The notes below the pieces were generated by a model. That model was not told the DNA's origin and ran no database searches. It saw only the letters and a program-made list of their open reading frames with translations. Of a stretch of 64,000 bases of DNA, positions 1 through 64,000 are shown one piece after another (the first letter of the stretch is position 1; each line of letters starts with the position of its first letter). The position numbers and the translations under genes are program-made. Source of the stretch: Eutreptiella sp. 'Long Island Sound 2002'. Lineage: Eukaryota; Euglenozoa; Euglenophyceae; Eutreptiales; Eutreptiaceae. The stretch lies in contig OZ038379.1 of the NCBI GenBank assembly GCA_964036045.1, positions 108,950,025-109,014,024 of the forward strand. The letters run 5' to 3'.

Positions 1-1330
1 TTGCGTGATCTGTGTGTCCCTACAATCTGCTTTTTTGTATCCAGCACCCTCAAAATAGGGGGGCAGTCTTCAACCGCATGTCTGAGGCCAAAAAAAATCA
101 TTTTTTGACCAAAAAATGGCCATTTTTAGCCGTTTTTTCCATGAGAAATGGCAAATTGTTGTGCATACGGATGCTACAAAATGTGTTTTCGTGATCTTTG
201 TGTGACCACAACTTGCTTTTTTGCATCCAGCACCCTCAAATTAGGGGGGGGGGGGGTCCTTCAACTGCTTGTACAAAGCCAAAAAATCAATATTTGACAA
301 AAAAAGCCATTTTTGGCCGGTTTTCATGAAAAATGGCATATTTTGGTGCGTACGGATGCTGTAAATTGTGTTTGCGTGATCTGTGTGTCCCTACAATCTG
401 CTTTTTCGCATCCGGCACCCTCAAAATAGGGGAGAGCCCAAACATCCCAACTTTTGACCAAAAAATGGCCATTGTTGGCCGTTTTTTCATGAAAAATGGC
501 AAATTTTGGTGCATACGGATGCTGTAAATTGTGTTTGCGTGATCTGTGTGTCCCTACAATCTGCTTTTTCGTATCCAGCACCCTCAAAATAGGGGGGCAG
601 TCTTCAACCGCTTGTCTGAGGCCAAAAAAAAATCATTTTTTGACCAAGAAATGGCCATTTTTAGCCATTTTTTCCATGAGAAACGGCAAATTGTGGTGCA
701 TACGGATGCTACAAAATGTGTTTTCGTGATCTTTGTGTGACCACAACTTGCTTTTTTGCATCCAGCACCCTCAAAATAGGGGGGGGGGGTCCTTCAACTG
801 CTTGTACAAAGCCAAAAAATCAATATTTGACAAAAAAAGCACCATTTTTGGCCGGTTTTCATGAAAAATGGCATATTTTGGTGCGTACGGATGCTGTAAA
901 TTGTGTTTGCGTGATCTGTGTGTCCCTACAATCTGCTTTTTCGCATCCAGCGCCCTCAAAATAGGGGAGAGCCCAAAAATCCCAACTTTTGACCAAAAAA
1001 TGGCCATTGTTGGCCGTTTTTTTCATGAAAAATGGCAAATTTTGGTGCATACGGATGCTGTAAATTGTGTTTGCGTGACCTGTGTGTGACTACAACTTGC
1101 TTTTTCACATCCAGCACCCTCAAAATAGGGGGGGGGTCTTCAACTGCTTGTCTGAGGCCAACAAACTCAATTTTTGACCGAAAAACGGCCGTTTTTGGCC
1201 GTTTTTTCATGGAAAAACGGCAGATTTTGGTGCATACGGATGTTGCAAATTGTGTGAGTCACGATCTGTGTGTCCCTACAATCTCTTTTTTCGCATCCAG
1301 CACCCTCAAAATAGGGGAGGGGGGTCCCTG
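1..1330. repeat. Tandem satellite, ~163-188 bp units, 535-bp higher-order period
   Basis: The landmark TTGCGTGATC or TTCGTGATC recurs at about 1, 188, 372, 535, 723, 907, 1071 and 1258. Neighbouring units differ in length (about 184-188 and 163), but every third unit lines up at 535-536 bp, so the array has a three-unit higher-order structure. Each unit holds the phrase CCAGCACCCTCAAAATAGGG followed by a G run and an A-rich block. The array runs off the left edge of the window. The short open frames in it repeat with the unit and are not genes. Confidence 0.93.
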
Positions 1331-1920
1331 ACCTGTTGTTCAGGGGGCAAAGGCAACATTTTGGACCCATGGTACAGCCTGAAATATGGGGGGGGGGGGG
1401 GCTTTGGATAATCTTTTTTTCAAACGCAACAAATGATGCCCAAGACGTCTTCCTTGTGGAGAAGGGGACCACCTTGAGAAATACAGAACCTGCATCCATC
1501 CCTGTGTGCACCATGGTCCGCACATGTTGACTGATCATTTGAGGACATTTGGAAAGAGCAACAACTTGAGCATGAAATTCTGGGCCAAATTGTGCACTGA
1601 GCAGTGCCTGCACTGAGTAATGCATTTGCCCCATGGGGTCCCTCCCTCCTCCAAGGAGCACAGCATTCCTGCACCCAAGGCCAATACTCATACTGCATTG
1701 GACTGTATGCACTGGCTAGCAGAGGTTTGCTCGACGGCTTGCCAAACAAGATGATCTGAAACACCAGAATTAAATTAAAGACCACGGTCTCCATGCTCCC
1801 CAATAGGAGTGGGATTTGTTTTCAGATCCAGGAGGCCTCCATGGAGTAGGCCAGAACGGATGCCCCATAGAGAATGTTCCCAGGTATGGCCAACAAAAAT
1901 CAGTAAATACAGAGGTCCTG
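1331..1920. other. Non-repetitive stretch, no gene seen
   Basis: Between the satellite and the first 22-bp repeats I see no convincing coding frame. The longest open frame (minus strand, 1167-1712) starts in unique DNA and runs into the satellite, so it is probably chance. Confidence 0.5.
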
Positions 1921-1928
1921 CCAAAAGA

Positions 1929-2300
1929 CAGTGCAGTGTGCACAGTGCATGCGTACGGTGTGCACAGTGCGCATGTTCACAGTGCGTGTGTGAAGTGTGC
2001 GGAATGCGTGCATGCGCACAGTGCAAATGTTCACAGTGTGTGCGTGCAGTGTGCACAATGCGGGCGACGATGAGTGCGTGCAGTGTGTACAATGCGTGTG
2101 TGCAGCGTGCACAGTGCGTGCGTGCAGCGTGCACAGTGCATGCGTGCAGTTTGCACAATGCGTGCGTGCCGTGTGCACAGTGCGTGCGTGCAGTGTGCAC
2201 AGTGCGTGCGTCCAGTTTGCACAATGCGGGCGTGCAGCGTGCACAGTGCGTGCGTGCAGTTTGCACAATGCGGGCGTGCAGCGTGCACAGTGCGTGCGTG
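1929..2300. repeat. 22-bp GTGC-rich tandem repeat, block 1
   Basis: Units of 22 bp alternate GTGCGTGCGTGC with AGYGTGCACAR. Because 22 is not a multiple of 3 and the unit lacks stop codons, several frames on both strands stay open and give Cys/Ala/Val/His-rich pseudo-proteins. The same unit recurs at 2938-3230 and in short runs at 4405-4460, 4680-4730 and 4885-4960. Confidence 0.9.
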
Positions 2301-2771
2301 CACACTACAAACATTTTCATCAAGCCCCCATCCCCCATTTGGTTGCGTTAACGCCACCCTGCAATCGACGCTGCCGTAACCATTTGCCCAAATATCAAAA
2401 AGGCTGTCATAATGGTTGCCATGATAGCAACCACTGCCGCCATCGCTTTTCCTAGGGATGAAAAGTTGGAATGTGTTGTGAGAGGCGTTGAGGGACTCAC
2501 TTACCGCCATGCCAGCGACCGCGCATCACAGGGGGTAGGTACCGAGGGTGGCAGAAACTGGATTCCTGCTTGCACAAAACAAAATTCAAAAAACAGTGAG
2601 ACCCACAGACTGATCACTGTATTCTGTCATGTGTTGCGGCCATGCAACTTTTTCGCATGAAATGGAATCCCTGCATGCGGTGGCACTACGTATTCCTACT
2701 GCCTTGATAACCAATGCACAATGCAACAATGTACCGCTTCAATGATCGTAACCACAACATTTCCAATCCAC

Positions 2772-2945
2772 TCAATGAGCCCAAGCTTTTCGAGACGTGC
2801 ATGAGATGTGCATGAGCACAAAGAGTGCTGCAAAGAACAAGAGGGTGCCCCACTCAACGTGCTCCAGCAGGGGCTCCCTCTCTGTGTCTGCCAGCAGCAC
2901 CAGTGTCATGAATCCAAGGATTGCAATCCAGAGAGCGTCAAATGC
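2772..2945 (-). pseudogene. Permease exon, duplicated copy 1, frameshifted
   Basis: This is the same exon as 3665-3883. The protein matches as far as [11 protein letters not shown], after which an insertion of about 10 bp near 2808 (an imperfect duplication of ATGCATGAG) throws the frame. It is therefore a broken duplicate of the P-protein-like exon. The downstream short exons are also duplicated, at about 2565-2505 and 2451-2360. Confidence 0.6.
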
Positions 2946-3230
2946 AGCGTGCACAGTGCGTGCGTGCAGCGTGCACAGTGCGTGCGTGCAGTGTCCACAA
3001 TGCGTGCGTGCAGCGTGCACAATGCGGGCGTGCAGCGTGCACAATGCGTGCGTGCGGCGTGCACAATGCGTGCGTGCAGTGTGCACAATGCGTGCGTGCA
3101 GTGTGCACAATGCGGGCGTGCAGCGTGCACAATGCGGGCGTGCAGCGTGCACAATGCGTGCGTGCAGTGTGCACAGTGCGTGCGTGCAGTTTGCACAATG
3201 CGGGCGTGCAGCGTGCACAATGCGTGCGTG
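2938..3230. repeat. 22-bp GTGC-rich tandem repeat, block 2
   Basis: About 13 units of the 22-bp repeat separate the two copies of the duplicated segment. The unit consensus is the same as at 1929-2300, with C/T and A/G variants at two positions. Confidence 0.9.
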
Positions 3231-3289
3231 CACACTACAAACATTTTCATCAAGCCCCCATCCCCCATTTGGTTGCGTTAACGCCACCC

Positions 3290-3883
3290 TGCAATCGACG
3301 CTGCCGTAACCATTTGCCCAAATATCAAAAAAGCTGTCAAAATGGTTGCCATGATAGCAACCACTGCCGCCATCGCTTTTCCTAGGGATGAAAAGTTGGA
3401 ATGTGTTGTGAGAGGCGGTGAGGGACTCACTTACCGCCATGCCAGCGACCGCGCATCACAGGGGGTAGGTACCGAGGGTGGCAGAAACTGGATTCCTGCT
3501 TGCACAAAACAAAATTCAAAAAACAGTGAGACCCACAGACTGATCACTGTATTCTGTCATGTGTTGCGGCCATGCAACTTTTTCGCATGAAATGGAATCC
3601 CTGCATGCGGTGGCATTACGTATTCCTACTGCCTTGATAACCAATGCACAATGCAACAACGTACCGCTTCAATGATCGTAACCACAACATTTCCAATCCA
3701 CTCAATGAGCCCAAGCTTTTCGAGACCGTGCATGAGCACAAAGAGTGCTGCAAAGAACAAGAGGGTGCCCCACTCAACGTGCTCCAGCAGGGGCTCCCTC
3801 TCTGTGTCTGCCAGCAGCACCAGTGTCATGAATCCAAGGATTGCAATCCAGAGAGCGTCAAATGCAGCTTCAGCACATTCTTG
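3290..3883 (-). CDS. P-protein (OCA2-like) ion permease fragment, three exons
   Basis: The first exon (3883 to about 3667) encodes two hydrophobic segments around [19 protein letters not shown]. This matches, from memory, the highly conserved membrane segment of the pink-eyed-dilution/P protein family (CitT/ArsB-like ion transporters of intracellular membranes). It ends in phase at GAAGCG before a GTACGT donor. A 61-bp exon (3495-3435) follows an acceptor GCAAGCAG and ends at GTAAGT. A 53-bp intron ends in CCCTAG, and a third exon (3381 to about 3290) codes for one more hydrophobic helix and a stop. The three exons join in frame. The family is normally much longer, with about 12 membrane segments, so this is a fragment or exon-shuffled relic. 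Its surroundings are pure tandem repeats, and expression is doubtful. Confidence 0.55.
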
Positions 3884-3886
3884 ATG

Positions 3887-4270
3887 TTACTGATTCCCAT
3901 GAAACAGTACCCTTGTAGCCAGGTCCCAAAATAATGCGGTACATGCACATGTTGTATCTTGGACACGCGGCATCTTGAACAGGAGGGGGAGGAACGCCGC
4001 CAAGGCCTCTTGCATCCTCAATACCAAGGCGTCATCCGGCCTCAACGCCTCAACGGCGGCATATGAACCGACGGCAACATGTATCGGCGACTGGCCCTGT
4101 GTGATGCACAGAAGGGGATGCAAAGCTCATCAGCGTGTCTGTCACAATGCCGCCTTTCGCAATGAACAGACTTCAACTTTCCTTTTGCGCCAGCGCTCAT
4201 TCGGGCAGGAGTGCTCACAGTGGGTCAGTTTTTGGAGGATGACTTGAACGAGTGTCTTCGCCCCCACGTG
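3887..4270. other. Unassigned stretch with a short minus-strand open frame
   Basis: A minus-strand frame (4123-3887) reads GQSPIHVAVGSYAAVEAL near its start. The first residues resemble the turn of an ankyrin repeat, but one short motif is not enough to name a gene. No second repeat is seen. Confidence 0.2.
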
Positions 4271-4404
4271 GCACCCTATTTATCGCAAAGCGATCGCAGA
4301 ATTTGCTGCATCTGCAGTCCGGAACGCGCCGTTCCAGCATGCCTTGCATCGAGTCCACCCCACAAAAAAAAATGGGTTAAGAGGCGATGGCCAAGAGAAT
4401 AAGA

Positions 4405-4960
4405 TGCGCGCAGTGTGCACAATGCGTGCGTGCAGTGTGCACCGTGCGTGCGTGCATACTTCGTGTACTCGAGGAAAGTTTTGGCTTCCTGAACCCATCC
4501 CTAAAACCCTTTCCCATCTCTCTCCATTTCAAGGTCGTGCAGGGCCACTTGGCTGGCGTCGTTCATGGCATCATTTCGGAATGCTTGGATACACACCCGC
4601 CCTGTGCCCCGAAGCCCCCCCAACATGCACAAAGCATGCACAGGGCACGCACAACGCATGCATGCCCCACCTCTGCCGCGTGCGTGCAGCGTGCACAATG
4701 TGTGCGTGCAGTGTGCACAGTGCACAACGCAATGCCAAAGGCACGAGCAAAAGCTCCACAGTGTCAAAAAGACATAATCTGAGTCGGGAACGGACAAACA
4801 GCGAAGGTGTTCTGTCACCCAGACCCAGAGATTTTCGCTGAAACTCTTAGCAGACAGAAGGCACTAATATTGTGACACACTGATATTGTGCATGCGTGCG
4901 TGCATGCAGTGTGCACAATGCGTGCGCGCAGTGTGCACAGTTGGTGCGTGCGTGCAACAT
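4405..4960. repeat. Dispersed short runs of the 22-bp GTGC repeat
   Basis: Short runs of the same 22-bp unit appear at about 4405-4460, 4680-4730 and 4885-4960, separated by unrelated sequence in which I find no gene. Confidence 0.75.
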
Positions 4961-4989
4961 GGGATGTGCACGGGGCACACAGTGCATAC

Positions 4990-5137
4990 CATCAAGAGCC
5001 GAGGCGTGATACGTTGCTACTTCTTGTTTTCTCTTGATGCGTTGGCCGCAAGCTCCAACATCTCATTGCTCAGGAACTCCAACACAGCAGCCACATGCAC
5101 AGTTGCTCCCTTGCCAACACTGGAAGAGTACCACCAA
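4990..5137 (-). pseudogene. Histone H2A-like relic
   Basis: On the minus strand one frame reads [20 protein letters not shown] and continues [13 protein letters not shown], then a TAG stop, then QRITPRLLM. This follows, in order, the end of helix 1, helix 2 and the start of helix 3 of the H2A histone fold (family pattern AAVLEYL..E.LELAGNAA.DNKK..I.PRH). The in-frame stop and the missing ends on both sides, next to 22-bp repeats, make it a decayed fragment. I rely on remembered family consensus. Confidence 0.55.
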
Positions 5138-6170
5138 TTTGCGGGATAGACAACATTGCTTTGAGAAGAGAAGTGGAGCATCATGCATCATGCATCATGG
5201 ATTGCAACCGCAGCAGAATTATCAACCACCACAACGGCAAGCCAAACCACCACTTGAATGGAGAGATGGGACAGGCGGGCAAAAAATGACCGACACAACT
5301 GTGATATTTCCTCTGCGATATTTCAACTATGATATTTCAAGCATGGACCCACAAGCTCCCTAACGGTTGCTTCTGTCCTCCACCACTGGGTCGAATTTAA
5401 GCATTCCCATACAATTCACCCAACATACCATCAATATGCAAATGCAAATGTGTGTGCATGCATGGAGTTATCTTGTTGGGTTCCACAAATCACTCAGGTT
5501 GGTAATCACGACGAAATCACAACGAAATCACTCTAATCCACATTTGTGGCTTCAAAAGTGCAAATATGGCTATTCAGGGGCACTTTTTGCACCCTCCGGA
5601 AGATTATCTTGAGTAAAAGGCATGTAGGGTCACAATTTGTTGCTTGGCAAGCCTAACCGAGCTCTAGGGAAAAATTTCATCAATGCCAAATCACACTAAA
5701 GCACAGCGACAGCAATGAAATCAACCATTGTGGGTTCAAAAGTGCAAATACAGCTGTTTGGGAGATTGTTGCCACCAAGTGTTTCTAGGACATTGCCTAA
5801 GCCGGCTCTTTGGGTTGCCATGCAACGCGCGTTGCAATGCACATTGGTACATTCCACTGAGTGCGTGTGGTGTGTGTTGTGTGTGTGATATTTCATCTGC
5901 CCATAACGAGACACATGACATGGGCAACCATCCAATTTGAAACCGGATGAAATTTCCCCCATACCTCGTTAGGTCACAAACATGATATGAGTGCGATGTG
6001 GGCAATGAAGCAATGGCAGCGCAAACACAAAGCCAGGCAATGTTCTCAAACTGCCTCATCTACGTCAGCATAGGAGCCATTGCTTAGCCCTGTGGGTTGT
6101 ACCAAAGGGAAATCACATTTGGTTGCCATGCATGCTCGCAATTCACTATTCCCTCACTGTCTTTTGACCA
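5138..6170. other. A/T-richer spacer without a gene
   Basis: No convincing coding frame is seen. A phrase of about 35 bp (GTGGCTTCAAAAGTGCAAAT and flanks) occurs near 5545 and again, slightly changed, near 5730, so part of the spacer is an old duplication. Confidence 0.5.
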
Positions 6171-6174
6171 TTCG

Positions 6175-6480
6175 TTCACCCTTAGTTCACTGTCTTTTCA
6201 CCCTTTGCTCACCCTACCTAGGAAGGCGTAATACACAGAACAAGCCTCCTCTTGGCACAAAAAGCACGCAACAAGGGCATGAAGGCAGTGAGACAATCTT
6301 TGTATATTAGAATATGTGGTGTGGAGCAATGTCATGTTCGATCACCGTCTTTTCACCCTTCGCTCACCCTACCTCGGAAGGCGTAATACACAGGAAATAC
6401 CTCCTCTTGGCACACAAAGCACGCAACAATGGCATGAAGGCAGTGAGACAATCTTTGCATATGATTCATTATATGTGGTG
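6175..6480. repeat. Imperfect ~156-bp tandem duplication
   Basis: The block with CTTTTCACCC, GAAGGCGTAATACACAG, CTCCTCTTGGCACA and GGCAGTGAGACAATCTTTG near 6193-6320 recurs near 6349-6480. No reading frame is conserved. Confidence 0.75.
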
Positions 6481-6509
6481 TGGAACAACGTCAGGTATGA
6501 CAAGAAATT

Positions 6510-7964
6510 TGCAATACTTGTCCACCGTGGATATGGACCACAAAAGGTGCAAAAATGGGCCGAAAACACCTCAAATCTACATTGTTCAACCCACTCCTGT
6601 GCACATAGTATCATATTTCATTTATTACCTAGCATTCAAATACTTATAATACCATCTTATGCCCCAAACATGTGTGTGGACGGTGATAGGTGATCAAAAC
6701 CCTACCTATGAACCATATGGATATGGAGCACAAATGGTGCAAAAACGGGCCAAAAACACCTCAAAACTACATTGTTCATCCCATGCTTGTGCCCGTAGTA
6801 TCATATTTTATTTCTTACCCAGCATTCAAATGCTTACAATACCATCCTATGCCCCAAACATGTGTGTGGACGGTGATAGGTGATCAAAACCCTACCTATG
6901 AACCATATGGATATGGAGCGCAAAAGGTGCAAAAACGGGCCAAAAACACCTCAAATCTACATCGTTCATCACATTCTTATGCCCGTAGTATCATAGTTTA
7001 TGTAGTTCTTATCATTCAAATGCATACAATACCAACCCAAGCCCCAAACATGTGTGTGGACGGTGATAGGTGATCAAAACCCTACCTATGAACCATATGG
7101 ATATGGAGCACAAATGGTGCAAAAACGGGCCAAAAACACCTCAAAACTACATTGTTCATCCCATGCTTGTGCCCGTAGTATCATATTTTATTTCTTACCC
7201 AGCATTCAAATGCTTACAATGCCATCCTATGCCCCAAACATGTGTGTGGACGGTGATAGGTGATCAAAACCCTACCTATGAACCATATGGATATGGAGCG
7301 CAAAAGGTGCAAAAACGGGCCAAAAACACCTCAAATCTACATCGTTCATCCCATTCTTATGCCCGTAGTATCATAGTTTATGTAGTTCTTATCATTCAAA
7401 TGCATACAATACCAACCCAAGCCCCAAACATGTGTGTGGACGGTGATAGGTGATCAAAACCCTACCTATGAACCATATGGATATTGGACCACAAACGGTG
7501 CAAAATAGGGCCAAAAACACCTCAAATCTTCATCGTTCATCCCATTCTTATGCACATACTATCATATTATATGTAGCACCTATCATACAAATGCTTACAA
7601 TAACAACCTAAGCCCCAAACATGTGTGTGTACGGTGATAGGCACGCAAAAACCCACCTATGAACCATATGGAAATGGACTACAAAACGGTGCAAAATAGG
7701 GCCAAAAACACCTCAAATGTTCATCGTTCATCCCATTCTTATGCACATACTATCATAGTTTATGTAGTTCTTATCATTCAAATGCATACAATACCAACCC
7801 AAGCCTCAAACATGTGTGTGGACGGTGATAGGTGATCAAAACCCTACCTATGAACCATATGGATATTGGACCACAAACGGTGCAAAATAGGGCCAAAAAC
7901 ACCTCAAATCTTCATCGTTCATCCCATTCTTATGCACATACTATCATATTATATGTAGCACCTA
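6510..7964. repeat. 190-bp satellite, left part of the array
   Basis: ATGTGTGTGGACGGTGATAG recurs at about 6668, 6858, 7048, 7238 and 7428, exactly 190 bp apart, then with small indels near 7620 and 7812. Units 1+2 and 3+4 are more alike than neighbours, giving a 380-bp higher-order unit. The array stops at 7964 and resumes at 42022, so everything between is an insertion. Confidence 0.93.
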
Positions 7965-8134
7965 ATAAGGATGTTGTTTAAAGCAACCCAAAGCCACGAG
8001 CACTCAACAAGTGGACATTGATTCCATAAGCTGCAGAGTAGCAGAATGGCGCTTTGCGTGTTCGGGAGACGGTTGCATCAACGTGACATACAACAAATAT
8101 TCGTGTGGACACAAGCAAGAGAAATGCCTCAAGT
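7965..8134. repeat. 170-bp direct repeat at 3' end of the Penelope-like element (pseudo-LTR)
   Basis: It starts ATAAGGATGTTGTTTAAAGC, ends GAAATGCCTCAAGT, and recurs in the same orientation at 41852-42021. The two copies bracket the broken retroelement and abut the 190-bp satellite on its outer sides. Direct terminal repeats of this kind (pseudo-LTRs) are known from Penelope-like elements. Confidence 0.8.
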
Positions 8135-9019
8135 GGGCCCAAACATGAGGGCCCATCTGGTGTCCTTGGTCTGATTTATGAGCAGCATTGCTTCACGGTG
8201 CAGGGGTGGTGGCATACCATATTTCAGGAGGGAGTGTTTCATTAGTCCTTCCCACCAGGTTGTTGGGTACCCTTTCCCCGCCCCCCACTGGAAATGGTCC
8301 TCTTGGCAATGGGTCTGCGCCTTATCAAAAATGATATCGGTACAGCGTCTGACGGCGGATTTCACTGTGTCGCATTCTGCTACCAGGCGGAATTGGGAGG
8401 GGTCTGCAAAGTTATTCATGACGCGCTGGTAGTATTGCCTCCTACACATAGCAGCGAGCTTCCCCGGATTTTTGTCCAGGGGAATGAACACAAGGGAGGG
8501 ATGACGTTCCTTCACCCTACGCAGGGCCGCCACATGGGTTAGGTACACGGCGTGTTTCCTGGCATCCTGCCACATGCGGTGCAGCTGGCTGTGGAGCACG
8601 TTGTAGCACAGGTCTCGGTTCTGTTCCCTACGTCCTAGCACCAGATTGCCAAGCACGCGTACTGTGTTCGGTATTGCGTCAGCAACCTGGTCCCATTCAG
8701 CCACGGTCACGTTACCAGCGTGCTGGCGTATGAACGGGGCGTCGGGGCCCATAAGCTGCTAGAGGTCGGCGCCTCGTCGGGCAAACACGCAGCCATCTAT
8801 CCTAGGGATGGAAGCCGGCAGGTTAGCGCAGTCACAGGGCCGCTGGACGTACTGATTCGGCTGGTGCCAGGGTTTCTGTACAACAGTGGTGCCTATGACC
8901 TCACATACCCTCGGTCCCCTCTTCGCGGTAAAACGGGTTACCGCCTCACAGTAGTCACGGATGGCGCGGGGCATGCCCAGCGCCGAGATCATGCGTCTGT
9001 ACGTGGTTTTCAGGTCCCC
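8129..9019 (-). pseudogene. PLE ORF2 piece 4: linker and reverse-transcriptase fingers
   Basis: Two overlapping open frames (9019-8759 and 8752-8129) continue the PLE protein. The first starts GDLKTTYRRMISALG and ends near a Cys-x-Cys (PCDC). The second contains VFIPLDKNPGKLAAMC, which fits the fingers motif (DKN.G..V) at the start of reverse transcriptases of this group. A small frame break lies near 8755. After ALMFGPT a stop follows, and 5 bp later the 3' direct repeat begins. The palm domain with its YxDD-type motif, expected next, is absent, so this copy could not make a working enzyme. Confidence 0.6.
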
Positions 9020-9051
9020 TACCCTGCGTGCGCGCAATGTTGCATTTTTTC

Positions 9052-9100
9052 CATAGTGCGCGCAAATTTTCAAAAATACGACCTTTATAGCGCGCCTATA
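9052..9100. repeat. Element C palindrome block at its left end
   Basis: Half-sites TAGTGCGCGCA and TATAGCGCGCCTATA lie between the left end of C and the piggyBac insertion. The matching part continues at 13026 with TATAGCGCTATA. Confidence 0.6.
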
Positions 9101-9135
9101 TTCCTTTGGCTACCATACGCGAATATTTTCACAAC

Positions 9136-9290
9136 CGGTCCACCGGTCTTCGTTAACTCACCGTTTCGACTAGGCAAAATCACCAACTGTTCAGTTGAGA
9201 CCGTTTCGCGCCACTTTAGCTTTCTGTAGCGAACCGGTTAGTTCGGGGAGACCGGTCGGACCGGTCCGACCGGTCTTTGCAAACTGAACG
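9136..9290. repeat. Element B palindrome block, 3' flank
   Basis: ACCGGTCCACCGGT, GAGACCGGTCGGACCGGTC and related ACCGGT palindromes lie downstream of the transposase stop, mixed with short direct repeats TTTAGCACACTT. Confidence 0.85.
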
Positions 9291-9457
9291 GACCGGACCA
9301 TTTTAGCACACTTTAGCACACTTTGGAGCACTTGGTGATGCGTGTGTAGTGTGTGTGTCCGCATGTGTGTGTTGTGTGTGTGCGTGTGCTGGTTCACACC
9401 TTTGCACAGGCATTGCAATGCATGGGAGTCAATCCTCACAAGACATCTATTCATGGT

Positions 9458-10821
9458 TCATTCATGATGGTCCGCAAAGCATTCGACGTGTAGATAGCAC
9501 CCACATGCTTTGCACTTGTATCGGGTGGTGCCCATCCCACAATGTACACAAAAGCCCCGCTTCCCAACCACTATTGGTACATGCTTGTCCACCACCTGAA
9601 TTTGCCTTGCCGGAAACATGTATCTCATCAACCTCCATTGCCAGTCAAACATTGTTTCACCCCCCGGACTAAGGCGCAACGCTTGGCATGACGTAAATGC
9701 ATTTGTTGCCGCTATCCTTAACACCATCCCCCCAAGTGCCTTCCACCATGATTGAAACCGGTGCTCTTCCCGGTGTTGTAAGCACATTTGGTTAAACGTA
9801 TCCACCCCCGGGGCAAACCTACGGTAGTTGGCAATTATCCCCGGTAGGTGGTATCGTCCACTTCGGTGTGGGAGCGAACCTCCGGTCAAGCAATTGGTTA
9901 GTAGTGGTACCACCTTTGCCGGCTTGCGCCCCACTTTGGGATTTTTGTATACCGAGAGTGCATACCGATGTTCCTTGTGCACCACCGTGTTCACATCCCC
10001 CGGGTCTAATCCAACGTTCCCATCTTGCACCAAAGCACTTGTGGAAGTGAGCATCAAGAACGGACGCTCTTGTGCACTTAGCATCGCCGCCGCATCATGA
10101 GACCCAAAGAATGAATCCGCCACAAGCACCTTTCCGGGTGGAGTCACATCATTCCAAAGTTGCACAATCTCAAACGCATTGTAGTGGCCTGCAAACCGGC
10201 TCCGGGACTCTGGACCCACACGAGGGGCTGCACCACGGTACAAATACACATGCCAAATGTAATGGCTTTGTGCGTCGCACAACGCGTACAGTTTCACACC
10301 GGTGCTGTGAGGCTTGCGCGGTATGAACTGGCGGATCACGAACAACCCCTTGTGGGGGACCACGGTCTCATCCCCGCACACCACGTCACCTAGTTCCCAT
10401 CCGCCTTGCCAGTGCATCGTGCACAACTCAATCAACGCATCCGCATCCGGGTCCGCAAGTCGCTGCAGCACATAAAACTATCGCCTGCTAGGAAACAGTT
10501 CCGCCATGTATGCATTGTAGTGCATACTCTCTTTGTCCCACACATCATCTATTCTGCGCGGCTGCAGCATGCCCAAGCCAACTCGAAAGAGCACGTACCG
10601 CGGAAGAAGGTCCACAAGGTCTAACCAGTTGGCCTCTTCCAAACACAGCGTCATGGCCTCCAAAATTGGCCGGAACATAAAGTTCCAGACGGCAACGGGG
10701 GTCTTGCCATCCTCGGTGCCCTCCAAGAGGCTGCGCCCTTTGCGGAGTTCATCTCCAAAATCCCATTTGGCCTCTAGGGGGGCCAGGGGTCTTGGTTCCC
10801 ATGGTGTAGCAGCAGGCATGC
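9458..10821 (-). pseudogene. piggyBac transposase with one in-frame TAG
   Basis: This is a DDE_Tnp_1_7-type transposase, which cuts and pastes the element. One frame runs from at least 10867 to 9458, broken only by a TAG at 10478-10480 (FPSRR, stop, FYVLQRL). An acceptor TTTTTTCAG before 10821 suggests an upstream exon I could not identify. The three catalytic aspartates are visible in CGDETVVPHKG, VADSFFGS and GVDTFNQ. The C-terminal cysteine-rich domain CVHCGMGTTRYKCKACGC plus HVECFADHH has the piggyBac zinc-binding spacing. The remaining ~450 codons are shorter than the usual ~550-600, mostly at the N-terminus. The single stop may be a recent mutation; a suppressed stop is less likely. Confidence 0.85.
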
Positions 10822-10879
10822 CTGAAAAAAAAACAGAATACAAGCTTTTGCTGACCAGTCTTGGCAAACTACCCTAAAC

Positions 10880-11045
10880 CGTTCAGACCGCTTCACTTTA
10901 GATCACTTTGTCCAGAGACCGGTTGGACCGGTCTTTGCAAACTACTCTAAACCGTTCGGACCGGTCCACTTTAGCTCACTTTGTCCAGAGACCGGTCAGA
11001 CCGGTCTTTGCAAACTACTCTAAACCGTTCGGACCGCTTCACTTT
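10880..11045. repeat. Element B palindrome block, between its two genes
   Basis: A ~66-bp unit (GACCGGTCNGACCGGTC, then TTTGCAAACT, TAAACCGTTC and CACTTTAGC) repeats in the spacer between the cargo gene and the transposase. Confidence 0.88.
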
Positions 11046-11266
11046 AGCACACTTTAGTACACTTTAGACTTTCTTTGCTCCCAAACCAAACACGCAGCAG
11101 AAATCATGGAATCATGCAATCCTGGAATCATGTCGCCGGTGTCCCATCAAGCACATGTCTGGCACACGTCTGGCACACGTCTGGCACACCGGCCACACAG
11201 GACCGAAACAGTTCGTCGATAAAATCAAAAGGGAATAGCAAATAGCAAAAGCAAATAGAAAATGAG
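11046..11266. other. Spacer of element B after the cargo gene
   Basis: This spacer holds a TCTGGCACACG triplicate near 11157-11190 and A-rich sequence. I see no gene or promoter I can support. Confidence 0.4.
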
Positions 11267-12491
11267 TTACTCATCCTCATTATCCTCATTATCCTTCTTC
11301 TCTTCCCCGGTCTTCTTGTTGCGGGCCTCGAGCTGCAGCGCGAGTCGCGCCTGTTGTGCGGCGAAGGCCGGGGTGATTTTCATCCCCGGAATCCCGGTAG
11401 CAGCAGCAGCGGAAGCCGCCTGCAGCTGAAGTGCCTGGGTGGAGGGCTCCTGCAGAAAAAGGAAGTAAAGTGGTTTCAACCGAACGGACCGGTACACTTC
11501 GTGACACTTCGTTCAAGGACCGGTCGGACCGGTCTTTGCAAACTGTCGTAAACCGTTCGGACCGGTACACTTTAGCACACTTCACACGAAGACCGGTCGG
11601 ACCGGTCGTTGCAAACTGTCGTAAACCGTTCGGACCGGTCCACTTTAGCACACTTTAGCACACTTTAAAACGAATTGAAGCACACGCATGCCTGAGTTCC
11701 GGCTTCTGGCTTGGGGGCATCGGCTCGCTGGGCGATCGGCTCCCCTGCGCCTGCCTCCTCCGCTGGGACCTGCTGCGGGTCTGGTTCGTGCGATTCTTCG
11801 GGTTCTTGCTCTTTGCTCGGCTCCTGCTTGCTCTTCCGTGCCTCGTCCAACTCCTGTTGCAACGCCTTCAACTTCGCCTCCAAAGCCTCGGTCGCCGCAT
11901 CCTTCTTTTTGCGTTCACGCGCGGCCTCCTCACGACGGCGGGCGTCCTGCAGACCACAGACCACAGTGCTGACTCCATGCATGCACAAATGTAGGCTAGG
12001 GGACCCCTGGACACACATTCCTCCTTTGCCTCTTCTTCCGGGATCTCCATCACGCTTTCTCGCTCCTCCTCCTCCTCGTCTTCTTCGTCCTCTTCTTCCT
12101 CGTCCTCGTCTTCGTCTTCGGACTCCTCGTTCACTTTCCTTTTGCGGGACTGCGCTGCTCGGGCCGCAATCCTCTTGCCCGGAGTAGATGTCTTCGCCTC
12201 CGCGATCAACCAACATCCGAGCACGTCCTCGGTGACGAAGTCAAGCTCGCCCTTGCTGATGCTGCGCTTCAAGCCCCCGGTCTTCTGGTCCTCCGTGAAG
12301 TAGATTGTCCCGGATAGGGACATTTTACCGGACGCCTGCGACTCGCACGTGCCGGTGTAGCGGCCGCCGTGCGAGCCCTTCAGCAGCAGCACCACCCGGT
12401 CTCCGGCCCGGACCTTCTTGAAGGCCGTGGGCACGGGCGTCTCGGCGTCCTTCACGCCGGGGATCTTCGTGCCGGGGCCTGAAATCGGCAT
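11267..12491 (-). CDS. Element B second gene: acidic, coiled-coil protein, three exons
   Basis: I do not recognise a family. Exon 1 (12491 to about 12017) begins with ATG and MPISGPGTKIPGVKDAETP, followed by a small beta-rich-looking stretch (AGDRVVLLLKGSHGGRYTG) and then a basic patch (AAQSRKRK) and a long Glu/Asp run. Exon 2 (11946-11686) starts after TCTGCAG and has a heptad-like charged segment (EALEAKLKALQQELDEA). Exon 3 (11449-11267) starts after TTTCTGCAG and ends EDNEDE. The basic patch suggests nuclear import. Gene order on the minus strand is this gene, then the transposase, the same order as in A and E. The second intron carries the ACCGGT palindromes. It may be a DNA-binding or accessory protein; that is inference. 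Confidence 0.6.
11490..11650. repeat. Element B palindrome block inside intron 2 of the second gene
   Basis: Three copies of the ACCGGT-cored unit lie between the donor near 11685 and the acceptor near 11450, so the block is intronic. Confidence 0.85.
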
Positions 12492-12519
12492 TAAAGAAGA
12501 CTAAGCAACAAAGCAGGGA

Positions 12520-13010
12520 GGAGCGGTCTGACCGGTCCTGTGAAAAGGCAGCAGGAAGTAGGGGACCAGGAGCGAGGTTCGGAAGACCGGTCTGACCGGT
12601 CTGCGTGAAACTGTTTGAACCGATCTATTTTCATGCTAATGGTGCATCCCACCCATCATGCATCGTTGAAACACCCAAGAGGACATGGGAAGCAAAGTCT
12701 GTGTATGTGTGTGTGGTTTGTGCATGGTGTGTGGTGGCGTGCATGCTGCAACGAGCGCGCAAAGGTAGGTTTGGGAGGCAAGTGTAACAAAGTGCTCCAA
12801 AGTGTACCGAAGTGTCCCGGTCCGTTCGGTTTGCAAAGACCGGTCCCACCGGTCTCCGAAACTGGTCTTACTGTTTTTCTCTAAAATACTATTGAGTCTA
12901 AGAAAACCACCAAAACCATCATTTCCGCCACGTTCAAAAACCCTTGACCCAATCCTTTGCCAGAAAGTGATAATTCTCCCCACAAGACCCGACCGGTCCT
13001 CCGTCCGGTC
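12520..13010. repeat. Element B palindrome block, 5' flank
   Basis: GGTCTGACCGGTC-type palindromes occur near 12520, 12590, 12840 and 12990, upstream of the first gene and reaching the right inverted end. Between them is unique DNA with no gene. Confidence 0.8.
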
Positions 13011-13235
13011 TGGTAGCCAAAGGAATATAGCGCTATATTGTCCCGTTTTTCAAATTTTTCAAAACCGGAAAATGTTTCAAAACCATGCTTTTTCCAGTGT
13101 CCTGCGTTTCTCAAAAACCCCTTGCTTTTCAAAAACATTCCTTGTTGCTCATTCAACCCAAGACACATGCAAAAACACTGCCTGAAAGGTCTGAAAAGTG
13201 TGCAACAGTACAGGTCCTCACGGACGAAAACAGTG

Positions 13236-13308
13236 TAGCGCGCGCAACATATTTACAGCGCGCGCTAGGAGCCTTATGGCGCGCGCTATACCAGGTATAG
13301 CGCGCGCT
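13236..13308. repeat. Element C palindrome block, 3' of its large gene
   Basis: Four GCGCGC palindromes (GTAGCGCGCGCAA, CAGCGCGCGCTAGG, GGCGCGCGCTATA, TATAGCGCGCGCTG) lie just past the stop codon of the gene ending at 13310. Confidence 0.85.
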
Positions 13309-13309
13309 G

Positions 13310-16300
13310 TCATTCAGTGATATCCTTAATGGTTTGGACCACCACTTCGGCCTCCCACTCCTTCTCCCAATCGGGTCTGTGGTCTTCTGCCCCAGTGGCA
13401 GCTGGGGCTGCATCCCCTTCTTTGTGGTCTTCTGCCCCAGTGGCAGCTGGGGCTGCATCCCCTTCTTCTTGTGGGCTTGGGTCGCCTTCTGGGGTTGCTC
13501 CTTTTGGTGCCTCTTCTTCTTTCGGGGCTGCTCCTTCTCCTTCTTGTGGCGTGGCCGCTGGTGCCTCTTCTTCTTGTGGTGGGGCTGGTGCGTCGTCTTC
13601 TTGTGCTGCTGCTGCTGCTGGGGCTGGTGCCTCTTCTTCTTGTGCAGCTGCTGCTGGTGCTTCTGCTGGTGCTGCAGCTTCGGCAGGTCCCTTGTCTCCT
13701 TGTGGGGGGGCTGGTGGCTGGGCTGGTTGGTCCCCTTGGGGCTTCTTCTTCTTTGGGGTTGGTGGCTTGGACGGGGACATCCTCATGGTCTTTGGGTCGG
13801 GGCAGAGGTCCTCAATCTCATCAACCTCGTACGTCTCCCACCACGACTGCCACTTGCCCAACTCCTCATACGCTTTGCTTTTGGCGGAGAACACCTGGCA
13901 GCTGGGCATGAACTCCGACCAGTCGTCCTCTTCCTCCTCCTCCTCCCCTTGTTGGCTGGGGCTCCACTGATCGTTGGGGATGATGACGGCCACGTGGTCC
14001 TGAGGGGCCCTCCTGGCGCCTGCTGGCTTGATTTCGGCTCCCTCCACAATCATCGGCGCGATCGCAGTGGTGCAGTAGATGATCCACCGAGGCTTGTAGC
14101 CGTCTTTGTAGGACCAATCTCGGCGCTGCATGAGCTCATCTCTTGCCTCCTTGTCCGCGTCGGCTCTGCTCTGCTGCTTGGCCTTGGGAGCCGTACTGGG
14201 TGGGGTGGAACCGCACGGACCTCCTTGTTCTTGTGGCTGGTCTGGGACGGGGACAGGCTGCTTCGGTGCTGGCTTTGATGCGAGCTGCGGCTGGGGTGCC
14301 TGCTGCGGTGCCGTCTTGCTTGCCTGGAAAGAGTAGCGCGGAGGCATAGCACAGGCATAGCACGCGCAATACGGAACATAGCACGCGCGACGAGATGCAT
14401 AGCACGTGCAATGACGACGATAGCGCGCGCTGCATTACCTTTTCTGCGTTCTCCTCCTCTGCTTTCTTCCGTCTCTTCTCCTCCTCTTCCTTCTCCTTCT
14501 TCTCCCTCTCCTTCTTCTTCCTCTTTTCCTCCTCATCCTTCTCCTTCTTCTTCCTCTTTTCGTCCTCTTCCTTCTTCTTCTTCTTTGCTTCGTCCTCTTT
14601 CTTCTTGGCCTGTTCCGCCTGACGTTGGACTCTGTGTGCCGCCTGTGCCATCAGCTGCTGGTGTGGGAGGCGGAGATGGCTGGTGGTAGGTGGCTGGTGG
14701 CTGCTGGCTCCTCGGTACGCTTCTTCTTGGGCCTTGGGACTGTCACGGATTCCGTCTCCGGCACGGCAAAGGCGTCGGCCCAGTCCACCTCCAGCTCCTC
14801 CAACTGCCGCTTAGCCCGGGCCAGCACCGGGGAGGGGCCTTGCTCCTTCCGTCCGTCAAGCCAGTCGGCCGCATGCTTGGACTGCCCGGCAATGTCCGCG
14901 GGCACGCTGATCATCAACGGCCCTCTGCGGGATCCCAGGCACAGAAGCTGCTCAAAGCTGCCCACCTACGTGACAATGGGACAGAAGGTAGGGCCGTAGC
15001 GCGCGCAAACAATCAAATCGCGCGTGCTACAACAAATGAAGCGCGCGCAACAATGTCGAAAGCGCGCGCAATGGCAAACATAGCGCGTACCTGTGGCTGT
15101 GCCAGTTGTTGTTGTTGTTGCTGCTGTTGCTGGGCCATCTGCACCCGCTGCTGCTGCTGGAGCAGCTGCAGTGTTGCCTGCTGCACGGCTGCCTGCTGTT
15201 GGAGCTGCTGCTGCTGCACTTGCTGCTGCTGCGGCTGCTCCTCGTCCTTGACCGCCGTGGTTTTGACTTTGGCGCCGGTTGCAATTGCCCTTGCGGCACT
15301 GGCTCCTCTTTTGGCTGACCCCCGCATCAAACTGGCACCCGCACTTCTCACCGAGGCGCACTCGTTCTTGAAGGCCATTGCCCCCGCGTCGGTCGCGTTG
15401 ATGAAGCTCGGTGGGTCCTTGTTGAAGTAGAAGTGGTGGACGGTCTTTGCGGTGGCACCCGGAGGCGTGTGGGTCCGAACGTGACCCCACCCATAACTTG
15501 CCCAGCACGAGAACAGCAGCTCGTACTCCTCCACCTTGCAGTGTCTACAGGCAGCTTGTCCTTCTTGGGTTGGCACGGAGGGGTTCAACAGGTTGTGGAG
15601 ACTGCACCAGGTGCCAGTAATGCTCTCGTCATACCAGCAGGGTTTCACGGCTCCGTCTGGGATCTTGGCAATGGCCGTGGCCCTTTGGCGCCAGAACTTG
15701 TAGAAGGCCACCTCGAAGAGGTAGGCCGGTGTCACGTCCTTCAGCCATGCCCAGTTGGGCCCTTGGGCGCAGATGGTGCTGTTTTGGTTGGGCCAGATTC
15801 GGTTCTTGAAGTCGCTGCTGAAGGCGAAGCCCTGACGTGGCCCGGGTGGGGGAGACTGAAACTGTGCTTGCACTTGGGGTTGCTGCTGTCTTGGTTGGAC
15901 CTGCTGCTGCTGCTGCTGCTGCTGCTGTTCTGGGCTGCCGACTTGCTGGGCCGCAGCCTGCACTTGCTGCTGCTGCATTTGCTGCTGCTGCTGCACTGGC
16001 AGTGGGCCGAAGAGCACTTGTTGCACTTGGCCCACTGGAAGACTGCCGCGCACTGGGGAGCCCAAGGTGGGCGACCCACCGGGGAACAGCATGGGAGACA
16101 GCTGCTGTGAGGCACCTCGTAACGGGGACTGCGGCGCGGGCCACAGAGGCTGAGTTGGGGAGAACTGGGTCAGCTGCTGGGACAGCGTCTGCGGAAAACG
16201 GGACAAAGCACGCGCAACCAGGACGTGCGTAGTGCGCACAACGAGACAGCTAGCACGCACAATAAGAGCGTAGCACGCGCAACGGAAACAGTAGTGCGCG

Positions 16301-16510
16301 CAACGGAAACAGTAGTGCGCACGGCAAGTACCTGTGGCTGCATGCTCCACGGCGTCGTCGACGGCTGCTGCAGTCCCGGTTGTACAGCTGCATGTGGCGG
16401 TGGTTGCGGTGTCGCACCTGCTCCTGTGGCCCCTGCAGCAGTTGTTGGCGGTGCTGCAGGAGGCGGATACCCCCAGCCCACGGGCTGCATGGGCAAGGGG
16501 GTTACATTAA
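13310..16510 (-). CDS. Element C large low-complexity gene, at least four exons
   Basis: The family is not recognised. Exon evidence, in reading order: 16510-16331 (Pro/Ala-rich, donor GTACTTGC); 16193-15090 (acceptor CCGCAG, two poly-Gln tracts around a non-repetitive core with WLKDVTPAYLFEVAFYKFW and a CRHCKVEEYELLFSCW stretch, donor GTACGCG); 14971 to about 14442 (acceptor CACGTAG, then a long Lys/Glu coiled-coil-like run); 14327-13310 (acceptor TTCCAG, core RWIIYCTTAIAPMIVEGAE, then Pro/Ala/Glu repeats, ending IKDITE). A frame break near 14655 separates two open frames, so this copy may be damaged or have another small intron. All three introns carry the AGCGCGCGCT palindrome. It could be a DNA-binding accessory protein of C. 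Confidence 0.5.
14333..14436. repeat. Element C palindromes in an intron
   Basis: Degenerate copies of ATAGCACGCGC and ATAGCGCGCGCTG fill the intron between the Lys/Glu-rich exon and the last exon. Confidence 0.75.
14997..15093. repeat. Element C palindromes in an intron
   Basis: GTAGCGCGCGCAA, CGCGCGTGCTA, AAGCGCGCGCAA and ATAGCGCGTAC lie between the poly-Gln exon and the next exon. Confidence 0.8.
16205..16328. repeat. Element C palindromes in an intron
   Basis: GTAGCACGCGCAA and GTAGTGCGCGCAA variants fill the first intron of the large gene. Some have lost the perfect palindrome by C-to-T type changes. Confidence 0.75.
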
Positions 16511-16711
16511 AGTACCCCTGTTCCAGCAGTAATACAAAAAGGAAAATGCAGTAACAAAAAAATCGAAAGCACCAAAACAAACGGACGAAAAGGAGCAAAT
16601 CAATGCATTCCAAATTCCAATCAATGCATTCCAAACGCTTTAAGTGCGTAGTCATAGCACGCTACTTCCGACTATATATCGCGATTTCAAGGGTTCCGGC
16701 GCTTGAAAACA

Positions 16712-16793
16712 TTATAGCGCGCGCGATAGTGATCATTGCGCGCACTAGATAACATGTAGCGCGCGCTAAAAAGCAAATAGCGCGCGCTACCAC
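16712..16793. repeat. Element C palindrome block between its two genes
   Basis: TATAGCGCGCGCGATAG, GTAGCGCGCGCTAAA and ATAGCGCGCGCTACC lie between the transposase stop and the large gene. Confidence 0.85.
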
Positions 16794-17772
16794 AGTTCCT
16801 CATCCGCAAAATATGCCCGAACCTCGTCAGCCAATTTTTGTGCATTGCACAGGTTGCTTCTGGAGTTGCCATTCCACCTTGGTACTTCAAAGTACAGGAA
16901 CAGACGCTCATTAACCTGCCTGAGCGTCTTAATGCGGCGCGACACCAGGGTTCCTGCCCCCCCACCTCTATCACAAAAGGAGGACCAAATGTCCTTCAGC
17001 ACCCTGTTGCTCCCTTCCAAAAGATCACCCGAAAACATTCCTAGGCCATCGGGCCTTATGGCCTGAATAGTGACTGTTGCATCCTGCAACATCCAGTTTA
17101 TATAAGGTGATCTTATTGCTGGACAAACCCACCTCTGGAAAGCCTGGGCAACCTCTGGAGCCTGCAATGCACCCTCTTCAAACATTGTGCCATACATGTC
17201 CCCCAGTAGTATGTACATGGCAACCACTGCTGTGTGCATTCTCATGTCACCCCCAAGGAGGGGGGCCAGTTCCTCCCAAACCTTTAGAAGGCACCAAGTC
17301 TCTTCCCCATCTGGCTCTGCCGTCCCCTGTAGTGCTATGTGACAACCAGACCTGTGAAGAATAGCCTGAACAGAGACCCTAGTACTGGGACGCACAGACT
17401 TGTACCCGAGGAAAATAGCGCGCGCAACATGGGGACGTAGCGCGCGCAGAAGTCAACGAAGCGCGTGCTATGAGCGGAAGTGCGCGCAATGTCACATGCA
17501 AAGCGCGCGCAATCATACCTTCTTCTTGGAATCTTCAGGAGCAGGACCAAGTCCACCACCGACAGGGGTGTGACGGCGTTGGCAGCCTCGGCCCTGCGAC
17601 GCTTCTTCTCTGCTTCAGACACGGGGACCCTTTTTTCCAACCTGGCCCACAAAGACCGTTGGACGGCAGACCCTGAGCAAAAAAACTCAACTAGGTCCGC
17701 CAAAAGGTCCTCGTTCTTCCACAGGGACCACCCATAGTGGGGGCCCAAAATGTTTGCAATCTTCCCTGACAT
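16787..17772 (-). pseudogene. Element C transposase, C-terminal region only
   Basis: Exon 1 (17772-17519) reads GKIANILGPHYGWSLWKNED and ends at a GTATGATT donor. An intron with palindromes follows, and exon 2 (about 17400-16787) ends ADEELW. Exon 2 contains LLEGSNRVLKDIW, which aligns with AMEGSHRRLKRML of element E and KGEGRHKALKCEI of element A at the proposed catalytic glutamate near the C-terminus of the DDE domain. The upstream parts with the two aspartates are not found before the element end at 17960. The piece is therefore a truncated transposase, and the element would depend on a full-length relative. Confidence 0.5.
17415..17512. repeat. Element C palindromes in the transposase intron
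   Basis: ATAGCGCGCGCAA, GTAGCGCGCGCAG, AAGCGCGTGCTA and AAGCGCGCGCAA lie inside the intron between 17518 and about 17400. Confidence 0.85.
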
Positions 17773-17876
17773 TAACAGCGTCAGATGCGGTGCCGGAAGA
17801 ATCTGAAACTTTAGAAAAATAGGCGTTTTTGCCCTGCTTATTAGGACATGGGGTTACAAACCCAAGACCCCGAGCC

Positions 17877-17960
17877 ATAGCGTGCGCTATGCTGCGCGCT
17901 ATAGTTTTGTAGTGCGCACTGAGCCATCGCGCGGCAATACCCTGTAGCGCGCACACAGGG
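17877..17960. repeat. Element C palindrome block at its right end
   Basis: ATAGCGTGCGCTATG, CGCGCTATA and GTAGCGCGCACACAGGG lead into the terminal inverted repeat. Confidence 0.75.
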
Positions 17961-17962
17961 TA

Positions 17963-18434
17963 TATCTGCGTGTGGGTGTATAGCGTAGGGGACAGGGATG
18001 TGTGGGGGTATAGTAATGGAGTGGCGGAGGCGGATCTTCGCGCGCACTTTATGGAAAAGCTTGCTATGGAGTTCCTTATCAATGAACGGTTTAGAGTCAA
18101 GCAGGATGCGAAGCAAATCCCTGCTGGATGTCATCGTGGTGAGGCGTGAGGCCTCACGGCGGGCTGCCTGGCGGATATCATCTGCGGAGGCCCATCCATG
18201 GGCGCGTAGCGGGCCCTTTAGGTTGGCCCATTTGGCGCCTCGAAATTTATGGCTGACGCCATGTCTGTTAAACACAGCACCGAGTTTCCGCATCCAGAAT
18301 TTTTCCTGCTTGAGGCAGTGCCCTTTGGAGGCACAGACTTCAAGCGGGACAATAGCCCCGTTCTCCAGGCCAAGGGCAGCCATCATGGTATAAAAGGGGT
18401 CACTCTTCAGGCCAAGGCGTTCAAGCCGCTGGGC
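17963..18434 (-). pseudogene. PLE ORF2 piece 3: second half of GIY-YIG nuclease and linker
   Basis: This piece continues from the piece ending at 25318 once element A is removed. It contains EKFWMRKLGAVFNRHG, where the Glu (metal ligand) and Asn fit the conserved end of the GIY-YIG domain. It goes on through a basic linker (RGAKWANLKGPLRAHGW) to PHADI, where element C interrupts. The frame is open throughout. Confidence 0.7.
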
Positions 18435-18663
18435 TGTGTAACTACGAAGCCAACCCCAGATACTGTACATTCGCCAACTCCTGGTCAACTCCATGTCGAG
18501 AGCATTCAACTTGCTTGTACTTGTGCACTGTGTTGTTGCTACGCCTTGTGCATGAAACGTGAGGAACTATTGATATTTTACAGCTTTTGGTTGCGTTGCT
18601 TTGTTGTTATGATGCAATATGTGCGTTTTTTGGGTCGAAGCCAACTTTTTGGAAGCCAAGTCA

Positions 18664-18760
18664 AAGTTGGCGCGCCAACTTGGCAGTTGGCGCGCGCCAA
18701 CTCAAGAGTTGGCGCGCCAACTTGGCGCGCCAACTCCGGTTTTGGCGCGCGCCAAGTGCC
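18664..18760. repeat. Element A palindrome block 1, upstream of gene 1
   Basis: About six copies of TTGGCGCGCCAA or TTGGCGCGCGCCAA lie just upstream of the gene 1 start region, a position where they could act on the promoter. Confidence 0.9.
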
Positions 18761-18825
18761 CCATTCTTCCTCTTCTTTTGCACCCTTTATGCATTCCCTT
18801 TCCCTTCTAGGCATTTCACGTTATC

Positions 18826-21800
18826 ATGCCTCCAAAGCAACCCAAGAAGGGCAAGGGGAAGAAGGTGGCAGTCACCCACCCCACGTGTGCCCCAGCCCCA
18901 GCCCCCGCTGCACCACCTAACCCCGAGGTGCAGCCGGTGGTCGATGCCCACATCGCCAACGTGGGCTCCGAGCACTTCCCCGGGGGCTATTTTCCCATCC
19001 CCTACACCCTCACCTGCCCGGACGCCGAATCCTTCCCCCAGCTCCCCCCCCTCCGCGAACCCCTGGAGGCCGCCCTCTTCGGCAAGTGGGACCAGCCGGG
19101 CAATCCCCACTTGGTCTGGCGAATTGACGCCACCCGTGTTAACTTCGCCCTGACCAGGGGGGTTCTTAGCAGGTTCTGCTGTGCCGTGATGGGCCGGTAC
19201 CCCACGACGCTCGCGGTCGAGTTGAAGCTTTCTCAAGTCACCCTTGAGGCCTTCAACAAGACCGTGAAGCTGTGCACTGCTGCAGCGTCAAAAGAGTTCG
19301 TTAACGTTCTCGACCTGCAGGAGATGCCGCCTCAGGGTCTCGACCCCGAGGAGCAGTGGCTGTGGGTGGATCCAGTCAAAAAAAGTGGCTGGACGCACCG
19401 CACGGCCACTGACGCCGTCGTGCGGTACCAGACGGTGAAGGTGCAGGCGTGGGATGCAGTAGCTCCCACGGAGGTCTCCACCAACCGTCACCTGCGCACC
19501 CACATCCCCGACATCACCCACCCCACCCTCTACAGCACCGACGCCCCCTTCACCATGCTTGGCATGGGTTGCCCCCACCCCTCCTTCCACAACTCCTACC
19601 CCGTCGCCAACCACGACATCCCCAACCCCCCCATCGTCACGGAGGAGGGTTTTGCCGCGGCGGGCTACCGCCAGTATGACCGCATCATCCCCGAGGATCT
19701 GTGGGCCAGACTGGCGGAGCTCGCCACGGTGGAACTCAACCCGTCGATGCTCGAGGAGGTGGACCTCCAGGCCCCCGGGGAAGGTGGGGGGCGCTATCAG
19801 ACGACGGTCTCCAGCGTCCCCCACTGGCTCCCGGACGACCTCTAGCAGGCTGTTCTGGCCCTGCTGGGGTTCTCCCTCCCACCGCTTCAGGGACTTGAGG
19901 CCTTGTGCCCCAAGATCATCGAGCGGTGGGAGGCAGAACCCTGGAAGGGTTTCCAGATCCCCCACCGCGATTTTGCACTGTCTGTGAAACAGTCAGTGCA
20001 GTGCATGGTCGTGTTCATCCCCCTCACCACCTCTCCCCCGTCCGAGTCCCTCCAGGTGTGCCCGGGCACGCAGGGGGGCTATCACGTTGCGCATTGGTGG
20101 GATATTGTTATCCAACCGCTTCGCAGCGTGACGCTCCTCTGCGGAACGGTGATCCCCCGCGGTGCGGGCGGGCCTGGCCGGGCACTGTTCATCCCGTTTG
20201 CACCCGTCGGCTACCGGTCGCGCATGCTGACCGTAGAGCCGGAGAGTGTAACGGAGCTGATGAACAGTGTTCCAGTGATGCCCTCCGAGCTTCTGGCCGA
20301 GGGGGCTGCAGTCGGGTCCCCTCTGGGCACAGAGGCCAGTGTGAACTACAGCCCCCTCGACCAGGGGTCTGAGGAGGCCGAGGCAGCCGCCACCGACCCC
20401 GTGCCTGCCCCCCACGAGGTGGACATGCCGGAGGCGCCGGCGGATGCGGAGGAGAGGCCGGCCGCGCCGGCTGACGCGGATGCCGCCCCCCCCCCACAGA
20501 GTGCGGCACAGGAGGAGGAGGAGATGCCGGCGGCGCCAGCGGATGCGGAGGCGCCGGCGGATGCGGAGGCGCCGGCGGATGCGGAGGCGCCGGCGGAAGC
20601 GGAGGAGAGGCCGGCCCCCCCCCCCCCCCCCCCCCCGGCAGAGGAGGACTTCCTCACTCCCGACGCGATCCCCCAGCCAGTCTGCTTCGTGTCGCAGGCT
20701 GAGCAGCCGTTGGACCCCCCGGTGCCCTACATGGGGGACGTCCTTCTCCTGCAAGAGGGGGTGTCTGCGGGTCTGTTTCTGACCCCCACCGACCACGCGC
20801 ACGTGGGGCCCACCGCCGAGGCGGCCAGAGCGGATGCCTGCCTCACTCCGCACATCCACCGGTGGTGGCTTCCCCCCCCCGAGGCCACCGACTTCTGCCG
20901 CGTGCGCTGCACGGCCGGCACGGTGGTGTACTCGTTCGCCGCACTGGGCGCTGCGTTCGTGCGGGAGCCAGGGGCCGGCCGCATGGCCTGGATGGCCATG
21001 GCCCACTTCACCCCGCCCCTGAGCTCCCAGGACGCCGAGATGTTGGACCTCGTCCTCGTGGACAAGGCCCGCCGCACCATCTGCTCCTGCAGCGAGAAGG
21101 TGTGCCCGCGCGGTGCCTTGCATGCATGCGGTGTTGTCACACGTGACACGAATTTGGCGCGCGCCAAATAGCAGATTGGCGCGCCAACTTCGCAGTTGGC
21201 GCGCGCCAACTTCCATCTTGGCGCGCGCCAAGTCACCGGTTGGCGCGCCAAGTGTTCGGTTGGCGTGCGCCAAGTCCAGTTTTGGCGCGCGCCAAGTCAA
21301 GTTTTGGCGCGCCAAATAGCTAGTTGGCGCGCGCCAAGTGCCGTTTTGGCGCCTGAATTTAATTCGTTGGGTTTTATCGGAAACGTTGTTCTGTGGCTGG
21401 TTTTCGAGTTGTCTTCGCTGTTGCAGTGGTGTCGTTGTGTGCATTGTTTTATGCTTGTGTTGTTGCGCATTTGCAGGTCCCCATCCACTACGCCAATTTT
21501 CAATTGGAAGTGGACCCGCGTCCGGTGCCCGTGCCGGCCGGGGCGGAGGAGGTGGAGGGGCAGCCGCAGGAGCAGCGGCAGGAGCAGCGGCAGGAGCAGC
21601 GGCAGGAGCAGCGGCAGGAGCAGCAGGAGGGGTTGGAGGTGGATGTGGACGTGGTGGTGGATTGGGAAGTTCCGCAGGTCCCGGAACCGGCGGACTTCGG
21701 GGACGCCTTGCACAGCCCCGACAAGTTCCTGAAGGTGACGTCCGCCGAGGCGACGGCGGTGGACGTCGTCGATGGGGGGGGGGGCGATCATCAGCCGCCT

Positions 21801-22749
21801 GTTCCAGGCGCAGGTGATTCGGCGGGGTTCGGGACAGAATAGGGTGGTGGAGTGCCCGTTCTGGGCAGTGGTGCAGGGGAAGGGGGGGGTGCAACCATGG
21901 GTTGTCTCCGTTGTGCCCTTTGTGCAGGTGCGCACCCCCCTCCACGCACAACCGGCTCCTCCTCTGCAGCATTAATTGACGCTCTGGGACAGCTGCAGAG
22001 GTGGAAGCAGTGTGAGTGGAGCGACGTGCGGGCCATTGCCCCCGCCCCCCACTTGAAGGAGGCAGCGCAGGCGTTTATGCTCCGCTTCCAGAAGCAGCTC
22101 GTGGGGAAAGGGCCGAAGGGGGAGAAGGGGGGCAGGGCCGCATCTGACGTGTCTGGGGACCCCTCCCTGCAGAGCAAGGGCCGCACGGAGCAGCAAGCTA
22201 GGGGCTCCAGGCGCCCTCGCCCCACGACCACCCCCCGGGAGGCAGCACAGGCAGCGCAGGCAGCGGGAGACGGGGGGGGGGGCACGGGAGAAGGCGGAGA
22301 TTCTCCGCCTTGAGGCGGAGAACAAGCTGCTGCGCGAGCAGCTGAAGGCGGCGGAGGCCGCCCGCAAGACCGCACAGGACGCGCTCACCGGTGAGCGCGC
22401 CTTGTGGGAGCGGCGGGAGAAGGGGTGGGAAAAGCAGAGGGGGGAGTTGCAGCAGCAGGTGACCGCCACGGCGCAGGTGCGTGCAGTTGGGGGGGGGGCA
22501 GAGGGTAGTGCCGACCCCGACCATGGGCAGCATGTGCTGTACCTGCAGGCGGCGGCGGTGGAGTTGCACTCTGCACTCAGCGCCCAACGCCATGTGGCCA
22601 TCAACATGGGGGTCAAAGAGGCCACCCTCACGGAGCTGAAGGGCCTGCTGGACAAGCACCCGGTTGCGCACCTGCTTGACCCCAAGCGCAGGCGGGCGGA
22701 AGAGAGCGAGGGGAGTCAGAGTCAGGGCAGCAAGCGGTCGAAGAAATGA
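18826..22749 (+). pseudogene. Element A gene 1: 2OG-Fe(II) oxygenase-like protein with coiled coil, decayed
   Basis: It starts at ATG 18826 with a basic tail (MPPKQPKKGKGKK). Exon 1 (to about 21130) has a motif HIPDITHPTLYST shared with element E, then the oxygenase core. The first iron ligands are H380 and D382 (PHRDF). The second histidine should be residue 444 but is proline here (VIPRGAG). D has VIHRGAGGPGR, with a downstream Arg that could bind 2-oxoglutarate. An Ala/Glu-rich linker follows. After an intron full of palindromes, exon 2 (from 21477) has a Gln/Glu repeat and a C-terminal coiled coil (LRLEAENKLLREQLKAAE) ending SKRSKK. Defects are TAG at 19843-19845 (TGG in D), the His-to-Pro change, and frame breaks in G runs near 21780 and 22280. 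By family this would oxidise a methylated base or another substrate; the substrate is unknown. Confidence 0.65.
21154..21352. repeat. Element A palindrome block 2, in intron of gene 1
   Basis: Nine or so TTGGCGCG(CG)CCAA copies, spaced 6-10 bp apart, fill most of the intron between about 21131 and 21476. Confidence 0.92.
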
Positions 22750-22771
22750 GCAGGCACTGGCTGGGCATGGT

Positions 22772-22893
22772 TTTGGCGCGCGCCAAGTGGTAAGTTGGCG
22801 CGCCAAATCCTGATTTGGCGTGCGCCAACAGGGGAGTTGGCGCGCGCCAAATGGGAAGTTGGCGCGCCAACTTGCCACTTGGCGCGCGCCAAC
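22772..22893. repeat. Element A palindrome block 3, between genes 1 and 2
   Basis: Six copies of the same palindrome lie between the gene 1 stop (22749) and the transposase start (23002). Confidence 0.92.
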
Positions 22894-23001
22894 TGCCTGC
22901 CAACTGTGTGCCATCTGTGTGCGAACGTGCAACAACGTTCCGTTGCATGATCCAACCCGCCTGCCACGTCCTCACGTGCCGCAGGTCTTTGTTTGTGCAC
23001 C

Positions 23002-24815
23002 ATGCAGCGGCCCTTTGAGCAGCTGGCGCCCTCAAACTACCGCGACAGGCGCGCGCGGCTGGCACGCCTTCGCGAAGTCGTGGGGGTTTTTTGGGCCACA
23101 TTGGGAAGTACACGTCAAACCCGGCCGCCGCCGCATCCACCTCGTTTGCGGGGAGAGCAAACCCCGCACCCCCGATTTGGAGCTGTTGGCCGCGGCCATT
23201 CTGTGGGAGAGCCGCAAAAATGGCGACAGCTTCCGCAAACTGCAGTACAGCCGGGCACACAGCCAATGGAAGTGCCCATGGGGAACCCTGATGCAGGTGC
23301 GAAAGGCATTGTCCGCCCCCCGTGTCACGGAGGTTCATTTTCAGACGGACGAGGACAATGACATTTTTGGGGCCGCATGCAATATGTGGCAGAAGCTGCA
23401 GGTATTTTCACCCTGCACCAAAGCGTTTCCCGGCGTCCGTTCACGGTGACCCGTTGCACACGGCCTGTTTTCTTGCATAGGTGATGTGGCACCGTGACGG
23501 CCCCACGTTCCTGACGGACAACGTGTGGGTGGGCATCTCCTTCGATGGGACAAAGCTCTGGCAGGCCTCCTTCGTGCATTTTGCCGTTGGAGACCTGGGG
23601 AGTCATATGCCCTTGGGCTCTTGGATCTTGCTGCGCGGATCCGAGAAGAAGGCCATCATTTCCCAATTGGCCGAGGTCTATGACCTGAACGCGGACCTCA
23701 CCGAGGTGGCGCAGCAGCAAATCCCCGATAAAGGGGGTTACCTGCGTAAGGTGATTTGTTTTTTTATAGCAGACACCAAGCCGCAGGTCATTTTGGGGGG
23801 TTGCTCCTCCTTCACGGCCAAAAACCCCGCAGCCACCGTTTGTTGGCTGTGTGGGAAAAATCGGGCAACCATTCTGCACGAATTTGGTTGCGGGATGGGG
23901 GTGATTGTCGAGGAGTGGCTTTGGGCGGGGATGATCTGCTCGATCGTGCGCCCCGCCCAGCGGCCCCCCGACTATGGGCTGCATGGTGTGCACCGGCAAG
24001 TGCACAATGGGCTTTCAGCCCTTGTGAACAGCCTCCACACGGTGCATCGGTGGAAAAGGGGAAAGGCCGTGAGGTGGGTGCAATGGTTCCTGGATCCCAT
24101 TCGGATCCAGGCACGGACCGCCACCGGGGTGGCGTTGGAAGAGGAGAGGAAGGATAAGAAGAAGGTGCCCCTGAAAATCGAGCAGACGGCGGCTGCCGAG
24201 TGGGTGAAGAGTGAGGGATGGGACACCATGTGTGACCATCTGGAGGGGGAGGGCCTCCTGCAGCATGTCGTTGACATGGGGGGGGTCCAGGTGTCCTGGA
24301 CGGACGCCTTCCGGCAATGGGGAAAATCCCTGTTGGCAACAAGCGATGTCGTCTGGAAATCCGGACCATTGCAGTTGCCCGACATGAAAATTCTGCGAAC
24401 AGAATTGAAAAAAATGGGGGAGGCCCATAAGGCCTGTGAAATGAACGTCACCCTGTGGGCCCATCTGTGGATTGACCACCTGTTGGGATGGGCCCGCAGG
24501 TGGGGGCACATTGCCATTTTTGCCGCCTTCAAAGGAGAGGGACGGCACAAAGCCCTGAAATGTGAAATCTCAAAGCGCAGCTTTCGAGGTGGAAGTAAAG
24601 GCGGCCGGGTGTCCAGACTGCGGGGGGCCAGAGTGCGGGTGAAGGGGGGCAAGGGGGATCGCACGCGGAAGGGGTGGGGGGAAGTGATCCGCTCAGATAA
24701 TCTGGACTCGGGGTTATATAATAAAAAATTTTCGGTTTGGGAGTCGTCGTGGACGAAGCAAAAGGGGTACATAGAGAATAAGGGGGTCTTCGTCCAGGCT
24801 GAACAAGGCATGTGA
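23002..24815 (+). pseudogene. Element A transposase, frameshifted
   Basis: It starts at ATG 23002 (MQRPFEQLAPSNYRDRRARL). A net 2-bp loss near 23085 relative to D breaks the frame. Exon 1 ends at 23401 before GTATTTTC, and exon 2 starts at 23481 after TTGCATAG. Proposed DDE residues, by alignment with E, are Asp in GISFDGTKL, Asp in PDYGLHG and Glu in KGEGRHKALK. There is also a Cys-x2-Cys (VCWLCGKNR). The 2OG-oxygenase partner and CxC cysteines suggest the KDZ (Kyakuja-Dileera-Zisupton) group, which in fungi and some algae is linked to TET/JBP oxygenases (from memory). The 2-bp target duplication could equally suit another group. Family naming is tentative; the transposase role is well supported by the inverted ends. 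Confidence 0.65.
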
Positions 24816-24999
24816 CCTCTATATATGATTTATATGATTGATTTGACAGCTTCTTGCACATTCGCAGTCTTTTGCACATTAATCAAAAAAAGATGGAACA
24901 ATGCTTTCTTCGTGCCAAGTGTGCAAGGGCAGGTGAGGGACGGAATTTCCAGTGACAACAATGGTATGCAAGTCGATGGTTTGATCGGTGGGGGGACAT

Positions 25000-25075
25000 T
25001 TGGCGCGCGCCAAGTCGCAAGTTGGCGCGCCAAGTCCGGACTTGGCGCGCCAACTTGCGACTTGGCGCGCTAACT
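25000..25075. repeat. Element A palindrome block 4, 3' of the transposase
   Basis: Four copies of the palindrome lie downstream of the transposase stop; the last copy is mutated to GGCGCGCTAAC. Confidence 0.9.
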
Positions 25076-25317
25076 TGTGAATTTGCGGGAGCCCAGGCCT
25101 GGGAAGCCAACTTTGGGACTTTTGTACCGTGTAGGAGTGTTTTCAGCACGAGAGGGGCATGAAACCCGGGTTTTTTCAGGGTAAAAAGTTTCCATTTACA
25201 CCAAAAAGGAGGAAAAAATCCCTAGGTAGCCAGTGTAACAACATAATAGACACCCGCCATGATTTGGCTGCATTCCGAAGCAAGTTGGCGAATGTCTCTT
25301 GGCTTCGTAGTTACATG

Positions 25318-26464
25318 TATTCAGGTGTTCAGGAAAACGGGCAATGAGCGCACGGGGCCCTTGTAGGCCCACCATCCCTACATACCCCTTTCCGTACTTT
25401 GTGGAGAAAATGTAATATACAAGAAAACCCTTTTGGTCCAAAGGCGTCCACAGCGCTCTGGACAGGCCCACGGCACGCTGGATGTGTCGATATGGGCTGT
25501 GCCGCAGAAGTTCACGGGTCTCTTCTAGGTTGCGTAGCAGTTGCTGCTCCCTGTGAGCGCACTGTAGAAGGGCTTTTCTCTCAGAGCACAGCGTTGACCA
25601 CAGTTCATCAAACAGTCGACCGTCATGCTCGTGCGTCCGCACTAAGGGCACATGCCAGTTCCCGCGCGCAGCTCGCATCCGTAGGCGCATGGCGCCGCAG
25701 TAGGAGCGCATGGGGAAGGAGCGAAGGGCCACGTCCGGCTGCACATCCCTGGGATGGACATAGATCGAACCAGGTTATGGTACACAAGGACCAGCATTTC
25801 CGCCGACGGTTTCTACCGCGTTCAACGCGTGTGTCCTCTCTCCATCTGTTCCACTGTAACACTCGGGTTGGGTGTGTGCACATGACAAAGGCTCGGTTTT
25901 GTTGTGTCAGTGCATGCAGTGCAGTTTTCCAATGACCGTCGCTGTCGCGGACCCCCACAATGATCGGGCACGACTTTCGGGTCTCCAAAGAGGCCTGGAA
26001 GTGTGCCAACGAGTCAGATGGTTGTACTAGCCACACTACATGATTTCTAGTAGAGGGGGGATTCTCTGGGGGGGGGGATCTGCCAAACGGCTCTTCAGCG
26101 GCCCCCAGGGGGCCTTCGTAGCTGGTATGCCACTGGTAGTCCACGGGAGAGATGCCGTGGACATGCGCCACACCGAAGACATCGTCCCTGGTAGATAACC
26201 AAGAGGCTGGGCACGTCCAAAAATCATGATACGTATCAGTGAGTTCATGAAGGGCACGGAAGTAAGTTTCGCGGGCAAGGTGGAAGGCGTGCAAGTGCGA
26301 GGCATTAGCGTCATCCCATGTATGGAGGCGGTGCTTGGTCGCCCACGCCGCCCAAAGCCTTTGTAGGTGTTCATACCGCATGATGCCCGCGACATCCTGG
26401 GATAGGGCCTCCGGGACCGGTGTATGAACCTGGAAAGTCTTCTGGGCGTGGATCCAATGGGTAC
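25318..26464 (-). pseudogene. PLE ORF2 piece 2: middle region and first half of GIY-YIG nuclease
   Basis: The piece begins (high coordinate) with STHWIHAQKTFQVHTP, in frame with piece 1 once D is removed, and runs through an unrecognised globular region. A frame break lies near 25.78-25.83 kb, after which the frame continues with MQPDVALRSFPMRSYCG. The end is GFLVYYIFSTKYGKGYVG followed by RALIARFPEHLN. VYY and YVG take the places of GIY and YIG, and the R...H spacing fits the domain. Element A cuts it here; the rest is at 18434-17963. Confidence 0.7.
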
Positions 26465-26592
26465 TATGTAACTACGAAGCCAAGAGACATTCGCCAACTT
26501 GCTTCGGAATGCAGCCAAATCAAGGCGGGTGTCTATTATGTTGTTACACTGGCTACCTAGGGATTTTTTCCTCCTTTTTGGTGTAAATGTAC

Positions 26593-27049
26593 CCTTCGTG
26601 AACGGCCGTTAAGTGGCCGTTTGAATAATTGCGTGAATTTAACGTGAATTTACCCAAAATTTGAGGTTTTTGGGGGAAAATGCCATATTCTTGGTTCGCT
26701 TCAAGGGCTTTGAGGGGCCAAAATTCCTCCCCTAGCTTTGCTACGCATCATCCAATGAAAGTCCCGCCCCAAAAGCATGCATCATGACCGCACCGTGCCC
26801 AAAACGAGAGGTGCCGGAACCCGGCAAGCCTGTAGCCGATTCACAGCCGTGAATTCACGTGAATTCACGTGAAATTCGTACGAATTTCGTACGAATTTCG
26901 TACGAATTTCACGTGAAATCGCGTGAATTCACGTGAATTTACACAAATGTTACCCGTGTGCACCCCCTGATTTGTCCTCACACCCCTAGTAAGCCCCCCA
27001 GCATGCATCCCGGTCACAGGCAACAATGGTCTGGGTTCGTAAGGTCATC
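26593..27049. other. Element E 3' subterminal region
   Basis: There is no gene. The region holds the terminal repeat, a GGCCGTTTGAAT phrase shared with the other end, and one palindrome block (listed separately). Confidence 0.6.
26863..26935. repeat. Element E palindrome block 4, 3' of the transposase
   Basis: Overlapping GAATTCACGTGAATTC and GAAATTCGTACGAATTTC palindromes; the CGTACG core repeats three times. Confidence 0.9.
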
Positions 27050-28813
27050 TCATGTCCGTCTCTTGCGGCACCGGAACCGCCGCTGTAGAGTCTGAAGGTG
27101 CTGCATGTCGGTTAGAAGCCGTCTTCTTGTGCGGCTTGCATACGTTTGTACACTTATGGGCCCTTGCCCATGTTGAGCCCTTTTGGTCGCATCCCACCCA
27201 TGCAACCAAAGGCTATCGTCAATGGTGTGGTTGTCCACAACCACTTGCACCCCTAGTCTCCCCCGGAGGAGGCTTAGGCCCCCGCTGTTGCGCAACATGC
27301 GCTTCAGCCTCCGGTGACTTCCCTCCATGGCAAAGCAGGAGAACTTTGACAAGATTATCCACTTCTTTGCAAAATAATACATGTGGTCGATCCAAAGATG
27401 CGTCCGCGGAAGTTTGCCCCACTGGAGCTCATTGTGGGCAGCGCCCATGGCTATGCTATGGTTCCGGAGCCGCCCCAAGTCGGCCCCGGAGAACCATGCG
27501 GAACGCCACGCGTATACACACATGCTTGCAAAATTCTCCCACCACGTTTTGCACACCGACTCCCAACTTTTTCCCCCTACTTGATGCTGCCTGACACTAG
27601 GCTGCTCTAGGCAAGCATCTATTATCTTCTCCCAACCCTTATTGCGCATGAAATGGATGGCAGCAGCACACTCCATCCTCACCTTCCCCTTGCTGTTTGC
27701 CTTGTCATTATTTAATGAGGCACGGGTGCAAGTTCGTGCAGCAAGCCGTGCCTCATCTAAAACCGGTTGCAGCATGGTGCGTGCCACATTGGCCGGTGCC
27801 TTCCCTGTCAATTGTACAACTAGGTCCCGTGTCCCGTTGACTGCACACAACAGGACACGAAGGACCCCATGGAGGCCATAATCAGGCACTCGCCTATCAC
27901 TCATAATGGTCCTATATATAGCACTTATGGCAACGGCTGGTTCCCAGTTGCCGTCTATCGCACTTGCTGTGCCAAAGGTAGCAAGGCACAGAGCACGGTT
28001 ACGCATGCAGACCCAACACACAGTGGCACCAGGGGATTCTGCCTTCCAGTTCTGGCAGCCCGCCATGAGCACCTGTGCCTTACCATATGCACACAGAAAA
28101 AAAAGGGACTGCCTATCGTTCCCTGCCGTATCCTTAAAACTTACGGTTGCGGCCTTGCGCAACTCATCATCAAAATCAATTTCCTGGGAGGCCGCGTAGA
28201 GGGTGTCCCACTTTTCACTGCCCCCTAGTAGCCACCAACTAGATAGTTGGTTGGGGTCGGCGGTGCCACCAAGCGTGCAATGGACGTACGAGGCCTCATG
28301 CCTCGATGTACCGTCCACCGCAATAGGCAACCAATGCAGCCGTCGGTCCCCGGGCTGCATGATGGCCGAGGGTGGTGGTGGTCGACACTTGAATAGGTGG
28401 GCGATGCGGTCAGGTAGGTAGCAGGCCGCACCATTGATGGCCGTGTCGTCACCCGTATAGGCAGTAAACGCCCGGGACTCCGGCAACGCTAGCTGCCGGA
28501 GCATGCCGTACACCTGGTCCCATACCACACCGTACGTCATGCTCCCCACCAGGTACCGGGACTCTGTCCTAGAGAGATGCAATGGCCGGATCCTCCACAC
28601 GGCCATAATCAACCTCTCCTCCTGGGTGGGCTCGGGCTGGACGGTGGCTACAATTCTTGTTTCGGGGGTAAGCACTATTTGCCCCGTGTCGGGCAGGTAC
28701 TTGACGGTGTAGGGTGCTGCAAGCTCCTTGGAAACAACCTCCTGGAGCTCTTGTACGCGCCGCCGTCGTGTACGATCCGCTACCAGATGGAATGGCTCCT
28801 TGGGCCGTGGCAT
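27050..28813 (-). CDS. Element E DDE-type transposase, intact 587 residues
   Basis: A single open frame starts at ATG 28813 (MPRPKEPFHLVADRTRRRR) and ends RCRKRRT. Proposed catalytic residues, by alignment with element A, are the Asp in LPIAVDGTSRHE (about residue 170), the Asp in VPDYGLHGVLR (about 315) and the Glu in FAMEGSHRRLKRM (about 500). A Cys pair (ATVCWVCMRNR) sits between the first two. The spacing between aspartates and the conserved THLWIDHMYYFAKKW block before the Glu are shared with A. It would cut the E ends and insert them elsewhere. The basic C-terminus may aid DNA binding or nuclear import. It lies downstream of gene 1 on the same strand with a palindrome-filled spacer of about 650 bp. 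KDZ-type affiliation is tentative. Confidence 0.75.
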   Translation of the reverse strand: MPRPKEPFHLVADRTRRRRVQELQEVVSKELAAPYTVKYLPDTGQIVLTPETRIVATVQPEPTQEERLIMAVWRIRPLHLSRTESRYLVGSMTYGVVWDQVYGMLRQLALPESRAFTAYTGDDTAINGAACYLPDRIAHLFKCRPPPPSAIMQPGDRRLHWLPIAVDGTSRHEASYVHCTLGGTADPNQLSSWWLLGGSEKWDTLYAASQEIDFDDELRKAATVSFKDTAGNDRQSLFFLCAYGKAQVLMAGCQNWKAESPGATVCWVCMRNRALCLATFGTASAIDGNWEPAVAISAIYRTIMSDRRVPDYGLHGVLRVLLCAVNGTRDLVVQLTGKAPANVARTMLQPVLDEARLAARTCTRASLNNDKANSKGKVRMECAAAIHFMRNKGWEKIIDACLEQPSVRQHQVGGKSWESVCKTWWENFASMCVYAWRSAWFSGADLGRLRNHSIAMGAAHNELQWGKLPRTHLWIDHMYYFAKKWIILSKFSCFAMEGSHRRLKRMLRNSGGLSLLRGRLGVQVVVDNHTIDDSLWLHGWDATKRAQHGQGPISVQTYASRTRRRLLTDMQHLQTLQRRFRCRKRRT

Positions 28814-28917
28814 GATGTGAGATACAGGACCTGTTGAATGGGCAGGCAGTCATCGCAAAGTCCCCTGCCGCAGACCACTCTCTCTACTGTGATTCGCATG
28901 CAATTAAAAGAAATTCA

Positions 28918-29085
28918 CATAGATTCGCACGAAATTCGTACGAAATTCGTACGAATTTCGTACGAATTTCGTACGAATTTCACATGAATAGAAATGTGTG
29001 AATATTCTGAAAATGTGAAATTCGTACGAAATTCGTACGAATTTCGTACGAATTTCGTACGAATTTCGTGCGAATTTCACATGAC
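28918..29085. repeat. Element E palindrome block 3, between gene 1 and transposase
   Basis: Two runs of overlapping GAAATTCGTACGAATTTC units, each run a long perfect or near-perfect palindrome, upstream of the transposase on its strand. Confidence 0.92.
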
Positions 29086-29466
29086 TGTCACAGAATTTCT
29101 GCCAAAGCCTCATCCTTGTGCCCTCGTTGACCCTCACAAAGCAAGCTCAGGATGGTGCTCATGCTGTCATTGTCATTGTCATTGTCTCATGCTGTCATTC
29201 CGGCTGTCACTCAGCCAGCAGTGTAATATACAAACAGTTCCGCAAAAAGGAATCGCAAATTAACAGGTTAACAGGTTAACAGGTCAGGGGGCACATCAGG
29301 TCAGGGGGTAATGTACAAACAGTGCTGCAGAAAATTTCGCACAGTGGGGGGGGAGTACCCCACATATCGGTCAAACTGCCCATGCTTGGGGGGGGGGGGG
29401 GGGCAGGATAACATTCGTCGTGGTTAGAAAGGCGTGGTTAGAAAGGACAGGTGCTCCGGAGGGTAC

Positions 29467-32400
29467 CTACGCACCCCCCCCCCCGGGAGCAGAGCTCCGG
29501 CTAGCGGAGCCCTGGGAGCTCTGCTCCGCCACCGCCTCCACAAAGGAGGGGTCCATGGCCGCCGACGTGAGGCGGTGGGGGGGGTACTGCCGGCGCACTT
29601 CCTCCATTGCGGCAGTCACCTTGGGGGCGTCCGGGGCCACGCTGTCCACATTGACCTGCTGGCCACTGGCCATCATGGCCATCCGCAGGCCGGTGGACAC
29701 TGCGGACATCTGGCCGGCGCATGCCTCGGCCTGGGCATGCCAGGCCTGTGCGCCGGCCAGGAGGTACCGGACACCGGCAGCACTGGCCCCCCCCCTGTCA
29801 GCCGGGGGGGCGGGGGCCTCGGCACCCTCAGCCCTCTCCACTGCCTCTGCTGGCTGTGCCGCTGGCTTTGCCTTGCGCAACGTCGCCACGTCACGCTCCA
29901 GGGTCTTCACCTTGGTGGCCAGCCGGTCACGCTCCCTGGTGACGTCCGCCAACCGCGACTCGCAGTCCCGCAGACGGGCCTCGAGGTCGCGGTTGGCGGC
30001 CTCCGCGCTGATGGCGCGTGCCTCCCACGCCCCCGCCCGCTGCTGGTCCACCCACTCCTGCACCACCCCCCTCTGCCCCCGCCCCCCCGACGGCTCCGCC
30101 TGCTCCGCCCGCCCTGCCCGCTCCCCCAGGGTGGCCGTACGCGGGGCTTTGGGGGGGGGGGTGGGGCCCGTGTCCCCTTCGGGGCGCCCTTTCCGCTTGC
30201 GCGTGGGGGGGGGGTTCGTCCTCCTCGACGTCAATGACGTCAGCCACCACCCCCATCTTCCGCTGCCTCCCCACATGGACGCGCATGGCAACCCATGCCA
30301 CGTCCACCCACTCCGGCCTCCGCTGCTCCCAACCCGTGAGCACATTCAGCCCACAAATCCCTGCCGTCGTCACCATCCCCCCCTCCCCGATCCCCGACAC
30401 CCCCGTCTGCACCCGCCAGTGCCCACTCACAAGCCGGTAGGCAAACATGCCCACCAGCTCCTGCCCCGCAGGCAGGTTGGACCCCCCCCGGAGCACAATG
30501 GGGCAGGGGAAGGAGATGCGGAGGGTGCCCTGCACCCCCCGCGACTCCAACTCCATGTCCCACACGGCACTGAGGTGCCGCTGCCGCCCATCCGGCCCGG
30601 GCGGCACCTGCTGGGTCCAGGCCGGATCCGGCTGCCTGGCGGCCAGGGTGACCCGGTCCAGGGGGGGGTCGGTGTGGGCCTCGCCCAGCTCGTCGCGGGA
30701 CGGCTGGGGCACCACCACCTCGCGCGCCATATGCCCCCTGGCGGTGCTGGCCTCGCTGCCTCCCGAACGCCGAGAGCGCTGCGACCCCACACTGCGCACG
30801 CTGCCGGCCTCGCTTGGTGCCCGTCCACCGCCGGTGCCTGCGGGCTGGGCGCCACCGGGGCCTTCGGCGGGCTCGGCGTGCTCCTCAGGCAATCGGGGCC
30901 GGGGCTTGTACTGGCGCCTGGTGTGGTGCGGAATATCCGGCGACCAAGCGGTGAACGGGACCTGCATGCAGATGTGGGGAGGTGTGCAAGGCAAAAATTG
31001 AGAAAGGGGGAGTGGACACGGGGCAATGGAAGAGCAAAAGGAGCAAATTGGACGAAATTCACAGAAATTCGTACGAAATTCGTACGAAATTCGTACGAAT
31101 TTCGTACGAATTTCACATCTCGAGAAAATTCACACAAATTTATTCACGTGAAATTCGTACGAAATTCGTACGAATTTCGTACGAATTTCGTACGAATTTC
31201 ACGTGAATTTCGTCCAATTGTTGCAAATACACAAAGCAAACACACAAGCAGGCACACCTTGCAGTCGCATGGGCAGGTGATGCTCCATGCCCCGGTCCTC
31301 GCGCACTTGGGCGACCGCCACGCTGGGACCGTGTTCACCAGGTGCCACAGCGTGGTCGGCCGACCCGGGGGGGCAATGCCGGACAAGGCGAAGTGGATCT
31401 CCGACTCCGCGTCGACATCGCCCCCCTTCACGACCTCCAGCTGGTGCACGCTGCCCAGGAAGAACAGCATGCACTGGGGGCCGACCTCGATGACGGCGAG
31501 GTCGGCGGCCGGGGCCGACCGGGAGATGAAGGTGGGGTGGAAGGGGCAGGTGGGGGGGCCTGCCGGGAGCGTCTGCGGGGGGTCGGCGAACAGGGCCTGG
31601 GCAGCCTCCCCCTCCCACAACCCCACCCTCGCAACCGCCCCCTTCCCCACCCACAACACCTGGTCCACGCTGGGGAGGTCCCAGCTGGACAAATCCCCAG
31701 CAACGTCCAGGGCCTCCTTGGGGGGGATGGCGTCCAAGTGTGTGGTGTTGGCCTGGTGGTGTTTGTGTCGGGGGTCGGGGGTCCACAAGTTAAAAAGAGC
31801 CCCCTGCAGCCCATCCTTGGAGTCAGGGTGGGCAGGCAATCCATGATGGCGGCTGGTGGCCACCATCAGCAGCATGTCCCCCCGATGCAGCTGAACGGTG
31901 TCCCAGCGCGCCTCCGCCGCCTCCCCCAGGGCCGTCCCCGCCTGCACCGCCACCTGGTAGTCCTCTGACAAGCAGAGGAAGCTACTCAGGTGGCAGTCCC
32001 CCACCGCCTTGTCGCTGGGGGGGAGGACTTCGGGGTGGGTGGTCACGTCGGTGTGGGGGAGCTGCGGCCCACTCCCCACACTGGCCACAATGATGCTGCC
32101 CGGCGTCATTGGGTGGAGGTCCTCAACCCCAGGGACACTTTCGGTGAGGTGGGGGTGGAACTTCTTGAAGAGAGGCCCCCCCACCCCCGAGCCCAAGGCG
32201 CTCTTGCTTTGCCACCGGCGGGGGAGCTCGGGATCCTTGGCCTGCTCCTCACTCCGCGCGGCGTTGAAAAGGAGCTCAAAATTTTTTGCGACGACTTTTT
32301 CGTCGCCGCTGCCCCACGCCTTCATCACCTTGTTCCACCCCACCTCACAATCCCGTTCCTCCACAAGCCCCCGAAGCACAATGTAGCCGTTCCCATCAAC

Positions 32401-33177
32401 AAAGTTGAGGGGCGGCTGAGAGGGGCCAACCCTGTCGGGGGCGGGGTCAGGGCTGCCCGTCACCCCATGAGGGGGGTCGGGAAGGGGTTCGGTGCGGAGG
32501 GGGGGTTCACTCGAAATGAAGGGGGGGGCGCATGAGGCACCACGGTACCATTGCAAAGAAGTTGTGCTGTAGAAGGTGGGGTGGGTGACGTCGGGGACGT
32601 GCACCTGGGGGGGGATGGTGGGATGGAACGGGGCGACGCCCAAATCATCCCACCACCGGGGGTTGGCAAGATGCCAAGAAAAGGGGAAAAAAGAGTGGCC
32701 TGCTGGTGCACCTGCAGCAAGATCTTGCAGGCACACCATATCGCAGTGGGGGGGGGTGTGGACGAGGTTAGTGGTGGGGTACACCTGGACGTGGGCGTCC
32801 TTAGGCTTCCCCACAGGGTTATTCCTCATCGAGTTGAGGAGCTGGTCAACACTGGAGGGGAGAGGGGTCAGATGGAGAAATTTGAGGGTGGGGAGTTGGT
32901 GGCGCAGTTCCCTCCACAGGGTTGTGGCCCATCCCCTCCCCCCGAGGTAGCTGTTGCGGGTGGGGCTGCGCATGTCGATGTGGATGACATCGGGGGAGGG
33001 GTCGAGGGAGGCTGCCCAGCCCACGATGGCATCCACCCCCAGTGCCTCCGACTCGTACGTTGCCTCCTCCAATTGATGGTGGGCAACGGGGAGGGCTTGG
33101 TAGTGGGCGAGGGTGTCGGCTGCGGGGTCGGGGCGCGAGGCCAGGCTGGCGAGCTGCGACATAGTCTGCTGCGACAT
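29467..33177 (-). CDS. Element E gene 1: 2OG-Fe(II) oxygenase-like protein with coiled coil
   Basis: It starts at ATG 33177 (MSQQTMSQLASLA). Exon 1 ends at 31258 (donor GTGTGCCT) and exon 2 starts at 30961 after GCATGCAG. The motif HVPDVTHPTFYST near residue 195 is shared with A/D. NGYIVLRGLVEERDCEV near 265 looks like the entry strand and helix of an oxygenase. PHTD gives ligands H375 and D377, RGDMLLM precedes the second His at about 444-445 (SRHHGLP), and LFNLWTPDPRHKH follows. These positions match H380/D382/444 of A. Exon 2 has a Pro-rich and basic patch (RKRKG, likely nuclear import) and a coiled coil (LEARLRDCESRLADV). One C-run near 30205 must differ by one base to keep frame, so check for a sequencing slip. 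Substrate unknown; TET/JBP-like base oxidation is a hypothesis. Confidence 0.65.
31060..31205. repeat. Element E palindrome block 2, in intron of gene 1
   Basis: Two runs of GAAATTCGTACGAATTTC lie between the donor at 31257 and the acceptor near 30962, mirroring the intronic block of A. Confidence 0.92.
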
Positions 33178-33227
33178 TGTCAAAGAGTTTGAGAGCTGTG
33201 GGAAAGCGAAACAGTGGAAATGAGGGT

Positions 33228-33292
33228 AAATTCGTACGAAATTCGTACGAAATTCGTACGAAATTCGTACGAATTTCGTACGAATTTCACAT
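33228..33292. repeat. Element E palindrome block 1, upstream of gene 1
   Basis: One run of GAAATTCGTACGAATTTC units lies directly upstream of the gene 1 start. Beyond it toward 33556 there are GTGAATTTC and CACGTGAAT variants and no gene. Confidence 0.9.
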
Positions 33293-33679
33293 ACTGTGAA
33301 TCTGTGAATCTAGCGTGAATTTCTGCGTGAATTTAGGTGCGTGAATCTCACATTCACGTGAATCTCACCAAATCTGTTAAACCATGCGGGGACTTTAAAC
33401 CTCTAAATTGCACCTATTTGTTGCATCTTACTTTGGGCGAAGGTAGCACGACAAAAGCACACGATAGCACCAAGTTACGAGCAAAACACAGCAAAATTGG
33501 GTGAAATTCACGGTACCGTGAATCTCGGATTCAAACGGCCGGTTCACGAAGGGTACAAATGGAAACTTTTTACCCTGAAAAAACCCGGGTTTCATGCCCC
33601 TCTCGTGCTGAAAACACTCCTACACGGTACAAAAGTCCCAAAGTTGGCTTCCCGGGCCTGGGCTCGCGCAAATTCACAA

Positions 33680-33781
33680 GTTGGCGCGCCAAGTCCGGAC
33701 TTGGCGCGCGCCAACTGGGAAGTTGGCGCGCGCCAAGTCCGGACTTGGCGCGCCAACTTGCGACTTGGCGCGCGCCAAATG
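33680..33781. repeat. Element D palindrome block 4 (3' flank)
   Basis: TTGGCGCG(CG)CCAA copies equivalent to 25000-25075 of A, with one extra copy. Confidence 0.9.
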
Positions 33782-33965
33782 TCCCCCCACCGATCAAACC
33801 ATCGACTTGCATACCATTGTTGTCACTGGAAATTCCGTCCCTCACCTGCCCTTGCACACTTGGCACGAAGAAAGCATTGTTCCATCTTTTTTTGATTAAT
33901 GTGCAAAAGACTGCGAATGTGCAAGAAGCTGTCAAATCAATCATATAAATCATATATAGAGGTCA

Positions 33966-34389
33966 CATGCCTTGTTCAGCCTGGACGAAGACCCCCTTAT
34001 TCTCTATGTACCCCCTTTGCTTCGTCCACGACGACTCCCAAACCGAAAATTTTATATTATATAACCCCGAGTCCAGATTATCTGAGCGGATCACTTCCCC
34101 CCACCCCTTCCGCGTGCGATCCCCCTTGCCCCCCTTCACCCGCACTCTGGCCCCCCCCAGTCTGGACACCCGGCCGCCTTTACTTCCACCTCGAAAGCTG
34201 CGACAGCTCCAAAGCGGGGGTGGGGGGTTTGCTCTCCCCGCAAACGAGGTGGATGCGGCGGCGGCCGGGTTTGACGTGTACTTCCCAATGTGGCCCCAAA
34301 ATCTCCCCCACGACTTCGCGAAGGCGTGCCAGCCGCGCGCGCCTGTCGCGGTAGTTTGAGGGCGCCAGCTGCTCAAAGGGCCGCTGCAT
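33966..34389 (-). pseudogene. Element D transposase remnant with 1.4-kb internal deletion
   Basis: It starts MQRPFEQLAPSNYRDRRARL and, unlike A, keeps the frame through LREVVGEILGPHWEVHVK. At about 34206 it jumps from the codons for TPALEL to sequence that in A lies at about 24577, losing all catalytic residues. The tail ends FVQAEQGM in another frame. D is therefore a non-autonomous derivative and would need transposase from a relative. Confidence 0.8.
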
Positions 34390-34489
34390 GGTGCAAAGAC
34401 CTGCGGCACGTGAGGACGTGGCAGGCGGGTTGGATCATGCAACGGAACGTTGTTGCACGTTCGCACACAGATGGCACACAGTTGGCAGG

Positions 34490-34680
34490 CAGTTGGCGCG
34501 CGCCAACTCAGGATTTGGCGCGCGCCAACTCGTCAGTTGGCGCGCGCCAAGTCCTGAGTTGGCGCGCGCCAAGTGGCAAGTTGGCGCGCCAACTTCCCAT
34601 TTGGCGCGCGCCAACTCCCCTGTTGGCGCACGCCAAATCAGGATTTGGCGCGCCAACTTACCACTTGGCGCGCGCCAAAA
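34490..34680. repeat. Element D palindrome block 3 (between genes)
   Basis: About nine palindrome copies, compared with six in A at 22772-22893. The array has gained or lost units since A and D diverged. Confidence 0.9.
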
Positions 34681-36106
34681 CCATGCCCAGCCAGTGCCTG
34701 CTCATTTCTTCGACCGCTTGCTGCCCTGACTCTGACTCCCCTCGCTCTCTTCCGCCCGCCTGCGCTTGGGGTCAAGCAGGTGCGCAACCGGGTGCTTGTC
34801 CAGCAGGCCCTTCAGCTCCGTGAGGGTGGCCTCTTTGACCCCCATGTTGATGGCCACATGGCGTTGGGCGCTGAGTGCAGAGTGCAACTCCACCGCCGCC
34901 GCCTGCAGGTACAGCACATGCTGCCCATGGTCGGGGTCGGCACTACCCTCTGCCCCCCCCCCAAACTGCACGCACCTGCGCCGTGGCGGTCACCTGCTGC
35001 TGCAACTCCCCCCTCTGCTTTTCCCACCCCTTCTCCCGCCGCTCCCACAAGGCGCGCTCACCGGTGAGCGCGTCCTGTGCCGTCTTGCGGGCGGCCTCCG
35101 CCGCCTTCAGCTGCTCGCGCAGCAGCTTGTTCTCCGCCTCAAGGCGGAGAATCTCCGCCTTCTCCCGTGCCCCCCCCCCCGTCTCCCGCTGCCTGCGCTG
35201 CCTGTGCTGCCTCCCGGGGGGTGGTCGTGGGGCGAGGGCGCCTGGAGCCCCTAGCTTGCTGCTCCGTGCGGCCCTTGCTCTGCAGGGAGGGGTCCCCAGA
35301 CACGTCAGATGCGGCCCTGCCCCCCTTCTCCCCCTTCGGCCCTTTCCCCACGAGCTGCTTCTGGAAGCGGAGCATAAACGCCTGCGCTGCCTCCTTCAAG
35401 TGCGGGGCGGGGGCAATGGCCCGCACGTCGCTCCACTCACACTGCTTCCACCTCTGCAGCTGTCCCAGAGCGTCAATGCTGCAGAGGAGGAGCCGGTTGT
35501 GCGTGGAGGGGGGGCGCACCTGCACAAAGGGCACAACGGAGACAACCCATGGTTGCACCCCCCCCTTCCCCTGCACCACTGCCCAGAACGGGCACTCCAC
35601 CACCCTATTCTGTCCCGAACCCCGCCGAATCACCTGCGCCTGGAACAGGCGGCTGATGATCGTCCCCCCCCCATCGACGACGTCCACCGCCGTCGCCTCG
35701 GCGGACGTCACCTTCAGGAACTTGTCGGGGCTGTGCAAGGCGTCCCCGAAGTCCGCCGGTTCCGGGACCTCCGGAACTTCCCAATCCACCACCACGTCCA
35801 CATCCACCTCCAACCCCTCCTGCTGCTCCTGCCGCTGCTCCTGCCGCTGCTCCTGCCGCTGCTCCTGCCGCTGCTCCTGCGGCTGCCCCTCCACCTCCTC
35901 CGCCCCGGCCGGCACGGGCACCGGACGCGGGTCCACTTCCAATTGAAAATTGGCGTAGTGGATCGGGACCTGCAAATGCGCAACAACACAAGCATAAAAC
36001 AATGCACACAACGACACCACTACAACAACGAAGACAACTCGAAAACCAGCCACAGAACAACGTTTCCGATAAAACCCAACGAATTAAATTCAGGCGCCAA
36101 AACGGC

Positions 36107-36293
36107 ACTTGGCGCGCGCCAACTAGCTATTTGGCGCGCCAAAACTTGACTTGGCGCGCGCCAAAACTGGACTTGGCGCACGCCAACCGAACACTTGGCG
36201 CGCCAACCGGTGACTTGGCGCGCGCCAAGATGGAAGTTGGCGCGCGCCAACTGCGAAGTTGGCGCGCCAATCTGCTAGTTGGCGCGCGCCCAA
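36107..36293. repeat. Element D palindrome block 2 (intron)
   Basis: TTGGCGCG(CG)CCAA array in the gene 1 intron, matching 21154-21352 of A copy by copy. Confidence 0.9.
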
Positions 36294-37354
36294 TTCGTGT
36301 CACGTGTGACAACACCGCATGCATGCAAGGCACCGCGCGGGCACACCTTCTCGCTGCAGGAGCAGATGGTGCGGCGGGCCTTGTCCACGCGGACGAGGTC
36401 CAACATCTCGGCGTCCTGGGAGCTCAGGGGCGGGGTGAAGTGGGCCATGGCCATCCAGGCCATGCGGCCGGCCCCTGGCTCCCGCACGAACGCAGCGCCC
36501 AGTGCAGCGAACGAGTACACCACCGTGCCGGCCGTGCAGCGCACGCGGCAGAAGTCGGTGGCCTCGGGGGGGGGAAGCCACCACCGGTGGATGTGCGGAG
36601 TGAGGCAGGCATCCGCTCTGGCCGCCTCGGCGGTGGGCCCCACGTGCGCGTGGTCGGTGGGGGTCAGAAACAGACCCGCAGACACCCCCTCTTGCAGGAG
36701 GAGGACGTCCCCCATGTAGGGCACCGGGGGGTCCAACGGCTGCTCAGCCTGCGACACGAAGCAGACTGGCTGGGGGATCGCGTCGGGAGTGAGGAAGTCC
36801 TCCTCTGCCGGGGGGGGGGCGGCCGGCCTCTCCTCCGCTTCCGCCGGCGCCTCCGCATCCGCCGGCGCCTCCGCATCCGCCGGCGCCTCCGCATCCGCTG
36901 GCGCCGCCGGCATCTCCTCCTCCTCCTGTGCCGCACTCTGTGGGGGGGGGGGGGCATCCGCGTCAGCCGGCGCGGCCGGCCTCTCCTCCGCATCCGCCGG
37001 CGCCTCCGGCATGTCCACCTCGTGGGGGGCAGGCACGGGGTCGGTGGCGGCTGCCTCGGCCTCCTCAGACCCCTGGTCGAGGGGGCTGTAGTTCGCACTG
37101 GCCTCTGTGCCCAGAGGGGACCCGACTGCAGCCCCCTCGGCCAGAAGCTCGGAGGGCATCACCGGAACACTGTTCATCAGCTCCGTTACACTCTCCGGCT
37201 CTACGGTCAGCATGCGCGACCGGTAGCCGACGGGTGCAAACGGGATGAACAGTGCCCGGCCAGGCCCGCCCGCACCGCGGTGGATCACCGTCCCGCGGAG
37301 GAGCGTCACGCTGCGAAGCGGTTGGATAACAATATCCCACCGATGCGCAGCGTG

Positions 37355-38103
37355 TGTAACTACGAAGCCAAGGGACATTCGCCAACTTGCTTCGGAATGC
37401 AGCCAAATCATGGCGGGTGTCTATTATGTTGTTACACTGGCTACCTAGGGATTTTTTCCTCCTTTTTGGTGTAAATGGAAACTTTTTACCCTGAAAAACC
37501 CCGGGTTTCATGCCCCTCTCGTGCTGAAAACACTCCTACACGGTGAAAAAGTCCCAAAGTTGGCTTCCCGGGCCTTGGCTGGCCCAAATTCGCAAGTTGG
37601 CGCGCGCCAACTCTGGAGTTGGCGCGCCAAATCCGGACTTGGCGCGCCAAAACTGTCAAGTTGGCGCGCCAAAACTGTCAAGTTGGCGCGCGCCAAGTGT
37701 CCCCCCACCGATCCAACTGTTGGGCGCGCGCGACTGGGCTGTTGGCGCGCGCGACAGCCGGACTTGGCGGGCGCCAAGTTGACAGTTTTGGCACGCCAAG
37801 TCCGGATTTGGCGCGCCAACTCCGGAATTTTGGCGCGCCAAGTTGCGACTTGGCGCGCCAACTTGTGAAAAAACTTTGACTTGGCTTCCAAAAAGTTGGC
37901 TTCGACCCAAAAAACCAACATATTGCAACATAACAACAAAGCAACACAACCATAAGCTGTAAAATATAGATAGTTCCTCACGTTTCATGCACAAGGTGTA
38001 GCAACAACACAGTGCACAAGTACAAGCAAGTTGAATGCTCTCGACATGGAGTTGACCAGGAGTTGGCGAATGTACAGTATCTGGGGTTGGCTTCGTAGTT
38101 ACA
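37355..38103. mobile_element. Mini-element F: 749-bp MITE-like derivative of family A
   Basis: The same ends TGTAACTACGAAGCCAA lie at 37355 and, complemented, at 38103, flanked by TG (37353-37354 and 38104-38105). The empty site is visible in A at about 20092. It keeps roughly 240 bp of each end of A and D, and between them only palindromes; all coding sequence is gone. It should be movable only by the A-family transposase. Confidence 0.9.
37595..37866. repeat. Palindrome core of mini-element F
   Basis: About twelve TTGGCGCG(CG)CCAA copies, some changed to GGGCGCGCGCGAC or TTTTGGCACGCCAA, make up the whole centre of F. Confidence 0.9.
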
Positions 38104-39431
38104 TGATAGCCCCCCTGCGTGCCCGGGCACACCTGGAGGGACTTGGACGGGGGAGAGGTGGTGAGGGGGATGAACACGACCATGCACTGCACTGACTGTT
38201 TCACAGACAGTGCAAAATCGCGGTGGGGGATCTGGAAACCCTTCCAGGGTTCTGCCTCCCACCGCTCGATGATCTTGGGGCACAAGGCCTCAAGTCCCTG
38301 CAGCGGTGGGAGGGAGAACCCCAGCAGGGCCAGAACAGCCTGCCAGAGGTCGTCCGGGAGCCAGTGGGGGACGGTGGAGACCGTCGTCTGATAGCGCCCC
38401 CCACCTTCCCCGGGGGCCTGGAGGTCCACCTCCTCGAGCATCGACGGGTTGAGTTCCACCGTGGCGAGCTCCGCCAGTCTGGCCCACAGATCCTCGGGGA
38501 TGATGCGGTCATACTGGCGGTAGCCCGCCGCGGCAAAACCCTCCTCCGTGACGATGGGGGGGTTGGGGATGTCGTGGTTGGCGACGGGGTAGGAGTTGTG
38601 GAAGGAGGGGTGGGGGCAACCCATGCCAAGCATGGTGAAGGGGGCGTCGGTGCTGTAGAGGGTGGGGTGGGTGATGTCGGGGATGTGGGTGCGCAGGCGA
38701 CGGTTGGTGGAGACCTCCGTGGGAGCTACTGCATCCCACGCCTGCACCTTCACCGTCTGGTACCGCACGACGGCGTCAGTGGCCGTGCGGTGCGTCCAGC
38801 CACTTTTTTTGACTGGATCCACCCACAGCCACTGCTCCTCGGGGTCGAGACCCTGAGGCGGCATCTCCTGCAGGTCGAGAACGTTAACGAACACTTTTGA
38901 CGCTGCAGCAGTGCACAGCTTCACGGTCTTGTTGAAGGCCTCAAGGGTGACTTGAGAAAGCTTCAACTCGACCGCGAGCGTCGTGGGGTACCGGCCCATC
39001 ACGGCACAGCAGAACCTGCTAAGAACCCCCCTGGTCAGGGCGAAGTTAACACGGGTGGCGTCAATTCGCCAGACCAAGTGGGGATTGCCCGGCTGGTCCC
39101 ACTTGCCGAAGAGGGCGGCCTCCAGGGGTTCGCGGAGGGGGGGGAGCTGGGGGAAGGATTCGGCGTCCGGGGAGGTGAGGGTGTAGGGGATGGGAAAATA
39201 GCCCCCGGGGAAGTGCTCGGAGCCCACGTTGGCGATGTGGGCATCGACCACCGGCTGCACCTCGGGGTTAGGTGGTGCAGCGGGGGCTGGGGCTGGGGCA
39301 CACGTGGGGTCGGTGACTGCCACCTTCTTCCCCTTGCCCTTCTTGGGTTGCTTTGGAGGCATGATAACGTGAAATGCCTAGAAGGGAAAGGGAATGCATA
39401 AAGGGTGCAAAAGAAGAGGAAGAATGGGGCA

Positions 39432-39563
39432 CTTGGCGCGCGCCAAAACCGGAGTTGGCGCGCGCGAACTCAAGAGTTGGCGCGCCAAGTTGGCGCGCCA
39501 ACTTGGCAGTTGGCGCGCCAACTCTTGAGTTGGCGCGCGCCAACTGCCAAGTTGGCGCGCCAA
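39432..39563. repeat. Element D palindrome block 1 (upstream of gene 1)
   Basis: This block is equivalent to 18664-18760 of A, with more copies and a tandem TTGGCGCGCCAA-AGTT arrangement. Confidence 0.9.
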
Positions 39564-39796
39564 CTTTGACTTGGCTTCCAAAAAGTTGGCTTCGACCCAA
39601 AAAAACCCACATATTGCATCATAACAACAAAGCAACGCAACCAAAAGCTGTAAAATATCAATAGTTCCTCACGTTTCATGCACAAGGCGTAGCAACAACA
39701 CAGTGCACAAGTACAAGCAAGTTGAATGCTCTCGACATGGAGTTGACCAGGAGTTGGCGAATGTACAGTATCTGGGGTTGGCTTCGTAGTTACATA

Positions 39797-40278
39797 CGCA
39801 TATGGGCTGCCTCGTGGATACGTTGTGCTGCAGCACTGCATCGCTCTTCATGTTGGCGGTGTTCATCATGGGAGTGGAGCATGGCGGCAAGTGACCGTTG
39901 GCTCGCAGGGTCTGCAATTGAGGACTCATGTTGAAGAACACGGTCTCGGTGCGGTGGCGGGTCACTATCGTCGCTCCATTTGTCCGGCTCACCGGGCGCT
40001 CCATGTTGGGCAGTGTCATATCGCGTAGCTCTGCGAGCCGCACGGCGTCGTCGTTGGGCACGGTTCTTTTGTGTGCGTGCCGCCCGAACAGCAACGGGAC
40101 ATGGCACATTTTTAGGCTGTAGGCGTGTTGGTTTTCGGCGTAGGCGCTTGGGCCATCGGGGTTTCGGTCTAGGTGGCACGTGATTGCACGGGGCGGGTGG
40201 TTCATCATTGGATGTGGGGATGTCTAGCACGGGTTCATGGTTTCGCGGTCGGAGATGGTAAGGGTGCAGAGCACTCAT
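39797..40278 (-). pseudogene. PLE ORF2 piece 1: N-terminus
   Basis: It starts at ATG 40278 with MSALHPYHLRPRNHEP and continues with a basic Pro/Arg-rich stretch (RPKPRWPKRLRRK, RRRRAARRA). It reads to IHEAAHMR, where element D is inserted; the next piece is at 26464. The ATG overlaps the ORF1 stop as ATGA, which suggests coupled translation of ORF2. The basic region would suit nucleic-acid binding; no family recognised. Confidence 0.65.
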
Positions 40279-41735
40279 GCTTGTTGGTCCGGCGCCGTGC
40301 GCGCGCGTTTGCCGCGCTCAACACTTTCTGCCGCGTCCTCCTTGCTTGCAAAAATCTCCGTTTCCGGCCACCATGATTGTGCACCACTCTCTTTGTCTTG
40401 TACGTGAACTTTTGCCAAACCTTCAATCATCGTCGTGGATGCTTTCCGCACCAGGATTTCACGCACTTCGTGCGTGCGGTCCGGTTAACGTTTGCGCCAC
40501 ACCATCCACGCGGATGCAATGTCATCCCCGTCAAAGGTCACAACCTCTCGCTCCTTGGTACGTTTATTTCCCGCCGTCTGCGTCATGTGGACGTCCCCGC
40601 ACGGAGAGGATTCGCTTTCGCTCGCATTTCTCGTCTGCGGCTCATTTTCTCCCCGCAACTTGGTAAGCAGCAATTTTTCCTGCAACTTGAGTTTCTCATG
40701 TGCCTGCACTTGAGCGTGTGTGTTCGCCTCACGTGCCTTCGTGGCATCCTCGTCGGAGAGAATTTTCAGGGCTTGCTTGATGTCAAGCATGCATATCGTT
40801 TTTCGCCTCAAAACGTGCAACACTCGACTCTTGTCGCAACTCACAAAGGTCAGTAGTCAAGAGCTCCGTCACGTTGCACAAGTTGTCCATGCGGCCCTCA
40901 AGCTTGGAAACGCGCTTATTCATAGCGCCGGTCACGCCGGTGCTCTTGCTATCCGCCGCCTCATCAACGTCAACGACGTGCTTTTCGTCTTGTGTTTTGT
41001 CCTTCGACTCAAACTGCACGTTTTTCTTCGTAGGCGACGGTAATGCACGGGATATTTTTAGCGCCTCTCCATCCGCATCACGAAAATATGCGGCGTTGGC
41101 CATAGCTGTCTTGGCATCCTCCTCGTTGTCCCAAATGAGGACCAAGTAGTGTTTGGTCACCTCTACGTCGGGTTCCGTGTCCGTACCCGTGGCGTCCATG
41201 ACCATGTCAATGGTCCCATTGTCCCAGGAGACTTCATGGCTGCCGTAGATGTAAGCCCGGTGCATACGCCGTGGCGCCGGTGGGCCCATTTTTGTGTCTC
41301 CTTTTTCCGCCGGGGCGGGTGTGGCAAGCCGCGCCGGGTCCGCTTTGATGACATGGTCCTCGAAGCGGGTTCTGATCCATCCTCTTGGCATTTTTTGAAC
41401 CTTGCTCTATTGGATAGGATACGGCTCATGTTTTTCACGTACTTGCATTGTGGAATTTTGTGGCCCGAACATCCGCAATTCCAACACCACCATTTTCTCA
41501 CGATTTCCCCATTCTTCACGTCTTCACATTCGTTGCGCATCGGGCAATCTCGCACTCGGTGATTGCCATCGCACAACCAACACGTTAAGTCAATGTGGCC
41601 GCCTTTATCGTGCCCATTGTGATCACGTTTGCGCGTAGATGTTGATTCACGCGTCTTCTTCTCGTGCTTGGTACAATTTTTGGTATCATGTGGTCCCACT
41701 CCACAATGTTTGCAATATTTTTGCTTCGGCGGCAT
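40275..41735 (-). pseudogene. PLE ORF1: zinc-knuckle, gag-like protein, decayed
   Basis: It starts at ATG 41735 (MPPKQKYCKHCGVGPH). Three CCHC knuckles follow: CKHCGVGPHDTKNC, CWLCDGNHRVRDC and CWNCGCSGHKIPQC. They would bind single-stranded nucleic acid. The next part (HRAYIYGSHEVSWDNG and KHYLVLIWDNEEDAKTAM) may be an RNA-recognition-like fold. A heptad-type segment (MNKRVSKLEGRMDNLCNV) is a likely coiled coil for self-assembly. A frame break in an A run near 41395, another near 40790, and a TAA at 40485-40487 show decay. The last codons ERGKRARTAPDQQA end in TGA overlapping the ORF2 ATG. Confidence 0.65.
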
Positions 41736-41851
41736 AATGGCAAACTTGGTGGCGCGTGTGATATCGGTTACTTGGACGGGTTGTTGTTGATAAGGTGCCC
41801 AAGGTGGTAGTTTCCGACGCCCGTATTTCGGTTCGCGAGCGAAGTTGATCG

Positions 41852-42021
41852 ATAAGGATGTTGTTTAAAGCAACCCAAAGCCACGAGCACTCAACAAGTG
41901 GACATTGATTCCATAAGCTGCAGAGTAGCAGAATGGCGCTTTGCGTGTTCGGGAGACGGTTGCATCAACGTGACATACAACAAATATTCGTGTGGACACA
42001 AGCAAGAGAAATGCCTCAAGT
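41852..42021. repeat. 170-bp direct repeat at 5' end of the PLE (pseudo-LTR)
   Basis: This is the same sequence and orientation as 7965-8134. The region 41736-41851 between it and ORF1 would be the 5' leader. Confidence 0.8.
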
Positions 42022-42357
42022 ATATCATACGAATGCTTACAATAACAACCTAAGCCCCAAACATGTGTGTGTACGGTGATAGGCACGCAAAAGCCTACCT
42101 ATGAACCATATGGAAATGGACCACAAACGGTGCAAAATAGGGCCAAAAACACCTCAAATGTTCATTGTTCATCCCATTCTTATGCACATACCCCTAACCC
42201 TAACCCTAACCCTAACCCTAACCCTAACCCTAATCATATTTGATGTAGTTCTTATCATTCAAATGCATTGACATACAATACCAACCCAAGCCCCAAACAT
42301 GTGTGTGGACGGTGATAGGTGATCAAAACCCTACCTATGAACCATATGGATATTGGG
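42022..42357. repeat. 190-bp satellite, right part of the array
   Basis: The satellite broken at 7964 continues here (GCCCCAAACATGTGTGTG near 42053 and 42290). It is interrupted by the telomere-type tract at 42192-42233 and ends near GGATATTGG at 42357. Confidence 0.9.
42192..42233. repeat. Interstitial telomere-type tract, seven CCCTAA units
   Basis: Seven perfect CCCTAA hexamers (TTAGGG on the other strand) lie inside a satellite unit, between GCACATAC and TCATATT, where other units read directly on. The tract gives a hint of the host telomere type, which is not the common land-plant TTTAGGG. Confidence 0.9.
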
Positions 42358-43000
42358 CCCCATGGTGCATGAGAAAGGGATGAATAGCCTAGAATAAAGG
42401 CAAAACGTCGCTTGTCATGTAGGCTTCTACCAATGGTGATGACAATTTGTTCATATATCACCTCTATACCACCTTTTCCAGCCCTGTAAGGCCCTCTACA
42501 TGGCGTCCATAGACCCTAAAACCATGAAAAAGAGTGGTTTTTGGCTAGAAAAGTGTGAATTTCTCAAAATATGTGCCTGCCAATCTGGAATTTTTTAGGT
42601 CAGGAGCAAGGTATTGATCTCGGGGACACGCTCATGCCTTTACTTTGCTTCCAACTGCGAAAAAAAGTGGACTTTTTGGCGATTTTCTATTGCGCACGGC
42701 GGTCGGGAATCTGAAACTCGCGTACGCGGCAGTTGTTGACGGTTGATCTGCGGCTCCAGCTCCAGCGACAGCATAATTGTGTTAAAATTTTGAGAAAACA
42801 CAAAAACAACAGTACTACTGTGTGCAGTTTGACATCGCCGTTCTGAAAATGCATGAGTTTGAATTTTGGAAAAGAACAGCTGCTAAAATCATAGGTGAGG
42901 GTTTTTTTCTTGTTGGGTGTCTATTGTGGTGGTTCGTCTGTTTTTGGTGTGTTTCTTGGTCTGAGGTTGTTATGTTGTAGCCAACACTATGCTTGACCAG
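42358..43000. other. Gene-free A/T-rich spacer
   Basis: I see no coding frame, repeat or RNA gene that I can support. Confidence 0.5.
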
Positions 43001-46000
43001 TTTTGTTTGTCAGCCCTCGTCTTTGCCGCCTAATACTCGTCTTGTCCTGCTGTTGGATGTTTTGGGCTGTGGTGGCCGTGCCAGTTCCGCTTGTTTCGCC
43101 CTTGGGTCTCGGCTTGTCGTGCCCAAGAAAAGAAAACTTTTCGTCCGAAAATCCCTGCCCTGGGGCCCCTGCCGCATGCACAATCTTGCACCTCGCATCG
43201 CATGGAGCTTTCCAACTCTGTTAATCTCGTGTTCCTATCTGACTTATGGTATGTACAGCACCGTCCGTGGCAACACCCCTCCGGTCGTTTTCCCTCTGCA
43301 TTGCATTCCCATGCTTTCCTTTGAGAGCCCTGCGGCGTCATGCTTGCGTGGTGGTGCCGTTTCCGTGCCCCTGCCCCCCACCTTGCCCTCCCTGTTCTCG
43401 GAGGGCATTGATACGTCACCCTGCATCGTGCCGTGACCCCGGTGCTTACGCCCGTGCTCCCTGCAGTCGTGGTCTGCTCCTTCACGCGGGTGCCGCCGCC
43501 TTAGGGCGGCCTTGCATGGTAGTCTGACATTGCTCTAAGCAGTTCGGCGGCGCGCTGGTGTGTGGGACTCCCCCTTCGTAGGCATATTCCTCCCCAGATA
43601 CTATGCCCTTGTAGGAATGTCCCTTGAAGGTTGTGCATGCTGGCAATGTGGCCTGTCTTTGGCGCGGCGTGCTTTGCCCGGCGTAGATTTCCTGAGTTTT
43701 GCCGGCGTGAGCCGGCGGGCACGCGGATGTGCGGCTGGTCGGTCCTCTTGCTTCCCCGCGGTGGATTCCGTGCCTAACCCTGAAAAAAACCGTTCCGGAG
43801 GCTGGAGGGTGGGCGCCGGCGCGCCTTGAACTGCAGCGTGCTTGCCTCCTTCTGCTTTGCTCTGGTGTGAGCCCGTCAGGGACGCGGACTGGCATCCAAA
43901 GCCATGCTCGGCACAGGCCGCCCGAACCGTGTTAGTTGCTATGCAGGGGGTACTAAGGGTGTGGGCCATGCCGCTCGCATCGGTTGACCGTTTCGGGCAC
44001 CGGTGTGAAGCTCATGCCCGGTCTGCAGGAGCGTATTGGCAGCCCGGACTCCTCCTTGCAGCGGCGGTAACACTCGGGTCTCCTGAGGAAGGGGTGCACC
44101 CAAAGGACACGCGGGAAGGAGTGGTTTTGCGGTCAGCGGGTCCCTCTCGTCCTTCAGGGCCCGATGACGTGTTTGCGGGGACAATGGGGTTAGCGGGGCC
44201 GGCCTGCGCCCGGGGGCGTGCAATGGGTTGCACGTGCAGTCCGGCGTAGCGTTCATGGCTGTTTCGGGCCGTAAGCGGTTCGGCCGGTGCGCGAGGCTGG
44301 TGTGTGTGGTGCAGCCTGGTGGCGTGGGCTTGGGTCTCCGCTGGACCCCGCTTCCCCCATAACTGGAGACTGGTCGCCCCCTGCCCCCCATATGCATGTG
44401 CCGTGCCACAGCGCTCGGCACCTTCGCGCGCGGCGGGTGGGGAGGAGCTGGTGCTGGTGTTGGTGAAGCGGTCCCAATGGTGCCGCGTTGCCGTCCTAGC
44501 CCTGTGGGCGGGCGGGGTGGCGGTTTCGCCGTCCTTGGGGCATTGGAGGGGGCTTGTGGTGTTGTATGGTAGCATTCATGGCGATGGGTGTGGGGGGGGG
44601 GGTTGTGGCCTGTGGGGGGTTAAGGCATCGTGGCGTTACCCGGATTCCGGACGAGGGCGCTGCGGAGGGCGTCGAAGATGTCGCTCACGAGGGCTGCATG
44701 TGCTGCTCGTGCTTCGTCTTCGGTGTGGATGGTGAGGGACACATGTCCCATAGAAGGGGCTCAGGTTCGCTCGGGTGGGGGGACTTGCCCGTTCGTGTGG
44801 CCGCATGACCTCCGCCTGTTGCAACCATCCAGGTGGAACCTCCACGCCGCTGACCACTCCCTCATGTGCGACCATCGTCGCTGGGACCACGGTCAGACGC
44901 AGTAGAGGGCCTGCCCCGGGTGCCATATGCCAGTCCTGCCCAACACGGTGGTTGTCAGGGGGTCTGGAGGCTGGTCGGGGTGCAGAGTGGTTGGGCCGTC
45001 CGGCAGAGCCGTGTCCCTGGGGAGCATGGAGTTGACAGCCTCCATGTCCCAATGCCGCGCCAGCGGCCATGGGGTGATCGTCACCTGGTAGTAACGGCCG
45101 CTTTCCAACAATACCGTGGAGACGGTGCTGGGGGTGCCGCGTCCTAGCGGCCCCGCGTGCGCTTCCGGTCCCGCGGTATGCCACTCAGCCATCTCCCTGA
45201 GGTTCTATTCCCTCTCCTGGGCCTCCAAGCTCTCCCAGGACGGCAGGCCACTGTACATCGGGATGTTCAGGGCGTCGGCCCTCAGCTGTGGTGCGGCCTG
45301 TTCTTGGCCTCCGAGACTGGGTGCAGGCCGGGGTTCGGTCTGCGCGGCGATGAGCGTGTGTGCCCAGCCGAGATGCGGCACCAACATTGGTTCCGCTGGT
45401 GGTGGTTGAGCCACCAGATCCACACGTCGATGAGGCTGTCTCGGGTGCATTCTCCGGGGCTGAGGAGCGCTTCGAGTTACCGCACGCAGATGTTGGTAGC
45501 ACCATGCGGCAGAGGGGCAAGAGTGAAGCGCCTGTTGAGTTGGAGGTCTTGGAATTGCGCCCGGATGGTGTCTACCTGGTGATGTGGGGACGTGCTGCAA
45601 TAGACATCGTAGGTCTCCGCATCTCCTCAAGGTTCAGGGGGCCCATGTCCCTGGGGTGCGGTGGCCTCGGGTATGGGGGGGGCATGGCATCCCTGTCCGG
45701 GGCAGCAAGGCTGCCAGGCGGGGGGGTCCCCCCTAAGGTGTTGTCCCGTTGTCTCGCGAGCAAGTTCTCCGTGGAGGCCCGTGTCTCGGGAAGCGCCGGG
45801 CTGGGGTGTGTGGTAGGAGGCGGGGTGGCACCGGGCTCCTCCTGTTCAGAGTGCTCCATCATTTCTTCATGTACGCTTTGCTCTGTGCCTCCGGAAGTCC
45901 CGCTTTGGTTCTGTCGCACCGTGTCCGTGGAATGATCTCGTATCGCCGCCAGGGTGGGAACTCCCACTCTTGGCGGCTGGCGTGCCCGGCCCGTTCACCG

Positions 46001-47500
46001 CATGGGGGGGTCTGCGCGGACGTGGTTCGCGGGGATGCAGACTTGCTGGTTGCCCCTGGCTTTGTCGGGTAGTTCTGCGCCCCCTGTGCTGCGTGTCTCG
46101 GCGTGTCCCACTGTGCACGTTGGCCGTCCCGCCGCGGTTGCTAGGTTTTGGCGGGGTGGCACAGCGACTGTACGGCTGTTGGGGCCGCTCCCTCGTCCCC
46201 GTGATGTGTCCCTGAGGTGTCCTGCTGCCGTGGTGTAGCGCTTTCCGGTCGCGCGCCTGAGGGGATTTTGGATGAGCTGGACGCAGCGCTCCCCGTCGCC
46301 AGCCGCTTTCCTTCTGTCGGTGGGAGGAGAAATGGGAATTGTGGTCGTTCCGCCCTGCGCCTCTTTGGCCGGTGATGCGGGCTTGGTGTGGGGGACATTT
46401 GCCGGCGTTGTCGCCACGGGGTTCACCACGGAATCCGTCTGCCTCATCCTGGAAGACCACCCGCCGCGCCACAGTGGGCGATGTGCGACTCTGGTGCTAG
46501 GTGCTTGTCGTCCACCTGGTCCCCTGGTGCTGTTCCGGTGCGTGGGGGGTTTGTCAGCCGGCCTCCATTCGCGGGGTGTGCGGACCGCCGTGGTCCCGCT
46601 GTGGTAGGCGAACGGCCGTAGGGGGCTCCGATGTGGGCCGTAGGGGGGGCCCACGCCGGAGGGTAGCCCTTGCCAGTGCTGCGAGGGCCTGATGCGTGCC
46701 TCTTGCCTCACGGGCCCCTTGGTCGTTGGGCACCGCTGGCGCTGGTTCCCCGTGGCCCTGTCTGGGGCGGCTGGTCCTCAGCGATGGGGGGTCCGGATCG
46801 TCCAGATATGGTGCCTGCGCAAGGGCGTCCCGGATGCGGAGGGCCGCCCTGTCGTGCCACCGCCAGTGCAGCCTTTTCAGGTCGTCCGGGCCGTAGGCCC
46901 CCATGTCTGCCATTAGCCGAGTGGCCACATAGCGCGACTGGCTCCATGGTGGGGGGCAGGGAATGCCGCCCCCCCCCCCCCCCCCGGTGGTCCAATATGA
47001 CGTCCGCCATGGTGTTGCTGCCGTTCATGATGTGTGTTGGATATACTGGAGCAGCAACCCTGTCCAGACATGGAGGGTGAGTTGTCCCGTGGCAGTGGTC
47101 CAGGGGAGCCACAGATCCACGGCAAGGGGCGCTGCGCGTTCCGCTTCTGCGATGAGGTGGTGGGTGTTCTCCTCCGATTGCACGTAGTCCAGGTTCTCCT
47201 GTCCCCAGGGTGGCGTCGTCCGGGGAGGTGGTTGGACTGCTGGTCCGCCCCTGGCGGTGGTGTCTGGCATCCTACTGGCCTCCTAGCCCGCTGCGTCCCG
47301 TACACGCACAGTCTGGCCGCCCGCGATACCCATCAATTCTCAAGGGCACACCGCTTTTCCCACTGTAGCATGGGACTTCGTCAGCAGTCTCGGCGGCGGC
47401 GTATCGAGAGGACCCCCGTACGAATCACATCTATGATGTTGCCACCCGAAGCCCTGCGGCATGACATGACCTCCGAGACACTAACCTTGCCTTTTATAAC
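43001..47500 (-). other. GC-rich decayed coding-like region, unassigned
   Basis: The minus strand has a run of protein-like segments broken by stops and shifts. Examples are ENTHHLIAEAERAAPLAVDL and LWLPWTTATGQLTLHVW near 47150-47030, ATRLMADMGAYGPDDLKRLH near 46900, a Pro/Glu-rich frame 45967-45572, RYYQVTITPWPLARHWDMEA near 45080, and HSYKGIVSGEEYAYEGG near 43600. In-frame stops (for example TAG near 45204) suggest an old mobile element or pseudogene. I recognise no family. Other open frames here are probably by-products of high GC content. Confidence 0.3.
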
Positions 47501-47937
47501 CGTAAGTTCTTTCACCTATTGACAGTGTTCTAGTGCGTTCCTATACCCCGAACACTCCTGACGTCTGTTGTGGTCATGTACCGCGAGTCTGATTTCTACA
47601 GCAATTTCAGAATACTTTGAACCATGGCGTTGCACAAACGCGACTGTGTGTGTTCTTACCTTTGAGATTATGTTGAACGCTACCTTTTGAGCTGTGACAT
47701 GTGTCAAAGGGCGAATTCCCGACATGTCAACACCGCCAGGCAGCCTCGAAACCTACCGGTACCTTAGACCAAGTGGCATAGTATGACTATCGATTGGGAT
47801 TCCTGATTCCCTGCCACTACGCGAGGCCACAATGCCATCATGGCGGTAACCCACCGGTTTTTGAAGCGTGGGATTTTGATACCGCGTCGAGAGGACATGA
47901 CAGTTGACGACGTCATTTACCTGCACCTTCATGATGG

Positions 47938-48183
47938 GTGCTGGTGCAGGAATATAAACAAAAGGGCAAATGGCATGGTGCTTGGTGTGGCACATACAAA
48001 GTACTCGAAGTGTGCAATAAACTTGAGAACGTTAAACTGGACATTCCTGCCCCTTTTGACGGGTTGCCTGTTTTGGATCGCGACAGCATAAACCCTTGCA
48101 TCCATCGAGAGGGACAACTAGTGTGGGAATTTCAAAAGCCACCTGTCTTGGCCTTCTGCTCGACTCCTCAAGATTCTCACTAG
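47938..48183 (+). pseudogene. Ty3/gypsy-like integrase C-terminal fragment
   Basis: The frame reads KGKWHGAWCGTYKVLEVCNK, LDIPAPFDGLPVLDRDSI, then HREGQLVWEFQ. The pattern of a conserved aromatic patch followed by VLDRDSI and HREG resembles the small beta-barrel after the integrase core of Ty3/gypsy polyproteins. It is a short fragment with stops just downstream, and no neighbouring core is found. A following frame to 48490 (EVLYIVYCVNGRKLRMDPDG) could be its continuation after a shift. Confidence 0.35.
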
Positions 48184-48589
48184 GTCCCGAAAGCGTCTCA
48201 CTTGGTTATACCGATGTGAATGATATGATGACGGGTGGTCTTCCGAATCGAAAAAAGCTTTAAATGAGGATGCAGTGTATCTTGATTTCCTTGGGCTCCA
48301 CCCTGAAGTATTGTACATCGTCTACTGCGTGAATGGACGAAAACTCCGGATGGATCCCGATGGACCACTCGAACCTCCCCCCCAGAATAAGACCAAGAAC
48401 ACGATGCCAATCCACGTTCAGCCCGCATTACCAGCAGTTGATCATACCGACCTCGCGGCCGACCTCCACCTTCTCCAGCGTCCACTTTGACCAACTTCAT
48501 TGACTGCGATGAAATGGACGACTTCGACAAGCAGGTGTATGTGACGCCTTTGCCTGAAGAGAGAGCTCCTCCGTCACGTTGACCAACGT

Positions 48590-49114
48590 ACAATCGCAAG
48601 GCCTATGACATGCGAGGAGGCAAATGAGCTTCGAGCTACAAACAGTATTTACCAGAAGATGTGTCTCCCCGAGGGACATTTGCCAGATTTGCATTGAGTA
48701 GTGGAGCCTTCACGAGGCATGACGAGCCTAGGGTTACTCGGTCGAGCCCTGGCAAACCTGCTTGTCCTGACATTGACTTGGAAGGGAGGTCCCCGAACCA
48801 ACGTCTAAACCTACAAGATGCCCCGGTACCCTCCCCACGGCAACGATGACAGCTCTGTGTGTGGCCGGAGCCTGATGACTGGTCCGATCCTGAGTCTGAG
48901 GTATGGTTCAACCTGTATGACGAGTGGTTCAAAGCATTTGAGGAAGAGGACCTCCACAGTTATATGAGATACCTCTTAACCAACTTCCTTGTTCTGTCAG
49001 TGCTCGATTGGGACGATTCCTGGGTCAATTCGTGGATTGCACAAGAGCTGCAAGGATACAAGCTACAACTCCTAATCACGCCTCAGTCGAGAGAGATATG
49101 CCCGAAGGCTGGAT
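48590..49114. repeat. ~525-bp direct repeat, copy 1
   Basis: This segment from TACAATCGCAAGGCCTATGA to CGAAGGCTGGAT recurs at 50571-51095, exactly 1,981 bp on, with only scattered differences and a small deletion in copy 2 near 50937. One plus frame (FNLYDEWFKAFEEEDLHSYM) looks protein-like but I cannot name it. Confidence 0.9.
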
Positions 49115-49985
49115 AGGAGGTGAACAGGAGCCGGGAGGCCCAGGACACCGCACACGCAAAACAACACACCGAGCGGGCACACCGGTGGACAGGAGCCAGG
49201 GGGCCCAGGACACCGCACACGCAGAACAACCCACCGAGCGGCACACCGGTGAACGGGAGCCAGGTGGCCCAGGACGCCGCACACGTGAAACAACGCACGG
49301 AGCGGGCACACCGGTAAACAGGAGCCAGGAGGCCCAGGACACCGCACACGCAACACAACACACCAAGCGGGCACACCGGTGAACAGGAGCCAGGAGGCCC
49401 AGGACACCGCACACGCAAAACAACACACGGAGCGGGCACACCGGTGAACAGGAGCCAGGTGGCCCAGGACGCCGCACACGTGAAACAACGCACGGAGCGG
49501 GCACACCGGTGAACAGGAGCCAGGAGGCCCAGGACACCGCACACTCAACACAACACACCAAGCGGGCACACCGGTGAACAGGAGCCAGGAGGCCCAGGAC
49601 ACCGCACACGCAAAACAACACACCGAGCGGGCACACCGGTGAACAGGAGCCAGGTGGCCCAGGACGCCGCACACGTGAAACAACGCACGGAGCGGGCACA
49701 CCGGTGAACAGGAGCCAGGAGGCCCAAGACACCGCACACGCAACACAACACACCAAGCGGGCACACCGGTGAACAGGAGCCAGGAGGCCCAGGACACCGC
49801 ACACCCAACACAACACACCGAGCGGGCACACCGGTGAACAGGAGCCAGGAGGCCCAGGACACCGCACACACAACACAACACAACGAGCGAGCACACCGGT
49901 GAACAGGAGCCAGGAGGCCCAGGACACCGCACCCGCAAAACAACACGCCGAGCGGGCACACCGGTGAACAGGAGCCAGGTGGCCC
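49115..49985. repeat. 65-bp minisatellite, array 1 (about 13 units)
   Basis: Units of 65 bp read GGTGAACAGGAGCCAGGAGG, CCCAGGACACCGCACACGCA, then ACACACCGAGCGGGCACACC. The array lies between the two 525-bp direct repeats, directly after copy 1. The same unit forms the larger array at 60.1-63.6 kb. Confidence 0.95.
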
Positions 49986-50570
49986 AGGACACCGCACACA
50001 CGTAGGGCGGCCGAGGGACAGGAAAGAACCAACACCCCATGGGTCGGACACACTGGGGCGACCCAGCCGACCCACAGGGCCAGTGGCAGGAGCGGTACTC
50101 CAAGGCTGCTGGTCCGAGCCCGGCCAGGCTGCCTCGGGGACCATGGCAAACGTCACCCGGAGCCATGGAAGCAACCGGTGACAGGCGAGCCGGTACACAG
50201 TCCAGGATGGGGTCGCCTGCCAAGCGGAGCGGCCCCGCAACTCAAGCCACAAGGGTGAGGCGGTCGTACCGTAGACAAGCGGGAGCAATACCCCTTGTGG
50301 TGAGAGATACTCCACACGGCTGGGCAGCCCCCAGAGCTGCCGCCCAAAGGAGGGGGCATGTGGCCCTACTCATGGACACATGTGGGGACACCCTCCCACC
50401 TGGGACACATGGACCGGTTGGCCGCAACAATGCCTTCCCAAGCACATGCGGGAGCGGCTCAAGAGGCACCCAACATAGGGCAGTGGGAGGGACAGGACGT
50501 CCCCTTGGTTTGACCTTCATCCTGCATCGTCAAAGGAGGCATCTCGAGCTCCCGAAGATACCTACCTACC
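49986..50570. other. Unique stretch between array 1 and direct repeat copy 2
   Basis: The longest plus frame (50039-50590) is low-complexity and not recognised. No gene is called. Confidence 0.4.
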
Positions 50571-51095
50571 TACAATCGCAAGGCCTATGACATGCGAGGA
50601 GGCAAATGAGCTTCGAGCTACAAACAGTATTTACCAGAAGATGTGTCTCCCCGAGGGACATTTGCCAGATTTGCATTGAGTAGTGGAGCCATCACGAGGC
50701 ATGACGAGCCTAGGGTTACTCGGTCGAGCCTGGGCAAACCTGCTTGTCCTGACATTGACTTGGAAGGGAGGTCCCAGAACCAACGTCTAAACCTACAAGA
50801 TGCCCCGGTACCCTCCCCACGGCAACGATGACAGCTCTGTGTGTGGCCGGAGCCTGATGACTGGTCCGATCCTGAGTCTGAGGGATGGTTCAACCTGTAT
50901 GACGAGTGGTTCAAAGCATTTGAGGAAGAGGACCTCCCAGTTATATGAGATACCTCTTAACCAACTTCCTTGTTCTGTCAGTGCTCGATTGGGACAATCC
51001 CTGGGTCAATTCGTGGATTGCACAAGAGCTGCAAGGATACAAGCTACAACTCCTAATCATGCCTCAGTCGAGAGAGATATGCCCGAAGGCTGGAT
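50571..51095. repeat. ~525-bp direct repeat, copy 2
   Basis: Second copy of 48590-49114. It continues into flanking sequence with a plus-strand protein-like frame (EPLSRPYNF and KFGIKPPYRFTTHTDD) broken by stops. Confidence 0.9.
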
Positions 51096-53990
51096 GGGAG
51101 ATAATCAACATTACCCCCAGTCGACCGCGAGGCCACCAAATTACGATGCAGTGGTTGATCATTGACGTGAGCCGCTGTCGCGGCCCTACAATTTCCAAGC
51201 TCACCAAGCGGAGTTGGCGAGTGTTGACGGACTTTGCTCCGCAGGCAAATTCGGGATCAAACCACCTTATCGATTCACGACGCACACAGACGACAATCTC
51301 ACTCCAGTCTACGAAAAGCCCGACCCATGTATTCTCATCACCGCCTCCAAAGCGAAGTTTGTGCATGTTTGAGTCAATATTTGCCACTACGGGCTCCTAG
51401 CCCCGACGACGGACAAAGTCAACGAGGTGCTCAATACCATCGACATCGAAACTGGCGCAATCAGGTACCAATCCCAGTTGAGCAACTGAAAGTGGCCCCC
51501 CACACGTCTTTGGACAAGGATGGAATTCCAGGCAGCTGACCCTCCTACTAATGGTACGGTCGAATTGAAGCACCCGGCTGTCAGGTCTGTGCGGTCCTCA
51601 TCAAGTAGAGAGACTATCTCGAAGAGGTTGACTACCATCGTCGCAGCGCTCTCAAAGAGGACGGTCCCGTGAAACAAATTGACTACCTTAACACAATGCA
51701 TTCAGAAATCTGCGGAGTTAGCAACTTGATTCACATCATTTGCGCAGTCGCCCTGGCCTTTGGATACCGACGCCAATCCGAGGGAAGACAAAATGTGTCG
51801 ACCAGCCGCAGTAGCTGTCTCCTATCTTGGACTCCTTCGAGACTTTCAAGAGGTCTGTAGGGCCGACGATTGATATTCGAAGATCAAGCATCTTTGCTTG
51901 GGTACAAAGCCGGCATACTCCTCAGGAAAGACCATCATGGAATTGGTACAGTTCAACTGGGGTACAAACGATATCAATGCGCCTTCATTCCATCTAATGA
52001 CTTCATGGTTCAACAACAGGAGTTCCACTAGTTGGGACAATCCACTAGGTACCCTCACAGTCAGACCGCGGTGTACAACGTAGTTGCCCCGAGCGCGCCC
52101 ACCGACCTGGTTCAGCTGTTGACAATCTATCAGGCCGGCCTCCAGCTGACTTGCGATGACCTTCATGCCAAGATCTAGAAAACAGGACGGATGGCACCGG
52201 GTCATCGGAAGTACCTCAAGCTCTTCCCCTTCCAACATGGAGCAGATTTTATCCGCCGCATGGGGACATCAAAGTACCTTCTGGCTGCTGTCGGGGTGGC
52301 TACGACTAACGAGGAACGTATTTCTCGACGATTATTGCTTACTCCAGAGACAAGTATACCAATGCACAGGAGGAACTCAGCTGCAGGGAATCTCCGACTA
52401 CCGATGCGTTCCACCCTGACCACCTCAAATACCGGTATCTACCCCCCAATTCCAACGAACGTCAGCACAATTTCGACGTTCAGATGTTGAAATACTTCAC
52501 TCGATACAAGCCCCATCGACACAGTGTACACAGTCCACATGAAGCGGACCGCAACGTTGTCATTGTCGACAATGCAGCGAGCCTCGTATCCACACAGGTG
52601 GTTCAATTCACCTTGCAGAGTACTCTTCTTGACGGCCAGGACGTGCACGAAAACCTTGGTCGACCTCAAGGTAATACTCGAACAAGGATGCTCGAGATCA
52701 TCGATCGGTATGGCGATGTCCACAACTCCAGCAACGTCAACGTGGTCATTACGCTGCAAGGCTCTCGATCTCCGATTCTCGCTGGTGGCGAGTCGACACC
52801 AGGAATGGCCAGTTCTTCTTCGACGATGCTTTGGGTTATGATTAAAACCAAAAGTATTGATGGACGCCTGGCAAGCCGTATGCCATCGACACCTTTCAGT
52901 CCTCGACTCGCAATGGCATCTGGAATGACGAAGCGCGCACCTGTCGGGCATTTGGGAATTCTAAACTGCAATTACCAGCACATTAGGACTCCGAGGACAT
53001 ATTGAGCTGTTGCCCGGGAGCATGTATTCTTTTTGCAATACAAATGGCCACTTGATGGTCGGCCCGGTGATCCAAAACTTCAATTGCATTCTCATCGAGC
53101 CGGAGTCCCCATGCAGAAGCGCGCCTTCGAGAGCGAAGTCTGTGGACATTACACCGGCGAAAATTAACAAATGGACGGCGTGTGCCATCATGGGAGGCCA
53201 CACGGACTGTGGACTGCACACTCAGAATGCGTTCTAATTTCAGTGGAATACCGATTGGTAATTAGATTAATTAGGGCCTGGGAATGACTCAAAGACCGAA
53301 CGTGTCCCATTGAACAGTCCAAGGCAAGGGCCTGGCGAATGCACAGTCTGATCAGCTGACGTTTTGATATTGTGCCTGTTTTTCTTGGCACTCGGCACTC
53401 TGCCTTGCTGGCAAGTGTCCGATACCAGGCCTCGATCGCTTGTGTCTCTCTTCTGTTACATATCCACGGGCCCACATCCTTGCTGTTGGTAGCACCCCAC
53501 TAAGGGGGGGGGCTGACAAACTAGTAGCTTCAGCCCGGACGTGGTGACAGGTGGACCACAGCGTATCAGTAGGCGCCGACAACAGGTCATTTTCGTGTAC
53601 TGCGCCCCAGACTATGGGTCTGAAGATACACAGGTGCCGTGACATTACGTCAAATGATGGTTCGACCGTCATTATGTTTCGTGTTCACCGGGACACGTCC
53701 AGAATACAAAAAAAGTTTCTCTCGCACTGTTTCTGTGTCTCTTGACCCGTTCAGCGTCCGCCAAGCTGGTTGAGACCTCTTCAAGGTCTGAGGGGTGGGG
53801 TACTGATGTGGTTTGGTGCAGGAGCAGAGCAGCAAGCACGCCACCGCGCGATCGCACATCTCAGACTGCAGAAATCAATATCGACATCGAGATGCAACAA
53901 AACTGGGCATTGAATCGTGTATGATACTTGGATATCTGCCGGGCAGGGGTTTTGTCTTCGAATTGTGGATTTGGTTCTAGTTGGTGCCCT
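51096..53990. other. Decayed retroelement-like sequence, no clear gene
   Basis: Plus-strand segments look protein-like over short distances, for example QMLKYFTRYKPHRHSVHSPH near 52480 and MLEIIDRYGDVHNSSNVNVV near 52690, with many stops. Its position upstream of the RNase H relic fits older parts of the same Ty3/gypsy element, but I cannot recognise reverse-transcriptase motifs. Confidence 0.3.
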
Positions 53991-54011
53991 GCTTAACGAT
54001 CCTGCGCAAGT

Positions 54012-54532
54012 TTGTCTATTTTTCAGTGTGAGGAGATGATTTTCGAGGAAAACAAGGCAAGGGACCTCATCAAGAAGAGCACTACCTGGCGCTGGGGCCT
54101 GCAAGAGCAACATGCGTACGAGGAGCTCAGTAACAAAGTGGCCAAGGCTAAGTGCTCGGGCGTGCCTAAGGCACAAGGTGTAATTGTCTTGGTGACTGAC
54201 AGCAAGTTGGGCGGTGGTGGAAGGTTTTTCTAGTGGCAACCGCTGGAGAAGGAGGAGTTTGACTCAGCCATATCCCGGTCGGGTACCGATGGACTGAAAG
54301 ACTATGGAACTCTGAAGCACAGCTACCCCGAGCATAAATGGGTCCTCGTTCTCCAGGGCCATTGGAACTGGAAATGGTAGAAGGCAAGGGATAACTATTC
54401 TACCTATTAACAGGAACTGCTCGCGGGTATGCTGGTGCTATCTTCTCAGTCCCGACTATTGGGGAGCAATGCTGTGGTTTGGTTGTGCGACCAAGAACCA
54501 GTACACACCTTCCAAAAGGGACCCCCACCTAA
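54012..54532 (+). pseudogene. Ty3/gypsy-like RNase H relic
   Basis: WRWGLQEQHAYEELSNKV resembles the segment between reverse transcriptase and RNase H. VLVTDSKLGGGG is in the place of the RNase H TDAS motif. Then come YGTLKHSYPEHKWVL, NYSTY, QELLAGMLVLSSQSRLLG and WLCDQEPVHTFQKGPPP, the typical NYS.YD.ELLA block of Ty3/gypsy enzymes. Stops after GGGGRFF, HWNWKW and NYSTY show decay. The LTR element at 54533 cuts it exactly after FQKGPPP, and the rest (WTYLSRQRL) resumes after 57255. Confidence 0.65.
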
Positions 54533-54905
54533 TGATGCGATAGCGGAAGCGTCGCCCCAGCGCGACCGCAGAAGTCTCCGCAGGCGCAAAAATGACCTCA
54601 GCAGAGGCGTAATCCCAGATTGGGAAATAGCGATTTTTATTCTTAATTTTATAGATTTTCGCAATAATTTAATCAATTTTCCTTCTGCGCCTCTCCAGAG
54701 ACCATGTAGCCAGGACTAATCCTGCCATGCGGCAAAAATCCTGGAAAGATTTGTATAAAAAGTGGTCAAATGGACTCCCAAAGCGATCGAAATCCAGAAG
54801 ATAACACCGCTGACCGGAGTCATGGTTGAAGCCTGATTTTTGTGCTCTGTTGCATTTTCAGGGTCTTCAAGGGCCAACGCGGCGGGCCCCCACCCTACCC
54901 CTTCA
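54533..54905 (+). repeat. 5' LTR of gag-only retrotransposon, 373 bp
   Basis: It starts TGATGCGATAGCGG and ends CTACCCCTTCA. It is nearly identical to 56883-57255. CTAA lies just outside at 54529-54532, matching CTAA at 57256-57259. Confidence 0.9.
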
Positions 54906-54944
54906 AAATCTTTCCACAATACTGCCGCACGCCGCGCAGCAGAG

Positions 54945-55420
54945 AACGGCCGCCAGCCGCTCACGAGGAGAACGGCCGCAAGCCGCTCACGAGGAGAACG
55001 GCCGCCAGCCGCTCAAGAGGAGACGGCCGCCAGCTGTTCAAAAGGAGACGGCCAACAGCCGCTCAAGAGGAGACGGCCACCAGCCGTTCAAAAGGAGACG
55101 GCCAACAGCCGCTCAAGAGGAGACGGCCACCAGCCGTTCAAAAGGAGACGGCCAACAGCCGCTCAAGAGGAGACGGCCACCAGCCGTTGAGAAGTTGACG
55201 GCCGCCAGCCGTTGAGAAGGAGACAGCCGCCAGCTGCTCAAGTGGAGACGGCCGCAAGCCGTTGAGAAGGAGACGGCCGCCCGCCGCTCAAGTCAAGACA
55301 GCGTCAAGCCGTCTGCGCCGAGGAGGACGGCCATCAGCCGTTTGCGGTGGAGGAGTCAAAGGACGGCCGTCAGCCGCCCGCAGTGAAGGAGTGAGAGGAC
55401 GGTCAACAGCCGTTTGTTAA
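54945..55420. repeat. 50-bp (2 x 25) tandem repeats in the leader of the gag-only LTR element
   Basis: GGAGACGGCCACCAGCCG and GGAGACGGCCAACAGCCGC alternate; the 50-bp period is exact at 55040, 55090 and 55140. Plus-strand frames stay open through it, giving Arg/Pro-rich chance peptides. Confidence 0.85.
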
Positions 55421-55436
55421 AAGAAGAGAGGCTACA

Positions 55437-56246
55437 ATGAGTAGCTCATCGGACTGGGGACCTACCAGTTTAAAAGCAAACTCGCCGTGGAGTTCGGGCA
55501 GCAGCGAGCCTGAAGGTCATCATGACATCAAGTTTCCCGACGGCACGAAATGCAACTCAAGCAAGTTCTCAACCCCTGTCACGAGTGAACGATGGACAAA
55601 AGCCAAGACCCCAACGATGCCAGCCAGAGGGCAAGATCGGTGGTACCAACCGGCGTATCCAAGTCCAAGTGACCCGTGGCAGCAGCAAAAAGAAGAACCG
55701 CGTGCCGCCAGAGGAATGCAGGAGCCCCGAACAAGGCAAGCGAATCTGCGGGAGAAGGAGAGACATGCAGCCATGGGTCCGCGGCAGCAAGTGCCTGCAG
55801 ACTCACCTAGGCGGCAACTGGCCTTTGAGAGCGCCAGACACCAGGGTCAGATAAGAGCGGCACACCAACCGCAACTCGAGCGAAGGACCGTAAGGGGATC
55901 CACAGCCGGGCAGCAACGAGGCTACCGACCTCACCATGATGACGGGCGCCAAGATGGTACCAGGAGTGCGTCGTGGAGGAGTCAAAGGAACCAGCAGCAT
56001 GATCCTTTGACAGCACGAGCGGCACCGAATGAACAGGCAGCGCAGCCAATGGAAGAGCGAATCAAGAGACTAGAGGAGATGGTCCTCCTTCGAGTAGCCG
56101 CACTGGAGGCGGAGGTCGAACGCCTGAAGGGCGTTCTCAAGCTTCAAACGGAACAAACGGGAGGACCAACGACATGGGCATCCAAGCAACAGATGACCAT
56201 GAGCAGTCAAACGCCTAGTCCGAGCAGTCGCCGATGGCGGCGTTAA
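55437..56246 (+). CDS. Gag-like protein of the LTR element, 269 residues
   Basis: ATG 55437 follows the tandem repeats. The protein is polar, rich in Gln/Arg/Pro (RWYQPAYPSPSDPWQQQKEE), with a clear coiled coil near the end (ERIKRLEEMVLLRVAALEAE, then VERLKGVLKLQ), and ends SSRRWRR. The composition and position fit a gag or RNA-binding particle protein. I see no zinc knuckle, protease or other enzyme motif. The frame is intact, in line with the near-identical LTRs. Confidence 0.6.
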   Translation: MSSSSDWGPTSLKANSPWSSGSSEPEGHHDIKFPDGTKCNSSKFSTPVTSERWTKAKTPTMPARGQDRWYQPAYPSPSDPWQQQKEEPRAARGMQEPRTRQANLREKERHAAMGPRQQVPADSPRRQLAFESARHQGQIRAAHQPQLERRTVRGSTAGQQRGYRPHHDDGRQDGTRSASWRSQRNQQHDPLTARAAPNEQAAQPMEERIKRLEEMVLLRVAALEAEVERLKGVLKLQTEQTGGPTTWASKQQMTMSSQTPSPSSRRWRR

Positions 56247-56882
56247 GCCGTGATGACACCTCTTAAAGGGGGTATCGGAAGAGCGGGACGAACCTGCGTA
56301 ATTATTATCATATTTTATTTGAGTCCTCGCAGTTTTCTTTCTTTGGTGGAGCACCACTAGCTGGGCGCAGTCTTGGCAGGCTCCACCGACCGGGTATATA
56401 TGTGGGACTTAAAACCCATGTATATATGGGGCAGCTAAGCCCCTGGCACACGCACCCGCACTTGTACAGTACAGTGCACGGTGCCTGGGTAAGGCACGAA
56501 CTGACACAGCACCATGGATTTGATGCTGAGTTGCCGTGCTGTGTGCGTGCCTGTCCTGTTGTTTGGTTTTTGAAAGCATGGAGGTTTTCGGGAAACTGAA
56601 AGCTTTTGCCAGGTTTTCGAAACAAACGGGGCAGGCCACCCAAGGCCTTTTTCTTTTTCCTAAGGTGTCAAAGTAGGCAGATTTCTGCCTGAGGGTAGTA
56701 TTGGTGCTCCCCACCGGACACCTAGGGCAGGGCCACCCCTGGGACTTGTTTTTCCCCCTGGGGGATAAACAAACCTTTTTGTGTCCCATAAAGGAGGGTC
56801 AGCTAGCGGAGACTTCCTCCAGGGCACTCCAGTGCGGAGTTGCAAGCCTCCTAGAGGGTTGCAACTCTTTTAAGGAGAGGGG
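56247..56882. other. Untranslated 3' region of the LTR element
   Basis: There is no gene. Near 56395-56500 a CCCATGTATATATG-type stretch occurs; the region ends with the purine tract before the 3' LTR. Confidence 0.5.
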
Positions 56883-57255
56883 TGATGCGGTAGCGGGAGC
56901 GTCGCCCCAGCGCGACCGCAGAAGTCTCCGCAGGCGCAAAAATGACCTCAGCAGAGGCGTAATCCCAGATTGGGAAATAGCGATTTTTATAGTTAATTTT
57001 ATAGATTTTCGCAATAATTTAATCAATTTTCCTTCTGCGCCTCTCCAGAGACCATGTAGCCAGGACTAATCCTGCCATGCGGCAAAAATCCTGGAAAGAT
57101 TTGTATAAAAAGTGGTCAAATGGATTCCCAAAGCAATCGAAATCGAGAAGATAACACCGCTGACCGGAGTCATGGTTGAAGCCTGATTTTTGTGCTCTGT
57201 TGCATTTTCAGGGTCTTCAAGGGCCAACGCGGCGGGCCCCCACCCTACCGCTTCA
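56883..57255 (+). repeat. 3' LTR of gag-only retrotransposon, 373 bp
   Basis: Same length as the 5' LTR with about ten differences, and preceded by the purine tract AAGGAGAGGGG. Confidence 0.9.
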
Positions 57256-57259
57256 CTAA

Positions 57260-59059
57260 GAAGCCGAAGGTCCAATGCTAGTGGACCTACCTGAGCCGAC
57301 AACGGCTCTGAGTGCACGATATCGGACTACATAAGCTGCAACAAATTCCATGACATGATTGGTGCAAGTTCTGAGGAGCCAGCTAAGGAGGCGTTCAGCC
57401 TTATGGATGTAAACCTTGCCCTGAAAATGACCAGGATCAGACCTCTAGATGGACTTTGACAAGCATACTACCTGAAGGAGTCCGGGAATATCTACAAATG
57501 CATGAGGAAGATTTTGGAACCGGTCCTGGTCAACCAGGAGCAGTGAAAACACGATAAGACCTATCTCTGGCATGAAGACTGGATCGTCATGCCTAACAGC
57601 CGTCAAATAGCTCTATGAGTCCAGTGCTCATGTTGGTGCAGACCGTACCTTGAAACCGTTCAAGAAGTGGTCCCACACTACATGGAGTGATGATCAACTG
57701 GGGAACACCCTCCAGCCTAACCTGGACAAGTGCCAGTGCCGGTCTCGCAAATTTGACCCTTCTCATCCGACACTGTGCCAACAGTGTGCTCCATGTAGAC
57801 TACACAGACTTCCCGAAGGTCTGGGGCTAGTGGTGACGTGTGGTGGTTGCCCTAGTGGTGACCTGTGGATTGACCAGGTTCACAGGAGTGTTCCCATGCA
57901 ACAAGTCCCTCACCCGCAAAGAGACCACCAAATACTCGTCGAATAGCAGTTCATTGTCAATGGACCACCTAAGGAGATCGATTCCGACGAAGACTTCAAA
58001 GTTTACTCAGACACTGGTTGGTGTAGGAGAATCCTGGGGGCCCTCACTGTCCAAGTGTCCACGGAGATTTCCTATAGTCAAAAGAGCAGCCCCCTATGTG
58101 ATCCGCAGATACAAGGTCTCAAATGGAACGCCAGGGTATAGCCCAGGATTGAGCCCACCAAGGACTGTGTGAGACTACTACCCGTCGTTTCCATGATGAT
58201 GACCTTTGAGGAGAGTTCAGCAACTAGCTATTCGTCCCACGAGCTATTCATGGCGCCCGTCCAGGTTCTTTCATACTACCCATCCTGAGGATTTCTAGTC
58301 TACGCTGGGAGGATGCGTGAGGGAGCAACAAGAAAAGGTGGACAAGGCCAAGGCTATGATCCAGGGAGTGAAGGGGCAATAGCGCAAGAAGAAGAACAAG
58401 CACAGAATCTGTGCCACATATCAGAAGGATGACTGGTTGTTGGTGCCCCACAGTAAGCTACCCGCCTGGCGATGCTCTACCAGCAATGGTCCCTACTTTG
58501 GACCCTACAAGATATAGTCAGTGGAGAACCACCACATAACAGTGCGGTGTTCACCCCAGCGAGGGGGAACCCTGGTGTGTGAAGCTGAACAGGTGAAGCA
58601 CCACTACGACCGAGAGGACCTCGTTGGGGAAGAATGGAAACTGAACGTCGAGGAGATTGCTGTTTTGGACGTACAGGGCTCTGCCAGCCCCATGGAAGTA
58701 GAAGGCAAGCTGCCCCAACATGACCGCCAAGCGAATGGCTAGGGAAGGACTCTACCTGATGAAGTCTATCCTTCACCACCGCCATTCCCAAGGGTGACAA
58801 TTCCTCACTCTCTCGGAAGGGTTTGGAGTGGAGGAAGCTACTGGTTGTTCCCAGAAAAGCCATTTCAAATGCATGTGGAAAAGGATTCCTTGCCCAAAAA
58901 TATCAAACGAAAAGAGGAGCACAGTAGAGCAAGTGCCACACGAAGAATACCACACAATCAGGTTATACTGCAGCAACAGTCAGCACCCCCGAACCCTGGG
59001 AACCTGGTACAATACCCAATGCCGGACTTAGAGAGGGGAATTAAGTTGGGACCAGCATA
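57260..59059 (+). pseudogene. Ty3/gypsy-like pol remainder: integrase region, decayed
   Basis: After the LTR element the frame resumes with KKPKVQC, stop, WTYLSRQRL, the usual end of the RNase H part. Many stops follow. Near 58470-58740 the frame NGPYFGPYKI, then NHHITVRCSPQRGGTLVCEA, then QVKHHYDREDLVGEEW looks like the small beta-barrel that follows the integrase core. 58794-59059 continues (GSYWLFPEKPFQMHVEKD) to LERGIKLGPA and a stop. The catalytic integrase core itself cannot be traced through the stops. Confidence 0.5.
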
Positions 59060-59544
59060 AGGCCATTGATACTTCAAGATTCTCCCTTGATGCGCTGACC
59101 TGAGCTCAGTTAGAGTTGGGGTAGCGGACATTCTTCATTTGAAAAGTGAGATTAAGCCCATGTTCGCGTGCGCTGATCGCCAGCACCAGAATAAAATAAA
59201 AAGATAAGTGAAACACGACGAAAAAACTTTCTAAATAGCTGAAAATAAAGGTAATTAGCATTAAAAACGACTAGGCGAAAAAGCGCGCTGCGAAACGCAT
59301 AAAAACGCGACTGAAATATTTTCGGGCTTGAATAGGTGAATAGTTAACGCCGTAAGCACCGTACCGAGCGTAGGAGTACAACACCGTGCCTCTCGCCCTC
59401 TAACACGCCGTATAGGTAAAGAAAAACGCGTCGCGAGCAGCGTGTAAAAACCGAAAAATAGTTTTCTAACACGCCACGCCCTCCGTCTCGCACCCTTTCT
59501 CTTCCTTTGTCCTTCTCCATGTACCTCCCCACCCACCTTTGTGC
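59060..59544. other. A/T-rich spacer after the gypsy relic
   Basis: No gene is seen. It could include a decayed LTR of the gypsy element, but I find no matching partner in the window. Confidence 0.4.
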
Positions 59545-60030
59545 CCATTAAGACACGCTTACTCTTGGGCGTCGCAAAAAACAATGAGTCCACAAACCAA
59601 AGAGTGAGTAGCATATGCCGCCATACATGCATTAAGACACGCTTACTCTTGGGGGTCGCAAAAAACAAAGAGTCCAAGACATAAAGAATAAGTAGCATGT
59701 CATGAATGCATTAAACAAACACGCCTACTCTTGGGCGTCGCAAAATACAAAGAGTCCGCAAACCAACGATTAAGTAGCATACGCCGCCATGCAAGCATTA
59801 AGACACACTTACTCTTGGGCGTCGCAAAAAACAAAGAGTCCATGACGTAAAGAATAAGTAGCATGTCATGAATGCATTAAGCAGACACGCCTACTCTTGG
59901 GCGTCGCACAATGCAAAGAGTCCACAAACCAACGAGTAAATAGCATACAGCGCCATGCATGCATTAAAACACGCTTACTCTTGGGCGTCGCCAAAATCAA
60001 AGAGTCCAGGACGGGAAGAATAAGTAAGAC
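59545..60030. repeat. 83-bp tandem repeat, alternating pairs (166-bp period)
   Basis: ACTCTTGGGCGTCGCAAAA recurs at about 59561, 59645, 59728, 59811, 59893 and 59977. Odd and even units differ in their middles (AACCAACGAGTAA versus GACGTAAAGAATAAG), giving a 166-bp higher-order unit. Confidence 0.9.
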
Positions 60031-60164
60031 ACCATAGGATACCGGAGGCCTTGGTGGCCGGGTGTCTATCCATGTGTAAAAAAAAACAAAGAGTCCGCAA
60101 CGTCGCAGCAACGGTATGGCGCACGCGAGCAAGCACCCACACTCACACCGCACACACCACGCAA

Positions 60165-63100
60165 CACACCGAGCACGCACACCGGTGAACAGGAGCCACG
60201 TGGCCCAGGACACCGCACACAACACACAACACACCGAACAAGCACACAGCACGCCGGTGAACGGGAGCCACGGGGCCCAGGACACTGAACACGCGACACA
60301 ACACACGCCACGCGGGCACACCGGTGAACAGGAGCCAAGTGGCCCAGGACACCGCACACACCACACAACACACCGCACAAGCACACCGGTGAACAGCAGC
60401 CAAGCGGCCCAGGACACCGCCCACACAACACCACACACCGGGCGTGCGCACCGGTGAACAGGGGCCGGGAGGCCCAGGACACCGCACACGCAACACTGCA
60501 CACCGGACACCACACACACTGCAACACACCGCGATGGCGGAGAACACGAACCAAGTGTCCCAGGACACCACACACACAACACAACACACACCACACGAGC
60601 ACACCAGCACAAAAGGGCCAAAAGGCCCAGGAGACCACACACACGACACCGGACACAGAGCGGGCACGCCGGAGGACAGGAGCCAAGAAGCCCAGAACAC
60701 GGCGAAAACGACACAGCACAACGAGCACGCGCACCGGAGAAGAGGAGCCAAGAGGCCCAGGACACCGCACACACAACACCGCACACAAAGCGTGCACACC
60801 GGTGAACCGGAGCCAAGGGGCCAAGGACACCGCGGACACAACACCACACACAGAGTGTGCACACCGGTGAACAGGAGCCAGGAGGCACAGGACACCGTAC
60901 ACGCAACACCACACACAGAGCGTGCACACCGGTGAACAGGAGCCAGGAGGCCCAGGACACCGTACACGCAACACCAAGCACAGAGGGTGCACATCGGTGA
61001 ACAGGAGCCAGGAGGCCCAGGACACCGTACACACAACACCACACACAGAGCGTGCACACCGGTAAACAGGAGCCGGGAGGCCCAGGACACCGAACACGCA
61101 CCACCACACACAGAGCGTGCACACCGGTGAACAGGAGGCAGGAGGCCCAGGACGCCGTACACGCAACACCACACACAGAGCGTGCACACCGGTGAACAGG
61201 AGCCAGGAGGCCCAGGACACCGTACACACAACAGCACACACAGAGCGTGCACACCGGTGAACAGGAGCCAGGAGGCCCATAAAGCCGTACACGCAACACC
61301 ACACACAGAGCGTGCACACCGGTGAACAGGAGCCAGGAGGCCCAGGACACCGTACACACAACACTACACACAGAGCGTGCACACCGGTGAACAGAAGCCA
61401 GGAGGCCCAGGACACCGTACACGCAACACCACAAACAGAGCGTGCACACCGGTGAACAGGAGCCAGGAGGCCCAGGAGGCCGTACACGCAACACCACACA
61501 CAGAGCGTGCACACCGGTGAACAGGAGCCAGGAGGCCCAGGAGGCCGTACACGCAACACCACACACAGAGCGTGCACACCGGTGAACAGGAGCCAGGAGG
61601 CCCAGGACACCGTACACACAACACCACACACAGAGCGTGCACACCGGTAAACAGGAGCCGGGAGGCCCAGGACACCGAACACGCACCACCACACACAGAG
61701 CGTGCACACCGGTGAACAGGAGGCAGGAGGCCCAGGACGCCGTACACGCAACACCACACACAGAGCGTGCACACCGGTGAACAGGAGCCAGGAGGCCCAG
61801 GACACCGTACACACAACAGCACACACAGAGCGTGCACACCGGTGAACAGGAGCCAGGAGGCCCATAAAGCCGTACACGCAACACCACACACAGAGCGTGC
61901 ACACCGGTGAACAGGAGCCAGGAGGCCCAGGACACCGTACACACAACACTACACACAGAGCGTGCACACCGGTGAACAGAAGCCAGGAGGCCCAGGACAC
62001 CGTACACGCAACACCACAAACAGAGCGTGCACACCGGTGAACAGGAGCCAGGAGGCCCAGGAGGCCGTACACGCAACACCACACACAGAGCGTGCACACC
62101 GGTGAACAGGAGCCAGGAGGCCCAGGAGGCCATACACGCAACACCACACACAGAGCGTGCACACCGGTGAACAGGAGCCAGGAGGCCCAGGACGCCGTGC
62201 ACACAACACCGCACACAGAGCGTGCACACCGGTGAACAGGAGCCAGGACCCCCAGGACGCCGTACACGCAACACCACACACAGAGCGTGCACACCGGTGA
62301 ACAGGAGCCAGGAGGCCCAGGACACCGTACACGCAACACCACACACAGAGCGTGCACACCGGTGAACAGGAGCCAGGAGGCCCAGGACGCCGTACACGCA
62401 ACACCACACACAGAGCGTGCACACCGGTGAACAGGAGCCAGGAGGCCCAGGACACCGTACACGCAACACCACACACAGAGCGTGCACACCGGTGAACAGG
62501 AGCCAGGAGGCCCAGGACGCCGTAGACGCAACACCACACACAGAGCGTGCACACCGGTGAACAGGAGCCAGGAGGCCCAGGACACCGTACACGCAACACC
62601 ACACACAGAGCGTGCACACCGGTGAACAGGAGCCAGGAGGCCCAGGACACCGTACACGCAACACCACACACAGAGCCTGCACACCGGTGAACAAGAGCCA
62701 GGAGGCCCAGGACGCCGTACACGGAACACCACACACAGAGCGTGCACACCGGTGAACAGGAGCCAGGAGGCCCATGACGCCGTACACGCAACACCACACA
62801 CAGAGCGTGCACACCAGTGAACAGGAGCCAGGAGGGCCAGGACGCCGTACACGCAACACCACGCACAGAGCGTGCACACCGGTGAACAGGAGGCAGGAGG
62901 CCCAGGACACCGTACACGCAACACCACGCACAGAGCGTGCACACCGGTGAACAGGAGCCAGGAGGCCCAGGACACCGTACACGCAACACCACACACAGAG
63001 CGTGCACACCGGTGAACAGGAGGCAGGAGGCCCAGGACACCGTACACGCAACACCACGCACAGAGCGTGCACACCGGTGAACAGGAGCCAGGAGGCCCAG

Positions 63101-63590
63101 GACACCGTACACACGACACCACACACAGAGCGTGCACACCGGTGAACAGGAGCCTGGAGGCCCAGGACACCGTACACGCAACACCACACACAGAGCGTGC
63201 ACACCGGTGAACAGGAGGCAGGAGGCCCAGGACACCGTACACGCAACACCACGCACAGAGCGTGCACACCGGTGACCAGGAGCCAGGAGGCCCAGGACAC
63301 CGTACACGCAACACCACACACAGAGCGTGCACACCGGTGAACAGGAGGCAGGAGGCCCAGGACACCGTACACGCAACACCACGCACAGAGCGTGCACACC
63401 GGTGAAGAGGAGCCAGGGGGCCCAGGACACCGTACACACAGCACCACACACAGAGCGTGCACACCGGTGAACAGGAGCCAAGCGGCCCAGGACACCGCAC
63501 ACGCAACACCACACACAGGGCATGCAGCCTGGTGAACAGGAGCCAGGAGGCCCAGGACACCGTACACGCGGCACAGCACGCCACACGAGC
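60165..63590. repeat. 65-bp minisatellite, array 2 (about 52 units)
   Basis: It has the same 65-bp unit as 49.1-50.0 kb. The left 750 bp is diverged; from about 60,850 units are near-identical (GTACACGCAACACCACACAC, then AGAGCGTGCACACCGG). A block of nine units is itself duplicated at 585 bp: CCCATAAAGCCGTACACG is at 61276 and 61861. On the minus strand the unit has no stop in any frame, which creates two overlapping open frames of over 1,200 codons that I do not call as genes. Confidence 0.95.
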
Positions 63591-64000
63591 AACCCGTCCC
63601 AAAAACGAAGCCAGCCCACGCCGCCCGACAGGAAAGAAACACCATGTCAGACCTCCAAGACCAGCGTCCAGCCAAGGCCAACCCAGCGGGTACGAAGAGG
63701 GTAGGCAGGCAGGGCAGGCCGGCGAAAAGGGACAGAGGGACAAGGCGGGGAAGGCGGGGGGTGAGGAACCAAACCCCCCCCCCCCCAAACGTACACACAC
63801 CCCGCGCATCGGGCCGCAGCCGGGCGCCAACAGGGCCCGCCATGGACCCAAACGGGCCCGCTAGAGAGAGAGTGTGTCCCCACGCCTGTGCAACAGCACG
63901 CCCGGGCAAGGAGCGCGCGCCACACGCAGGCCAAGCAGGGCACATGCGCAGCACCGCACGCCAGCACGCACCACGGCACAAAACACGACGCAACCACGGC
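63591..64000. other. GC-rich flank of array 2
   Basis: Unique sequence with a C run near 63776 and a GAGAGAGAG near 63865. No gene supported before the window edge. Confidence 0.5.

Follow-up and report, generated by a model that had tools for sequence, protein, structure and literature searches.

The 64,000-nucleotide stretch of DNA analysed here (the window) carries several DNA transposons, some inserted within others. Element C (9022 to 17960, minus strand; terminal inverted repeat, TIR, CCCTGYGTGCGCGC; target site duplication, TSD, TA) is split by element B, a piggyBac-type transposon (9101 to 13025, minus strand; TIR TTCCTTTGGCTACCA). The second gene of B matches DDE_Tnp_1_7 (PF13843, E=1.2e-21), the transposase that it has in common with the piggyBac superfamily, and its frame has an in-frame stop at 10478–10480. 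It differs from that superfamily in having an accessory gene, whose product has acidic and coiled-coil-like stretches and gave only low-complexity matches under the curated cut-offs, in the arrays that occupy its non-coding blocks, and in its TATA rather than TTAA borders. The piggyBac target site is TTAA; the one copy of B examined has TATA at each border instead, and these letters may belong to its TIR.

Element A (18437 to 25315, plus strand; TIR TGTAACTACGAAGCCAA) is flanked by the 2-bp TSD TG. Exon 1 of its gene 1 lies at 18826 to 21099 (plus strand), with a premature TAG at 19843–19845 that breaks the frame, and gene 2 (23002 to 24815, plus strand; main open frame 23481–24815) encodes a DDE transposase with C(2)C and H(4)H motifs. 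Element D (26467 to 39794, minus strand; TSD TA) is a reversed member of the A family that contains elements E and F and lacks most of gene 2. F (37355 to 38103, minus strand; TSD TG) is a 749-bp relative of A inserted in gene 1 of D; it consists of both ends of A plus their arrays and does not align to the rest of A. Element E (26588 to 33557, minus strand; TIR TGTACCCTTCGTGAAC, TSD AA) encodes a 587-aa transposase in gene 2 (27050 to 28813, minus strand), in which Tyr replaces the second catalytic Asp of most readable relatives, and exon 1 of its gene 1 (31258 to 33177, minus strand) includes the putative dioxygenase-like motif PHTD ... RHHG. A further 15 E copies in the genome were measured at both ends, and 14 of the 15 have a 2-bp target duplication.

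Palindrome arrays in the non-coding blocks

The non-coding blocks of these elements are filled with short palindromes. In A they lie in the 5' flank (five units, 18667 to 18755), the gene-1 intron (nine units at 21154 to 21337, within the intron 21100–21476), the spacer between the genes (six units, 22773 to 22892) and the 3' flank (four units, 25000 to 25073). D has them in the same blocks (5' flank, seven units, 39433 to 39563; intron, nine units, 36109 to 36292; spacer, nine units against six in A, 34493 to 34678; 3' flank, five units, 33681 to 33778), and F has eight exact units. The E arrays are found in the 5' flank (33231 to 33284), within the gene-1 intron 30962–31257 (31068 to 31196), in two clusters in the spacer (28935 to 29063) and in the 3' flank (26871 to 26906). 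None of the exact units of A (21), D (26) or E (24) is coding, although the coding fraction is 0.76 in A and 0.74 in E. The units of B occupy the 5' flank (12531 to 12997), the gene-1 intron (11488 to 11639; gene model by eye), the spacer, as 73-bp repeats (10918 to 11005), and the 3' flank (9134 to 9274). The four-place layout described in the initial annotation thus holds for all three of A, E and B, and its statement that exons are free of palindromes stands for A, D and E but not fully for B, where the transposase exon holds two of the 26 copies of ACCGGT, each as an isolated hexamer. Element C, for which the gene models were made by eye, has arrays at 13237–13308, 14359–14431, 14998–15091, 16207–16323, 16716–16788, 17417–17511 and 17879–17955; its units are mostly imperfect and are 21 bp apart in 16 of 30 distances below 60 bp.

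Each family has its own palindrome. Counts in the window are 27 for TTGGCGCGCCAA, 28 for TTGGCGCGCGCCAA, 24 for TTCGTACGAA (the E palindrome), two for TAGCGCGCGCTA, five for the core of C, AGCGCGCGCT, and 100 for ACCGGT; no exact A-type unit occurs inside E and no E-type unit outside it. The bare ACCGGT hexamer is not private to B, which holds 26 of the 100 copies in the window; 57 of the other 74 are within 65-bp satellites. A longer B unit is private to the element, with 230+224 matches in the genome. Genome-scale counts were made in 2.28 Gb with the reversed pattern as control. The patterns of A, B and E, and that of G, a newly found family, each occur hundreds to thousands of times, and all reversed controls, including that of the longer B unit, are zero. 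The pattern GAAATTCGTACGAATTTC is found at 2699 places (control 0) and a phased pair of A units gives 1939+1917 matches (control 0). Family-private palindrome arrays in non-coding blocks are real, and genome-wide for the families tested. As to whether the palindromes are common independently of the elements, counts are far above control, although some E-type units lie beyond the counted blocks, at four of 30 loci (two to four units each) and also at loci L001–L003.

The same blocks carry arrays in other copies, as expected from the proposal of family-private non-coding palindromes. Arrays of TTCGTACGAA are present in the 5' flank and gene-1 intron of all 30 E copies, the window's included, and exon 1 has none; no copy without arrays was seen among them. 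In 16 longer E stretches, 12 of which are the same sites as among the 30 copies, the spacer has arrays in 16/16 and the 3' flank in 15/16, and 238 of the 364 exact in-block units are in the internal spacer and intron. Unit number differs among copies, from two to 11 in the intron and from two to six in the 5' flank.

The half-sites of A are 99.2% identical among 24 units, positions 3–6 of the gap show 27.6% identity against 29.0% expected, and 49 of the 56 gaps in A, D and F are 8 bp long. With half-sites alike, gap length mostly kept and gap centres random, the units of A are not slippage copies, and the pattern fits a constraint on both site and spacing. Neighbouring units are mostly about whole helical turns apart, one turn in E and G (11 bp in 20/20 distances in E) and two in A and C (21 bp in 14/20 in A), whereas the B spacings of 9, 31 and 33 bp are not always near whole turns. 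The terminal repeats share no palindrome with the arrays beyond chance.

In alignments of the E copies, substitutions per site are higher in arrays (0.0070) than in coding sequence (0.0045) and lower than in other non-coding sequence (0.0113), albeit with uncertain alignment within repeats; arrays also have the most gaps per site (0.052). Of 48 one-mismatch counts, 34 fall on the central TA (units with a neighbour at each end may be counted twice), and the variant centres seen most often are TG or CA. CpG transitions occur at equal rates in arrays (8/1842) and coding sequence (54/12154), so that no special protection is visible in the E arrays. We note that the window is mostly CpG-poor with TpG/CpA in excess (CpG observed/expected 0.67–0.87 in most stretches measured); gene 1 and the non-coding sequence of B are not (1.10 and 0.99).

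Relationships among the families

The elements were initially taken to be unrelated, and their layout not to be inherited; neither view is upheld for A and E. Their transposases align over 352 aa with 34% identity (E=4e-50) and share a DDE/C(2)C/H(4)H signature, with DGT, the second D (in A), CWxC, H(4)H and E aligned. Among 46 homologues, 11 rows have all five motifs by the expressions used, the remainder being fragments, changed, or missed by those expressions. The gene 1 proteins have a common block of only 26–61 aa, and the ends of both elements are TGTA... (TIR starts TGTAACTACG in A and TGTACCCTTC in E) with 2-bp target duplications. Judged from these alignments, A and E are homologous families. 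Searches with the two transposases gave no Pfam, NCBIfam or significant PDB sequence match, and a fold comparison made from a poor model gave none at E<=0.001. Target duplications in the CMC (CACTA/Mirage/Chapaev) clade are 2–4 bp, and those found here are 2 bp long (A, TG; D, TA; F, TG; E, 14 of 15 copies). The TIRs do not start with CACTA, as those of En/Spm (CACTA) proper do.

Family G has a gene 1 homologous to that of E (37% over 140 aa), with the gene-1 intron at the same position, and its own palindrome, TTCGCGCGAA, in the spacer of three of three stretches and in the intron of the one stretch read; E-type units are absent from the G stretches. In this one extra family, then, the motif follows the family as anticipated. 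The half-sites are constant and the centre differs, TTCG-TA-CGAA in E and TTCG-CG-CGAA in G, and with such a pair the origin of a new specificity becomes directly testable. The array layout was probably inherited in A, E and G and convergent in the piggyBac element B; convergence is needed only for B and perhaps C.

Possible functions of the arrays

The interpretation offered with the initial annotation is partly supported, and of its suggestions, binding by an accessory protein that the element itself encodes still accounts best for the data. We somewhat favour the arrays as predicted binding sites for that protein, with an anti-silencing role and a division of labour like that of TNPA and TNPD in CACTA elements or VANC and VANA in VANDAL elements. 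The gene 1 product would load on all the non-coding blocks of its own family, but on those of no other; with sites one or two helical turns apart, bound dimers could align on one face of the DNA. Once loaded, it may hold promoter, intron and end blocks open against host silencing, and the end arrays may also assist transposase assembly. Consistent with such binding, the E arrays are fixed in place, G has a different motif with a homologous gene 1, gene 1 keeps just a short block between A and E where the transposases are far better kept, and F retained both ends including their arrays. This layout is also seen in the closest experimental precedents, as described in parts of PMC5735166 and PMC2613891. 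Several points weigh against it. The binding could be done by a host protein or by the transposase, and no known DNA-binding domain was recognised in gene 1. Each E array is a plain 11-bp repeat, in which slippage could alter the number of copies, and its substitution rate is above that of coding sequence. The CpGs of E arrays show no special protection, and the E-type units beyond the counted blocks and the B spacing do not fit well.

Binding by the transposase, or by a transposase–gene 1 complex, solely to build the transposition complex, with internal arrays as by-products or regulatory decoys, would account for the ends kept in F and has a parallel in the subterminal repeats required in cis by CACTA elements (in the relevant text of PMC2613891); it is nonetheless unlikely, as about two-thirds of the in-block E units are internal, where a role in end synapsis is unexpected, and the terminal repeats share the palindrome no more than by chance. 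It is improbable that several elements independently acquired arrays to which host proteins bind, such as enhancer, insulator or nucleosome-positioning factors: a piggyBac has the same layout and the ~21 bp spacing is common to A and C, but a single host factor would need no family-specific motif, and the zero controls and fixed element blocks oppose a general host motif. Slippage or conversion expanding palindromes free of coding constraint would explain the varying unit number and the high gap rate in arrays, yet we think this very unlikely, given that whole-unit slippage cannot produce identical units in A and D with saturated gaps between them, and that placement is fixed at the same blocks. 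Every unit is self-complementary, as RNA hairpins in introns and untranslated regions would be, but gene spacers and outer flanks have arrays too, and perfect 10–14-bp palindromes should leave little or no loop, which makes hairpins extremely improbable.

Another alternative, which we consider improbable, is that the CpG palindromes are base-modification substrates, from which gene 1, acting as a 2-oxoglutarate/Fe(II) dioxygenase, removes methylcytosine within its own element. Gene 1 of D has HRD and, in its other piece, HRGAGGPGR, and that of E has PHTD and RHHG at similar spacing; most window stretches are CpG-poor with a TpG/CpA excess, and fungal DNA transposons with TET/JBP genes are known (from the available text of PMC12730594). 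Against this, no family was found for gene 1 in Pfam, NCBIfam or PHROG and nothing significant in the PDB, the dioxygenase-like regions of A and E align no better than shuffled sequence (z ~0.9), the single-sequence model of E gene 1 is too poor for use (pLDDT 37.6), by eye the usual Arg is absent from E and the motif from B gene 1, and neither gene 1 nor the non-coding sequence of B is CpG-poor. In its full form, with an equally small chance of being correct, a fast-evolving gene 1 would oxidise methylcytosine at its family's palindrome, at once address and substrate; families would split by a shift of the centre from TTCG-CG-CGAA (G) to TTCG-TA-CGAA (E), feasible in that CpG deamination can supply the steps and TG or CA centres are the commonest E variants; and the piggyBac would have converged with a different accessory protein. 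If so, each element would have its own epigenetic lock and key.

Comparison with known systems

The preferred reading, an accessory protein binding its own arrays, has its nearest parallels in plants. VANDAL21 and VANDAL6 (MULEs of Arabidopsis) carry short family-own motifs, dense in introns and in intergenic and terminal non-coding regions, with unit numbers that differ between copies and an element-encoded partner with variable regions, as set out in sections of PMC5735166 and PMC10398659. The elements here share this layout, with motifs of their own crowded into introns and into intergenic and terminal blocks and few in exons. The VANDAL motifs named there are, however, non-palindromic, in one orientation, and tandem repeats whose units evolve together, whereas the units of A are dyads, spaced at nearly whole helical turns and with saturated gaps. 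As regards a VANC homologue next to a MULE transposase, Pfam recognises no family in gene 1 or in either of the A and E transposases. VANC binding and methylation loss have been demonstrated in Arabidopsis, while for the present elements we infer binding, the identity of the binder and anti-silencing.

CACTA elements (En/Spm, Tgmt*), in the portions of PMC2613891 that treat TNPA and TNPD, likewise combine a conserved transposase with a poorly conserved accessory DNA-binding protein and have reiterated direct and inverted motifs that are family-specific even within one species; the A and E transposases also have a CMC-type C(2)C/H(3-4)H signature. The CACTA repeats described there are subterminal, whereas the A and E arrays lie also in the gene spacer and intron, and the ends here are TGTA... 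rather than CACTA. Fungal TET/JBP transposons resemble the present elements in having an accessory gene, with a possible anti-methylation function, in several superfamilies; no TET/JBP match was found here, and the matching text of PMC12730594 reports no palindrome arrays. Private, diverging motif arrays with a fast-evolving partner are already known from a few plant elements (CACTA and VANDAL). The dyad arrays with near-helical spacing described here, in the non-coding blocks of a CMC-like group and a piggyBac of another genome and at thousands of sites, suggest that elements repeatedly evolve their own chromatin-addressing system.

Nested transposons and the placement of their palindromes

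Several DNA transposons are nested in the window. A (18437–25315) and the reversed D (26467–39794) are two members of a single family, and their two longest alignments show 98.7% and 96.9% identity. D holds both E (26588–33557), of a related family, and F (37355–38103), a 749-bp relative composed of both ends that is inserted in D gene 1. The piggyBac-type element B (9101–13025) lies within C (9022–17960). The ends of E (TGTACCC..., with a 2-bp target duplication) were set from 15 genomic copies, 14 of which match. Gene models in the window were drawn by eye on open frames; gene 1, the accessory gene, has a premature stop in A, and a spacer separates it from gene 2, the transposase.

Coding-like remnants on the minus strand at 8129–8990, 18040–18436 and 25316–26466 appear by eye to be parts of a single gene that insertions of C, A and D have interrupted. 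GIY-YIG-like and reverse-transcriptase-like stretches within them suggest a Penelope-like element; the remnants had no Pfam match above the curated cut-off. Seven perfect CCCTAA repeats, of telomere type, lie internal to the contig at 42192–42233.

The palindrome blocks of A, D and E occupy the 5′ flank, one gene 1 intron, the gene spacer and the 3′ flank. Counted in the window, exact units of the A-family palindrome TTGGCGCG(CG)CCAA, as TTGGCGCGCCAA or TTGGCGCGCGCCAA, number 55 in A, D and F (21, 26 and 8), and E has 24 exact copies of its own palindrome, TTCGTACGAA. B carries ACCGGT units at the same four places, and the shared layout that the initial annotation described for A, E and B is thus borne out at all four places in each. 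Its statement that exons are free of palindromes holds for A, D and E, with no exact unit in coding stretches, but not for B, where two of the 26 ACCGGT hexamers stand isolated within the transposase exon. The mostly imperfect units of C, often 21 bp apart, lie in the flanks, the spacer and the probable introns of gene models drawn by eye. ACCGGT also occurs in most units of 65-bp satellite arrays at 49119–49999 and 60145–63569, so a window-wide count of the hexamer is inflated.

Copies across the genome

Pattern matches were counted in the 2.28-Gb genome (2205 contigs) irrespective of any enclosing element. There are 2699 matches to the 18-base E palindrome, 1939 + 1917 to the A palindrome pair with its gap and 230 + 224 to the B unit, and for each the pattern written backwards gave none. 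Clusters near 31.87 and 37.80 Mb of contig C1 have four A-type blocks in order, as judged by position and gap sequence only, and B-unit matches are often spaced like the three window blocks that the unit marks.

With E gene 1 as query, 69 copies were scored among 9269 candidates, the scored copies being those nearest to the query. Thirty were excised, including the window's own (L005) and an identical one from a small contig (L006). Other intact copies without the arrays would have counted against the initial annotation; instead, all 30 have them in the 5′ flank (2–6 units) and the intron (2–11 units), with none in exon 1. The exon differs from that of the window's E at 0–17 of 1917 bases in 26 copies; the remaining four contain shifts and were left out of these divergence figures. 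Arrays occupy the 5′ flank, the intron and the spacer in all of 16 longer stretches, 12 of which share sites with the 30 copies, and exact units also occur in the 3′ flank of 15. The one with no exact units there is L037, and L045 has no recognised right end.

E-type units were also seen elsewhere. Four of the 30 copies (L015, L017, L018 and L034) have 2–4 extra units elsewhere in the stretch, and L042 has two exact units outside the element. Stretches cut around single palindrome matches (L001–L004) hold only 2–4 exact units, irregularly spaced; L004 adjoins further matches of one cluster. The palindromes outside regular blocks in L001–L003, L015, L017, L018, L034 and L042 may be derivatives or may belong to another family.

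Unit structure, spacing and CpG content

Between units of A (n = 24), identity is 99.2% at the ten half-site positions but 27.6% at the four central positions of the gap, where composition predicts 29.0%. The corresponding values in D (n = 30) are 98.7% for the half-sites and 29.1% for the gap (29.5% expected); the gap value in F, from only three such gaps, is 41.7% (38.9% expected). With A, D and F pooled, 49 of 56 gaps are 8 bp long. If whole units had been copied, the gaps too would be alike; unlike gaps between like half-sites therefore argue for a constraint on site and spacing, and the A and D arrays exceed both chance and slippage.

The distance between neighbouring centres is 21 bp for 14 of the 20 pairs in A and for 17 of the 34 in D and F, where nearly all others are 20, 22 or 23 bp apart. 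The distance in E is 11 bp in all 20 pairs, and 16 of the 30 distances below 60 bp in C are 21 bp. The 21-bp spacing of A, D, F and C and the 11-bp spacing of E are near two turns and one turn of the helix, respectively. B differs, with distances of 9, 31 and 33 bp inside 73-bp repeats. The commonest variants in E arrays (the window and L035–L050) have a TG or CA centre, the two intermediates that lie a single change from both the TA centre of E and the CG centre of family G, found outside the window. We also note non-coding blocks at 1930–4960 of 22-bp units around GTGCAC (consensus TGCAGCGTGCACAATGCGTGCG), partly inside what appears by eye to be a 900-bp tandem duplication; their spacing is again near two helical turns, and no element was found around them.

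Two further readings of the palindromes were considered. Terminal repeats that carry the element's own palindrome were ruled out: the shared words are just 5–6 bases long and are matched by 176 (A), 841 (E), 302 (C) and 1053 (B) of 5000 shuffles, and the A terminal repeat fits the E palindrome better than A's own. The other is that the arrays are shielded from CpG decay. Most of the window is CpG-poor (observed/expected 0.67–0.87) with an excess of TpG and CpA, the pattern that CpG methylation by the host would produce. Gene 1 (1.10) and non-coding sequence (0.99) of B are exceptions, and the ratio of 1.63 in the arrays follows from the palindrome motif itself. CpG transitions among E copies number 8/1842 in arrays, 54/12154 in coding sequence and 16/1818 elsewhere in the element; the array rate equals the coding rate, and protection is therefore unsupported. 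The C units show 51 changes at C or G positions of the core, of which 31 are C>T or G>A, a figure that alone says little.

Family relationships and a candidate binding protein

The initial annotation took the elements to be unrelated and their layout not to be inherited. The first point fails for A and E, whose transposases align over 352 aa with 34% identity (E = 4e-50) and have the motifs DGT, a second D, CWxC, H(4)H and, last, an E; the second D is Tyr in the window's E and, among readable relatives, mostly Asp. PMC12730594 gives this signature for EnSpm, Mirage, Chapaev and Transib. No curated model matched these transposases and a fold search (model pLDDT 48.4) returned nothing at E ≤ 0.001, so the superfamily assignment is made from motifs. 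No relatives were confirmed among viral contigs, in a search from which records near the window's genome were possibly excluded.

Gene 1 of A and that of E have one short block in common (E = 2e-6 to 6e-4), and BLAST and hhalign found nothing between them beyond this block, around H-x-P-D-x-T-H-P-T-x-Y-S-T. Family G was found using a divergent homologue as query, to which G is up to 41% and E copies 37–38% identical. In the G copy L051, gene 1 is homologous to that of E (37% over 140 aa, E = 1.6e-29), and four exact and four variant TTCGCGCGAA units, in runs 11 bp apart, lie in the gene spacer and in a gene 1 intron positioned as in E. L052 and L053, G copies recognised by eye, have one and three exact spacer units, and none of the three copies has an E-type unit. 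The G 21-mer has 124 + 108 genomic matches (reversed control, 0). The seven best G transposase matches, all with a 613-aa open frame, lie within 0.8 Mb (G000, contig C3, 170.96–171.74 Mb), as either a local cluster or a segmental duplication. Given the homology of the A and E transposases and of E and G gene 1, these three families probably owe their layout to common descent, with the motif having changed. The claim stands for B, which has the layout with a different sequence; it matches PF13843 and is thus a piggyBac, and its layout needs an independent origin, as perhaps does that of C.

Constant half-sites and spacing, variable centres and privacy to a family look like rows of sites for a dimeric protein. 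Since the motif differs between families of a single host, the element itself is expected to encode the binder, and gene 1 is the candidate because its divergence between A and E is far above that of the transposase. Some gene 1 motifs, HRD and later HRGAGGPGR in D (read in two unjoined pieces) and PHTD and RHHG in E, resemble a 2OG-Fe(II) site in our reading; in A, Pro replaces the His of HRGAGGPGR. Profile searches gave no match, the structure model was unusable, and the A–E alignment of the putative dioxygenase region was no better than shuffles. With the motifs standing by themselves, gene 1 as a proven dioxygenase is unsupported, and we consider such an activity improbable.

We propose by analogy that a dimeric protein encoded by the element, perhaps the gene 1 product, would load on the arrays of its own family; recruitment to the non-coding blocks would counter silencing, and the end arrays may also assist at the element ends. 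In a literature set with a minority of the subscription papers, no paper, judged by its title or the opening of its abstract, describes these families or a transposon whose non-coding blocks all carry palindrome arrays. In CACTA elements, TNPA binds subterminal repeats that differ between families (PMC2613891), and a similar logic of family-specific repeats and an element protein may apply here. VANDAL elements, as presented in PMC5735166 and PMC10398659, have VANC proteins that bind private motifs in intronic, intergenic and terminal blocks, with removal of methylation. The arrays described here would follow the same logic of private motifs in non-coding blocks, and VANDAL elements are the nearest case in the literature covered, although their motifs, as described there, are non-palindromic.
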